From Siphonodentalium dalli (Eukaryota; Mollusca; Scaphopoda; Gadilida; Siphonodentaliidae): a DNA stretch of 64,000 nt. Shown here in pieces: positions 1 to 64,000 of the stretch. The notes below the pieces were generated by a model, which made no database searches, was not told the origin of the DNA, and saw only the letters and a list, made by a program, of their open reading frames with translations. Within the stretch, counting starts at the first letter, position 1. The number at the start of each line of letters is the position of its first letter. The stretch covers positions 26,538,987 through 26,602,986 of the forward strand of contig CP136063.1 of NCBI GenBank assembly GCA_032622095.1, given 5' to 3'. The position numbers were made by a program, and so were the translations under genes.

Positions 1-2370
1 CCCATTAATATTGACAAATGCAACACAAATGAAAAATACATAGTAACTATCCTCAAACATTGATTATAACCTGACAATGATAGTGTTAGAATCAGTCTAC
101 ATGTATATATAGGCATGGCCATAGCATGTTTTTTGAAAAACTACAGAGTGCAGACCATAAATTTCACTAGAATATAGTTACTGCATGTACATCACACAAC
201 TAAAGCAACTGACACATGTACTCGCATGGTACACAATATTTGATATGTAAAGTATATATATATATCCTGTGCCTGTAACATCAAACCAAACCATTTACAG
301 TACTTCAAAAAATAAAAGTAAATTTAAAGGGACGATATGAAAAATAAAATGGTGCAAATATAATGGAGATCTATATTTCTTTACAACATCCACAGATCTA
401 CAAAAACATCTGACAAGATATGGTGTATGACTATTTGTGATTATTCACTGACTTCCATGTCTTGTATGTGTTTTTCTCATGGACAGTCTGGTATCATAAA
501 ATGAAGTTTTTCTGGGTCAGCAAACCAGTTTCAAATGGGCTCTACTTTATAAAATTTAACAACATTAAATAGTTAATGGTAATGTGATCATTTTCACTTG
601 ATAAGTTAAAATATGAGACAGTATTGCATAGCATGGCTACCTGCAGAATGTAGATTTGTCTGATATGTATTAATATCAACTGATGCTTGTATTTTTCTTC
701 TAACTCACTTTGAACTCACAATACAACAGGATTGAGTTCTGAATTTCAAGCCCATAAAACTGACACTTTAGAATCAAGCTTGCCAAATAACCTCACATGA
801 ACTCACTCAGTTGAACACAAGGAACGATTGTCAAGTTGGAATATATTCTGTATGTATGGAAGCCCTATATTTTTAATGTGTAGATTTGACTGGACTAAAT
901 GTGAAGGATTATTTTTAATCTTTATTACTGGAAATCACACCAATAACCAATAGACATACATTTATTAGTTTTGAACAGGACAATATCTTTTAATATTACT
1001 GCAACTGCATTCTTTCTTATGACTTGTTTTCTTACAAACTCTCAAAACTGAACCAGAAACAATTTTGGGCAAATATACATCTACGTGTACATATACAATG
1101 TACATACATGTTCAGATTCATAAAAAAACACTCAATCAGAATATAAGTATAAGCGATCATGCCGGGCTAGCCATTATATTTGTCCTAAAATAATGTACAT
1201 GTTAAGGAAATAGTAGAACCTTTATTCAAATTGGCGGTGATGTTATGTGGCCAATCAAAATTGATGTGGGACTGTTCAATACACAATCTGCTCGACTACC
1301 AAATCACACCGATTTATTGAATTGTAGTAACTCAACATTTACTAAACCTACTTGTGGGCTGAGTATAATTCAATTCAACATTAGAATACCATAAATACAT
1401 TCTATTCTCCCTTAAATTTAAAGAAAAAAACATATTGAACTCATTTATAATGATAATGTGATTATGTCATCCCATTTATAACCATTTTGGCAGCCATCTC
1501 ACATCAAAGGCCATGAAGTCTAGATAGCAAAGGATGAACTACTCACAACTACATGTATTCATTCAAACTATATCACTAGGTAACCTTATTGCAGGAGTTT
1601 TAGGTTACTGATCAAATGCCCTATAATTGATGATTTACCTCAACATCTTTGTTATTCGGAAAATGTCTATTTTTCATTCTATGACCAATATATTACATCC
1701 AAAAAACCTTGCTAAGCACTCATGAGAGGAAGCACAAAGGTGTTAATCCTTTAAAGATGAAAATAATTCTATAGGTAGCACAATTTTTAATTATTGTTGA
1801 CTTTGCTAAATTTTTGCAAATTTGAAGTCGGCGATTTTGGATTTTCAGGGTCAAGAGCTCCTTGAAGATCAATCCCGTCTGATAATGGTACAGAAAATAT
1901 CAGAAATGATACCTGTATGTGTCACTGATCCATATAGGTCAATAAAATTCTAATTGGGGGCTCAACTTTGAGATAAAAGTGCTGAACCCCAAAATTGGGG
2001 TTCAGGCCCTTAAAAATGGAATTTGGGCCCCTTTTATCAAAAATCGGTCAGCACCACTGAATTCCTCATCGAAAAGTACTCTAGAATCAGTATCAAACAG
2101 AAAGTGGTTGGACATTCCCTAAAGAGCCCAGTTGTGAGACCGACTAAGAGCTATTTTCACTGTGGATTGTAATTAGTCATTTCAAGTTGAAATGACTTCA
2201 ATTTGGTATTCCACGCGTTATGTATACCCATGCAACATTTTGTTCGGGGTGTCGGAAATTATCTCGCCCGGCGCTATGTTTTGTCTGCCCAAAGTTTCAA
2301 TACTGAATATTGCTATCAAAAATAAATATAGCAATTCTAAAAGTTGAGTCAAAATTTAGACAATTCCATC
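1..2370. other. No gene or named repeat recognised
   Basis: AT-rich sequence with no open frame of note on either strand and no clear terminal repeats. A short stretch near 1925-2045 is rich in the words GGGGCTC and CCCCAAAATTGGGG, but nothing can be built from it. I treat the region as intergenic or old, unrecognisable repeat DNA. Confidence 0.5.
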
Positions 2371-3947
2371 TACTGTCAAATCCTTTTTATTCGTGGGGGT
2401 CCATTATTTGTTGATTTCGTGGTTCGACCCAACCACAAAATCAAAACCCAATGAAATACTTGACTCAGAGTAAATCAGAGAAATTCTCAATGCACGAGAT
2501 CGAAATGAATATCGGGGTATGAAGTCTGTTTTTTGACATGTCGTAAAATGGGTCAACAAAAATATACGGAAGACGAGATGAAACGTCATGTTCATAAACA
2601 ATATTTACATTTATAATATTTCACATTTAACACATATTTATGATTTGGCACTAGAAAGTCCAGCTTTTGTGAAGCCAGATATGATTAATTCCTTCCGTTG
2701 TGACACGGCCTAGACAGCAGTGATCAACCACTTGGAGTGAACGGGTTTTAGAATTGACGTTCTCAAGTGGTTTAAACAAAGATGCTTCTTCACCTGTTAA
2801 GTCCTCGCACTCATCCATACTCATTATGACTTGTTGCACATACCAGTCATGGAAACGGGCTTTAAGCTGTTCTTTAAACTCATAGTTCACAGTTAAGTCC
2901 AAAGGCTGAAGTCTGTCCGTACACGCTGTAGGAACGAATAACGGAACAATACCATTCTCTTTCAGATGACCGAGCAGTTTTTCACCACGATGTGCTTTGA
3001 ATACATCAAATAGTGCAATGGCTTTATGATCACATGACTTCAATGGTAGGGAATCGCGAATTGAAAACGTATGGGATCATGACTTTGTCAACGTATTTGA
3101 TCATAGAATCCTCATTCGACCAGTGTGATTCCGTGTGATTCACATCCCATCCATCTGGAAAATCCACATTTTTTGGGAGACACCTGTCCGTCTTCCCAGC
3201 GTAAATCAGCTGTGGAGGTAGCATCTCGCCGCTTTTGGTCACCGCTAGAAGGCATGTGATCTGACGATTGTCGTCCAGACCGCAGATAGCCACCTGTTTG
3301 CTCCTCTCTTTCTCCATCGTCCATTCACCTCCTGGAACCATGCACACACCAGTTTGATCCCAATTGATTATCATGTTATCGGGCATGTCAAACGTTTCTA
3401 TCACATTATTCACTTTGTTGACGAATGCGTTTTGAATCTCCTCGAAGTCTGCCGGGAGTGTTTTTGTCGCTTTTGTTCCCTTTCGTTTGACATAATCCAT
3501 TCTTCTGAGTAGGGATCGACACCAATATTTTGTAATCTTAACATGGCCACCGTAACATTCCAGTTTGTGTTTTGCATATTTTAGAACAATAGCTTCAGCA
3601 GCGCCGGCGACAATTCTGTTGTTCACAACCCCTCCATTAATACGAATGTCACAAATCCATTTTTTCACTACATTGTCGAAGTGAGAGACATGCCTGTTAA
3701 TTTGGTAATGGCCTATTCATAACTATTTATCTACAACTGATCCTTGCTATAATGCTTTGTATAAACAATGCTCAATGAATTGAACTCTTAATAAAGGATA
3801 ATGGTTTAACCACGCGCAGGTTACATAAAGACCTGTTGATATTCATAAATATGATACCTGATCCACGAATTTACGTCCCAACGAAATAGCCTTTTTATAA
3901 GAAACCACGAAAATTGAGGCCCACGAAATTAAAGCCAATTCCATCTA
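2371..3947 (-). mobile_element. pogo/Tigger-like DNA transposon, decayed
   Basis: The transposase remnant at 2651-3668 is bracketed by matching sub-terminal sequence. The left side near 2389-2430 and the right side near 3875-3930 (read on the opposite strand) both carry ATTTCGTGG or ATTCGTGGG words about 20-30 bases apart in the same order. That places the inverted ends close to 2371 and 3947. Exact tips are uncertain: the outermost bases no longer match well and a TA target duplication cannot be fixed. Members of this group (Tc1/mariner superfamily) normally duplicate TA. Confidence 0.5.
2651..3668 (-). pseudogene. pogo/Tigger-like DDE transposase, frameshifted
   Basis: Two minus-strand frames overlap at 3030-3043 and together give about 340 residues. 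The first (3668 to 3030) has a helix-rich DNA-binding remnant (residues about 18-60). It is followed by the start of the DDE catalytic core, with the first acid in NWDQTG (D104). The second (from 3043 down) continues with FDVFKAH, carrying the second acid, and LQPLDLT, carrying the third. All three catalytic acids of the DDE_1 (CENP-B/pogo/jerky) family can therefore be seen. A single shift near 3035 separates the frames. The N-terminal first helix-turn-helix seems missing, since the family normally has two. It is a dead or nearly dead transposon gene. A domesticated CENP-B-like gene is less likely because the flanking inverted sequence and the shift point to a relic. Confidence 0.8.
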
Positions 3948-4970
3948 TATGTAAAGACAAATGAATGGTAAACATGAGCCATATACAGTGCACTCTAGGT
4001 TACACAATGTAGTCGGATCAATGGTCGGACTATATAAAACCCACTGGCGGCTGTATCATCGTGAAAAGATTATCTAAAGGCACATCTGCCATACTACTAT
4101 GAACAGTGAACTATTTTCTAAAAATCTGTGCAAATGATAGTGAAATGATAGTGAAATGATAGTGCATAAGAAGCTTTGATCTTCCATCACTAACCCTCCA
4201 TAGTATACTGTAATTGAACTGAATGCTATTGTCACTCGTTCCATATAGGCCTAATATAAAACAATATAAACTGGACCCAGAACACAGGAAAACGCATCGT
4301 TTTGAATGTAGTATACATGCGCAAAATGGGTGGTTAAACTCCACTCTCATGCTCTCATGCTCTCCTGCACTTGCTTCGTGGCGAGGATGATGCTATCATA
4401 TATACAACAATACATAGCGCCACCCTTTTCAAATTTACGGGATCCACCACGGCTAGCCGACATCAATGGTGCCAATCGAGTTAAACTGTTAAAGCACTTT
4501 CATTGGCACAGACTCCGTCATAAAAATATATATACACTACGAATATATGACCCACGATGTGATCAAGTTCGATTTGGACGGGTGCGGAGTATAAAATATT
4601 TGTTTCATTAATTAATTTTCATCTGAACTGGACAAATTAAATGGGTGGACGTTCCCCCGACGAAAAAGGTGCGGGGACGTTGTCCCCCCCCCCCCTGCAA
4701 TTCATCGCTGCTACCGGTTACCCCCAGATTGGGGATTACACACTTCTTTTGTCAAGAGATTAACAACACACAACTGTCCACAGATATTAACACTCAACTG
4801 TCACCTCTCTACAAGCGATGTCAGGCATGTTACTCAAAATATTTGTAAACATTCAGTATTTCTAACATATTCCACAATGAATTATACTCTTAAAAAGTAC
4901 TGTGATTACTAATAAAATTGAACTAAACGGTGAAGCTCCCACAAGTTAAGATTAATTGGGAGAATTCACC
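3948..4970. other. No gene recognised
   Basis: No supported coding sequence. The stretch has a thrice-repeated GATAGTGAAAT word near 4135-4160 and a C-rich tract at 4683-4695. Nothing else stands out. Confidence 0.4.
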
Positions 4971-5361
4971 CAGGGGTGCCAGAAGAGGGGGGGGCAGAGG
5001 GGGCAGCTGACCCCCCTGCCCTTGACCAAGGGGGGCGAGCGGGGGCAGGACTTGCCCTTTTTCTGGAGACAGAAAATGCTTTGTGTGTTTAATCTCATAT
5101 TTTTATAGCAAAATGTGACTTTTTTGGTCCAAATACCACCAATTTCACAAGGAATATTAATTTTTTGTCAATTTTATCACAAAACGGCCATAAAAACTGA
5201 CAAATACCATTAAAATAGGGATTTTTGCCACAATTAATTTATGGTTATTTTCCCGAGTTTGCTGGAGTTTGCGGAGAAAATGCCCTTTTTTGCTGAAAAG
5301 TGCCCTTTTTGTAGGCTCTGCCCCCCCCCCCCCCTGCCCTTGGATGCTTCCGGCGCCCCTG
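4971..5361. mobile_element. hAT-type non-autonomous element (391 bp)
   Basis: The left end reads CAGGGGTGCCAGAAG and the right end, on the other strand, CAGGGGCGCCGGAAG. These are inverted terminal repeats typical of hAT elements. The flanks are AATTCACC (4963-4970) and ATTTCACC (5362-5369), an 8-bp duplication with one mismatch, which is the hAT length. The interior holds G-rich and C-rich tracts and TGCCCTTTTT words in both orientations. It has no coding capacity and must have been moved by a hAT transposase in trans. Confidence 0.8.
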
Positions 5362-5449
5362 ATTTCACCCAATCGCCCTATCACATTGTGTTGCTATTTC
5401 TATTATCACTGATAACGCTGTTTGTATATGTTGGCACCTTGTCAAACCT

Positions 5450-6170
5450 CACCATAGTTTGGTCAATATTTACAAAATTATAGTTGGTGTAGTCATTTCT
5501 GTGTCGTTGGGTCTTAATCGTCTATCTGAATTTTTAGTCGAGTTTAACTTATGGTTTGACGAGGGACGGCGGGCGGGCAGACATAAAGAATGCCTTATAA
5601 CTTTGACATTTGTGAACGGATTAAAAAAAAATATCTCAGTTGCTCCCAATGACTATTTATTGCCTGTAGAAAATGGGTCACGTCCGAACTTTTTTACAAG
5701 AGTTATCCATCTTAGATGGTTTTTAGTTTAAGTTTTTCACAAATATTAAACAATTTCAACAATATTTAGTATATGAGTCTCCTGCAACAATATCTCGGAC
5801 GAGTTCGAAAACCAGGTTTGTCCGAATTTTTTTCGCGGAGTTATGGGTCTTAGTTTGTCTATTTTTAGCAATTTTATCACTGTTAGCATGATAACTCGAT
5901 GAGATATTAACCGATTTCACGATAACTCGATGAGATATTAACCGATTTCAACAATATTTGGTATATGATTCTCCTGCAACAATATCTCGGACGAGTTCAA
6001 AAACCAAGTTTAGCGTGATAACTCAATGAAATATTAACCGATTTAAACAATATTTGGTATATGAGTCTATTGCAACAATATCGCGGAGGAGTTCGAAAAC
6101 CTGGTTTGTCCGAAAAAAAATTCCCGAGTTCTAGTTTTTGGGTCTTAGTTTGTCTATTTTTTGGCCTTTT
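5450..6170 (+). repeat. Tandem array, roughly 110-190 bp degenerate units
   Basis: Units contain, in order, GATAACTCGATGAGATATTAACCGATTTC, then a TTTGGTATATGA word, CTCCTGCAACAATATCTCGGA, GAGTTCGAAAACC and GTTTGTCC. Copies begin near 5755, 5885, 5925 and 6005. A G/C-rich GGGACGGCGGGCGGGC tract near 5562 sits at the left side, as in the other arrays of this window. No coding function is supported. It is likely the core of a non-autonomous transposon related to the arrays at 12.7, 27.4 and 62.7 kb. Confidence 0.6.
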
Positions 6171-6174
6171 CACA

Positions 6175-7809
6175 TGAGCACATTTCGGCACAAAAACATT
6201 CTGAAATTGAAGTCATGTTGTCGACATTGAGTCATTGACACCAGATATAATGGAAAACATTCAAATCTTAATTGATAACAGCGATGTATCAGATAACAGA
6301 GCATTCAATGATATCTGGGCATTTTGAATATAGAGGGTATCATTCTTGACTTACAGTAGCTTCTGAGCTAATTTCTTTACAGAAGTCCCTTCTGGTTGCA
6401 TGACAATCTTTATCTAAGTTTGAACACGGTGATGATACTGAAACTTTTAGATTTATATTGGCTTCTGAACTGTTTTCGTCAGAGGAGTCATTTTTGCATC
6501 TAAGTTTGAACACGGTGACGGTATTGAAACTTTTAGATTTATATCGGCTTCTGATTTGTCATAATTAGAATTCTTTTTGGCTGGATTACAATATTGATCC
6601 TAGTTCGAACAATGAGATATACATATTCTGCCAGCCTCATATGCTTTCTTTTCGGTCATCCACTGTTCTGTAATTATGATTTACACCTAATTTCCCACCT
6701 AAATTCTGAAGGCCTATTAATGCCCGCTGGTGTTGTGCTGGGCTCTTATGAAAACGGTGAGCAGCTAGATATCGGATGTATATGCGATGGAGAGTTGATT
6801 ACGGCAGATCATATATATCTGTATATATCTTCATATTGTTTATTTAAATGTCTTATTGTGTTTATTGCTTTCAGTTTTGTCTATAATATAGGGCCAATTT
6901 TATGTTACACATTGTTTATTCACTAATAGTAATACATGTATGATCATAATTAACATAATAACATTAACAAACACAAAACAACTTCCAATATACCAAAGTC
7001 AATTGTGAAAATTTCAGAAGAGAAGACATGTTTACATTGTTCCTCCCAACTTTGGAGTGACTATGGCAGTTTTTGTTTCGAAGCAACATGCGATTTTTAT
7101 TTTTGGAACAATAGGATCAACTTGCATAGATTGTTTCAGAGGAAATATCTCTATGGAAGAATTTGTATTCATTACCTGCGCAGCAGTTTCTGGACCAAGA
7201 ATAATATCAGTTGCCTCAACTTGCGTCGCTTATAGTTGCATTTGTTGCTAACGCTGTCTCCATCTCCACTTCACAATCTATTAATTTTGGGACTGTCTCC
7301 TCGTCTTGTGATGGATCCATCTTTTCTGGACTTCTTTCGAAAACAATTTAAAACTTAGCAGTGCTGCTAACACAATGTGCAATATGTTCCTTTCGGATTC
7401 AGAGCTTTACGGTCCTCAAATATCATTTCACCAAATGGAAACTTCGCAATCATTTTGTCAAAAATAGCGATAAAGAATGTGCACACACTCTTGGAAGAAC
7501 TATTATGTAATGACAATGTACCTGCTATATATAAGATGCGTAGAATTACATGTTAACGAGTAACTGAGCTGTTGCTTCGGGTAGGTCTGAGTTTCGAGTG
7601 AGGAGCATGGCACTTTTGGGATCTTCCGTGGGTTTCCGTGATTACTCGGTCGTTTGTCCAATTGATCGGGTCTCTACGCGCAGAGTTGGGGTTCTACACT
7701 TGACCGCGCTTACTACACTCCCCCTGCCTTTATAGAGATATGTTGATCCCTTCTGGATGAGCCATATAATTGTGAATCAAGTAGGACAATTTGTCTCCCA
7801 GTGACCTCT
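6175..7809. other. No gene recognised
   Basis: Open frames here are short (the longest is about 110 codons at 6594-6926) and show no family resemblance. A related pair of about 110-bp segments at 6415-6470 and 6505-6550 shares GTTTGAACACGGTGA and GAAACTTTTAGATTTATAT words, a small tandem repeat. Confidence 0.4.
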
Positions 7810-8425
7810 TGGAGTGTTTCACATCACTAAATGTTAAGGTTTTCATGTGATCACGATCAACGTAATGAAATTGGACACAAACTAAATGTTGATGTTTTTA
7901 TGTGATGTGCGTTATGATGAACACAATGAAATCCAAGCCTTGAAATAGGGTGTCTGTCATTTGCAGATTGAGGTCCCCAGAGTGTGAATTTAGTGATGCT
8001 ACCCCACATAGTGGGCTAGCATCACCAAATTCACTCTCTGGGGACCTCATTCTGCTGAGGTGTAAACAGAATAAGGTCCCCAGAGGGTGAATTTGATGAT
8101 GCTAGCCCGCTATGCGGGGTAGCATCACTAAATTCACCCTTTGGAGACCTCAATCTGCAAATGACAGACCCCCTATTTCAAGGCTTGATGAAATCAGAAG
8201 CAAAATAAATGTTGAGGTTTTCACATGATGTGCATCAAAACCCACGCGAAGAAATCGCACACAAACTAAAGATTGAGGTTTTCATGCAATGTGCAGTGCG
8301 AACTAAAGGTTAAGGTTTTAATGTGATGTGCGTTATGATCCATGCAATGAAATCAGACTCAAACGAACGGTTGGGATTTTCATGTGATCTACAAACTAAA
8401 GGTTGAGGTTTTTGATGTGATGTGT
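7810..8425 (+). repeat. Degenerate 70-110 bp minisatellite, interrupted
   Basis: Repeated blocks of the type AAACTAAAGGTTGAGG, TTTTCATGTGATGTG, CGTTATGATCCA and CAATGAAATC recur near 7828, 7880, 8205, 8265, 8305, 8360 and 8395. The array was split by the fold-back element at 7934-8187, whose target copy ATGAAATC is part of the repeat unit. Confidence 0.65.
7934..8187. mobile_element. Double fold-back MITE with 8-bp duplication
   Basis: The whole 254 bp is one inverted repeat. The left end reads CAAGCCTTGAAATAGGG and the right end is its complement. Each arm also folds on itself: GGTCCCCAGAG with GTGATGCTACCCC or GTGATGCTAGCCC returns in inverted order within the arm. The result would be a cruciform with two sub-hairpins. 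ATGAAATC stands immediately outside both ends (7926-7933 and 8188-8195), a perfect 8-bp target duplication. That length fits hAT, though the tip CAAG is not the usual hAT tip. No coding content. The near-perfect arms suggest a young insertion. Confidence 0.85.
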
Positions 8426-8429
8426 ATAT

Positions 8430-9286
8430 GTGTATTTAAGGCAATTATACCGGATTAAGACTTTTATGTATAGAGTGTCCGCTAGTAACAACCATGATGG
8501 GTTATCTCCCTAAAACTGCCTGTGGACGACACATACATCAGAGCCTTATTTAGAAACCAGGCTGGGTTATCTCCCTTAACCCTTTAGCATTCAGAAAGCC
8601 CCAGAGCGCCCTGCCGCGTAACGTCCATAAAGCCCCAGAGCGCCCGGAGTTTTCCGACTTTTTTCGCGGTCATAGTTTACAACAAAAATATTGCATTATA
8701 ACACAACAAATTGATCTTATATTTAATGTAAACAATAAAATGGATGTTACATTATTAATGTTTATGTGTTTGTTGGGTTCTGTGGTAGATTTCAAAATAA
8801 AATAAAATCGTAATAAAACGAAAACTGCATCTCGCTGTGCTATTTTTCAAGTTGACTAAATCAATGTACTCCGCATTGTGATATGTGTACAGTCATCAAA
8901 TATAGTTTTATTCTACAGATTTTTATTTACAAACTTTATTTTTATTTCCAATAAAATATTTATTTGATTTGTTTATGTTTTTGAGCTATTAATAATATGC
9001 ACCTGAATTAAAAAAAGCCAGTAACATGATTTGACCAGCGAAGCAAATAGAGTTCAACTCCAAGACACTTGCACTGTTGGTGTTACTGAGGACGCCGTGT
9101 TGCTCTAACTCTTTTGGCCCTTGATATGTTCTCAATTAAACTGTATAGAAATTTGATTTGATTTTTTTTCCTCATTCATCATAAGATTATATGCATAATA
9201 TTTTTATTTTCATACTTTGAGTGAGAAATTTTGACAATTCAATAAAGTTTTGATCGGAAAGTTCGACAAAATGTTTGATTTTCTCT
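8430..9286. other. No gene recognised
   Basis: Contains two GGTTATCTCCC words (near 8500 and 8564), a TTAACCCTTTAGCATTCAG stretch at 8577 that resembles a lone piggyBac-type tip without a partner, and a doubled AAAGCCCCAGAGCGCCC segment (8598-8612 and 8631-8645). The rest is AT-rich. Confidence 0.4.
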
Positions 9287-9792
9287 TCACGCACTATAGA
9301 AGAATGAGTTACACATCCCAACATCACGCCAGTTCAGCCCAATATTGCGGGCACGGCGATTGCCTAGATTAATACCCAAATAAATTATGTTGTTACAGCG
9401 CTTTGACAAATACATAATCTTGAGTACATTCTCCACCATACAATCGAAAAATGCAAAGGAATGGACACACGATTCAATACAAAGAGGAATGTACAAAGTG
9501 ATTTTTGTGAACTTAGTACTGTGGTATGGTTGTCCTCTTCTGTTTTTCTCAGTAAGCCATATCTCAACCATTGCGTCAATGTCTTGGTCACTGAAACTTG
9601 ATGGACCATTCAAACAAAATCGCAGCATTCGGTCCAAGTTTGTTTGATTCAAACTGGACCTCAATGGGCTACACAACAGTTTCATTGCAGAAAAGGCGCT
9701 TTCAACATTCGATGTGGACGACGGAATTAGAAGCAACATTTCAAATAACCGCATACAGTCAATAGTGTCACGTCCGTTGCTTCGCATTTGTT
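9287..9792 (-). pseudogene. hAT transposase, C-terminal dimerisation part
   Basis: Read on the minus strand, this frame holds the hAT C-terminal dimerisation signature: LFEMLLLIPSSTSNVESAFSAM followed by LRSSLNQTNLDRMLRF. In living hAT elements of the DUF4371/ZNF862-like group this segment folds with the RNase-H core and lets the transposase assemble. The natural C-terminus is probably near 9500, where family resemblance stops; the open frame runs on to 9287. Upstream the reading frame is cut at a TTAA by the MITE at 9797-10188. If that MITE and one TTAA are ignored, codons run straight on (GSTVL then KQMRSNGRD) into the fragment at 10193-11015, so both belong to one gene. Confidence 0.85.
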
Positions 9793-9796
9793 TTAA

Positions 9797-10188
9797 CCCT
9801 TTACCCAACAGAAGGGCCATGTGCCAATGCATTCTCTTATATATGCGAGTCGACCATAGGTCGCCTCGCATATATAAGAGAATGCATTGGCTTAACACAT
9901 TAAAAATTATAAAATTGTTAAAGAATGTAAGAAAAAATGGTAAAAAGTGTTAAAAAAAGATTTTTTTTAAGCCAATGCATTCTCTTATATATGCGAGGCG
10001 ACCTATGGTCGACTCGCATATATAAGAGAATGCATTGGCACAGGGCATAACTGTAACCATCACAATGTGGTCAATGAGCCGGTTCCAATGATATCCATAT
10101 TTGTATGGTTCTATTGAGACAGACCGAAGATATTTTAGGCTGTTGAAGCTTTATTTGGCCGGTTTTGGCCGGTTTGTTGGGTAAAGGG
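9797..10188. mobile_element. piggyBac-like MITE, copy A (392 bp)
   Basis: TTAA duplications at 9793-9796 and 10189-10192 flank inverted tips CCCTTTACCCAACA and its complement. TTAA plus CCC-tips is the piggyBac signature. Inside, two nearly perfect 69-bp palindromes (9832-9899 and 9973-10040) read GCCAATGCATTCTCTTATA through TGCGAG, a CGACC/GGTCG centre and back. They form strong hairpins on either side of an AT-rich spacer. The right part contains AAAACCGGCC words and a GACAGACCGAAGATATTTTAGG block. It sits inside the hAT coding sequence. Confidence 0.9.
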
Positions 10189-10192
10189 TTAA

Positions 10193-11015
10193 TACAGTAG
10201 ATCCATCAACAGGATGGTTGTCGATGTACGCTGCTACATTAGCCTGTTTCAGTTTGTTTTGACCAGCACTGATGTCTCGTGTCGCAAATCCTGCTGACTC
10301 CTCTTGGTACTCGCGTTAAAATCACTAAGAAATGATTCTATATCCTGTGTATGTCGATGACTGATGTTTTGTCGATGACTGATGGTGATGTGATCGTCCC
10401 ACTATCATCTGTGTCTATCTGGGGGTTGCCATAATATTGTGTTAAGGCTGTGATGGAAGTACCACGCTCTTCGTCGGACATCCCGTTTGCCGGAGAGAAT
10501 GCATTGAAAAGTGGCGCCACGTCACTGTCAGCAGACATTGCCTCATCCAACTCCACAATCAGCGAATCCAAGAATGGAACTCCTGTCTCTTTGATAAACT
10601 TCCGGATCCCATTGGCCGGGTTATCGTTAAACTGTGCTTCTCCTCGTGTTTAGCTAGCTCCATCATCCTCTTAGCCGACTCATAGTATTCAGTTGACATT
10701 GCGAAGTATTTCCCAGAGAGAATATTATCCTTCAGATGAACAATGGAGTTTTTCAGCTTCTGGAAGCGGGCTGGGACGGCAGTGTAGTTTAGACATTTCT
10801 TCTGCAGAAACATTGAAAACGTGTTGATTGGCACAAGAATATCGGCTACCAATAGCAACAAAAGTGATAGCTTTAAAAGTTGATCGCGACATCCTTTGAT
10901 TTCCGGGTCGCCCCTAGATTCAAACAACGAGTCGAGGGTATCAATGACGATATCCCAATGCGAAATCAATCTGGAACAAGCAGCGCCATGACTCAGCCAT
11001 CTAGTAGTGGACGCT
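10193..11015 (-). pseudogene. hAT transposase, central part, frameshifted
   Basis: Several minus-strand frames together read as the middle of a DUF4371/ZNF862-like hAT transposase. Near 11000 is TRWLSHGAAC, the conserved motif of the RNase-H fold. From about 10969 to 10640 follows a helical insertion domain with a repeated leucine run. Around 10571-10338 comes an acidic stretch with DEERGTSITALTQYYG. From about 10320 to 10193 is EYQEESAGFATRDIS, leading directly into the C-terminal fragment. At least two shifts occur between these blocks, near 10640 and 10350. The gene is interrupted upstream by the MITE at 11020-11280. Confidence 0.75.
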
Positions 11016-11019
11016 TTAA

Positions 11020-11280
11020 CCCTTTACCCAACAAACCGGCCAAAACCGGCCAAATAAAGCTTCAACAGCCTAAAATATCTTCGGTCTGTCTCAATAGAAC
11101 CATACAAATATGGATATCATTGGAACCGGCTCCTTGACCACATTGTGATAGTTACAGTTAGCCCTGTGCCAATGCATTCTCTTATATAAGAGAATGCATT
11201 GGCCTAAAAAAAAATCTTTTTTATTTTATTTTATATATAAGAGAATGCATTGGCACAGGGCCGTTCTGATGGGTAAAGGG
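11020..11280. mobile_element. piggyBac-like MITE, copy B (261 bp)
   Basis: TTAA at 11016-11019 and 11281-11284 surrounds tips CCCTTTACCCAACA and GATGGGTAAAGGG. The interior matches copy A in the opposite orientation (GCTTCAACAGCCTAAAATATC and so on). The palindrome is shortened, lacking the CGACC/GGTCG centre, so only GAATGCATTCTC-type arms remain. It is inserted in the same hAT gene as copy A. Confidence 0.85.
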
Positions 11281-11516
11281 TTAAATGAACAAGCACTAGT
11301 GCTAGGCGATGGTTTTTGCATTTGATGTAAATAGCATGTGGTGACAGATGATGAATTCATTATTTTATATATAAGAGAATGCATTGGCACATAATTCATT
11401 ATTTTATATATAAGAGAATGCATTGGCACAGGGCCGTTCTGTTGGGTAAAGGGTTAAATGAACAAGCACTAGTGCTAGGCGATGGTTTTTGCATTTGATG
11501 TAAATAGCATGTGGTG
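11281..11516. repeat. Local duplication of MITE tail plus hAT flank
   Basis: A 63-bp piece starting TTAAATGAACAAGCACTAG occurs at 11281-11343 and again at 11453-11515. MITE-tail sequence (TATATAAGAGAATGCATTGG) occurs at 11233, 11369 and 11411. On the minus strand the hAT piece encodes AIYIKCKNHRLALVLVHL, a well conserved hAT motif, so both copies are hAT coding sequence. The first copy runs on through GTGGTGACAGATGATGAATTC. The second stops at GTGGTG, where the 27.6-kb element begins. The first copy therefore preserves the uninterrupted target. Confidence 0.8.
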
Positions 11517-11524
11517 CCCCTACC

Positions 11525-11990
11525 AAAATTTAGCTACACTAATGTTTCTAGTTAAACTAGATATTAGCTAATAATTGTACTAAAAATACACTAACCTGTT
11601 AGCTATAATTTAGCTATACTAAATAATAGCTAAGAATTACACTGAAACCTAGCTAAAACTTTAGTTAATATCTAGTGTAGCTAGAACTTAGCTAATAATA
11701 TATGCTAGAACTTAGCTAACATATTAGTTAGTTTTTAGCTTGATTGAATGTTTGGCCCCAAGGATGTTCCAATATGCTAGAAGTTAGCTAATTCAACATA
11801 GAAAATATCATTCTGTGCTAGAATTTGGCTAATTTGACACAGACAAATTTTCGAAAACTGCACCTAGCTGAAAAGTAGCTAATCCAACTTAGAATTGAGA
11901 CACATATAGTGAACTTAACTAGAATCTAGCTAATTTAACACAAACAAATTACCATAAAATTCCACCTAGCTAAAAGTTAGCTAATCTAAC
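11525..11990. repeat. TAGCTA-rich left arm
   Basis: About sixteen TAGCTA (or one-off TTGGCTAA) words occur in 470 bp, often as TTAGCTAAT or CTAGCTAAAA, 10-40 bases apart. TAGCTA is its own reverse complement, so the arm can pair with itself and with the right arm. Arrays of short motifs beside transposon tips are typical transposase-binding regions, as in CACTA/Spm elements; that role is inferred here. Confidence 0.75.
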
Positions 11991-12119
11991 TTATTCACCA
12001 ATAGCCAGTCTGCATCTGCAAATACGGTCATAAAACCGACACTGTACTGACAGTGAAGTGAGAATTCAGTTTACATCATTGTGTGGATGGTTGGAGTGAT
12101 GGCTGGGGAGGGGGTAGAG

Positions 12120-12345
12120 TCGATGTGTTTCTAGGGAATTTGGGGTGAGCCACCCACCCATGCCGTCAAATCGGCCGAAATCCTTACGGCTTACCGTTCT
12201 CGAAAATGGTCCATACCCCATTTTCACCCCCTCGGGGTGGTATGTACTCCCCTGGGTGATGGTGGGGTGGGGTGTTGCTATGGGGTATTTGGGGTGGGCC
12301 ACCCACCCATACCATCAAATCGGCCAAAAGAGACATTTTTGAGAA
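12120..12345. repeat. Two-copy 148-bp tandem repeat
   Basis: GGGCCACCCACCCATACC and CATCAAATCGGCC at 12294-12325 repeat the block at 12149-12175 with a few changes, about 148 bp apart. It is rich in GGGGTGG. No coding role is supported. Confidence 0.6.
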
Positions 12346-12658
12346 TAAGAAATGGGGAATAAGATCCAAATGTCATGTTTGTTTTAAAATGTTTGGGAAC
12401 GCTGCCCACACTTTTACAACATGTATGTACCGGTAGGTACACTTATGGAACTTTGGAAAGATTTGTCTACACTTATAAAATGCCACACTTATCGGACATT
12501 GGTAGTTTGGATATGTTCAGGTTTTCTGCTCACAGCTTCACACTCATATACAAGTGCACCGCTGGGCAGAGGTAACGCCCCCGACTGTACAATCAGAGAA
12601 ACTTTCTGGTTAAGCGCTATAAAAATGCCACATGTTGTTCTATATTAGCTTAAAATTT

Positions 12659-13297
12659 GGTCTGGTGCCACAAAAATAGAAGGAAAACTGAATTTTCTAA
12701 AAAAAAATATGAATTGTTTAAGTCGAAAAAGGGTCATAACTCTCACAAAAATTATCCGATTGAACAGATTGAACCGCAATTTTACCTTGACCTGTATTGC
12801 GATATTGGTAATACACAAAAAAAACGGGTTTTGCAAATAAACAATCCAAAATCAAGTTATCATCTGGAAACCAAAAAAAGTAGCAGAAAACCTGAATTTT
12901 CTAAGTCCAAAAAGGGGCGTAACTCTGGAAAAAATGGGCGGACGAAACCACGGCTATGGGGAAATCTTGTCCCCCCGGCTGGTACGTCTATTGGCATACC
13001 AAAGATCAACTGAATTGAATTAGCGAAACCAAAGTTATGAGTTGAAACGTTCATATGCCACAGAAAACTGAATTTTCTAAGTCCAAAAAGGGGCGTAACT
13101 CTGGAAAAAATGGGCGGACGAAACCACAGTTATGGGGAAATCTTGTCCCCCCGGCTGGTCTATTAGCATACCAAAGATCAACTGAATTGAGTTAGCGAAA
13201 CCAAAGTTATGAGTTGAAACGTTCGTACGGACGGAAGGACGGACGGACGGAGGGCTCCACTATATACCCCCAAATCTCCATCGGAGATCGGGGGCAT
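12659..13297 (-). repeat. Tandem array with GGACGGACGG end, copy 1
   Basis: Blocks GAATTTTCTAAGTC, CAAAAAGGGGCGTAACTC, GGGCGGACGAAACCA, GGCATACCAAAGATCAAC and ACCAAAGTTATGAGTTG repeat two to three times (from about 12690, 12892 and 13070). The array ends at 13230-13262 in GGACGGAAGGACGGACGG, then TATACCCCC and the small hairpin ATCTCCATCGGAGAT. On the other strand this is the same word order as the 62.7-kb array. Confidence 0.7.
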
Positions 13298-13299
13298 AA

Positions 13300-14778
13300 T
13301 AAGCTTTGTTCTATGCGGCTTAATAATAAATATGAACTTTTTCAATTATGAAATTATTTCGTTTTCGGTTATTTTTATTCTAATAGTAATAAACTTAATT
13401 AAAATTTTGTGCTAAAATAAAAAAGATTTGCATTTGCATATTGTGTTTTTGGGCATTTTAGTAATCCATATACAATTTATTAACTGCAATAATTTTTGTC
13501 ATAGAAACAATGAAAATTGGTCCGTTATCGTGTATTTTGAAATCTGCGTATCAAAGCGTCAATGATTGTGTTTCCAACCAGACCTGCAGATTTTCCCGGG
13601 GTGATTATATTTCAATGTTTATATATTGCGATATCGACTCACAAAAGTCACAGAAAAACATGCAATTTCGAGTGGGATCTTCACCTATAGTGAAGTATAT
13701 TATTAAGGAACATGCAGCTATATATAACTATATAAGAAATATATTCCCCGTATTACCTTTTCGACTTTATTATAAGGTTACCTGTCAAAACTTCAAAAAG
13801 TTCCCAGATTTTATACTGTTGCAATATGATCTCAACGGGCATTAGCCAGAGTAGAGATTCATGGCATGAGCTATGTCGATTTCCGAAATGATCCGGGGGC
13901 CCGTCGAGAAAAAGACGAGCAAAAAAACAAACACTGAACACAATCAAACAAAGGGGGGAATCTTCCATGAGAAACTATTTTCTTTCTTTTCATGTTCACT
14001 GTCATTGAATCGTATACAATGAGGGTGCCAAAGGAATTTAAGGAATGGTCATTTTAGTAAACGAACATACCATTTGAACGACTTTGATATGTCGCCGATC
14101 AACTCGCGCAGCAGTCAATTGATGTCTCAAATAAATTGTTCTCAATATATATATACGCCTATATATAGATACATGCATATATAGGTACCGGTGAATGACC
14201 TCAGTTTTAAGCGGATTAACCGTTTGATATAATTTATCCATTCCTTGTCAAGTTTGAGGTATCTATCACACCTCAACAAGAAAAGGGGACATTCAAACAA
14301 TATAAAGTTTCATTTTTGTCGAACACTCCGAAAAGGACCGGGATATACGAAAGAGTGAATTTATTATCGTCGTATAGATGAACGCTCTCCGTTGCACGAC
14401 ATGTAGCATGATGGTTAATTATAATCCCCAACACGCGGAAATAATTTTAGATAGCCGCGGATAGGGCTATGTTTAATTATTCTATATTCTCTGAGCATTT
14501 GGTGTGAAAAAAATTCCCAATAAAACTATTTTTATATCTGGTGTTTTCTGACCGCAAAACTTCAACATTAATGCAGTTAACACAATTAAATTGTGACTGT
14601 TTCCGTCTATATTTTGTCGCATAAAATCAATATACAATTACTATATATGAGTAGGCCTAGTTAGAATTTGTTTTTAACATTCTCGGAGAGTTATATGACA
14701 TGTACCTGATATTTGTTTAAAATTTCACACAAAAACTATCAAAAATAATAAAGTTTAACTTTATATAGGCCTGTACTA
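13300..14778. other. Unassigned unit sequence
   Basis: Present in both duplication copies. It contains the motif GCCAGAGTAGAGATTCATGG near 13847. A 111-codon plus-strand frame at 13510-13845 is retained in both copies, but two nearly identical young copies would keep it without selection. No domain is recognised. Confidence 0.4.
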
Positions 14779-15665
14779 GGGGAAACCCGGACAAAGCGGA
14801 TCGCCCGGGCAAAGCCGATCACCTTTATTATTTCAATATACTATCAAATTATTCCTTATCTATCCGTATTTTAGAATAAGGTCGTTTCGTGTTGGGTTAG
14901 TTTTTATACTTTTCCACAGAGAACAAGGTATATTAAAAGTTTGTAGCCCAGTAGAACATTTTCGTCGACATTTTTTCGATTTTACCAAATTTATAATTAT
15001 TGTGCGTTTGCGCATATCTATTGCGCAGGTCGACGATCACATACCCATCTACCCGAATAAATGTTGTCGATGTCTTAGGCAATACATGTGTAAAATAAGA
15101 CAATATGTCAATTTGCTAAATTCGATAGGACACCCGCGTAATGCCCCGGACTGTAAAAAGATGTGCTGTGGGCAAAGCGGATCGGGCAAAGCGGATCATT
15201 CACAACATGACTAACTTCCGGTACACATGCGTAGATTAAGTGAATTTGGACAATTTTAATAAGATGGGTCGACAAAACTCGTGCCTTGTCGGAGCATGAC
15301 CATAATTGAAAAATTGGAACGTTTGGAAAAATGCAATTTTAATTATTTGCAATAAATATGTATGATTGTCATAAATAAAACTGAAAAATATATGATTAGT
15401 TGAGTAGTATTGCATTTTCAGAAGGATTCGTTTGCTGATCCGCTTTGCCCGATGTGGTGATCCGATTTGCCCGACGGCCGGGCAAAGCGGATCAAAATTA
15501 AAAATCACCATATAGCAACCAAACCAATAGATGTATCTGAATGCATCCTACGCCAAATGTTATGCCATCATGATTAGAAACTGACTGTGCTAATATGTCT
15601 GATTGCCGGTTGCATTTTGTACAAGAAAACCTTAATTACGTGATCCGCTTTGCCCGGGTCTCCCC
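14779..15665. mobile_element. 887-bp MITE with GATCCGCTTTGCCC repeats
   Basis: The left end is GGGGAAACCCGGACAAAGC and the right end, complemented, GGGGAGACCCGGGCAAAGC. TA stands outside each (14777-14778 and 15666-15667), as in mariner-like elements. The word GATCCGCTTTGCCC or its complement, allowing one change, occurs about nine times. These are near both tips, doubled at 15167-15198, and clustered at 15434-15491. Such repeated sites look like transposase-binding sites. There is no open frame of substance, so it is non-autonomous. Confidence 0.75.
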
Positions 15666-16874
15666 TACGCATGTTGTCGACCGCTGTAAATCTCTTATAG
15701 TAGGCCTAAATGCATATATGTGGCTTTCCTCCCACGTGTTAATGTTTGTGGAATTTATATATCCCATATATAGCCTATGCATAATGCATCATTCTCGCTA
15801 TCATAAAAATGGTCCTCTGATCGGGGCGGGGGGGGGGGGATTTTCAGGCATGTGCACGTATACGGGTGATTCTCCCTTAAATGAACAAATTGGGCTAATC
15901 AAATATGAAAAAATGAAATAAGGAAAATGCCGATGAATTTTATGTTGGTGGGCAGCACAGATATTGGCCTCCACGAAAATAACATTTGGCAAAATTCTAG
16001 GGCAAGGTCAAGGTCATTCAAGGTCGTTCAATATAGCATGTGCAAATGACGTTTTTGGTTAAAATGACGTTTTGGTTGAAACAGGGCGACGTCATTGCAA
16101 AATTCGCTCTTTTTCCAAACTTGTATAGACCCACTATATCTATAACTATTCGATCATATTTCAAATAGAACCATTTTAGATGATGCCATAAACACACCGA
16201 CTACATTGGCAGAAATTAGATCTGGACCCAAATATAGAATTTGACGTCACAATAACGATCACGTGACATAAATTATACATTTTGGTATGACAAAAAGCGC
16301 TCTCTTCGTGGTTGGCCATGTTATCAGGTGTACATGGCTGTGCCCTGCGCTGATTTCAAGGACTCAATTTTCATACAACACGTCCACTTATCGCCACACG
16401 CCAATATCTGATAAATTATTAAGCTTTCCACTCATTCCGAAGCAGAATACTAGGGGACACCAATTTTGGTACATGTCACAGAACGCAAAACAGGTATGAC
16501 GTCCATTGAGAGTACCTGTTAATCGTTCTGTTTAGCATGCATGACTATGTATAGTAGATTTCCGTGGGTGTGTAGGTCTGTATACTACCATTACACACAT
16601 AATATGAGTGTAATCAATGTATTGAAATATAAACAACATATATACTTGTGATCCTTTGTGTTGTAGTTTAATGTAAGGCATACGTTTATATAACTATAGT
16701 ATAGACATTAATAAATATGAATTAACAGGGATATCTAACATATCAATAATTAACGATGTTTCTATTTCCGAACAGCATAATTATACAAGAACAGAATATG
16801 CTTGTGTAAGTACCGTATGCTACAATTAAACATGATAAACAACTTGTGCATTACATATATATGCCACATAATAC

Positions 16875-17123
16875 TTATAGACAAATGTCACACACATATT
16901 CTCTACATGACCCTTCTTCGTCGGTGCACAGTTCATGCGCCCAGTTCTTACACATTGCACATTGAATCCATTTTTCTCGAGGTCGTGAATCATCGAAATC
17001 CCCGCTGCATATGATGCAAAACCATTTGCGTCCCTGTGTCTTAGATTTCGACATAGTCTTCCTAGATGTGGGCTGTGTCTTCTTTGATCGCGACGTCGTC
17101 TTCCTCGAATCCCGCTGCTTGTT
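16875..17123 (-). CDS. Transposase exon 3: C-terminal PHD finger
   Basis: The exon begins after an excellent acceptor (TTGTTACAG) and encodes 82 residues to the stop. The first 35 residues are Lys/Ser/Thr/Arg rich. Then comes a C4-H-C3 PHD finger: CIIC, then CAMC, HELC and CDIC in the right order, with the tryptophan WIQC before the third cysteine. PHD fingers usually read histone H3 tails, so this end of the transposase may guide the element to particular chromatin. The upstream phase (0) matches exon 2. Intron 2 (17124-18027) is 904 bp. The finger looks whole, with every zinc ligand present. Confidence 0.8.
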   Translation of the reverse strand, partial: NKQRDSRKTTSRSKKTQPTSRKTMSKSKTQGRKWFCIICSGDFDDSRPREKWIQCAMCKNWAHELCTDEEGSCREYVCDICL

Positions 17124-17239
17124 CTGTAACAAATTAAGTTCGCATTAGTTTAATTTTTGGTCCGATGCATGCATATGATATATTAATGAGTACATTTTAT
17201 ATGAAGTTTCAACGTTAATATCTAGTTACATTTAAAGAT

Positions 17240-17640
17240 GAATATCCGAATTAACGCTCCTAAATGACTATTTATCTGACATCGGGGGTAAAACATAATT
17301 AATTCGATTCGAGGAACCCATCCGTCAAAGCTCAGAGTGATAAACTACGATTTTTGTTGTTTCTCGAGATGTGCAATTATATCTGCCCAGAAACACGTCG
17401 TCAATAGGACGATCTCGGACAAAATTGCGGATGAAGATGGATAACTCTAAAATCAAGTAGTATTACGTTTTGGGAAATTTAAAATTGCCAGTGCATGGTT
17501 AGCTTAATTTTGTTGCAATTAATCGATTCTGATAACTAAAGCGTATTTTGAAGAAATGTTGCTTTTGTTGTTGTGTTGTTGTATCTTGGTGATATGGAGA
17601 CCGTTTGATCGGATTGAGTCCCTTTAATATCCGTGTCTGT
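17240..17640 (+). repeat. Intronic repeat, first of an inverted pair
   Basis: Lies in intron 2. CCGAATTAACGCTCCTAAAT, TCTCGAGATGTGCAATTATA and AGAAACACGTCGTCAA recur in inverted orientation at 18520-18955 in intron 1. The pair brackets exon 2. Similarity is imperfect, with an extra 75 bp in the other arm, so the copies are older than the large duplication. Confidence 0.75.
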
Positions 17641-18027
17641 CTCTTTGTTGTTCTGTGTTCTGCTTCAGGGGCATTGATCTTTCGACTATCTGTGTCCTAT
17701 ATAAGAAATATAATTATGTTTATCGGTAACATACAAACAATATTGGTTACTGTGAAAAATGGTGGATCTAATATATTCAGTTGCAGTTGAGCAATATTGA
17801 CTATCGTAATCATTTAAAAGGTGCTCATGACCTTTAATTATTGATCGAACTATATTATTTGCATTCTTCTTGAATGATCCATTAAGGCAATTTGTAAACT
17901 AATTATGGAGAATATTAATAAAATAAATGTCTCCGAATAGATTGGTCTTTAATTAAGGAAACATTGTACATGTAAATATACCATCAAGGACTGAAAAAAA
18001 TAACAATCATGATTATATATACTGCAC

Positions 18028-18159
18028 CTTTTCCGTAGTTATGCTCCAAATTTTCGGTGAATGGCAGTCGCAGTGTAGTTGCTCGTTACAATAACAACTC
18101 AGATATCGGCATATGATCACACCATCACTGTGCTGATTTGCCACATCTTCAGGCCAAAC
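18028..18159 (-). CDS. Transposase exon 2: Cys-rich segment
   Basis: 132 bp coding for 44 residues in phase 0 at both borders. The acceptor is TTATCTTGCAG at 18160 and upstream, and the donor is AAG followed by GTGCAG (18022-18027). The exon contains CRYLSCYCNEQLHCDCH, five cysteines and two histidines spaced like a zinc-binding knuckle. A Cys-rich tail after the catalytic core is what I recall for this transposase type. The exact fit of splice sites and reading phase on both sides is the main support. Intron 1 is 19086 down to 18160. Confidence 0.7.
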
Positions 18160-18519
18160 CTGCAAGATAATGTCAGAAACAAAACACGACAGTGAAAGAC
18201 AGAAATCCATATGAGAAACGTTCATGTACATGTCTGTTGGAAGTATAACGGTCAAGAAATTTAAGGCTCCCTAAACTGGTTTTATCAAACTGAGTATGGC
18301 ATTTAAGAACGCTAGTATTTTATCATCCTTGGTAATGCACTCTGACAGAAACAAAGTAGATTGGTTATATAACAAATGCTCACAAACTGATATTAAACTG
18401 AATTTAGTTGGCTAGAAGTTTCACTTTAAATATATGAATGGCAAAGTAAATTTGAATTATATTCAGCTTACAAATCGGTCAAACGTCTTAAGCTCATTGA
18501 ACGTAATTTGAAGGTACTC

Positions 18520-18955
18520 AACCAGATCAGACGGTCCCCATAACACCAAGATACACAACAACAACAAAAAATTTCTTTAAAAATGATCAGAATCGATTAA
18601 TTGCAACAAAATATTGCTAATCAAATTTCCCAAAACGTGTTATTTATCAACATTTTTTTCTACTAAATATGGCCGTATTATCACTTGGCGTATCACAAAA
18701 TTTGGCTGTATTACTACCTGGTTTTAGAGTTATCCATCTTAATCCGCAATTTTCTCCGAGATCGTCCATTTGACGACGTGTTTCTGGGCCACATATAATT
18801 GCACATCTCGAGAAATAACAAAAAGTGATATTTGATCACTCTGAGCTTTGATGGTTGTGGTGGGTTCCTCGACTCGAATCAATTATTTTTTACCCCCGAT
18901 GCCAAAGAAATAGTAATTTAGGAGCGTTAATTCGGATAATGCATCTTTAACATTC
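18520..18955 (-). repeat. Intronic repeat, second of an inverted pair
   Basis: Reverse-complement partner of 17240-17640, placed in intron 1. It has an extra segment at about 18640-18715 reading TATTATCACTTGGCG, absent from the other arm. It may be a pair of MITE copies or one fold-back split by exon 2. Confidence 0.7.
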
Positions 18956-19086
18956 CCACACATGAATTGTTAGCGTGTTAAGTGGTGTCATGCAATACAT
19001 ATTTCAGAATTCAAGATTAGTTAGTGAAAACGAAGGAATCGTTTATGTACTATCTGTACCATTCAATGATTCATCTGAATACTCAC

Positions 19087-20999
19087 TTGATGAACGAGCA
19101 TTGTTCCGGGATATGCTCGCAAGTTTTCTGGCACCATCTGTGCAGTTTGGCGTATGTCGTCATCTGTCACCTTTCGGAATGTTACATTCAGCTGGGATCT
19201 TTTGAGTAGTTCATAGAATACATCCGAATCTGGGATATCCATCCCGCTGCATACTAGTCTGTCTGCCTCTTTTTTCACAGCAGCACCAACACCATCAGCC
19301 GCACCCTTACCGTGACCGCTCTCGAGAAAATTCCAAATAAGTTTTAATCCCAATTGCCGTGGAACTGTTGTTATTAGAAAAAACGACGTCTTGTTTCTAT
19401 ATTGGGACGTGGGACCATCACTTATTACGTGGATCTTTTTGACAAATGGCCTTGTGTCTTTGATTATTTTAAAAATCGGTTTCAAGTGAGCCCAAACTGC
19501 TGGTGCTTCATGGTTGTTTGACGATGACACCGTGCAAAATGATTCAGGCCGTCTGTTTGAATAAATCATAACCGTGTGAAGAGTCGCTTGTCTGTGAGAG
19601 GCTCCAAAATGCACCTCTGTTGTTTCTCTGGCAAATCGCAGTGAATAATTGCCTCATCATCTGGAAGCGACAACTTCAGAGCCCTCAAAGCTGCAAATTG
19701 GTGGTAAACACGATATATGTGCTTTGTATACCGCTGCATGGACTCATTGGTGATCTCTATCAGTTCTTTCAGTGTGGTGTGTTTGGATGATTTTACAGTC
19801 CTCTTGGTATTTCGACATTCGCCTTCCTTCGTGGTGTAACTACACATCTCATTCGTCCACTCTTGCCACTCGACCAATCTGGTGAGATCGGAACTCGGAG
19901 GACATTTCACTCTCTTCTTTGTCCTGCATCGAACACACAGGCCATACATACAATCCATGTTTGATGTGTCGCAGACTAACTTTCTGATGTATTCTTCGGG
20001 ATCTTGAGTTCCTGCTATCACATTTTCCCTGTTCAGTCTTTCAACCTTTAAACGCATGTTTTCGCAGTATTTGCAAAGACATAATTCACGATCTTTCAGG
20101 GATGGTTTAACGACGTGTGGTGGTCTATTTTTACAGAAGAAACTCATAGATATAGACTGTCTTGTTTCTGCTAGATATTTCGTATGGAGCATCTTCAGGG
20201 AGTGGAGCAGAAATCTCTTCTGCTTTCCATCTTTTTTAAGATCTTTCTTCGATGGTGACACTCTGCTGTTATCGTCTCGTGTGATGAACTCCCGAATGGA
20301 CGCGCGCATAATCTTACTTTTTTCAATCAAGCGACCTTTTTTGAGAGATGGGTTGCTGGTTGGGCGCCTTCCCAATCCAGTTTGCTTTCTCAGAAGACTC
20401 ATGCATCTGTATTTCTTGAGGATCGACAACCTGATGGTTTGTGCAAACTTCCTTTGTCCCTCCGTATTCTTTCTTATTGATTGTACGTCCTCCATGAATG
20501 CATTATGTAGTATTAAGGATCGTTTAACTTGTTTGTCGGGCTTCCCGGTCCGAATTTTCTTCATCAAAAGATTTGCTTTCCCTCTGGGTGAATAAGATTT
20601 TTCCTCAAGCCGAATAGCTGTTCTATCATTCTTCTTTCTAAGTCGTCTAATGATCTTATTCTTTTCTTCGATTGTATTTTCAAGTTTCGTTATTACTCGG
20701 TATTGTTTGTTTTTTGATGGGCATCGTGTTCGTGGTCGTCCTCTCTTCTTTCCGCTGCTGGTGGGTGTTGTCTCTGTTTCTTTTTTCTTTTTCCTTGCTT
20801 CCCTTTTCTGTTCTCTCCATTTCAATCTTTGGTTTTTCCTCTGTGAATCCGTCATTCCCTCCACGCTATATGTCTTTCCTATATGTTTTCTCTTTGTCCA
20901 CCTCTGCTTTTCCCTGGCCAAATATTCTTTGTGGCTCGACTCATTCTCTTTGATGCGATTCATATACGCTTTCCTCCTATTTGGAGCTGCCATTTTCAT
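19087..20999 (-). pseudogene. Transposase exon 1: catalytic core, one shift
   Basis: Starts at the ATG reading MKMAAPNRRK. Residues 1-100 are very basic, and a Lys/Arg/Glu coiled coil follows. Around residues 310-380 is a Cys cluster (LCLCKYCEN and CVRCRTKKRVKC) that could bind zinc. The catalytic part begins with IIHCD (D455). A shift of one base, probably with a small loss, near 19615-19625 then moves the frame to VHFGASHRQATLHT, HVISDGPTSQY (second acid) and GHGKGAADGVG (third block). The exon ends at a perfect donor, CAA followed by GTGAGT (19081-19086). Upstream, TTTCATTTTTAG near 21023 looks like an acceptor, so a 5' untranslated exon is possible. The transposase would cut and rejoin DNA at the element tips. 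The shift makes this copy inactive unless it is a sequencing error. Confidence 0.8.
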
Positions 21000-21029
21000 T
21001 TTATCACCAGCTCTTGCAGATATCTAAAA

Positions 21030-22350
21030 ATGAAACAATGAATGACTAAAATTACTAGATGATAAAAATCGTCAGAAATTTGAAAATTACCTTAGACAAT
21101 TTATGTGATTTTGGTGTTCTACATGTAACTTTGGACAATTACACTGTGGAAATCGAGATAGGAAAATCTAATTACATATATATATATATCAGAAGGATAA
21201 ATTGCCACAGCCATGACATCATATGTGCCGTAGTCAGATTGAAATGGCAAAATAAAGTGGACTAAGAATATATAATATGGAATGGGACAGGTCTAATTGA
21301 GTTTAATGTCAGAATAAATAGTGAATTCAATCAATTGCAATTCAATAATGGAACTACTCAGTATAAACTACAACGTGTCCATGGGACTATTGAAGACTAT
21401 TTTGCTAGCCAAATAATAGCAGGAACTTTAATTTATCAGAAACTGGATACGACTCCGCAAGTAAGGGTTAACCAAAACATCATCGAGCACCTGCTATTTA
21501 CGTCGCGTATTGAAATCTACAAGTTATGATTTGTATGAAGATTTGGAAATGATAATATGCAGCATTCAACCAGTATTATTGTGCGCTTTTTTCTCAAATC
21601 GGTCTCACGTTTAGATAAAATCCTGTACTCTTCTGACTCTATTCCAGTTTATAGTATGTAATAGAGTGGTAATTGGATGAATAAATCAGGTTATGTAAAA
21701 CTGGCTATCGCAGTATAGGTACCCTAACTTTTATTTTAATTTGTAATATTTCTGGTTGGATCAGGTTGGATTCACCATCCTGTTAAACACTACTGTTTAA
21801 GATTTTACATTGAATATGCTTGGCAACCTGAGTCCATGCGATCTTAATAAAAAAAAAGTCAATGACAAAAATATTACATCGCTTCAGTATATAATACCAA
21901 CTAATTTAAGTTATTATCAAGGTTTTTGGAAGCCGTGTGGTCTATAAGCACATGACTCGTGCAGGAAGGATAACCCTGAATTCACACTTCTACTATTTGA
22001 GGGAAGCTATACATTCGGACACCACGGCATCGTAAGAAAGCTTTGGAGTGGGGTATGTAAGAACGGTATACGTTTTTTTTTAGACTGACGATCTGCTGCG
22101 TATCATGAATCAATAGGCAATCAGACTTCACAATTTATTTTTAAAAACATTTTCAAGACTAATAGTTTCTTTTAAATATTTTATGACATAAACATTTGAA
22201 TTCGAAATACTTATCTGTAAATCACAGTTGCCTACAAATTGAGTCACATTTGATCGAGTGACGGACGGGTGTATTAGCGGTTGAAACATCCACCTTTCTC
22301 ATATCAATCATATATGTCATATATATATATTCATTATGAGCAGTTGAAAT
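21030..22350. other. Transposon interior without genes
   Basis: AT-rich sequence upstream of the transposase gene, probably its promoter and 5' region. No clear TATA or initiator can be picked out with confidence. Confidence 0.35.
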
Positions 22351-22355
22351 AACGT

Positions 22356-22434
22356 CGGTCTCCGTGGTCCAGTGGTCAAAGTGAATGACGTTATAATTTT
22401 GGGTACCGACACTGGGGGTTCGATTCAGCGGTTA
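22356..22434 (+). other. tRNA-like sequence with A and B boxes
   Basis: TGGTCCAGTGG matches the A box and, about 55 bases on, GGTTCGATTCA matches ten of eleven B-box positions. The acceptor and T stems do not pair well, so this is a tRNA relic or a Pol III promoter rather than a working tRNA. Confidence 0.35.
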
Positions 22435-22839
22435 TTAATTATTGTATTTTTCTCAATAAACTACTTATTTTCACAGTTTTAATAAGGGAAAATGAATTAT
22501 ATATGTTTTTAGATTCTAATAATGCTATTTTTCAAGCAAAACACAGGAGTTAGACTTATTTAACTATATATTAGTAAATGTCAAAACTATGAGAATCAAA
22601 GCAGACGATGTAAAGAAAAATAACTCTAAAACTTATGACCTGCTATTTTTTCATCAAGTTTAATACGAATAAAATAATTTATATAGATATGTACTCACCT
22701 TATGCCACTTTTATCAAAATTCTTGCAGATTTAAAAATGCTTATGCGCTATTTCTAACATACGATTAGTTAATTCGTCTGGACTAGCTGACCGTTTTTGA
22801 CGCTAGGCGGCGCATCAATTCTTGAGTTTCGTTGAGTGC

Positions 22840-22890
22840 TGAATGAGTTCACTGTCGACCATGGGAACGATGGTGGTTCGAATCCAGCTT
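22840..22890 (+). other. tRNA-like B box
   Basis: GGTTCGAATCC is a perfect B box and its flanks give four of five T-stem pairs (GGTGG with CCAGC). No convincing A box lies upstream and no acceptor stem forms. Confidence 0.25.
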
Positions 22891-23194
22891 ATAAAAATTC
22901 TTCGTTTTTTAATTTTTGTTCTTCTTTTTTTTCATGTTTTGCATTGAATTGAGTCTTGTGTGTAATTATAAGTATATCATTCTGTGCCACACCAGTTTTG
23001 GACTTGAAGAAGTGTTCAGTGTTAGCTATCATGCAGTATACTATCAATCTATAAATAGACTGTATACAGTAGGCTATATATATATCATTATGTAGTGTAG
23101 AAAGTAAAATCCAAGTAATGATATGTAAATTTGATATTGTAATCAATTGTTCTCATGAATATTGCTATAAAAAATAATATAAAACCACATCGTA

Positions 23195-23280
23195 GTAATT
23201 TGGGATTTGAACCAGGATGAAAATATATGATACTGAACATTAAAAACAGGACGCCTCAGTCCACGCGGCTAACGTAGACA
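23195..23280 (-). other. tRNA-like sequence, class II type
   Basis: On the minus strand TAGCCGCGTGGACTGAGGC resembles the D arm of a Leu/Ser tRNA, with a GCC/GGC stem. GGTTCAAATCC follows 50-odd bases later as a B box. T-stem pairing is partial. A degenerate tRNA copy or SINE head is likely. Confidence 0.3.
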
Positions 23281-23718
23281 GCGATAAAAAAGCATTGAAG
23301 TTTTGGGTTTTTGGTATGAATTACAATGTCGGTTCCAGCATTAACCCGGGGTTGGTGTGCGCTTTTTTAACTTGACATTTATAATTATTATATCTATTCA
23401 TATTACCGATACTGCAATAATCATATAGTTTCATATATAGTAAAAAGTTTGCGTCGATAATAGGGGCCTACATAATTACTGATATAGACCTATGTCTATA
23501 AAACATGCAGTCGATCATTGTTCAATTCTGTGTTATAAATCAAAAGACAAAACTTCATTTTTAATGATAATTTATCGCTTCCACGCAATCTTTCATGTGC
23601 CGTTGTGAATCACGTTGAACGGCTGACGATGGGGCAGACGCCATTTGGATTCGGCTTGTTTGTAAAGCAAATATTATAAGCGTCACCAGCGTCCGTGGGC
23701 TGACCAACGTTATTCTGT

Positions 23719-24100
23719 GTCGCGGTGTGGACATGTCGCGGTGTGGACATTTTTTAAGTTTTATTCGATTTTTTTCATTTTCTGTTTATGTCAGGAGTCC
23801 ATTCGATTTTGTGCATGTTTCTTCGTCCCCTGTGCACTATTTGAGCCATTTTGGAGCCATATTCAGACATGTTTACTGGTCCTTTGATAGCGTCGCGGTG
23901 TGGACATTAATAAAGGTTCGCTGATGGGTACCCTTACTTTCGTCTCATTCTCTATGTCTTTCAATTCTTTATATTGTCGAAATATCTTCAAAACAAATTG
24001 GCAAAAGGCAAAACTTTTGAATTCGTATGTTCGGTAGTCACTCTTACTCCACATGGAACATAGGTGGCCTATTTTGAAACTGGTGTCGCGGTGTGGACAT
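23719..24100 (+). repeat. Four copies of a 16-bp motif near transposon end
   Basis: GTCGCGGTGTGGACAT occurs exactly at 23719-23734, 23735-23750, 23892-23907 and 24085-24100, within 0.8 kb of the right tip. It is GC-rich against AT-rich surroundings. It may be an enhancer-like transposase binding site. Confidence 0.7.
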
Positions 24101-24499
24101 TTCTCGAGACAGGCGATTTTCGATGTTTCAGAGTCAAAATTTATGTCAAACCACGAAAATCTTGCACCAATATGGATATTCACTGATAAAGAGTCATATA
24201 AATAACATAACTTTGCATGTTATTGGTCAATTAGATGTAAGATAACTTACTGGGAGTAAAATGAAATTTCCGCACGAGGCGGTGAGACAGCCCGATTTGG
24301 GTGTTTTCCCATTGTTTTGACCATGTTACTAAAGACATGGGTTGAGATATTACAATATTTTTATATCAAAATGTCGCGCCGCATGCTCATCAGTGAAATG
24401 AAATGTCATTATAAATCTTTTGTGTGGAACAATCATATATTTATGGAACAATTGTACTCGAGACACACATTTGCTCGTTTAATGGAGAATCGCCCATAC

Positions 24500-25470
24500 A
24501 TGCTGATTTTTCCTTTCGATCCTTATTCTTATTGGGACCCACGTACACCCACCCCGCGTCCAAATTGTTTTCCGTTTTCGGCAGTTTTTCCCGACCATTT
24601 TTGGATACCCACCTCCTTTTAACACTAAAACAGAGATTTGTTGGCCCCATCGGTCACCCACCCACCCCGGCATACGTGCGGAAAAATCCCCCCTACAATA
24701 TTAATTAATGACATTTAATAATGTTGTCATTAAAAGCCTACTTCTGTAGAATTATGTAAAGTTCATGCAGTTCAAAAGTCCTGTCTATAAATCAATATGT
24801 AAATGGTATATGGAGTTTAATTCGCATGGCATATAGGCCTATCCATGGTTAGGCCTATTGTTGATACGTTTAATTTATATCAAGTCAGCAGATCTAGTCT
24901 AATATTGACGATAAGTGCTCTATGTGCTGTTATCGTAGTATTTACCCCCCCCCCCCCCCCCCACTCTGATGTCATAATATCTAAATCCGGTGAGAGTCTA
25001 GAACTAAGCATACGATTGGCTAAAAGCCAACACGTGAATGTGTGCGCATGCGCAGATTCTTTCCGGTAATATTATCGGCTGCATTTTATTTGAAAACAAC
25101 AATCATTTTTACGAAAATAATGGCGAGGAAAGCCAAAAACAGTTCAACAATTGGCAAAAAGAACAAAGAAACTATACACGCTAGAGATATACCATGATAG
25201 GTCGAGTCAGAATTCGGCGAATAATTACGCAAATAGACGAAGTTTACGAACTTTGCTGAGTTTGCTCCCGGTGACATTGAGTCATTGACTGAGAAATTCA
25301 ATGTCATTCACTCAATCACAGTTTTTTATCACTGTCATTGTCGACAACTGTTACAGTCAACACTACTGAGTACAGTACAGCAGTCAAGTGGAATCACGCT
25401 GACACTGGAAGCATAATCGTCGCATATAAATTATAACTGATGGACACCGGTCGACTGATTCAGTTAAGAG
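24500..25470. other. Unassigned unit sequence
   Basis: Shared with copy 2 (33300-34270). It includes a run of C at about 24945-24962 whose length differs from the other copy (33752-33772). No gene is recognised. Confidence 0.4.
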
Positions 25471-26352
25471 TCAGACAGAGATTCATGGCATGATCTAGTT
25501 GGTGGACCCAACTATGATTATGAACTAATCAAAAACAGAGCTAGACGCTTGGTGGACCCAACTAATCAAACAGAGCTAGATGCTATGCTCTGATAATAAA
25601 AGTCAGGTTTACCGACTAGACATGATCAATCAATTTCAGTGATTGATCTCTCGCATGTTGCATTCATTGTTTGCATTTTGCAAAGCGAATTTCAATCATC
25701 CACTTGTTACTTGACTCTTGAGACAAGTTGAGTCGAGACTGGCAGAGTGCTTGTATTACGGGACAAAACTAATTCTGTTGGAGGGAGAGAGACGATGCGA
25801 TACATGCAGTGTGCATTGGAATTTGGATCTCAGTGACAATCAATGTGACATCACTCATCAGAACTGACAGAAGAAAAAAAACTGGAATCGGTCATAGTAC
25901 TCTTAGTCATACTCATAGTCATAGACTCATACTAGTAGTCATACAAAGTTCCCCATGTGTGCAGCAGCTTCATCAAAACACTTTCAGAGCATATCCACAA
26001 AGTTGAACACTTTACATTACAACTTACTAAAAGTTACTTTAATATTACAAGAACTTACACAGTTAGTCAGTTACTGTGCATGTGACACTCACTGTGACAC
26101 TGGCCTCAACACAGCCGTGCACATGACATAGTGCTTGCTGAGTATATACTTTACATGTACACTGTACTAGTATTTAAAGACATGACCAAAATTTGGCAAA
26201 AAGGATAATTAATGTTCCTATAGAGACTTAGAGGTACCATACCGTCCATACGGTATATGAATATGTGTTTCTTTAGATGGGATGTGGCTGACAGTGACAG
26301 ACCATTTCACGGATAGCGAGAATGATGCATTCTGGTATCCAAACATGGACTT

Positions 26353-26918
26353 CAGCCAGAGTAGAGTTCATGGCATGATCTATAAATAAGGTTCCTTGGC
26401 TCAATCAATATATTTCTTAAATCTGTGGCCATCTGCCGATTGACTATCTTCAAGCTATTCTCTTCCCTTTAGCCAAGTTTAGGCTTTTAGGTTGAATTTA
26501 ACTCCTTTTATTAGATTATGATGTCCATATAGACCATTTCACGGATAAGTATCCAAACACACACATTTGATTATCTCCCGGATGCAATTACTATTTTATA
26601 TTAAGAGTGGGTCCATAAAACTAATTATAACTTGTTAAATTATATCCCCAGCAACAAGGGAGAGATGAAGGAACAAAGAATTGCGATATTAAGGACTATA
26701 CCTATATTGTTGAAAAGAGTTCTCATAAAATTACAAAAAAATATAGGTAGTCTTAATTTCCTTAAACATATTTACAGTGGGTCTAAAGACCTAAAGGGAA
26801 GAGAATAGCTTGAAGACAGATTGTCAGCTCATTTGATTTCAATTGGCCACAGATTTATGAAATATATTGATTGAGCCAAAGAACCAAATCTATAGATCAT
26901 GCCATGAATCTCTTCTCT
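26353..26918. mobile_element. Inverted-repeat element with GCCAGAGTAGAG ends
   Basis: Arms at about 26353-26478 and 26797-26918 are inverted copies. Both hold TTCATGGCATGATCTATA, TTGGCTCAATCAATATATTTC and TCTTCAAGCTATTCTCTTCC. The span resembles a MITE of about 570 bp. Related motif copies stand alone at 13847, 25473 and 27175. Target duplications could not be set. A second copy is at about 35163-35728. Confidence 0.55.
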
Positions 26919-27350
26919 GGCCGATGCTCGAAGAGATCATATTCCACCAGTACAAAACCCGGGAACTTTTTACAGTTTTAACAGGGAACCTTATAAATAT
27001 AAAAATAACGTGGGAAATGTATTTTCTTTGTTAATTTACCGGTACCTGTTGCTTAATTTATTCATTGGTACCTGATGTTCCCAGCTCGAAATTACATTTA
27101 ACCTTTAAGTAACTTTAAACGTTCCCAACTTCCCAGGTTTTGAACTGGTGGAATACGATCTCTACGGGTGTCAGCCAGAGTAGAGATTCATGGCATGATC
27201 TAACTAATCTATAGATAATTTATATATTATTAGTGAAAGTATTTTATCAGTTTAAACCATTGATTCCCTTGATTATTGTATTGCCATCTTAGTACGAGTC
27301 ATTGAATTTTGTACATGGATGCATGCCCATCTACGGTACTAGTACACTTA

Positions 27351-29326
27351 TTATACCTCCCACAACGAAGTTGGGGGGGGGGGTATACTGGAGTCAGCTT
27401 GTCTGTCGGTCTGTCCGTAGACACAAATTTGTCTGGAGTTTTTCTCAGTCGTTTTTTTATCAATTTCCGTGAAACTTGGCACAGACATCAACCACCATGG
27501 TGGAGTTATCCTCCCTTTTTCAACTTAGAAAATTTTCGCAAAATGTAAAAAGAATTCGGAGCTTTTTTATTCATACATTTTTCGGTCAATTTTGAAAAAA
27601 ACTTGACTCAGATATTTAGTACCACGGGAACCAGTACACCTGCGATTATGACGTCTGTCCGACATTTTTTGGTGGAGTTATCTCCCTTTTTCAACTTAGA
27701 ATTTTTTTTTTTTGTCCGAGCTTTTATTCCTACATTTTTAGGTCAATGTTTTTTTAATCTTGGCAGTAATATTTAGTACCATGGGAACCTGTGCATCTGC
27801 GATTATGATGTCTGTCCGACTTTTTCTTGTGGAGTTATTCCCCTTTTTTGACTTAGAAATTTTTGCAACATGCATAATTTTGTCCAAGCTTTTATTCCCA
27901 CATTTTTCGGTCAATAGGTTTAAGATTAGGGTTAGGGTTGTGCACCTGCAATGAGAATGCAAAACACAGGTATGATTTGATTCGATATTCGTTTCGTGTC
28001 GATTTAGACACTTACTCTCGGGCTCCAAATAAAAGTGCAGGCCCAAATAATAGTGCAGGGAGGAAATTACATTTAAAGTTAATAAAAGTGCAGACCCAAA
28101 TAATAGAACAGGGGGAACTCTGAGCAAAACATCAACATAACTGTGGTAAACAATTATTTTTATATAGTATGTGGCATGTGGTGTTTTGTTCAATATTTAA
28201 ATGTTCACATATATGCCATATACTTGAATATGTACATGCATAAAGTTATAAGCTCATCATTTTGATATCAGAATCATGTAGAAATCTTGAGTTTGTGACG
28301 ATTTCTTTTTTCATAGCCTCAAAATTAATAAACGTGCAGACCCAAATAAGCACCATGCAGGGGGGATATTTCCCAAGAAAATAATAAACGTGCATGCATG
28401 TTTATTTGGAGCCCAAGAGTAAGACCTCATTTACAAAGTTGGAATGTACACTCACACTTAGTGGCAAGATGCTGCCACTGTTGGACTTGTACACTTCGTT
28501 GTAAGTGTATACTCACACTTCGTTGTAAGTGTACACTTGGAGCATAAATCTCCCTACACTTATGACACACTTGGGAAATGTGCCTTAAAGTTCCTACTAT
28601 TTAATAATAATTATAACCCCCCCCCTCCCCCCTGCCGCCGCAATGAAGTTAGGGGGTGTATACTGGAGTTCGTCCGTGGACATAAACCACCATGTGAACC
28701 TATGCACCTGCGATTATGACCTTTATGACTTTTTTTGGTGGAGTTTTTCCCCCCTTTTTCGACTTAGAAATTTTTCGCAAGATGTATAATTTTGTCCGAG
28801 CTTTTATTCCTACATTTTTAGGTAAATTTTTGTTTAACTTGGCACAGATATATAGTACCATGATAACCTGCGATTGTGATGTCTGTCCGTCAGTGTCCGA
28901 CATTTATTGGTGGAGTTATCCCCCTTTTTTTACTTAGAATTTTTTTTTGCAACATTCCTAAATTTGTCCGAACTTTTATTCCTACATTTTTAGGTCAATG
29001 TTTTTTAATCTTGGCACTCACATTTAGTACCATGGGAACCTGTGCACCTGCGATTATGATGTCTGTTCGACTTTTTTTGTGGAGTTATTCCCCTTTTTCG
29101 ACTTAGAACATTTTTGCAACATGCATAATTAAGGTCTGAGCTTTTATTCCTACATTTTTCGGTCAATAGCTTTAAGATTAGGGTTATGTACTGCAATGTG
29201 AACTGTTATATTATTATTTTAACTAAATATTTACTGATTTACTGACATGTGAAACATCTTAGTATTTAAAAAACGGGGCGGGGGTATCCTTAGTCCCATT
29301 GGGACAGTCAAGTCACACCTCTAGTT
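27351..29326 (+). repeat. Tandem-array element with hairpin end, copy 1
   Basis: Begins TTATACCTCCCACAACG with a G run and a TCTGTCGGTCTGTCCG stretch. It continues with about six units of roughly 160-190 bp. Each holds GTGGAGTTATCCCCC, TTTCGACTTAGAA, TTTTATTCCTACATTTTT and CACCTGCGATTATGATG. It ends with GGGGTATCC, the hairpin GTCCCATTGGGAC (29293-29305) and CACCTCTAGTT. Unit core plus a fixed end with a hairpin resembles non-autonomous Helentron (pearl-like) elements of molluscs. It is interrupted by the element at about 28013-28413. Confidence 0.6.
28013..28413. mobile_element. MITE with TTACTCTCGGGCTCC ends
   Basis: The left tip TTACTCTCGGGCTCCAAAT and the complemented right tip TTACTCTTGGGCTCCAAAT match at 18 of 19 positions. 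Interior words AAAGTGCAG and ACCCAAATAA repeat in both halves. It splits the array at 27351-29326. The short flanking repeat is ambiguous (GAC on both sides). Confidence 0.6.
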
Positions 29327-29654
29327 CCAACTGAAAATACATATGTATGCTGATATTTCTCACTGATATGTGCAGCAAATTTACAGCCTTAAGGATGCAC
29401 AGAATGGTCAAATCTGCAGCTATTGGCTTTAATCAATAAATTTGAAAAATGATCAAAGAAATATGGGTTGATACAAAAATCAGATTTGGCACTGAAATGA
29501 TTAAAGCACTAAATTGTCATTGTTTCAAAATAAATAATTATGTTTGTAACTTATTTGTTGTTATTACTAAATGTCTTGCAACTGCCATTTTACTATGTAC
29601 TTCTTTTAATTAGGTCCCTTACTTAATTGTACAGGTTGCTTCATTGCCAGATTC

Positions 29655-30097
29655 AAGCTAATATTAGGCTAAATATTAGCTAGATATTAACTAGAATATA
29701 GCTAGATGTTAGCTAATATTATACTAGATACCAGCTAAAAGATAGCTAGATTTTAACTAGAATATAGCTAGATTCTGGCTAATACTGTACTAAATACTAT
29801 AGCTAGAAAATATAGCTAGATAATGGCTGATATATTTAGCTAACATTTAGTTATATTCTAGTTAAAATTTAGCCATTTCAGCTGGTTTCTGCAGCCGGCA
29901 TCCAGACCATACTAAATCTTAGCTAAAAATTAGCTATAGCTAAAAATTAGCTAATTTATGTAACTAAAAAGTAGCTAATTGTTAGCTAGATTATGGCTAA
30001 ATAGCTCATTTGCATAACTAACTAAAAAGTAGCTAAATCTTAGCTAGATTCTAGCTAAATAACTAATTAGCATAGTTGAAACGGCTAAAAGATAGCT
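29655..30097. repeat. TAGCTA-rich arm, truncated inner copy
   Basis: Same sequence as 38473-38930 apart from small indels. It ends abruptly at the duplication junction with GATAGCT and lacks the terminal 183 bp that lead to TGGTAGGGG at 39113. It marks where copy 1 was joined to copy 2. Confidence 0.8.
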
Positions 30098-33000
30098 GGT
30101 CTGGTGCCACAAAAATAGAAGGAAAACTGAATTTTCTAAAAAAAAATATGAATTGTTTAAGTCGAAAAAGGGTCATAACTCTCACAAAAATTATCCGATT
30201 GAACAGATTGAACCGCAATTTTACCTTGACCTGTATTGCGATATTGGTAATACACAAAAAAAACGGGTTTTGCAAATAAACAATCCAAAATCAAGTTATC
30301 ATCTGGAAACCAAAAAAAGTAGCAGAAAACCTGAATTTTCTAAGTCCAAAAAGGGGCGTAACTCTGGAAAAAATGGGCGGACGAAACCACGGCTATGGGG
30401 AAATCTTGTCCCCCCGGCTGGTACGTCTATTGGCATACCAAAGATCAACTGAATTGAATTAGCGAAACCAAAGTTATGAGTTGAAACGTTCATATGCCAC
30501 AGAAAACTGAATTTTCTAAGTCCAAAAAGGGGCGTAACTCTGGAAAAAATGGGCGGACGAAACTGCAGTTATGGGGAAATCTTGTCCCCCCGGCTGGTCT
30601 ATTAGCATACCAAAGATCAACTGAATTGAGTTAGCGAAACCAAAGTTATGAGTTGAAACGTTCGTACGGACGGAAGGACGGACGGACGGAGGGCTCCACT
30701 ATATACCCCCAAATCTCCATCGGAGATCGGGGGCATAATAAGCTTTGTTCTATGCGGCTTAATAATAAATATGAACTTTTTCAATTATGAAATTATTTCG
30801 TTTTCGGTTATTTTTATTCTAATAGTAATAAACTTAATTAAAATTTTGTGCTAAAATAAAAAAGATTTGCATTTGCATATTGTGTTTTTGGGCATTTTAG
30901 TAATCCATATACAATTTATTAACTGCAATAATTTTTGTCATAGAAACAATGAAAATTGGTCCGTTATCGTGTATTTTGAAATCTGCGTATCAAAGCGTCA
31001 ATGATTGTGTTTCCAACCAGACTTGCAGATTTCCCCGGGGTGATTATATTTCAATGTTTATATATTGCGATATCGACTCACAAAAGTCACAGAAAAACAT
31101 GCAATTTCGAGTGGGATCTTCACCTATAGTGAAGTATATTATTAAGGAACATGCAGCTATATATAACTATATAAGAAATATATTCCCCATATTACCTTTT
31201 CGACTTTATTATAAGGTTCCCTGTCAAAACTTCAAAAAGTTCCCAGATTTTATACTGTTGCAATATGATCTCAACGGGCATTAGCCAGAGTAGAGATTCA
31301 TGGCATGAGCTATGTCGATTTCCGAAATGATCCGGGGGCCCGTCGAGAAAAAGACGAGCAAAAAAACAAACACTGAACACAATCAAACAAAGGGGGGAAT
31401 CTTCCATGAGAAACTATTTTCTTTCTTTTCATGTTCACTGTCATTGAATCGTATACAATGAGGGTGCCAAAGGAATTTAAGGAATGGTCATTTTAGTAAA
31501 CGAACATACCATTTGAACGACTTTGATATGTCGCCGATCAACTCGCGCAGCAGTCAATTGATGTCTCAAATAAATTGTTCTCAATATATATATACGCCTA
31601 TATATAGATACATGCATATATAGGTACCGGTGAATGACCTCAGTTTTAAGCGGATTAACCGTTTGATATAATTTATCCATTCCTTGTCAAGTTTGAGGTA
31701 TCTATCACACCTCAACAAGAAAAGGGGACATTCAAACAATATAAAGTTTCATTTTTGTCGAACACTCCGAAAAGGACCGGGATATACGAAAGAGTGAATT
31801 TATTATCGTCGTATAGATGAACGCTCTCCGTTGCACGACATGTAGCATGATGGTTAATTATAATCCCCAACACGCGGAAATAATTTTAGATAGCCGCGGA
31901 TAGGGCTATGTTTAATTATTCTATATTCTCTGAGCATTTGGTGTGAAAAAAATTCCCAATAAAACTATTTTTATATCTGGTGTTTTCTGACCGCAAAACT
32001 TCAACATTAATGCAGTTAACACAATTAAATTGTGACTGTTTCCGTCTATATTTTGTCGCATAAAATCAATATACAATTACTATATATGAGTAGGCCTAGT
32101 TAGAATTTGTTTTTAACATTCTCGGAGAGTTATATGACATGTACCTGATATTTGTTTAAAATTTCACACAAAAACTATCAAAAATAATAAAGTTTAACTT
32201 TATATAGGCCTGTACTAGGGGAAACCCGGACAAAGCGGATCGCCCGGGCAAAGCCGATCACCTTTATTATTTCAATATACTATCAAATTATTCCTTATCT
32301 ATCCGTATTTTAGAATAAGGTCGTTTCGTGTTGGGTTAGTTTTTATACTTTTCCACAGAGAACAAGGTATATTAAAAGTTTGTAGCCCAGTAGAACATTT
32401 TCGTCGACATTTTTTCGATTTTACCAAATTTATAATTATTGTGCGTTTGCGCATATCTATTGCGCAGGTCGACGATCACATACCCATCTACCCGAATAAA
32501 TGTTGTCGATGTCTTAGGCAATACATGTGTAAAATAAGACAATATGTCAATTTGCTAAATTCGATAGGACACCCGCGTAATGCCCCGGACTGTAAAAAGA
32601 TGTGCTGTGGGCAAAGCGGATCGGGCAAAGCGGATCATTCACAACATGACTAACTTCCGGTACACATGCGTAGATTAAGTGAATTTGGACAATTTTAATA
32701 AGATGGGTCGACAAAACTCGTGCCTTGTCGGAGCATGACCATAATTGAAAAATTGGAACGTTTGGAAAAATGCAATTTTAATTATTTGCAATAAATATGT
32801 ATGATTGTCATAAATAAAACTGAAAAATATATGATTAGTTGAGTAGTATTGCATTTTCAGAAGGATTCGTTTGCTGATCCGCTTTGCCCGATGTGGTGAT
32901 CCGATTTGCCCGACGGCCGGGCAAAGCGGATCAAAATTAAAAATCACCATATAGCAACCAAACCAATAGATGTATCTGAATGCATCCTACGCCAAATGTT

Positions 33001-36000
33001 ATGCCATCATGATTAGAAACTGACTGTGCTAATATGTCTGATTGCCGGTTGCATTTTGTACAAGAAAACCTTAATTACGTGATCCGCTTTGCCCGGGTCT
33101 CCCCTACGCGTGTTGTCGACCGCTGTAAATCTCTTATAGTAGGCCTAAATGCATATATGTGGCTTTCCTCCCACGTGTTAATGTTTGTGGAATTTATATA
33201 TCCCATATATAGCCTATGCATAATGCATCATTCTCGCTATCATAAAAATGGTCCTCTGATCGGGGCGGGGGGGGGGGATTTTCAGGCATGTGCACGTATA
33301 CATGCTGATTTTTCCTTTCGATCCTTATTCTTATTGGGACCCACGTACACCCACCCCGCGTCCAAATTGTTTTCCGTTTTCGGCAGTTTTTCCCGACCAT
33401 TTTTGGACACCCACCTCCTTTTAACACTAAAACAGAGATTTGTTGGCCCCATCGGTCACCCACCCACCCCGGCATACGTGCGGAAAAATCCCCCCTACAA
33501 TATTAATTAATGACATTTAATAATGTTGTCATTAAAAGCCTACTTCTGTAGAATTATGTAAAGTTCATGCAGTTCAAAAGTCCTGTCTATAAATCAATAT
33601 GTAAATGGTATATGGAGTTTAATTCGCATGGCATATACATGTAGGCCTATCCATGGTTAGGCCTATTGTTGATACGTTTAATTTATATCAAGTCAGCAGA
33701 TCTAGTCTAATATTGACGATAAGTGCTCTATGTGCTGTTATCGTAGTATTTACCCCCCCCCCCCCCCCCCCCACTCTGATGTCATAATATCTAAATCCGG
33801 TGAGAGTCTAGAACTAAGCATACGATTGGCTAAAAGCCAACACGTGAATGTGTGCGCATGCGCAGATTCTTTCCGGTAATATTATCGGCTGCATTTTATT
33901 TGAAAACAACAATCATTTTTACGAAAATAATGGCGAGGAAAGCCAAAAACAGTTCAACAATTGGCAAAAAGAACAAAGAAACTATACACGCTAGAGATAT
34001 ACCATGATAGGAGTCAGAATTCGGCGAATAATTACGCAAATAGACGAAGTTTACGAACTTTGCTGAGTTTGCTCCCGGTGACATTGAGTCATTGACTGAG
34101 AAATTCAATGTCATTCACTCAATCACAGTTTTTTATCACTGTCATTGTCGACAACTGTTACAGTCAACACTACTGAGTACAGTACAGCAGTCAAGTGGAA
34201 TCACACTGACACTGGAAGCATAATCGTCGCATATAAATTATAACTGATGGACACCGGTCGACTGATTCAGTTAAGAGTCAGACAGAGATTCATGGCATGA
34301 TCTAGTTGGTGGACCCAACTATGATTATGAACTAATCAAAAACAGAGCTAGACGCTTGGTGGACCCAACTAATCAAACAGAGCTAGATGCTATGCTCTGA
34401 TAATAAAAGTCAGGTTTACCGACTAGACATGATCAATCAATTTCAGTGATTGATCTCTCGCATGTTGCATTCATTGTTTGCATTTTGCAAAGCGAATTTC
34501 AATCATCCACTTGTTACTTGACTCTTGAGACAAGTTGAGTCGAGACTGGCAGAGTGCTTGTATTACGGGACAAAACTAATTCTGTTGGAGGGAGAGAGAC
34601 GATGCGATACATGCAGTGTGCATTGGAATTTGGATCTCAGTGACAATCAATGTGACATCACTCATCAGAACTGACAGAAGAAAAAAAACTGGAATCGGTC
34701 ATAGTACTCTTAGTCATACTCATAGTCATAGACTCATACTAGTAGTCATACAAAGTTCCCCATGTGTGCAGCAGCTTCATCAAAACACTTTCAGAGCATA
34801 TCCACAAAGTTGAACACTTTACATTACAACTTACTAAAAGTTACTTTAATATTACAAGAACTTACACAGTTAGTCAGTTACTGTGCATGTGACACTCACT
34901 GTGACACTGGCCTCAACAAAGCCGTGCACATGACATAGTGCTTGCTGAGTATATACTTTACATGTACACTGTACTAGTATTTAAAGACATGACCAAAATT
35001 TGGCAAAAAGGATAATTAATGTTCCTATAGAGACTTAATAGAGGTACCATACCGTCCATACGGTATATGAATATGTGTTTCTTTAGATGGGATGTGGCTG
35101 ACAGTGACAGACCATTTCACGGATAGCGAGAATGATGCATTCTGGTATCCAAACATGGACTTCAGCCAGAGTAGAGTTCATGGCATGATCTATAAATAAG
35201 GTTCCTTGGCTCAATCAATATATTTCATAAATCTGTGGCCATCTGCCGATTGACTATCTTCAAGCTATTCTCTTCCCTTTAGCCAAGTTTAGGCTTTTAG
35301 GTTGAATTTAACTCCTTTTATTAGATTATGATGTCCATATAGACCATTTCACGGATAAGTATCCAAACACACACATTTGATTATCTCCCGGATGCAATTA
35401 CTATTTTATATTTAGAGTGGGTCCATAAAACTAATTATAACTTGTTAAATTATATCCCCAGCAACAAGGGAGAGATGAAGGAACAAAGAATTGCGATATT
35501 AAGGACTATACCTATATTGTTGAAAAGAGTTCTCATAAAATTACAAAAAAATATAGGTAGTCTTAATTTCCTTAAACATATTTACAGTGGGTCTAAAGAC
35601 CTAAAGGGAAGAGAATAGCTTGAAGACAGATTGTCAGCTCATTTGATTTCAATTGGCCACAGATTTATGAAATATATTGATTGAGCCAAAGAACCAAATC
35701 TATAGATCATGCCATGAATCTCTTCTCTGGCCGATGCTCGAAGAGATCATATTCCACCAGTACAAAACCCGGGAACTTTTTACAGTTTTAACAGGGAACC
35801 TTATAAATATAAAAATAACGTGGGAAATGTATTTTCTTTGTTAATTTACCGGTACCTGTTGCTTAATTTATTCATTGGTACCTGATGTTCCCAGCTCGAA
35901 ATTACATTTAACCTTTAAGTAACTTTAAACGTTCCCAACTTCCCAGGTTTTGAACTGGTGGAATACGATCTCTACGGGTGTCAGCCAGAGTAGAGATTCA

Positions 36001-38930
36001 TGGCATGATCTAACTAATCTATAGATAATTTATATATTATTAGTGAAAGTATTTTATCAGTTTAAACCATTGATTCCCTTGATTATTGTATTGCCATCTT
36101 AGTACGAGTCATTGAATTTTGTACATGGATGCATGCCCATCTACGGTACTAGTACACTTATTATACCTCCCACAACGAAGTTGGGGGGGGGGGTATACTG
36201 GAGTCAGCTTGTCTGTCGGTCTGTCCGTAGACACAAATTTGTCTGGAGTTTTTCTCAGTCGTTTTTTTATCAATTTCCGTGAAACTTGGCACAGACATCA
36301 ACCACCATGGTGGAGTTATCCTCCCTTTTTCAACTTAGAAAATTTTCGCAAAATGTAAAAAGAATTCGGAGCTTTTTTATTCATACATTTTTCGGTCAAT
36401 TTTGAAAAAAACTTGACTCAGATATTTAGTACCACGGGAACCAGTACACCTGCGATTATGACGTCTGTCCGACATTTTTTGGTGGAGTTATCTCCCTTTT
36501 TCAACTTAGAATTTTTTTTTTTTGTCCGAGCTTTTATTCCTACATTTTTAGGTCAATGTTTTTTTAATCTTGGCAGTAATATTTAGTACCATGGGAACCT
36601 GTGCATCTGCGATTATGATGTCTGTCCGACTTTTTCTTGTGGAGTTATTCCCCTTTTTTGACTTAGAAATTTTTGCAACATGCATAATTTTGTCCAAGCT
36701 TTTATTCCCACATTTTTCGGTCAATAGGTTTAAGATTAGGGTTAGGGTTGTGCACCTGCAATGAGAATGCAAAACACAGGTATGATTTGATTCGATATTC
36801 GTTTCGTGTCGATTTAGACACTTACTCTCGGGCTCCAAATAAAAGTGCAGGCCCAAATAATAGTGCAGGGAGGAAATTACATTTAAAGTTAATAAAAGTG
36901 CAGACCCAAATAATAGAACAGGGGGAACTCTGAGCAAAACATCAACATAACTGTGGTAAACAATTATTTTTATATAGTATGTGGCATGTGGTGTTTTGTT
37001 CAATATTTAAATGTTCACATATATGCCATATACTTGAATATGTACATGCATAAAGTTATAAGCTCATCATTTTGATATCAGAATCATGTAGAAATCTTGA
37101 GTTTGTGACGATTTCTTTTTTCATAGCCTCAAAATTAATAAACGTGCAGACCCAAATAAGCACCATGCAGGGGGGATATTTCCCAAGAAAATAATAAACG
37201 TGCATGCATGTTTATTTGGAGCCCAAGAGTAAGACCTCATTTACAAAGTTGGAATGTACACTTACAATTCACACTTCACACTTAGTGGCAAGATGCTGCC
37301 ACTGTTGGACTTGTACACTTCGTTGTAAGTGTATACTCACACTTCGTTGTAAGTGTACACTTGGAGCATAAATCTCCCTACACTTATGACACACTTGGGA
37401 AATGTGCCTTAAAGTTCCTACTATTTAATAATAATTATAACCCCCCCCTCCCCCCTGCCGCCGCAATGAAGTTAGGGGGTGTATACTGGAGTTCGTCCGT
37501 GGACATAAACCACCATGTGAACCTATGCACCTGCGATTATGACCTTTATGACTTTTTTTGGTGGAGTTTTTCCCCCCTTTTTCGACTTAGAAATTTTTCG
37601 CAAGATGTATAATTTTGTCCGAGCTTTTATTCCTACATTTTTAGGTAAATTTTTGTTTAACTTGGCACAGATATATAGTACCATGATAACCTGCGATTGT
37701 GATGTCTGTCCGTCAGTGTCCGACATTTATTGGTGGAGTTATCCCCCTTTTTTTACTTAGAATTTTTTTTGCAACATTCCTAAATTTGTCCGAACTTTTA
37801 TTCCTACATTTTTAGGTCAATGTTTTTTAATCTTGGCACTCACATTTAGTACCATGGGAACCTGTGCACCTGCGATTATGATGTCTGTTCGACTTTTTTT
37901 GTGGAGTTATTCCCCTTTTTCGACTTAGAACATTTTTGCAACATGCATAATTAAGGTCTGAGCTTTTATTCCTACATTTTTCGGTCAATAGCTTTAAGAT
38001 TAGGGTTATGTACTGCAATGTGAACTGTTATTTTATTATTTTAACTAAATATTTACTGATTTACTGACATGTGAAACATCTTAGTATTTAAAAAACGGGG
38101 CGGGGGTATCCTTAGTCCCATTGGGACAGTCAAGTCACACCTCTAGTTCCAACTGAAAATACATATGTATGCTGATATTTCTCACTGATATGTGCAGCAA
38201 ATTTACAGCCTTAAGGATGCACAGAATGGTCAAATCTGCAGCTATTGGCTTTAATCAATAAATTTGAAAAATGATCAAAGAAATATGGGTTGATACAAAA
38301 ATCAGATTTGGCACTGAAATGATTAAAGCACTAAATTGTCATTGTTTCAAAATAAATAATTATGTTTGTAACTTATTTGTTGTTATTACTAAATGTCTTG
38401 CAACTGCCATTTTACTATGTACTTCTTTTAATTAGGTCCCTTACTTAATTGTACAGGTTGCTTCATTGCCAGATTCAAGCTAATATTAGGCTAAATATTA
38501 GCTAGATATTAACTAGAATATAGCTAGATGTTAGCTAATATTATACTAGATACCAGCTAAAGGATAGCTAGATTTTAACTAGAATATAGCTAGATTCTGG
38601 CTAATACTGTACTAAATACTATAGCTAGAAAATATAGCTAGATAATGGCTGATATATTTAGCTAACATTTAGTTATATTCTAGTTAAAATTTAGCCATTT
38701 CAGCTGGTTTCTGCAGCCGGCATCCAGACCATACTAAATCTTAGCTAAAAATTAGTTAAAAATTAGCTATAGCTAAAAATTAGCTAATTTATGTAACTAA
38801 AAAGTAGCTAATTGTTAGCTAGATTGTGGCTAAATAGCTCATTTGCATAACTAACTAAAAAGTAGCTAAATCTTAGCTAGATTCTAGCTAAATAACTAAT
38901 TAGCATAGTTGAAACGGCTAAAAGATAGCT
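30098..38930. repeat. Large tandem duplication, copy 2 (8.8 kb)
   Basis: Copy 2 repeats the unit without the 8632-bp transposon. Its parts are the array at 30098-30736, the MITE with GATCCGCTTTGCCC at 32218-33104, the empty site near 33294-33308, the inverted-repeat element at about 35163-35728, the array element at 36161-38140 and the TAGCTA arm from 38473. A few insertions of 1-20 bp distinguish it, for example near 33636, 37262 and 38752. Confidence 0.95.
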
Positions 38931-39113
38931 AACGCTCATGGGATTTCATCAAAGGAAATTCATCTTAGCTAATATCTAGCTAATGTCAGCTAATATCTAG
39001 TTAAGCTAAATAGTAACTAGGATATTGACTAGACCTTAACTAAAGGTTGGCTAATGTGACTGGCTAATAGTTGGCTAATAATTAACTAGAATATAACTGA
39101 TTTTTGGTAGGGG
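38473..39113. repeat. TAGCTA-rich right arm with terminal tip
   Basis: More than twenty TAGCTA-type words in 640 bp, ending in GATTTTTGGTAGGGG. This is the complete right end of the 27.6-kb insertion, and the mirror of 11517-11990. Confidence 0.75.
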
Positions 39114-39115
39114 TG

Positions 39116-39890
39116 ACAAATGATGAATTCATTTCTGCAATCCGGTCTTATTGCCGCTCATCGTATTTGTCCCATCGAAACCTGTGAATAGTATATTAGT
39201 AATGGGAATGGACTTCTTTCGCAGAGAGTCTACAATTTCTGAAAGAAGAGCCTCGGCACCTTTCTCTCCGACAACTTTTACAATGTCAACGTATTCTTCT
39301 TTGACATCATGTGTGAGTGTGTCCACATAACGGACAAATATAATCAATTGGGCTCTCCCAGCCTCGTCGGTGATCTCGTCTGCGAGGAGAGTGAATTCTG
39401 AACAACAGGTGATGCCGTCAAGAGTGTCTTTCTCGATGCAATAGTTAATTACATCCAGGTAGCCTTCAACGGATGTAGAGGACAGATATGTCGCGTTGGA
39501 TGGCATTGTTCTAACATGTCTCTCTTTAGGTCGGATTCACAAAGATCGTTTGCGATAAACTGAATGAGATCTTCGAAGTTAAACTTCACGGCCCATTTCT
39601 TACCCGTCATAAAGTAAGTTGTCTTGATTAGCTTCGCAATAACACGTTTTTTCCACTCGCCGTCCTCTTGCCTCTTTGTTGCATCGGACCTTTGTAGTTG
39701 TGTAACAATGGTACATGTACCTTGTTGTCGTATCGTGGCCTACATCTCCGTTTGGTTGGCCGTTGATCGCTGGTGTTTGGTGCTGGCTAGATGGGTGTCC
39801 AACATCCTGCGTGGGTGACCATCTTCTTTAACAGGTTTTGCAAATCCACCCACTCTGGACCGGATCAAAGTAGAGCCATTTATACAGTGC
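39116..39890 (-). pseudogene. hAT transposase, N-terminal part (DUF4371)
   Basis: From about 39690 down, the minus strand reads KRQEDGEWKKRVIAKLIKTT, then FNFEDLIQFIAND. A shift near 39505 leads to SNATYLSSTS. The RNase-H core start follows: FTLLADEITDEAGRAQL, FVRYVD, EEYVDIV and FTGFDGTNTMSG. The LADEITD and GFDGTNTMSG blocks carry the first two catalytic acids of hAT transposases of the ZNF862-like group. The frame stops after GLQK, where a codon change gives TGA in place of the usual arginine. Reading then resumes as IHHLS up to the insertion at 39113 and continues on its far side at 11516. A BED zinc finger is not seen. Confidence 0.85.
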
Positions 39891-40570
39891 CACCCAGTGG
39901 GCGTGGGTCTGAAAGAAAGGATGGGAATGCTTTAAGCCTTATCAAATTAAAAAAAAAAAAATTTAATTTTAAACCATGGCAGATGCAATGCATTTAATAA
40001 TACTATTAGTACTTACTTAGTACATTCATTGTACAAATTATTATATTGAAAATTACATTTTTAACAAGAGCATAGGGCCATTACTTTTGGAAAATATTCC
40101 AAATCAAAAAAGTAAAAAAAATCTGGGACCAGCTGGGACAGGATATGAATTACTGTAACTCATTTGACCGAACCCATATTCCAACTTGACCTCAGTCCTG
40201 TATTACATTATTGGTTCTTTTCAAGTTTGTTTTTGGTAGTCAACATCATTTTATTTTAATTTTTTAAATAAAATATTGTCTTACCTCCTTACCACGGCGT
40301 CCATCAAGCTGAATGGGTACATATTCATTTGAACTTTCTGATTCGTCACCGCTGTCCTCCCTTGGGGGTGGGAATTCGCTTGATTGGTGTTGCATGCTGT
40401 GGTATATACAAATATTATTAACATTATTATTTAATTATGAAGACTCCGAAAGAAACTTCAAAATCAAATTATTTATTCTCAATAGACATTATTTGAGAAA
40501 CCAAAAAAAAAAAATCAATAATAATTGGTTGGTTGTGAATATAGTTTGGAATTGCATATAATTTATTAAT

Positions 40571-40849
40571 TTAATACACATGTGTAGCATTAATTGTATT
40601 GAATTTGTGAACACACATGAAAATAAATGTTATTGTGTTAGTCATGAAACTTGTCGGATGTTGACTAGTAGTACTACTACATGTACTAGGCTTGTTACTA
40701 CTATGAGCAACAGAACCTCCAAAAAATGTTGTTATTTTTTTGTTTTGTGTTTCAGAAGTCTGAGGGTTAACTTTGGCAGACTGTCTATCAGACTTATAAG
40801 TTGAGGATTTTTTATTGTGGCTCACACCTGTTGTTCTTGGACGTGGCAT
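40571..40849 (-). other. Possible 5' exon of the hAT gene
   Basis: A minus-strand frame reads MPRPRTTGVSHNKK, a Ser/Lys-rich stretch and NKKITTFFGG. hAT transposases of this group often start with a short motif of the type K-x-I-T-x-F-F. The position, some 700 bp upstream of the hAT body on the same strand, fits. No splice sites were fixed, so this is tentative. Confidence 0.3.
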
Positions 40850-40879
40850 TGATACTATTATTACATTGTGCACATAATT

Positions 40880-42448
40880 GGGGAATAAACTTTCTATTTT
40901 TCAAAAAGTGGCGAGAATTCAACATTCCAGTTTTATTTCCGGTATAAATAGACACATGTAAAATTTGTTTACGGAAGAGAATAGATGCGAAAATATGTTT
41001 CTTGTCTTTAGTGCTTACGTCGCCAAAACCAATAGAGTTATTCCTCTCCGTGAAATGCAAAGTTTACAAACCTTGTCGAGATTCGAGAATCATAGATTTA
41101 TTGCAACATTATCTTATTTCGTTGAAATTAATGCCAGACGAGACAATGCACTATCTAATAGTGTCATTAACTCCGACAAATGACATTTATACGTCGGGAG
41201 AATAAACAGCGCATAACCGAAAATAAGTGTTCCTTATCTGATTCCATACCCACTATTTTGTGTCGGAAATCGCGACAATCGTGACTTCTATTTTATACGG
41301 AATTACTTTCGTTTTAGCTTGTAATCGGAATTGCGTTTTATAAATTCTTGCGTGATTTTCACGATTTAAGAACATTTCAACATCATCAGATCGTTATTAA
41401 AGTGGTATTTATCGTCAATTAAAAGTGAATTTTGTTGGTTTCCACTGATGAAAATATATAAGTAGAAAATGTATTTGATTTTTTGAATTGTTTAAATTTT
41501 GTTTTTGCCTTTAATTTGTTTGGGCGCCCAAACTCAATGTCCCCAAACCCGGTATACCGGAGTCGAAAATGGGCTGGGTCAGGCCTTGTATATAAAACCT
41601 GTCGTCTGTGTGTGTGTTTGTATCTGTGTATAACTTGGTCACGCTTTTGGCGCGCTTATAACTTTTCAACCATGCGTGCAATGTAGACCAAATTTGGACC
41701 ACGGTCTATATTGTGTCGTAAAAAGTTACTCACAAAATTTCACGCCGATTAGTCAAAGCAAACCTGAGATCTAGCATGGTCCCCAAATGCAGTATTTGCA
41801 CCCAAGTACACTATTTCTTCTGACGTTTGTTGAAATGACGTCATGTGTCATACACAAACCCAAACTTGCGTTGATAATGTATAGACGAAATTTGCATGTG
41901 CTCTACCAAGCGTTGTTGAAAAAGGGCGCTATAAATTGTCAGATAAGGTTGAGTGTGAATATAATTAATGCATGTTGTTTTTGTCGTGGAACTGCATGGG
42001 GTGTAGAGTCGAGACTAGAATGTTCTATATCGGCATTGGATATTGGTGCTAAATGGTCTTATAATATACCACTTCAGTGTAAATATAAGTAATGGATTGT
42101 GTCTTTGTTATGAAAGTTGTGCATTGTGTTGGAATCGAAGGAGTACATATACGGAAGACGGCAAATTGATAAGTAACGTTTTACACAAAATCAAAATGGG
42201 CGAGAAATGGACCGCAGTGAATAAAAGCTCCCAAAGGGAGCCTGTTTAAAAAAATCATAATGTATGTGCGCAAAGCGCACAAAGGGGCTGCAGTCCACTC
42301 GGTCTCTGAATAAGGCTCTGTTTCAGTCATTGGAATATATAAAATAGTAATACTGAACTATAAGTTGCATTCCATATGCGCATGCATATATGTGGGTGGT
42401 AGTAGAATTTACAATTTTTCTGTGAAAAAAAGTGTTCCTGAGACATAG
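40880..42448. other. No gene recognised
   Basis: Short frames only. Around 41550-41770 is a block (TATAACTTGGTCACG, ACTTTTCAACC, GACCAAATTTGGACC) in the style of the tandem-array units but single. Near 42227-42287 are two small hairpins, GCTCCCAAAGGGAGC and GTGCGCAAAGCGCAC. Confidence 0.35.
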
Positions 42449-42588
42449 CCACAGCAGAATTATGGGTCATTTTTCAGGATTTAGTTCGTAATATGGCTTG
42501 GTGCCATTCATCGGAAAGCTATCGATGAATGGCAACAAGCCATATTTCCTACTAAATCCTGAAAAATTACCCATTATTCTGCTGTGGT
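42449..42588. mobile_element. 140-bp fold-back element
   Basis: CCACAGCAGAATTATGGG, TTTCAGGATTTAGT and ATATGGCTTG on the left return inverted on the right, with the centre near GGAAAGCTATCG. A half copy (GGCAACAAGCCATATTTC, ACTAAATCCTGAAAA) lies at about 56497-56571. No clear target duplication. Confidence 0.65.
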
Positions 42589-43133
42589 TAAGGAATCAAT
42601 TATTTAGGGCATTACTGCACATCATAACAGTATTGAAAAGTCAAATGGATATTTGAATGTTTTGGTATTCCAGATTTATTAAAAATAAGTTTTTATACTG
42701 TATTTCCAATAAGAGTCACATCCGAGATGCTGGGAATAGTCTTGGTGGCTACAGCAAATCCTTTTAATAATTATTGCAAGTTATCCCACCAACAAGCGAC
42801 ATGCAGTTGCACACTTTTATAAATAGTCTTAACTCTGAGTATAAACCACAGACAGACTAATTTATACAGGGTGAATTGTGAAGACCCAAACCTATTTTTT
42901 ATCTGAATCAGTCTATGTATCCATCTGTTGATGCCCACCAGTTGAGTGCAAGCCAGAGTGTTGACCTTGCCAAATTGGTTTGACTTTTTGAAGATGATCG
43001 CATAAAATCGAAGATTCTTGAGCGACATATATGTATTAAACATTACTGTGTACAAAAATTCACCATGTCATGTATGGCCACATTGTGATCATATAATTTA
43101 TTAGTCCCCCTTTAAGTCAGGAAAAAAAAATAA

Positions 43134-43795
43134 TAAATGCTTCACTAAAATTGCACAGTTCTGCCCATTTCTTAATGAAATATGACTAGAAATCCCAATG
43201 GTGATTTTTGGTAATATTTTATCCCGCTTTCTGTAAAATCGAATTTTTGAGGGATCGGAAGCGTTTATGATCCCATGAATGACAAATTTCATTGCTCCAA
43301 TGGTCAGTCAACATCACAAATACAACATAAAGTCACAATTTTCAACCAGTACCTAACGGCATAAACTGATCTTGAAGACATTAGAGAAAATAAATCACAT
43401 TTTCCACTTTGCCATTTTGGGCGCCATTGTTGCAGCCTTTTTGAGCCACAGTGACAATTTTGGTACTAATGGGTTGGAATATGCATAAGAAATGGAATGC
43501 TTCACTAAAATTTCACAGTTCTGCCCATTTCTTGGTGACATATGACTAGAAATTCCAATGGTGATTTTTGGTAACATTTTATACCGCTTTCTGTAAAATC
43601 GAATTTTTGAGGGATCAGAAGGGTTCCTGACACCATGAATGGAATTTGTCATTGCTCCAATGGTCAGTTAACATGACCAAGCCAACATAAAGTCACAATT
43701 ACCAACCAGTACCAAACAGCATAAACTGATTTTAAAGATATTAGAGAAAAAATCTAAATTTTCTACTTCCAGCTGCCATTTTGACGACCATCTTG
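43134..43795. repeat. 360-bp tandem repeat, about 1.8 copies
   Basis: ATGCTTCACTAAAATT, CACAGTTCTGCCCATTTCTT, TATGACTAGAAAT, CCAATGGTGATTTTTGG and TCGAATTTTTGAGGGATC at 43137-43260 recur at 43497-43620. Open frames across it are shared only because the DNA is repeated. CCATTTTGGGCGCCAT words near its end resemble the CCATCTTGG words of the 45-kb array. Confidence 0.75.
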
Positions 43796-44074
43796 GACGG
43801 CGAGTTCCAAGTTTACTCTATATTCTATAATGGTGGCATTTTATCTTATCTTCACAAAAATGTATACATTTGTATACATATGACAAGACTGTCTCACTAT
43901 AATTTGCATCAAACTGATTTAGTGACCGTCTGAAAAATGGCGGCCATGTTGGGTGCTATATCTTGAATTTAACGGGTTCCACTTAACCGAAAGCTGGAAC
44001 CAGCTGGATAATAATCAGGGATATAGTGGACAATATATGTGCGAGTTTGGTGCTTCTATCCAGAAGTGAACAAT

Positions 44075-44250
44075 TCTTCCATTATTGTGGGTTAAGCAAC
44101 TCCACTACACCTTTTTAGACCAGAAAATATTCGAAATAAAATTAATATCAATCGATAGAAGCATTTCCGGACAAGAGTCTTCGATTTAAATCCAATATTT
44201 TATACCCCGGTAACTATATAATACATGTTTACAAAGAGATAATCCACCAT
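44075..44250 (-). mobile_element. Half copy of the AGGTGG/TTAA MITE
   Basis: The sequence ending GAGATAATCCACC and containing ATTCGAAATAAAATTAATAT and GATAGAAGCATTTCCGGAC matches the right half of the element at 50706-51211. The left half is missing. Confidence 0.65.
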
Positions 44251-44863
44251 AAGGCAAAACAGGCACTATTAACCCCCAACAGTACCGCCCATTGCAGCAT
44301 GCTTCTGTATAGATGAACATCTGCCAATTAAATTTATCCCCAAAAAATATATATACATGTGTATCTATTGATAAACAATTTTGTCCCAAATAGAATATAG
44401 ATACCCACATCAACCAAGTACCATGCCTATAAACCCATACATGTACTTGAGCCAACCCAAAATGTATTTATGTAACAACTAAAATATCCATTCCATTCCA
44501 GATAAATTTCAAATGTCTAAAATGACTAGAGCTCAATTTTGCTCATTATTCATTGTTTTTCTAAAAAATCGGTTCAGACTCGGACGAGACTTTACCGAAT
44601 TAACCCTTTACCCAACAAAACGGCAAAAACCGGCCAAATAAAGCTTCAACAGCCTAAAATATCTTCGGTCTGTCTCAATAGAACCATACAAATATGGATA
44701 TCATTGGAACCGTCTCCTTGACAACATTGTGATAGTTACAGTTATGCCCTGTGCCAATGCATTCTCTTATATATGCGAGTCGACCATAGGTCGCCTCGCA
44801 TATATAAGAGAATGCATTGGCCTAAAAAAAACTCTCTTTTTTTTTACATTTTTAACCATTTTT

Positions 44864-47800
44864 AGCTCAACTTTACTTTGTAAAGTTTGAGCTATTGCCA
44901 TGGCTTTGTCGTCCGTCGTCCGTGTGTGTGTGTGTGCGTGTGTACGTAAGGCGTCAACAATGCAGGCTACAGGTCGTACCTTTCGTCGGATCATTATGAA
45001 ATTTGTCATAGCTGTTGACATCAACATTTAGACCAGAATAATTAATTTTGGGGTCATTCGGAAAAAAAACATGGCCGCCAGTGGCCATATTGGATTTCAA
45101 AATTCAATCCATTAGCACGGGCTACAGGCCGTACTGTTTGTCTGATCTTCATGAAATTTGTCATGGATGTTAATATTGACATGTAGATGGGAACGAGTAA
45201 TTTTGGGGTCATTCGGCCCAAAAACATGGCCGCCAGCAGCCATCTTAGATTTTACTCTTTGTATGACTAAATTCTTTAGCACGGGCTACAGGTCGTAATT
45301 TTAGTCTGATCATCATAAATTTTGTCAAGAATGTTAATAATGACATGTAGATGGGAACGAGTCATTTTGGGGTCATTCGCCAAAAAACATGGCCGCCAGC
45401 AGCCATCTTGTATTTTACTCTTTGTATGACTAAATCCTTTAGCACGGGCTACAGGTCGTACCTTTAATCTGATCATTATAAAATTTGTCATGGCTGTTGA
45501 AATTGGAATGTAGATGGGAACGAGTCATTTTGAGGTCATTCGGACAAAAAACATGGCCGCCAGCAGCCATCTTGGATTTCAAAATTTAATCCATTAGCAC
45601 GGGCCACAGGTCGTACTGTTCGTCTGATCACCATGAAATTTGTCATGGATGATAATATTGACATGTAGATGGGAACGAGTAATTTTGGGGTCATTCGGCC
45701 AATAAACATGGTCGCCAGCAGCCATCTTCGATTTTACTCTTTGTATGACTAAATTCTTTAGCACGGGCTGCAGGTCGTACCTTTAGTCTGATCATCATAA
45801 AATTTGTCATGGATATTAACAATGACATGTAGATGGGAACGAGTAATTTTGGGGTCATTCGGCTAAAAAACATGGTCGCCAGCAGCCATCTTGGATTTTA
45901 CTCTTTGTATGACTAAATCCTTGAGCACGGGCTACAGGTCCTACTTTTAGTCTGATCATCATAAAATTTGTCATGAATGTTAATAATGACATGTAGATGG
46001 GAACAAGTCATTTTGGGGTCATTCGGCCAAAAAACATGGCTGCCAGCAGCCATCTTGGATTTTACTCTTTGTATGACTAAATCCTTTAGCACGGGCTACA
46101 GGTCGTACCTTTAGTCTGATCATCATAAAATTTGTCATGGTTGTTGAAATTGGAATGTAGATGGGAACGAGTCATTTTGGGGTCATTCGGACAAAAAACA
46201 TGGCTGCCAGCGGCCATATTGGGTTTAAAAATTTAATCCATTAGCACGGGCCACAGGTCGTACTGTTCTTGTGATCATCATGAAATTTGTCATGGATGAT
46301 AATATTGACATGTAGATGGGAACGAGTAATTTTGGGGTCATTCGGCCACAAAACCTGGACGCCTGCAGCCATCTTGGATGTTACTCTTTGTATGACTAAA
46401 TCCTTTAGCACGGGCTACAGGTTGTACCTTTAGTCTGATCATCATGAAATGTGTCATGAATGTTAATAATGACATGTAGATGGGAACGAGTAATTTTGGG
46501 GTCATTCGGCCAAAAAACATGGCCGCCAGCAGCCATCTTGGATTTTACTCTTTGTATAACTAAATTCTTTAGCACGGGCTGCAGGTCGTACATTTTGTCT
46601 GATCATCATAAAATGTGTCATGGATGTTAACAATGACATGTAAATGGGAACTAGTCATTTTGGGGTCATTCGGCCAAAAAACATGGCCGCCAGCAGCCAT
46701 CTTGGATTTTACTCTTTGTATGACTAAATCCTTTAGCACAGGCTACAGGTCGTACCTTTAGTCTGATCATCATAAAATTTGTCATGGTTGTTGAAATTGG
46801 AATGTAGATGGGAACGAGTCATTTTGGGGTCATTCGGACAAAAAACATGGCCGCAGCGGCCATATTGGATTTATAAATTTAATCCATTAGCACGGGCCAC
46901 AGGTCGTACTGTTCTTCTGATCATCATGAAATTTGTCATGGATGATAATATTGATATGTAGATGGGAACGAGTAATTTTGGGGTCATTCGGTCAAAAAAC
47001 ATGGCCGCCAGCAGCCATCTTGGATTTTACTCTTTGTATGACTAAATTCTTTAGCACGGGCTGCAGGTCGTACCTTTAGTCTGATCATCATAAAATGTGT
47101 CATGGATGTTAACAATGACATGTAGATGGGAACGAGTAATTTTGGGGTCATTCGGCCAAAAAACCTGGTCGCCAGCAGCCATCTTGGATTTTACTCTTTG
47201 TATGACTAAATCCTTTAGCACGGGCTACAGGTTGTACCTTTAGTCTGATCATCATGAAATTTGTCATGAATGTTAATAATGACATGTAGATGGGAACGAG
47301 TCATTTTGAGGTCATTCGGATGAAAAACATGGCCACCAGTAGCCATCTTGGATTTTACTCTTTGTATGGCTAAATCCTTTAGCATGGGCTACAGGTCGTA
47401 CCTTTAGTCTGATCATCATAAAATTTGTCATGGTTGTTGAAAAAGTCATTTTGGGGTCATTCAGACAAAAAACATGGCCGCCAGCGGCCATCTTGGATTT
47501 AAAAATTTAATCCATTAGCACGGGCCACAGGTCGTACTGTTCGTCTGATGATCATGAAATTTGTCATGGATGATAATATTGACATGTAGATGAGAACGAG
47601 TAATTTTGGGGTCATTCGGCCCAAAAACATGGCCGCCAGCAGCCATCTTGGATTTTACTCTTTGTATGACTAAATTCTTTAGCATGGGCTACAGGTCGTA
47701 CCTTTAGTCTGATCATCATAAAATTTGTCATGGATGTTAACGATGACATGTAGATGGGAACGACTCATTTTGGGGTCAATCGGCCGAAAACATGGCCGCC

Positions 47801-48904
47801 AGCAGCCATCTTGGATTTTACTCTTTGTATGGCTAAATTCTTTAGCACGGGCTACATGTCATACCTTTAGTCTGATCGTCATAAAATTTGTCATTGATGT
47901 TAACGATGACATGTAGATGGGAACGAGTAATTTTGGGGTCATTCGGCCAAAAAACCTGGTCGCCAGCAGCCATCTTGGATTTTACTCTTTGTATGACTAA
48001 ATCCTTTAGCACGGGCTACAGGTTGTACCTTTAGTCTGATCATCATGAAATTTGTCATGAATGTTAATAATGACATGTAGATGGGAACGAGTCATTTTGA
48101 GGTCATTCGGATGAAAAACATGGCCACCAGTAGCCATCTTGGATTTTACTCTTTGTATGGCTAAATCCTTTAGCATGGGCTACAGGTCGTACCTTTAGTC
48201 TGATCATCATAAAATTTGTCATGGTTGTTGAAAAAGTCATTTTGGGGTCATTCAGACAAAAAACATGGCCGCCAGCGGCCATCTTGGATTTAAAAATTTA
48301 ATCCATTAGCACGGGCCACAGGTCGTACTGTTCGTCTGATGATCATGAAATTTGTCATGGATGATAATATTGACATGTAGATGAGAACGAGTAATTTTGG
48401 GGTCATTCGGCCCAAAAACATGGCCGCCAGCAGCCATCTTGGATTTTACTCTTTGTATGACTAAATTCTTTAGCATGGGCTACAGGTCGTACCTTTAGTC
48501 TGATCATCATAAAATTTGTCATGGATGTTAACGATGACATGTAGATGGGAACGACTCATTTTGGGGTCAATCGGCCGAAAACATGGCCGCCAGCAGCCAT
48601 CTTGGATTTTACTCTTTGTATGGCTAAATTCTTTAGCACGGGCTACATGTCATACCTTTAGTCTGATCGTCATAAAATTTGTCATTGATGTTAACGATGA
48701 CATGTAGATGGGAACGACTCATTTTGGGGTCATTCGGCCGAAAACAAGGCCGTCAGCAGCCATCTTGGATTTTACTTTTCTCTTCATGTCTATAAACATG
48801 TATTAGATATTCAACTTTCCACATTCCTAATGGCTCCATTGACTGTAATACATTAAATTATTCCCTTTCCAAGTTGAGCTACAGTGTCATTGACACTTTC
48901 ATTT
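44864..48904 (+). mobile_element. 4-kb Helentron-like element of 165-bp monomers
   Basis: The left flank is AGCTCAACTTTACTTTG with a small inverted pair, then TTGCCATGG and a GTCCGTCGTCCG stretch. About two dozen monomers of roughly 160-166 bp follow. Each reads TTTAGCACGGGCTACAGG, TCTGATCATCAT, AAATTTGTCATGGATG, GATGGGAACGAGT, GGGGTCATTCGG, AACATGGCCGCCAG and CCATCTTGGATTTTAC. The right flank has AAGTTGAGCTACAG (an inverted echo of the left) and the hairpin AGTGTCATTGACACT (48883-48897). Arms, core repeat and end hairpin resemble bivalve pearl/Helentron-type non-autonomous elements; this is inference. No coding role. Confidence 0.65.
47120..48710 (+). repeat. 791-bp higher-order duplication in the array
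   Basis: Five-monomer blocks starting at about 47120 and 47911 are practically identical over 791 bp, far closer than neighbouring monomers are to one another. This is the mark of a recent unequal exchange. Confidence 0.8.
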
Positions 48905-49170
48905 CTTGCATTCTTTAACAATTTTATAATTTTTAATGTGTTAAGCCAATGCATTCTCTTATATATGCGAGGCGACCTATGGTCGACTCGCATATATAAG
49001 AGAATGCATTGGCACAGGGCCCTTCTGTTGGGTAAAGGGTTAACACTACATCAAATTTGACCCTCAATGATCTCTGTGTGAATATCACGAATGGTAACTC
49101 TGATATGCGATGTCAGGTGCAACGTTGGAACGGACTTTGGTGCACAGGTAGTGAGGGGTAGGTATTTCTC

Positions 49171-49174
<4 letters not shown>

Positions 49175-49203
<29 letters not shown>
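49175..49203. repeat. (TA)n microsatellite
   Basis: An uninterrupted TA run of about 28 bases directly upstream of an older, degenerate monomer copy. Confidence 0.9.
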
Positions 49204-49209
<6 letters not shown>

Positions 49210-49269
49210 TCAATGATTTTTTTTTAAATTGTGCCTATACATACCATTTAATAAAATCTTTTTGACAAA

Positions 49270-49600
49270 TTGAAGGTGAGCTATTGCCAACAGTCGGCGT
49301 CTGTGGGGATGCCAACAATTTCTGCCTGGGTTGACCAAGATAGTGCCTATCAAATTTATAAATGTTTTTGTGAAAAACATAGCCACTGCAGCCAACTTCA
49401 AGTTTTTTCTTTACATCACTAAATCCTTCGGCTCACCCAACAGGCCACAGCCCTCATCCGATCATCACCAAATTTGAAACTTCAAGGCGACCTCTAGATG
49501 GGACTTATAAAATTTTAAAATGTTTTAGTTAAATTTGTTTTTAAAATAAAAAAACATGTTAAAAATGTTATTTTAGATGAAAAACATGGCTGCTGGTAGC
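49270..49600 (+). repeat. Old degenerate relative of the 165-bp monomer
   Basis: GGTGAGCTATTGCCAAC, CATCCGATCATCACCAAATT and GAAAAACATGGCTGCTGG occur in the same order as in the 45-kb monomers but with many changes. Confidence 0.5.
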
Positions 49601-49607
49601 CATTATT

Positions 49608-50490
49608 AGCTCAACTTACTTTGTAAGTTTGAGCTATTGCCATGGGTTGGCGTCCGTCATCAGTGTGTGCATACCTGTGTCCGTCAACAATTTCCTTTGG
49701 CACAGGCTACAGGTCGTACTGTTGGTCTGATCTTGATGAAATATGTCATGGATGTTGACATTTACATGTAAATGGGAACGAGTCATTTTGGGATCATTCG
49801 GCAAAAAAACATAGCTGCCAGTGGCCATCTTGGATTTCAAAATTCAATCCAGTGACACGGGCTAGAGGTCGTACTGCTTGTCTGACCATCAAGAAATTTG
49901 TCATGGATGTTAATATTGACATGTAGATGGGAACGAGTCATCTTGGGGTCGTTCGTCCAAAAAACATAGCCGCCAGCAGCCATCTTGGATATTACTCTTT
50001 GCATGACTAAATCCTTTGGCATAGGCTACAGGTCCTACCTTTTGGTCGGATCATTATAAAATTCTTAACAGCTGTTGACATTGACATGTAGATGGGAACG
50101 AGTCATTTTGGGGTTGTTCGGCCAAAAAACATGTCTGCCAGCAGCCATCTTGGATTTTACTCTTTGCATGACTAATTCTTTGGCACGGACTACAAGTCGT
50201 CTCTTTGGTTCGATCATCATGAAATTTGTCATGGATGTTAACAATGACATGTAGATGGGAGTGATTCTTTTTGGGGTCATTTGGCAGAAAAACATGGCTG
50301 CCAGTGGCCATTTTGGATTTTACTCCTTCCATAAATAGGCCTTCAACTTTCCACATTACTAATCACTCCATTGACTGTACGAGATATTAGTCTGAGATGG
50401 ATCTTCTGGTTCTCTGCACATTACTAAATCTGTATTTGCGTTAGTTTTATCAGAATCCAAATAATAATATCAAGTTGAGATACAGTCTAA
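49608..50490 (+). mobile_element. Second, shorter copy of the 165-bp array element
   Basis: The left flank AGCTCAACTTACTTTGTAAG is shared with the 4-kb element. About four monomers follow, ending near AAGTTGAGATACAGTC. The order of flank, core and flank is the same, which confirms that the array moves as a defined unit. Confidence 0.65.
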
Positions 50491-50705
50491 TTTTTTTTTT
50501 GTAGTCTCTGAAGAATGAGTTAGTTTATGTGAAGACAGAGTTAAATCAGCGGCTTCCTTCCAGTGACAGAACATTTTACATGCAAACCGAAAATACATGA
50601 GTATCATTATTAGAAAATCATTTTAGCCTTTAGCTCTGAGGAAAATCATGATCAATTTTCGATTTTTTTTTAAATTTTAATATCTATATTTACATAATAA
50701 CTTAA

Positions 50706-51211
50706 AGGTGGATTATCTCTTTGTAAACATGTATTATATAGTTACTGGGGTATAAAATATTAGATTTGAATCGAAGACTCCTGTCCGGAAGTGCTTCTAT
50801 CGATTAATATTAATTTTATTTTGAATATTTTATGGTCCAAAAGGGTGTGTTTGTTCAGCTAACGAACAATAGTGGTTACCAGAAATTTTATTGTACAATT
50901 TTGTCACAAATAAATGTTAATTATACTCATTATCGCTTATATCTGTGGAACAAAACAATACAAACAATCAATCTGGGACATTTGACTTTCGGTGCGTAGC
51001 CATAGTAACAGCTCAGTGCTCTATATCGCAATATGGTATCATCCGAATGGTCTGTTCTAAAAATAGCAACAAAATGGTCCCGATTTAATATTCGAAATAA
51101 AATCAATATTAATTGATAGAAGCTTTTCCGGACAGGGGTCTTCAGTTCATATCTATTATTTTATACCCACGCAACTATTTAAAATTTGTTATTTAAAGAG
51201 ATAATCCACCT
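50706..51211. mobile_element. 506-bp MITE with AGGTGG tips and TTAA
   Basis: The left end AGGTGGATTATCTCTTT has its complement at the right end, with TTAA at 50702-50705 and 51212-51215. Inverted similarity extends about 130 bp into each side (GTCCGGAAGTGCTTCTATCG with its partner). TTAA with an AGG tip would suit Kolobok better than piggyBac; that is inference. No coding. Confidence 0.8.
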
Positions 51212-51487
51212 TTAAGATACAAAAACATAGCCATGTGTTCACAAAGTATATTGACACATGTGCTAACATGGTAACATCATTATAAATATAAATCCGAAAT
51301 TTAAATAAGGGGTTGGGGGCTGTGCTCATTTGCTTTCAAGATTAAGTTGCATATGTGGTATGCTCTTTTAACAATTAACTTGGTGGATTATTCTCATGCG
51401 TTGCCTCTAATGACATGAAGTAAAATAAATCAAGAAGTAAGTTGAAGTAAATAGTATTGTATGTGTTAGATAGATGGCAATAAAATC

Positions 51488-51781
51488 CTGAAAATCTATC
51501 TATCTTTTTATCTATCTATTTATCTATTTATCTATATTTTTATCTATCTCTATCTTTTTATTTATCTATCTATTTATCTATCTTTTTATCTATCTATTTA
51601 TCTATTTATCTATCTATCTATCTTTTTATCTAGCTCTATCTTTTTATCTATCTATCTATTTATCTATCTATCTATTTATCTATCTTTTTATCTATCTATT
51701 TATCTATCTATCTTTTTATCTATCTATCTATTTATCTATCTATTTATCTATCTATCTATCTTTTTATCTATCTCTATCGTT
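51488..51781. repeat. (TATC)n microsatellite, left block
   Basis: Nearly 300 bp of TATC tetramers with interspersed TTTATC and TTTTTATC variants. It lies directly against the 5' side of the Penelope-like element, and matching repeats resume on its 3' side at 56021. Confidence 0.95.
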
Positions 51782-51920
51782 TTACCGAAACGTTGAGGCA
51801 ACTTGACAGTGCGCTCCTAAGTACTTTTTTCATTTTATATCTTCGCGTTCCGTTCTTTGTGTATTATATGTTACTAATCATTACCTTTATTCACAGCCAA
51901 AATTCAAGTCCTGGATCAAA

Positions 51921-53389
51921 ATGACTCAAACAAAACAACCTAAACGTGGAAAAACTAACCGCCCAGAGCGGCAAAAAGACCAGGCATATTTAGACCATTC
52001 TAACCTTGTGAAACTGATGTACAAGCTCCTACAGCTATGGCATCACATTAATTTCTTACAGGACCGTTTGGCGAAGAAGGTCCTGCCGAAAGGCTTTTCA
52101 TCCATCACAGAGTCAGGGCGAACGAGGACCTTCCGACCAGTACTCCCCTGTGAGGAGGTCTTCAATTCGCTTAAAGCGGACGCATTTGAGTGGGGCTTAT
52201 CCTCCATGAAAACTTTGGTCAAGTATTATTTAAAAACTGAATCAGAAATTGAAGTCAAGGTTCTTTCGGCACTCTCTTCTAAAACCCTTGACTTCGACCG
52301 AGCACGAGACACGGCATTAAAATGGGGACTGAAGAATTTTGGCACCAAATTAACTAACGAAACTAAAACAAAGTTCTTGAGTATCATCAGTAAGCTTCAG
52401 TCTTCGGTAGGTTCACGAGTTGGCGTCCAAACTCACACGAAACGTGCTCGGTCACCCTCCCCTCCCCCACTAACCGCTCGCCAGCTTCAATTCCAGGATG
52501 GTCCAGCCAGTGATCAGACAACGTCACCGTCTCTGATGTCAACGCCAAAACGCGTCAAATCTACACCACAGCCACAGCGACCTGCACCAAAACCACGCAC
52601 ACGAACATCTGCAACTGCTACGTCACGCAAATCCACTCCACCGAACACGCCACTTCGCAATTCACCAGCCAAGAAAACTACACCACCGAAGCACGTCTCT
52701 TCCAGTCCTACTTCGCCTGTTGGTTCCATCGCTTCAATGACCTCGCAACGATTTCAACATCATCACCATCGTATGCCGAGGTATTGTCATCATCACCTAA
52801 GGTATCAAAATTTTATAAATTTCGTCAAACTGGCCCTAAGAAGGATTGGTCCTTCCCTAAACAGATCAAAAACAGAGTTGTTATTTTAGGCTCTTCTAAT
52901 GTGTCCCGGATCGATATCGATCCTCCCAAAAATGTTACTATTGCTTGTTACCCAGGTGGCAATTTAGGTCATTTCGGCAACATCGCTCACAAACTGAAGT
53001 CGGAGCCAGAGAAGACACCTCGGCACGTCATAATCAGCATTGGCATCAACAACAGAGAGGACTGGAAGACAGACAACGACAAAGACAAAACAGCCGGCAC
53101 CACAGCTAAGAACAGGGTAACCAACATGGTTTGTAATTTCCGTAAAGTATTCCCTAACGCCACACTTCATTTTCAGGAAATCAATATCTCATCTAGTTTA
53201 GATTCTAGGGACCAGGAAGTTCTGCGTGCCATCAACAGCCAAGCTCGTCACACACAGAACCTCAAGGTTATCCAGGCAATACCAGACCGCGATTTTCACG
53301 TCGAAAACGACAACATCCACTGGACATCACAGACGGCGGCGAAAATCTACCAAGGCTGGAGCAACATCTTTAAAGGTCATTTAAACTAA
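51921..53389 (+). pseudogene. Penelope-like ORF1 with SGNH-hydrolase signature
   Basis: The first part encodes a basic start (MTQTKQPKRG) and a helical domain of about 170 residues. A long Ser/Thr/Pro/Lys-rich linker follows. The second part reads as an SGNH (GDSL-like) hydrolase: VVILGSSNVSRI as block I with the serine, CYPGGN as block II, ISIGINNRE as block III with the asparagine, and DNIHWT as the Asp-x-x-His block. SGNH esterase domains are known in ORF1 of some CR1-type LINEs. I do not recall them as standard in Penelope-like elements. The role may be nucleic-acid or membrane association during retrotransposition, which is unproven. The alternative is a separate neighbouring gene, but strand, spacing and the shared microsatellite flanks favour one element. 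Confidence 0.7.
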
Positions 53390-53509
53390 TTCCTCAGAAG
53401 GGCATCAGCCATGCGGAAAGAGTCGGTCTCGGCACCGAGATAGTCAATCTTGTACCCGATCTTTCCCTGAGCGCTGGTGAGAAATCAATACTTAGGTATG
53501 GTCTAACCT

Positions 53510-55732
53510 TTGTTCCTACCCCACCCGATCTCAAAGAAACACCACATGTTGTTGAGACGGAGGATGGAACATTGGTTTTACCAGAAAAACGGCGGTCCAG
53601 CAAGCATGCAATTTAGGGAAGTAACAGCTATGGCTGATTTCTTTCGCAATTCGACAGGTTTAAAAGATCAATTTAAAGAACCTTCGATGTGGACCCCCTC
53701 TGATCGCCAGATTGACAACTCCATTCCCGAGGTCGCTGGCTTAGTCAAAACCGACATCACAAATTTACCAAAATTTCACAACGAGGATAACCTCACTAAA
53801 GTTGAAAGAACTGCACTAAAAACTCTTCGCAGCAATAAAAACATTGTAATCAAACCTTGTGACAAAGGCAGCTCGCTCGTCATCATGTCTAAAGAAAATT
53901 ACATTCTAGAAGCGACGCGCCAATTAAGCAACACTAAATATTACAAACCATTGGATGAGCCAATTTGGAAATCCAATGTTTTAAAATTCAATCTCATTCT
54001 CAAAAGCTTGCTGGACCAGGACGTTTTAAAGAAAAAACATGTTCAGTATCTAATTGCAAAACCTGAATCCAATAATAGGACATTTTATTTGCTACCTAAA
54101 ATACATAAACCTTTGAGCTGTTGGACTAATCCATACACACCACCCGGTCGCCCCATCATCAGCGACGTGGGCTCGGAGTCGTACCACATTTCGGAGTTGA
54201 TTGATTTCTATTTGAAACCAATTGCTACCCGCCATCCGAGCTATCTAAAAGACCCGGAGGACTTCCTCATTAAATTGTCGAAAATTGAAGTCCCATCTTC
54301 TGCTTACCTAATTAGTCTCGACGTGGAATCTATGTATACAAATATTGGAATCGATGCCGGATTAAAGTCAATTAAGAATGCATTTGATTTCCACCATGAT
54401 CCTCATAGACCTGGAGATGAACTACTTCAATTATTAGAACTTTCTCTTAAAGGGAATGACTTTGAATTTAATGGACGATATTATTTACAGGTCTCCGGCT
54501 GCAGTATGGGCAAGAAGTTTAGTCCTAATTTTGCCTCAATTTTTGTTGCAGAGTAGGAGAAAGGCGCCCTAGCCAAATCTGATAAACAACCATTAGCCTA
54601 TTATAGATTCTTGGACGACATATTTATCATTTGGACTCGTGGTCTGGATGAGTTTAGGGTGTTCTTGGACATCTTGAACAGTCATGACGATTCAATCAAA
54701 CTCAAAGAATCAATATCGCAAACCAGCATTGATTTCCTTGATTTAACAATATTTAAGGGCCCACAATTTACATCATGCAACATTTTAGATACAAAACTTT
54801 TTACAAAACCAACGGATTCTCACCAGCTACTTCATCGTAAATCTTTCCATCCGCCAAAACTTTTCAATGGATTGATTAAATCTCAAATCATTCGATATCA
54901 CCGGAACTGCACGAACAGAAGCGACCTAAATCAAGCTTGTTCGGTGCTGTTCCAGGCTTTACGACCGCGCGGCTACTCTAGTAGATTACTGCGCCAAGTA
55001 AAGTCCGAAACTCTCAGAGAATTGGAATCGTTACGCCATGACCCAACATCGACTGAGCCAACAAGGATACGGCACAATCGGCCGGTGTTGGGTAATGGTT
55101 TAGCCTCATTTTGTCACAGAAAACGATGTTACATCAATACATTGGAATATCTCAATACTGGTAACACTTTCACCAGCGAACAAACACGCATATCGTATCA
55201 AATGCAGAGCAAACTTAATTGTGATTCTAAAAACGTAATTTACTTAATCACATGCAAAAGGTGCTGTATACAATATGTTGGACAAACAAAAACCGCTCTC
55301 ACAGTTAGAATGTCTAATCATCTTTCCAGTGTCCGCCAAGAACTTGACACGCAAATTTCAGATCATTTCAACTCATCTAATCATAACATTAAATCCCATT
55401 TCAGCTTTCAGCCAATAGAACAGACACCAATTCTAGCCGAGGAAGACCAAACCGATTCAATACGCCTAGAACGCGAAAATCATTGGATGGGCGTACTTAA
55501 AACATATCTTCCGTTCGGACTTAACATTGACTACAAAGGTGTTTCTCGAAATTTCTTGTGCTTTCCTCTGATCTACAATCGTAGAAATGTTGAAATCGCA
55601 AGCATTTTCAGAAAAAACTTTGCATTATTAAACACTAAATTGACCGAGCCTCTCGACAAACCGGTGATTATTGCCTACAAGAAAAATCCCAGTTTGAGAG
55701 ATTTGCTCGTTCGATCTAGACTCAGACCTTGA
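53510..55732 (+). pseudogene. Penelope-like reverse transcriptase and GIY-YIG nuclease
   Basis: The region opens with an N-terminal extension and the block IVIKPCDKGSSLVIM. The fingers and palm of the polymerase follow: FYLLPKIHK, GRPIISD, LISLDVESMYTNI (first catalytic Asp) and SGCSMGKKFSP. After these come YRFLDDIFIIW (the catalytic Asp pair), SIDFLDLTIF and FTKPTDSHQLLH, which are typical of Penelope-like enzymes. The C-terminal third is a GIY-YIG endonuclease: VIYLITCKRC, IQYVGQTKTAL and a distal RLERENHW carrying the conserved Glu. A CCHH-like linker, FCHRKRCYINT, precedes it. Such proteins nick target DNA and prime reverse transcription there. The region is not one continuous frame, so this copy is probably inactive. 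Confidence 0.85.
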
Positions 55733-55802
55733 TTAACACGCAGTTTAATTAGATTTTAGCTATGTCAACACCATTATCCTTTGTTTGTGCTCGACACAAT
55801 AT

Positions 55803-55965
55803 TTTATGTCAATTTCCGACACAACCCAAACAAATTTAGCTAGTTCCATCTTTGAATGGCAACAATGCTCAACAAATTATTCCATGTCAATTTCTGACAC
55901 AACCTAACAAAATTTATGTCAATTTCCGACACAACCTAACAAAATTTAGCTAGTTCCATAGAAAT
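55803..55965 (+). repeat. Short tandem repeats in the Penelope-like 3' tail
   Basis: ATGTCAATTTCCGACACAAC, then AACAAAATTTAGCTAGTTCC, repeats near 55805, 55885 and 55915 with small changes. Repeats near the 3' end may serve as template-recognition or priming structure. Confidence 0.7.
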
Positions 55966-56020
55966 AATTACATAAGAAATCGGATTCCGACCTGTGCCCG
56001 CGCTCTCCACACTTTCAAAA

Positions 56021-56061
56021 TATCTATCTATCATTTTATCTATCTATTTATCTATCTTTTT
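56021..56061. repeat. (TATC)n microsatellite, right block
   Basis: The same tetramer and the same TTTATC variants as 51488-51781. The element therefore lies within one microsatellite or carries it at both borders. Confidence 0.9.
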
Positions 56062-56782
56062 GATTTATTATCAACTGCCAGGAGAAGCAACACCTCCAGC
56101 AGAATCTTCACTGCCAAAACAGTCAAATTCACTCCATGACTTAACATGAACAAGAAAATACAGAAAGTGAAAATAGACAGGTGAGCACAAAAATTAATAT
56201 TACAGTAAAATCTATTTCACTTAAACATTCCCCTATTAAAACACTGTATTTCATCCCTCTATTACTCAAATTTAAATTTCTCCGAAAACCCCTTTTTCTC
56301 GAATAAACTTGGCTGTCCTGCAGCAAGATTTCTTGCATTGGGGATTTTGGGCAGATATCAGAATGGGAACTAATGTATCTGGATTAATTATCACTCGTGG
56401 CAAGTAACTCAACCATTTTGTTAGCATTGATTCCACACAGTATTAATGGGTGTACAGTAAATGCCCTAATTAATCAAATGCTTAACCAGGGAGAGCTTTC
56501 CGATGAATGGCAACAAGCCATATTTCTGACTAAATCCTGAAAAGTTACCCATAATTCTGCTGTTGTTAAGCAGTCGATAAATTATGTCATTACTGTATCT
56601 CTATTAAGTGGCCGAAGTGTATGATTTGGGTTCACTCAGTTTGAAATAGAGCCTCGATGCACTTTGCTATATTTCATACACAGTCATACAAATTATACTT
56701 TAACATACACATAGACCATGATACTTTAACATACACATAGACCATGATACTTTTACATGTATAACATTTATAAATTTGTTAA
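56062..56782. other. No gene; half copy of a fold-back element
   Basis: Apart from the fold-back half at about 56497-56571 and a doubled CATACACATAGACCATGATAC (56704-56750), no feature is recognised. Confidence 0.4.
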
Positions 56783-57026
56783 AGGTGGATTACTCTTTGT
56801 AAACATGTATTATATAGTTACCGGAGTACGAAATATTAGATATGAAGACTCCTACGTCCGAAAATGCTTCTATTGATTAATATTCATTTTATTTTGAATA
56901 TATTTTGATCTAAAAAGGTGTGGTTATTCACTTAACAAACAATAGTGGTTACTGTTAACAGAGACCAGAAATTTGATTGGTAATTTTGTCATACATAAAT
57001 GCTAATTAGACTCATTGTCGCTTTAT
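56783..57026. mobile_element. AGGTGG/TTAA MITE, part split by the LINE
   Basis: TTAA at 56779-56782 then AGGTGGATTACTCTTTG matches the left half of 50706-51211. The sequence stops at the LINE insertion and resumes at 60200 (ACTATGGAATAAAAC, CAATCAATCTGGGACATT) for about 40 bp before diverging. Confidence 0.75.
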
Positions 57027-60000
57027 TTTTATTTATTTATTTATTTTTTTTATTTAGCAGAAAGAATGACAAAGGAAGAAAGACACAAATTCACAGACAT
57101 TCATTCTCTCAATCCAAGGCTTGAAAGAGTGAGACTCTACCATGCCCTGGCCTACTTTCTTACATATAATTCTAAAATATTTAAAGGCACACAGTGTGTT
57201 TGGATAATTTTAACAAAGAGTGTTCAGGTTAAAAGTGAATTTTAGGCTACGCTGGTATAATTTATTTTTCTCCAGAAAATTGGCTCTATTTGCTACAACC
57301 ATGCTGATAACATAATTTTTTGTTTTTTGTTTTGTTTTGTTTTGTTTTTCTTCAAAATATTTGGTTACATGTAGTATTTAAAGTTTGTATAATCAAAGTT
57401 CCAAACACTATGTGCAGTTTTAAATATTTTTACATTCTGAATTTACCAAAAAAACAATATAAATAGACAATCTAACATATTTCAATTGTATTGCAAATAT
57501 TGTAGTTGTTGTAATTATTGGTTCGACAGCACTCGGGGGAAAATACACAACGCTCTCTTGATGTTTCGGACTGTAGCTGAACAAAAATTGTGGTATTGTT
57601 AAGCAAACCGGCATATCTATTGACGTTCTCGGGGAATATGATTGGAAAGTAAAAATGATCGGTGTACTGAAATTGTACAGATATTGTATAAGTGTCTTCC
57701 GCTCGGGTACCAGGTAATTGATTTCTTTTGTGTGTTGTCCAGTCATTGTTAAGCTCGGGGTGTACTTTGTGCCTGAAAAATCTTGTTTTCAATTACACTA
57801 TTATTTAATTTTTAAGGCATTTCGAAGTGTCAGCCATTGGTTATCGAATTCATAGTTCATGTTACATTTTGCGTTGTATCTCTCGCATTCATACCTAAAT
57901 TGAAGATCACAAAGGAACGGTCGAAGTGATAGTTGTGTGGGCGTGAATTTTGTTCTATATATATATTGTTTCAGCACCAGTAGGAACAGATTACTTTTTG
58001 TATTCATGATCTATGCCAATAATTATATTCTTTTTTGTTAGATCAATGGGAAATTGGTTGTTTCTTGCCAATGTTTTAATTTCTATCATAAAGGTTTTGA
58101 CGTGGGGACAGTCCCAGAAAATGTGAGAAATGGTTTCCTGTACGCTATGACAACGATTGCAAAAATCGTCGACTCGAAGGTTAGCCACCTTCAGAAATTT
58201 ATTGGTACTAATAATTCGTGTGTTTATTCTGAATTGGAGCCACTGTAATTTCGTATCCGTTGTCGTTTTAAAGGGCATGCTCAAATATTCTTCCCAATTT
58301 TCTATTTTCTCGCCAAATTTGGATTCCCATTTTTGACATGCATTCGGCATGGTTTTCTCATTTGATAGAATTTTATAAAATAATTGACAGCCTTTTACAC
58401 AATGGAGTATCGGAATGAGATTGTTTGGTATACATGGGTAGGGTATACGGATTAAGGGTTGGTTAAGAGAACTTGCCAATGACATAATCTGACGCTTCAT
58501 GCTGTTGATTGTTATGAAATCAACGCGGATGTTGAAAGTTGCATAAAGTGTGCATGGGGTATGGAATGTATTATCTGATTGGAATAGATCATTTATAAAA
58601 TATATTCCGGCATCTCTCCATGATTTAAAGTTGATCGACGAACCTCCGATTTTTATTTTCGGATTATTCCATACAGTTGAGGCCATAATACTATTATTTG
58701 AATTATTTAATCGCATAAATTTACACCATGCTGAGAAAACATCTCTCCAGAATGGATTTGCGAACTTGTCTGTTTGCTTTACAATATAATTTGGGTGATA
58801 AGTGAGAAAGAGTGGGTCTTTTAAAAAAGAATTGCCATTGCATAGTGAGGCCCATTTCGATTGTTTGCAAACCAAGCGTCTAATCCAGCTAATTTTCATG
58901 GCGCTATCAAAGTTTTCAACATTAATCATCTTCAAACCTCCGTACATATATTCGGTACATAATTGTTTTCTTTTTATTCTATCGCGTTTGGAATTCCAGA
59001 TGAAATTATATAGAATGGTATTTATGGTCTTCAAAAATGCTTTATCTGGACTTGGGAGGGTTATAAATAGGTGTGTCAATTTTGGTAAGATAAGGGATTT
59101 GACGACTGTTATTCTACCTAACGGGGTCAGGAGTCTGTGTTTCCAAATTTTTGTGATCTTTTCTATATCTTCGAGTTTATAATTGTAGTTTATATTCATG
59201 TTTGTTAAATTAGTGTCGAAATGTATCCCTAGAAAATTAAAAGTGTTTACAGTAGACAGGTTTAATTCCTTAAGAACTTGTCTTATTTTAGTATGTGACC
59301 CTATCCCTATCCATGATGCTTGACACTTTTCAGGATTTATGCGCAGACCCGATACCCGAGCAAATTCGTCCAGTGTTAAGTACGATTCGCGTAGACTATT
59401 TTCAGAACCATCAAGAATGAGCGTCGTGTCGTCCGCATATTGTGTTATTTTGTACTCTGAACCACCGAGTAATATCCCTTTAATTGTATTGTTTTGGCAT
59501 ATCATCAGCGCCAAAACTTCAGCACAGAGGAGAAAGATATACGGTGATATTGGGTCACCCTGGCGGCAGCCTCTACCTAGCATGAAGCTCTGAGAAATAT
59601 GACCATTAATCAGAATAGATGAGCTGGCATTCTCATACAAAATTGATAGCCATTTCTTTACAGAATCTCCGAAATTAAAAAGGTCAAGACATTTTCTTAT
59701 AAATGACCATGAAACAATGTCAAATGCTTTTTCAAAATCGATAAGAAGTAGTAGGCCAGATTTATTTTCTTGTTTTGTCCTGTGAATTATGTCGTATATT
59801 AGTCGGGTGTTGTCACCTATATATCTACCAGATAAAAACCCGGTTTGATCAGGGTTGATTATCGATGGGAGTACACGTTTTAGTCTGTCCGCTATATATG
59901 ACGAGGCTAGTTTGTAAGATGTATTCAAAAGGGTAATCGGACGCCAGTTTTTTAACATCTGCCTATTTCTGTCCTTTTTAGGGATCATTATTATAATTCC

Positions 60001-60184
60001 TTGCTTTTGTGTGATTGACAGTTCCCCCGTTGAAAATGATTCATTTAGCGACTGTGTTAAAAGGGGGCCAAAGTCAGACCAAAAGAATTTGTAAAATTCA
60101 CATGTGTATCCTGAAGGCCCTGGGCTTTTATTATTTTTGGTTTTCCTCAGCGCGTCTGTTAATTCTTGTAGGGTTAATGGCCCT
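57027..60184 (-). mobile_element. 5'-truncated L1/Tx1-like LINE
   Basis: The element is on the minus strand. Its 3' tail is TAAA-rich (57027-57057), followed upstream by about 0.9 kb of untranslated sequence and the polymerase frame, cut off at 60184. The 15-bp sequence TCATTGTCGCTTTAT flanks it exactly at 57012-57026 and 60185-60199. That is a target-site duplication made by target-primed reverse transcription. Truncation at the 5' end with loss of the endonuclease is the commonest fate of LINE copies. Confidence 0.9.
57991..60184 (-). pseudogene. LINE reverse transcriptase, N-truncated ORF2
   Basis: An uninterrupted frame of over 700 codons. It begins mid-domain with GPLTLQELTDAL and NNKSPGPSGY. 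The RT core follows: MIPKKDRNRQ, NWRPITLLN, LLLIDFEKAFD (first Asp), GRGCRQGDPISPY and ITQYADDTTLI (Asp pair). Then come the thumb (GLRINPEKC, NFLGI) and a long connection domain with YGGLKM. It ends near a zinc knuckle, FCNRCHSVQETISHIFWDC. The sequence style fits the L1/Tx1 group better than CR1 or RTE. The endonuclease and ORF1 are missing through 5' truncation. The absence of stops over 2.2 kb says the insertion is recent, although the copy cannot move itself. Confidence 0.9.
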
Positions 60185-60283
60185 TCATTGTCGCTTTATA
60201 ACTATGGAATAAAACTATACAGTCAATCAATCTGGGACATTTTTATACGCACTTTTTGAAAAAAGGTCGTACTCTCTCCTGCC

Positions 60284-60309
60284 AAATAAACGTGACGTCA
60301 CGTTTATTT
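60284..60309. promoter_or_regulatory. Perfect 26-bp palindrome with a CRE core
   Basis: AAATAAACG-TGACGTCA-CGTTTATTT reads the same on both strands. TGACGTCA is the consensus CREB/ATF binding site. No promoter or gene adjoins it, so it may be chance or the centre of a small fold-back. Confidence 0.4.
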
Positions 60310-62740
60310 ATTTAAAGAAAAATACGACAGCATCACGATTATTAGGCGCCATCACGATTATTTAAAGTTCTTGCAAAGTCGCGGAATTTTCAGTCAAAAA
60401 GTTAGAAAAAACGTGCAGCTCACTAAAAAAAATAGAAGTGCACTTGACAAGTTGACAGGAATGTGGGAGAATCTCATTCCTAACAGGATTTAGGCCTCTA
60501 GATCATGATGTCCGTGTATAAACAGACGGATTATCGCAGTTAATTACAACTCATCAAAGCTTATAATCACACAGTGACAACTAATTATCGTTGGGACGGA
60601 ACCGACTTCTACTATCAAAACGGGACTTAATGCTAAAATCACATCACCAGGCTTATATTATAAAATAATCAGTGAAACTAATCTGAGTGACAACTGATGA
60701 ACTAATTTAACTTGACGTGGCCGACTTCTCCAAACAATACTGTTATCGTGACCCAATTATGCGCTATCATGAAGACACAGAAGCTGTGAGTCGTGTGCAC
60801 ACATGCGTGACTGGTTTTGGCTATAAATGGAAAGTTACGACACCGCAGTAGCTTCTGTGTGTACACAGGAACATGTATTTAAATCTATGCAATAAAGCAA
60901 TACAATAACATGTCCGTGTATTCAAAGCACAGTTTAATTATGAATGCGATGACTTGGCAACAGTTCCACATTATTAACCACAACTTACGTTTTATGTCGG
61001 ATTTAAGTTTTATGTCGGATTTTAAATAGCCGATGTGCGACATAAGAAAGATAACTCTAATTTACATCTCGAGCGAAATATTGATGGATGATGCAACACA
61101 CATAATCACTTTAATCGGATCAACTAGTCAACATTAATTAAATAAGTTTAATGAAGTTTACATAAATGTATTAATTAATAATATATGCACATGGTTAAAA
61201 CTTATAAATGAATACATTATTATTTGATTAAGTTTTCTTTTTGTTAATCTTGAAATTATAGTTCTTGTTACAATGTTACTTGTTTTAATAAAGCATTTGT
61301 TCTCTCTTCCATCACTTGAATGATCCTGAAATATTTAAACATACAGTAGTCCCATATCATCTCTAGACATGATCAATACATGGGTTTAATTAATTGCGCA
61401 CATACATATTACAGCTGTTGTTATACAACAGTTGGTTAGTTACATTGTGTCACATAGAAAAAACAAACATGAATGATGCATCAAGTCATTGTGTTTGTCT
61501 TTTATATGAGATTCTATATACCTAACTAACTGAATTAATTACTCACTCATAATATGGATTGATCATTGTTCAACTATTTTTATAGTAAAGTTGAGCTTCT
61601 AATAATAACACTGGGTCAGTTAGTCTAGTTAGTAGTCTATTAGTATCAAAGTTCACCTATTGTCAAACAGTGTAAAAATATCAATTTATGAATTATATTT
61701 AATATATTAAGCATAACTTATAATATCAGAACCTGCAAAATAAGCACTAAGGTATTGAAGTAAAGCAAATTAGTCAAAATAGCCAATTTAAGGCTATCTT
61801 TAGAGTTTATAAAAAATCAGCCCCAAAAAAGGTGAGGCAGCCTCGCAAATTATTTAGCGAGGCCTCCTTGGCAGCCTCGCTGTGATTTTGAGAAAGCCGT
61901 GCCTGCTTCCACCCAACCTGGCTACAATCACCACAGTACTTTACCTTACTCAGACTGGTACTGTTACCAAATTACTTACTGTCATTATTAAAGGAGCCAA
62001 TGAGAACAACTTGCATGCATGGGAACTTGCCCAACAATGCCAAATTAATTAAGGCCTACATTCTGCTTCATTTATAGTAGAAATATGGTAAAATGCCATC
62101 ATTGTGCGCCATCACTATTATTTGGCACCATCACTATTATTAATAACACCCGAAAATGTGCACCATCACTATTATTTGGCCATCACTATTATTAGGCAGG
62201 GGAGAGTATTATGTTATCCGTCTGTCCGTTGCCACAAAATGCCACTTATGTGTCTTCGAAGCCATTCAAATACCATTTGAACTCAAATGATTGCTTATGT
62301 GGCTAGTCACATAAGCAACCTCATTTGACAGCTGAAATGTGATCTAAGTGGCCTGAGAAAGTCACTTGAAAAAATTGTCCTTTAATAAATTGAAACAATT
62401 TGTCCATCAATATGGATGTCCAACCAGTATTCTATGGACACGGACGGACGGCTTAAGTGGCTAGCAACATTAGCAACCTTATTTACAAATATACAATATT
62501 TTTCTTAATCACGCTTTATTTCTTAATGAACTCTCTAAATTGTGAATGAAGGGTTGAAAAAATACAATCTGCTGACTACTTCACATGCGCCAACCTTAAG
62601 TCACAGAAATACATTGACACTTGATTTGCAGCCTCGCAAGTAGCATTTCGTGAGAACCCCTTTTGAAGCCACGTAAAAACAAGTAGTCACATAGGTCACA
62701 CCATTTTTTCTAGCCACTTAAGTTTGTAGACACATAAGGG
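60310..62740. other. No gene; scattered short repeats
   Basis: GCCATCACTATTATT-type words repeat at about 62112-62195, with two cousins at 60335-60365. CAGCCTCGC words occur near 61830, 61870 and 62632. A small inverted pair, GCTTATGTGGCTA with TAGTCACATAAGC, is near 62292-62315. No coding sequence is supported. Confidence 0.4.
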
Positions 62741-62744
62741 GCAA

Positions 62745-64000
62745 AATGTGGGTCCGTCCGTTAACATTTTTGGTTTCCGATCGATAACTCCAGTTTGGAT
62801 CTGAACCAAAGTTGGTTTGTGTATTTCCCAGCTAACGATACAGGCCAAGTTCGAATATGGGTTCCGTCCAATTATTTTTACATGAGTTACGGCCCTTTTC
62901 GACTTAGAATTTGACCGTCTGCTAATATTTTTGGTTTCCGACCGATAACTCCAGTTTGGATTATTTGATCTGAACCAAAGTTGGTATGTGTATTTCCCAG
63001 CTAAAACTACAGGCCAAGTTCGAATATGGGTTCCATCCAGTTATTTTTACATGAGTTACGGCCCTTTTCGACTTAGAATTTGACCATCTGTTAACATTTT
63101 TGGTTTCCGACTGATAACTTCAGTTTGGATTATTTGATCTGAACCAATTTGGTATGTGTATTTCCCAGCTAACGATACAGGCCAAGTTCGAATATGGGTT
63201 CCGTCCAGTTTTATTAATGTGAGTTACAGCCCTTTTTGTCCGCCGACCCAACGGGTTCGGAGGACTATTATAATCAGCCTGTGCGTGCGTCCGTCTGTCC
63301 GTGCGTCCGAGGTTTCCGGATAACTTTAGTTAGAGTGAACCAAATTAAATTAAATTTGGTATGGGGGTTTACTAGCAGAAAAGACAGGTCAAGTTCGAAT
63401 TCTGGTTCCGTCCGCCAATTTTCACCAGAGTTATGCCCCCTTTTTGACTTAGAATTTGACCGTCTGTTAACATTTTTGGTTTCCGACCGATAACTCCAGT
63501 TTGGATTATTTGATCTGAACCAAAGTTGGTATGTGTCTTTCTCCCAGCAAAACACAGGTCAAGTTCGAATTCGGGTTCCGTCCGCCAATTTTCCCTTTTT
63601 TACTTAGAATTTTTGCCAATTTTATGTTTCCGGATGATAACTTTAGCAAATGTGTACTGAATGAAATTAAATTTGGTATGTAGGTTTACTAGCACTAAAG
63701 ACAGGTTTTTATGCGCAAACAACGGTCGTATCAAGCCGACACTTAGAGGCGGACATGAGGTCTACCGACCTTTGATTCGACTTAGAATTTGACCAATTTC
63801 ATAACATTTCAGTTTCCGAACGATAACTCCAGTTTTGATTATTTGATCTGAACCAAAGCTGGTATGTGTATTTCCCAGCTAAAACTACAGACAAAGTTCG
63901 AATATAGGTTCTGTCTAATTATTTTCATATGAGTTACAGCCTAGTTTCGACTTAGAATTTGACCGCATTTTGGCATTGAAATTAGGGGTATATTAGATAT
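62745..64000 (+). repeat. Tandem array of about 170-180 bp units, open at right
   Basis: Units carry, in order, TTTGGTTTCCGACCGATAAC, TCCAGTTTGGATTATTTGATC, GAACCAAAGTTGGTATGTG, CAGGCCAAGTTCGAATATGG, GTTCCGTCC, CATGAGTTACGGCCC and TTTTCGACTTAGAATTTGACC. Motif GACTTAGAA falls at 62901, 63070, 63446, 63779 and 63949. Near 63240 a new element start intervenes: CCGACCCAACGGGTTCGG hairpin and GTCCGTCTGTCCGTGCG. The array continues beyond the window. Confidence 0.75.

Follow-up and report, generated by a model that had tools for sequence, protein, structure and literature searches.

The window, the whole 64,000-nucleotide stretch of Siphonodentalium dalli DNA analysed here, carries a 27.6-kb insertion which raises two questions: what kind of transposon it is, and how it came to its present size. 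The first-pass annotation had taken it for a single large non-autonomous element lacking a transposase, with tips that fitted no superfamily it could name. We re-examined the insertion site, the internal structure of the insertion, the occurrence of its tips across the genome, and the genes that might encode its enzyme.

Insertion site and target duplication

The features that define the insertion are as follows (coordinates in the window; TSD, target site duplication).

11517-39113, unstranded: whole insertion, defined by tips, TSD, empty site, internal repeats and a nested element
11515-11516, unstranded: left TG target duplication
39114-39115, unstranded: right TG target duplication
11517-11528, plus strand: left tip CCCCTACCAAAA, pairing with the right tip as a perfect 12-bp inverted repeat
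39102-39113, minus strand: right tip CCCCTACCAAAA, facing inward
11226-11343, unstranded: uninterrupted copy of the left flank, identical to 11399-11516 at 117 of 118 bases
39129-39536, minus strand: right-flank piece of the split hAT-like frame (DUF4371, E 6.8e-6 in Pfam, below the curated cut-off)

The borders read TG, element, TG. Within the window the 8-mer CCCCTACC occurs only twice, once per strand, exactly at 11517-11524 (plus) and 39106-39113 (minus); because 12 of 100 shuffles carried two or more occurrences, this 8-mer alone is weak evidence. The full tip common to both ends is the 12 bp CCCCTACCAAAA. When the two flanks are joined with one TG, they reproduce the uninterrupted copy, differing from it at one of the first 18 bases past the TG and diverging beyond. 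Read on the minus strand, the junction gives ...FDGTNTMSGNKTGLQK*IHHLSPHAIYIKCKNHRLAL..., a single frame with one stop. The split sequence appears to be hAT-like, judging from Pfam matches under the curated cut-offs, namely the DUF4371 match listed above and Dimer_Tnp_hAT at 9287-9949 (E 3.6e-4). Thus the inward tips, the TG/TG flanks and the empty-site copy agree on one insertion with a 2-bp duplication, and on this point, as on the nearby target copy, the first-pass annotation was right.

A composite of three parts

The 27.6 kb is a composite of a ~10.1-kb CCCCTACC/TAGCTA element (an original length obtained by arithmetic from the internal repeat coordinates), an 8.8-kb internal tandem duplication and an 8.6-kb nested transposon. 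Its parts are arranged as follows.

12658-30097, plus strand: first copy of the duplicated segment, split by the nested element
30098-38930, plus strand: second copy, holding an uninterrupted ATAC target at 33298-33301
15864-24495, minus strand: nested transposon, tips GGG[C/T]GATTCTCC..., with a broken transposase-like gene
15860-15863, unstranded: left TSD of the nested element, ATAC (right copy, 24496-24499)
11517-12016, unstranded: left subterminal array, 14 TAGCTA in 500 bp (shuffles: mean 0.16, maximum 2)
38478-39113, unstranded: right subterminal array, 20 TAGCTA (shuffles: mean 0.21, maximum 3), also reported as tandem repeats
29300-30097, unstranded: internal right subterminal array of the first unit, 17 TAGCTA

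The two copies match at 99.6% between 12658-15878 and 30097-33317, and at 99.1% between 24496-30097 and 33298-38930. Since the empty ATAC site is preserved in the second copy, the nested insertion is later than the doubling of the internal segment. The internal array stops ~183 bp before a tip would be reached, at the duplication junction. The doubling itself probably took place in situ. Less probably, though with a fair chance, two neighbouring elements instead fused to a dimer, which then moved as one composite transposon: the missing inner tips, the intact outer tips and the one TSD suit fusion and in-place duplication alike, and inward tip pairs of 30 kb and 43 kb exist elsewhere in the genome. 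However, duplication in place takes one event and no second element, and the two copies are 99.1-99.6% alike. Such a fusion would be a variant of the best explanation and not exclusive of it. The earlier description of a large non-autonomous member holds in part: the element is probably non-autonomous, but 27.6 kb is not the length of one simple element.

The nested transposon

Three pieces were distinguished within the nested element.

19566-21023, minus strand: N-terminal part of the transposase-like gene, 485-aa open frame
19063-19653, minus strand: core part, 196-aa open frame, SDGPTSQYRNK ... HGKGAADGVG
16875-17144, minus strand: PHD-finger-like exon (PF00628, E 0.0013, below the curated cut-off)

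Copies of this block on C3 and C1 share stretches 99.0-99.8% alike with it. The C3 copy includes both borders. Of the two, the C1 copy retains the one at 24495 and is missing ~25 bases at the opposite end. CCCCTACC tips are absent from these copies, and TAGCTA occurs just once or twice in each 9-10-kb stretch. Of the three copies read, two have a 4-bp TSD, namely ATAC for the window copy and CAGA for the one on C3; damage to the right end of the C1 copy prevented a judgement of its TSD. The N-terminal frame, broken in the window, is open over 661 aa in one relative (L008); relatives in the genome have frames of 853-877 aa, and in relatives L011, L014 and L015 the PHD-finger-like part is C-terminal. 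A PDB profile search with the nested protein family gave no match, and Pfam gave PHD-like ends and chance matches only. The nested element is probably Sola-like, to judge by its motifs. The 4-bp TSD is shared with Sola2, one element of which has a transposase of 888 aa in the account cited (PMC3627910); the Sola2 TSDs described there are AT-rich, whereas CAGA and ATAC are less so. The putative likeness to Sola2 is one of TSD, length and motifs.

The insertion thus does contain a transposase-like gene (19063-21023), contrary to the earlier reading, but the gene lies within the borders of the nested 4-bp-TSD transposon and therefore belongs to the guest. The separate borders in the C3 and C1 copies rule it out as the whole element's own enzyme, and the shared borders together with the empty site refute its service to the window copy. 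That this transposase or a relative serves the 27.6-kb element or its tip group at large is scarcely credible. It does lie between the window tips, and one relative (L070, C1:170608075) lies 2.4 kb inside a tip of the sister family described below. Against this, the C3 and C1 copies of the block carry other tips at their borders, the window and C3 copies each have a 4-bp TSD, and the second unit retains an unbroken insertion site. In addition, no sister sequence was seen at L070, and of 62 places examined none other than that of the window itself falls within any of the 55 tip pairs.

A family of tips across the genome

We searched the whole 2.23-Gb genome from which the window comes with the 23-mer tips, allowing up to two mismatches. 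The left tip was found at 82 places (67 of them exact) and the right tip also at 82, while control searches gave 0 and 1. The tips form 55 inward pairs, 13 of which span 1.0-1.9 kb and 25 of which span 9.9-14.3 kb; three pairs longer than 50 kb, probably false or nested pairings, are kept among the 55. An exon-like piece, matched to no protein, persists in the short copies. Deletion derivatives and dense subterminal repeats, as seen in this family, fit the CACTA (TRC) picture.

Flanks were read for 21 distinct pairs, leaving out one (L062/L063) that has the same flanks as L058/L059, inverted, and excluding five tips selected for TG, the window apart. The TSD was exactly 2 bp in 18 of them, in none was it longer, and three had no matching TSD; the cross-pair background for a 2-bp flank match was 62/462 (P 1.8e-13 for 18/21). 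The search for paired tips and for other duplication lengths that had been proposed as a check therefore bore out the 2-bp reading. The 18 duplications comprise AT (5), TT (4), TA (4), TG (2), AC (2) and AA (1).

This spread bears on the other groups with 2-bp TSDs. Such duplications are made by Tc1/mariner, where the TSD is TA, and by Mirage; TA accounts for 4 of our 18, and Tc1/mariner was rejected. They are also described for ISL2EU (PHIS; PMC4482050) and Plavaka (PMC12730594). ISL2EU duplicates AT, in the passages cited (PMC4482050), whereas here there are six different dinucleotides with AT at 5 of 18, and it was likewise rejected; the PlavakaA/B tips given in PMC12730594, TGT and CATCA, differ from the window tips. 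Membership of ISL2EU, Tc1/mariner, or Mirage/Plavaka within CMC is very unlikely.

A sister family with tips CCCTTACCAAAATG has 254 right tips in the genome. A first search for its left tip gave 183 matches against 142 in the control, mostly chance; a second gave 40 against 3, none facing a listed sister tip, and one of the 40 faces, at 1.9 kb, a right tip of the window type. Neither search thus yielded a left tip for the sister family. The window family, this sister family and their relatives can be taken together as a CCC(C/T)TACCAAAA group.

Search for the enzyme

CACTA transposases (PF02992, with DUF4218) exist in the genome at 78 PF02992 places, none of which lies within any of the 55 pairs. 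Pfam on 11 frames of the window element's own gave only chance matches below the cut-off and no transposase; when CACTA frames from two loci were compared by local tblastn with the window element and with other loci, one chance match resulted (E 0.31), and Rfam gave no match over 9000-42000. A further CACTA protein search gave 51 matches, compared by eye, among which the C8 place was the only one near listed tips.

Positional tests covered 100 of the 254 sister tips, all 40 and 100 of the 183 sister-left-tip matches, and all 78 PF02992 places, with distance limits chosen after the data had been seen. Inward of listed sister tips, at 22-24 kb and on the same relative strand, there are two PF02992 genes with equal scores; a count of 2 of the 78 places within 30 kb compares with 0.126 expected (P 0.0085). 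A third PF02992 gene sits 3.2-3.6 kb to the inside of a CCCYTACCAAAATGV tip (P 0.010 for 5 kb, 0.052 for 30 kb). These neighbours adjoin sister or related tips, not window tips. The C6 gene has the opposite strand relative to its tip from the C2 and C8 genes, and the latter two are oriented contrary to the exon-like segment that the short copies keep. The relatives of the nested Sola-like gene, tested at 62 of 150 places, give a similar hint, with one of the 62 placed 2.4 kb to the inside of one of the listed sister tips (P 0.015 for 5 kb and 0.074 for 30 kb). The positional hints tying sister tips to Transposase_21 genes are accordingly weak. In CACTA/TRC transposases the stretch from the second D to the last E is expected to hold C(2)C and H(3-4)H motifs; CHWC is present in two other PF02992 proteins of the genome.

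Relationship to CACTA/TRC elements

The family combines tips starting with CCC (CCCCTACCAAAA at both ends), a 2-bp TSD of varied sequence, and short direct and inverted subterminal repeats (14 and 20 TAGCTA against ~0.2 in mononucleotide shuffles). The annotation's statement that the tips matched no superfamily it could name is not borne out, as CCC tips with 2-bp TSDs are the animal CACTA/TRC signature in PMC1636069 and PMC4298943. The former describes them in 7 of 14 SmTRC1 copies and in Tribolium and Aedes elements, with a Tribolium tip CCCTAG... and one Aedes element of 9.2 kb. SmTRC1 and the animal TRC elements resemble ours in CCC tips, 2-bp direct repeats and deletion derivatives (PMC1636069); SmTRC1 differs in its 54-bp inverted repeat and in encoding Transposase_21; the perfect inverted repeat of the window element is 12 bp, and no transposase of its own was found in it. 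Spongebob_HMa (EnSpm-4N1_HM), a Hydra element also reported in insects, has a 5.8-kb consensus with a broken transposase, and its authors called it TRC/CACTA on tips and TSD, the grouping resting also on member similarity (PMC4298943). It shares CCC tips and the 2-bp TSD with our element; its tip is CCCAGCCAAC... rather than CCCCTACCAAAA, and the passages cited mention no TAGCTA arrays. Dense subterminal arrays are described for CACTA elements (PMC8978399, as cited). Plant CACTA (En/Spm) elements differ in having CACTA tips and a 3-bp TSD, and most CMCT elements, in the part of PMC12730594 cited, have CA..TG termini unlike the window tips.

The window family most likely belongs to the CCC-tipped, 2-bp-TSD animal branch of CACTA/EnSpm (TRC), and is most likely a new non-autonomous family within an already known kind of transposon. 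Because the positional hints are weak and none of the 78 PF02992 places falls within the 55 pairs, we infer this membership rather than demonstrate it. As no copy bearing these tips yielded a transposase of its own, some probability attaches to the CCC(C/T)TACCAAAA group being a cut-and-paste superfamily not yet described, with a transposase peculiar to it and only convergent TRC likeness. The absence of Transposase_21 genes from the 55 pairs, the 11 own frames without a recognised transposase, the unassigned exon-like piece, and the occurrence of the 12-mer CCCCTACCAAAA in no paper of the literature searched all speak for it. We nevertheless consider it unlikely, since CCC tips, a variable 2-bp TSD and subterminal arrays together make up the CACTA branch in print, as far as the sources cited go, PF02992 genes are hinted at near sister or related tips, and a missing transposase is usual in non-autonomous copies.

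We thus think it probable that the insertion was a ~10.1-kb non-autonomous animal CACTA/EnSpm (TRC) element, mobilised in trans by Transposase_21 and later duplicated and nested. A Transposase_21-type enzyme would have bound the tips and the subterminal motifs, cut the element out and joined it across a 2-bp stagger, and the element, with CCCCTACCAAAA tips and TAGCTA arrays, landed in a decayed hAT-like sequence and duplicated TG. Later the internal segment, now 12658-30097, was tandemly duplicated, probably in place, and the 8.6-kb, 4-bp-TSD, probably Sola-like transposon then entered the first copy, leaving the second uninterrupted.

To the animal CACTA/TRC elements, of which few descriptions exist, the family adds a well-sampled case of 2-bp TSDs (18 of 21 pairs). 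The window copy illustrates how an element can grow from 10 kb to 27.6 kb through internal duplication and nested insertion in a readable order. Should the enzyme prove not to be CACTA-like, the family would represent a new transposon lineage.

A single insertion with a two-base duplication

Inward-pointing tips, CCCCTACCAAAA, lie at 11517 and 39113 of the window, and TG adjoins each on its outer side. The 8-mer tip alone is weak, occurring at least twice in 12 of 100 shuffles. The left flank is present uninterrupted at 11226-11343 (117/118 bases identical), and the two flanks fused with a single TG give this uninterrupted copy, with 1 mismatch in the first 18 bases past TG and divergence thereafter. 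The tips, the TG/TG flanks and the near-identical uninterrupted copy bear out the single insertion with a 2-bp TG target-site duplication (TSD) proposed by the first-pass annotation, and this outer insertion is real and well supported. The hAT-like motif had been described as split by the insertion, and indeed the fused flanks restore a single minus-strand frame, with 1 stop, running through it. The hAT-like pieces have Pfam matches to DUF4371 (E 6.8e-6) and, at E 3.6e-4, to the hAT dimerisation domain, neither of which reaches its cut-off.

Beside the insertion site, 9816-10046 and 11180-11430 hold inverted repeats based on GCCAATGCATTCTCTTATATAT, some with 80-bp arms that are 99% complementary, perhaps another small mobile element. 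Elsewhere in the window are the following frames, the first two of them Penelope-like.
51807-55732 (+) and 57991-60195 (-): frames whose domains include GIY-YIG (E 1.5e-7) and a LINE-type reverse transcriptase (E 3.5e-38)
3030-3716 (-): Pogo/Tc5-like transposase frame (PF03221, E 3.4e-4, below cut-off)

Copies in the source genome

The source genome (2.23 Gb, 9 contigs, C1-C9) was searched for paired tips, as the first-pass annotation had suggested. A pattern covering both tips gave 437 matches vs 15 for a reversed control, and the left and right 23-mer tips each occurred at 82 places (controls 0 and 1). They formed 55 inward left-right pairs at most 70 kb apart. Of these, 13 measure 1.0-1.9 kb and 25 measure 9.9-14.3 kb; 14 have other lengths up to 43 kb, and 3 of >50 kb are taken for false or nested pairings. 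Both flanks were read for 22 pairs, 21 of them distinct. Exactly 2 bp were common to the flanks in 18/21, compared with a mismatched-flank background of 62/462 (P 1.8e-13), and none of the 21 had a longer TSD. The duplications read AT (5), TT (4), TA (4), TG (2), AC (2) and AA (1); the three pairs lacking a match had CT/TG, TG/TA and AA/TT.

Two C3 pairs (C3:4002939-4016259 and C3:9494755-9507980; loci L058/L059 and L062/L063) have the same flanks in inverted order, and lengths are equal within each chromosome for C4:138181788 and C4:139052768 and for C9:116348569 and C9:116398362. These pairs look like segmental duplications or assembly duplicates. Since some resemble one insertion in duplicated chromosome segments, independent events are fewer than pairs.

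Composite anatomy and a nested transposon

The span of the 27.6-kb element stands, but it is not a single simple element; it comprises an original of ~10.1 kb, a repeat unit and a nested block.
12658-15878 and 30097-33317: repeat, 99.6% identity
24496-30097 and 33298-38930: repeat, 99.1% identity
15864-24495: nested transposon, 8.6 kb (copies at loci L074/L008/L075, L076/L007/L077 and L009)
19566-21023 and 19063-19653: frames of the nested transposase-like gene, broken in the window copy
16875-17144: PHD-like exon of the nested element

The first repeat unit ends ~183 bp before the right tip and the second is without the first 1141 bp, a layout that reflects either internal tandem duplication or the fusion of a dimer. 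Less 8636 bp for the block plus one ATAC and 8833 bp for one repeat unit, the 27597-bp insertion comes down to ~10.1 kb, a length among the shortest in the main size class of tip pairs. The block is missing from the second unit; most simply, the nested transposon inserted after the duplication, because otherwise it would have been doubled as well.

Copies of the block are 99.0-99.8% alike. The C3 copy has the same two end points in unrelated flanks, and the C1 copy has one of these ends and is missing ~25 bases at the other. The tips read GGG[C/T]GATTCTCC[A/C]TTAAA, with a 4-bp TSD (ATAC on both sides in the window, CAGA on both sides on C3), and the uninterrupted ATAC target is kept at 33298-33301. 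The first-pass annotation had found no transposase; the nested element carries a broken transposase-like gene at 19063-21023, whose frame is open over 661 aa in the C3 copy. A protein search with this gene scored 150 matches in the source genome; its core has 3 other copies at 97% protein identity and many remoter relatives, in some of which the frame stays open for 600-1456 aa. In an alignment of 14 proteins, D544 and D585 are invariant and D463 nearly so (numbering of the first sequence), making them a candidate DDD triad. Neither Pfam nor PDB searches gave the core a family name; its motifs may resemble those of Sola. Both its size and its 4-bp TSD agree with the account of Sola2 in PMC3627910, and the nested element is probably Sola-like.

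Short copies and a sister family

All four short copies read (L082-L085, 1.0-1.3 kb) retain ATGGCAGACATTTTGAATCAACT...TTCAGGTAAGT in varying form, a piece that resembles a first exon with splice donor and is perhaps a relic of an autonomous gene. ATG and GTAAGT occur in L082 and L083 and GTTAGT in L084; L085 lacks the ATG. A 243-base query from this region scored 40 places among 232 candidates, 21 of them forming a second score class. One of these, read in part (L102, C8:64069540-64070500), terminates in a different right tip, CCCTTACCAAAATGTCC, found at 254 places (control 0). This sister family, with tip CCCTTACCAAAATGTCCTAGGATAT and subterminal repeats AGCTTGGTAAAGCT and CCTAGGATATCC unlike those of the window family, has the exon-like piece in common with the short copies.

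Search for a CACTA enzyme

The CACTA transposase domain Transposase_21 (PF02992) occurs at 78 places in the source genome and in 0/14 control genomes. None of the 78 lies inside the 55 tip pairs, the nearest being 10 kb outside one. Twelve lie within ~5 Mb at C7:18.8-24.0 Mb; their scores are nearly the same, and each carries a single in-frame TAG.

One PF02992 gene on C2 and one on C8 are found to the inner side of sister tips among those listed, at distances of 22.0 and 23.8 kb. The two score equally, have the same relative strand and may be copies of one unit; 2/78 within 30 kb compares with 0.126 expected (P 0.0085, distance chosen post hoc). On C6, a PF02992 gene with a 926-aa frame is located 3.2-3.6 kb to the inner side of a CCCYTACCAAAATGV tip (P 0.010 for a 5-kb limit and 0.052 for 30 kb, distances likewise post hoc). 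The C2 and C8 genes are on the strand opposed to the exon-like piece, and the C6 gene has the opposite strand relative to its tip when compared with them; no second tip was found.

Among 62 nested-gene relatives examined, one is located to the inner side of a listed sister tip, 2.4 kb from it (P 0.015 for a 5-kb limit and 0.074 for 30 kb, distances chosen post hoc). This 627-aa frame (L070, C1:170607000-170610500; tip at C1:170605680), with sister sequence absent from L070, may be a nested guest or a link between the two groups. As a Sola-like gene is thus also near a sister tip, closeness to such tips does not single out CACTA genes.

Relation to published CACTA/TRC elements

TAGCTA occurs 14 and 20 times in the arms of the outer element vs ~0.2 expected. 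In the published accounts, CCC tips with 2-bp repeats are described for SmTRC1 (7/14 copies) and likewise for one Tribolium and one Aedes element (PMC1636069), an element of Hydra that has CCC at its tips and a 2-bp TSD is assigned to TRC/CACTA, TRC being the animal CACTA branch (PMC4298943), and subterminal repeats are described for CACTA elements (PMC8978399). The tips had been said to match no nameable superfamily; on these accounts, both seemingly unclassifiable features are those of a known animal group. The wider CMCT clade has TSDs of 2-5 bp and, in most cases, CA..TG termini, from which the outer-element tips differ (PMC12730594). In the literature searched, whose coverage left out most subscription-journal papers and Repbase, the 12-mer CCCCTACCAAAA was not found, and only PMC4298943 fitted among work on mollusc or non-autonomous CACTA/EnSpm elements with subterminal repeats.

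Mainly on its tips, TSD and subterminal arrays, the outer element probably belongs to CACTA/TRC, a placement we grade as probable because the hints from neighbouring genes are unspecific, their strands discordant and a second tip was not found. Its family would probably be a new, non-autonomous one among the animal CACTA/TRC elements.
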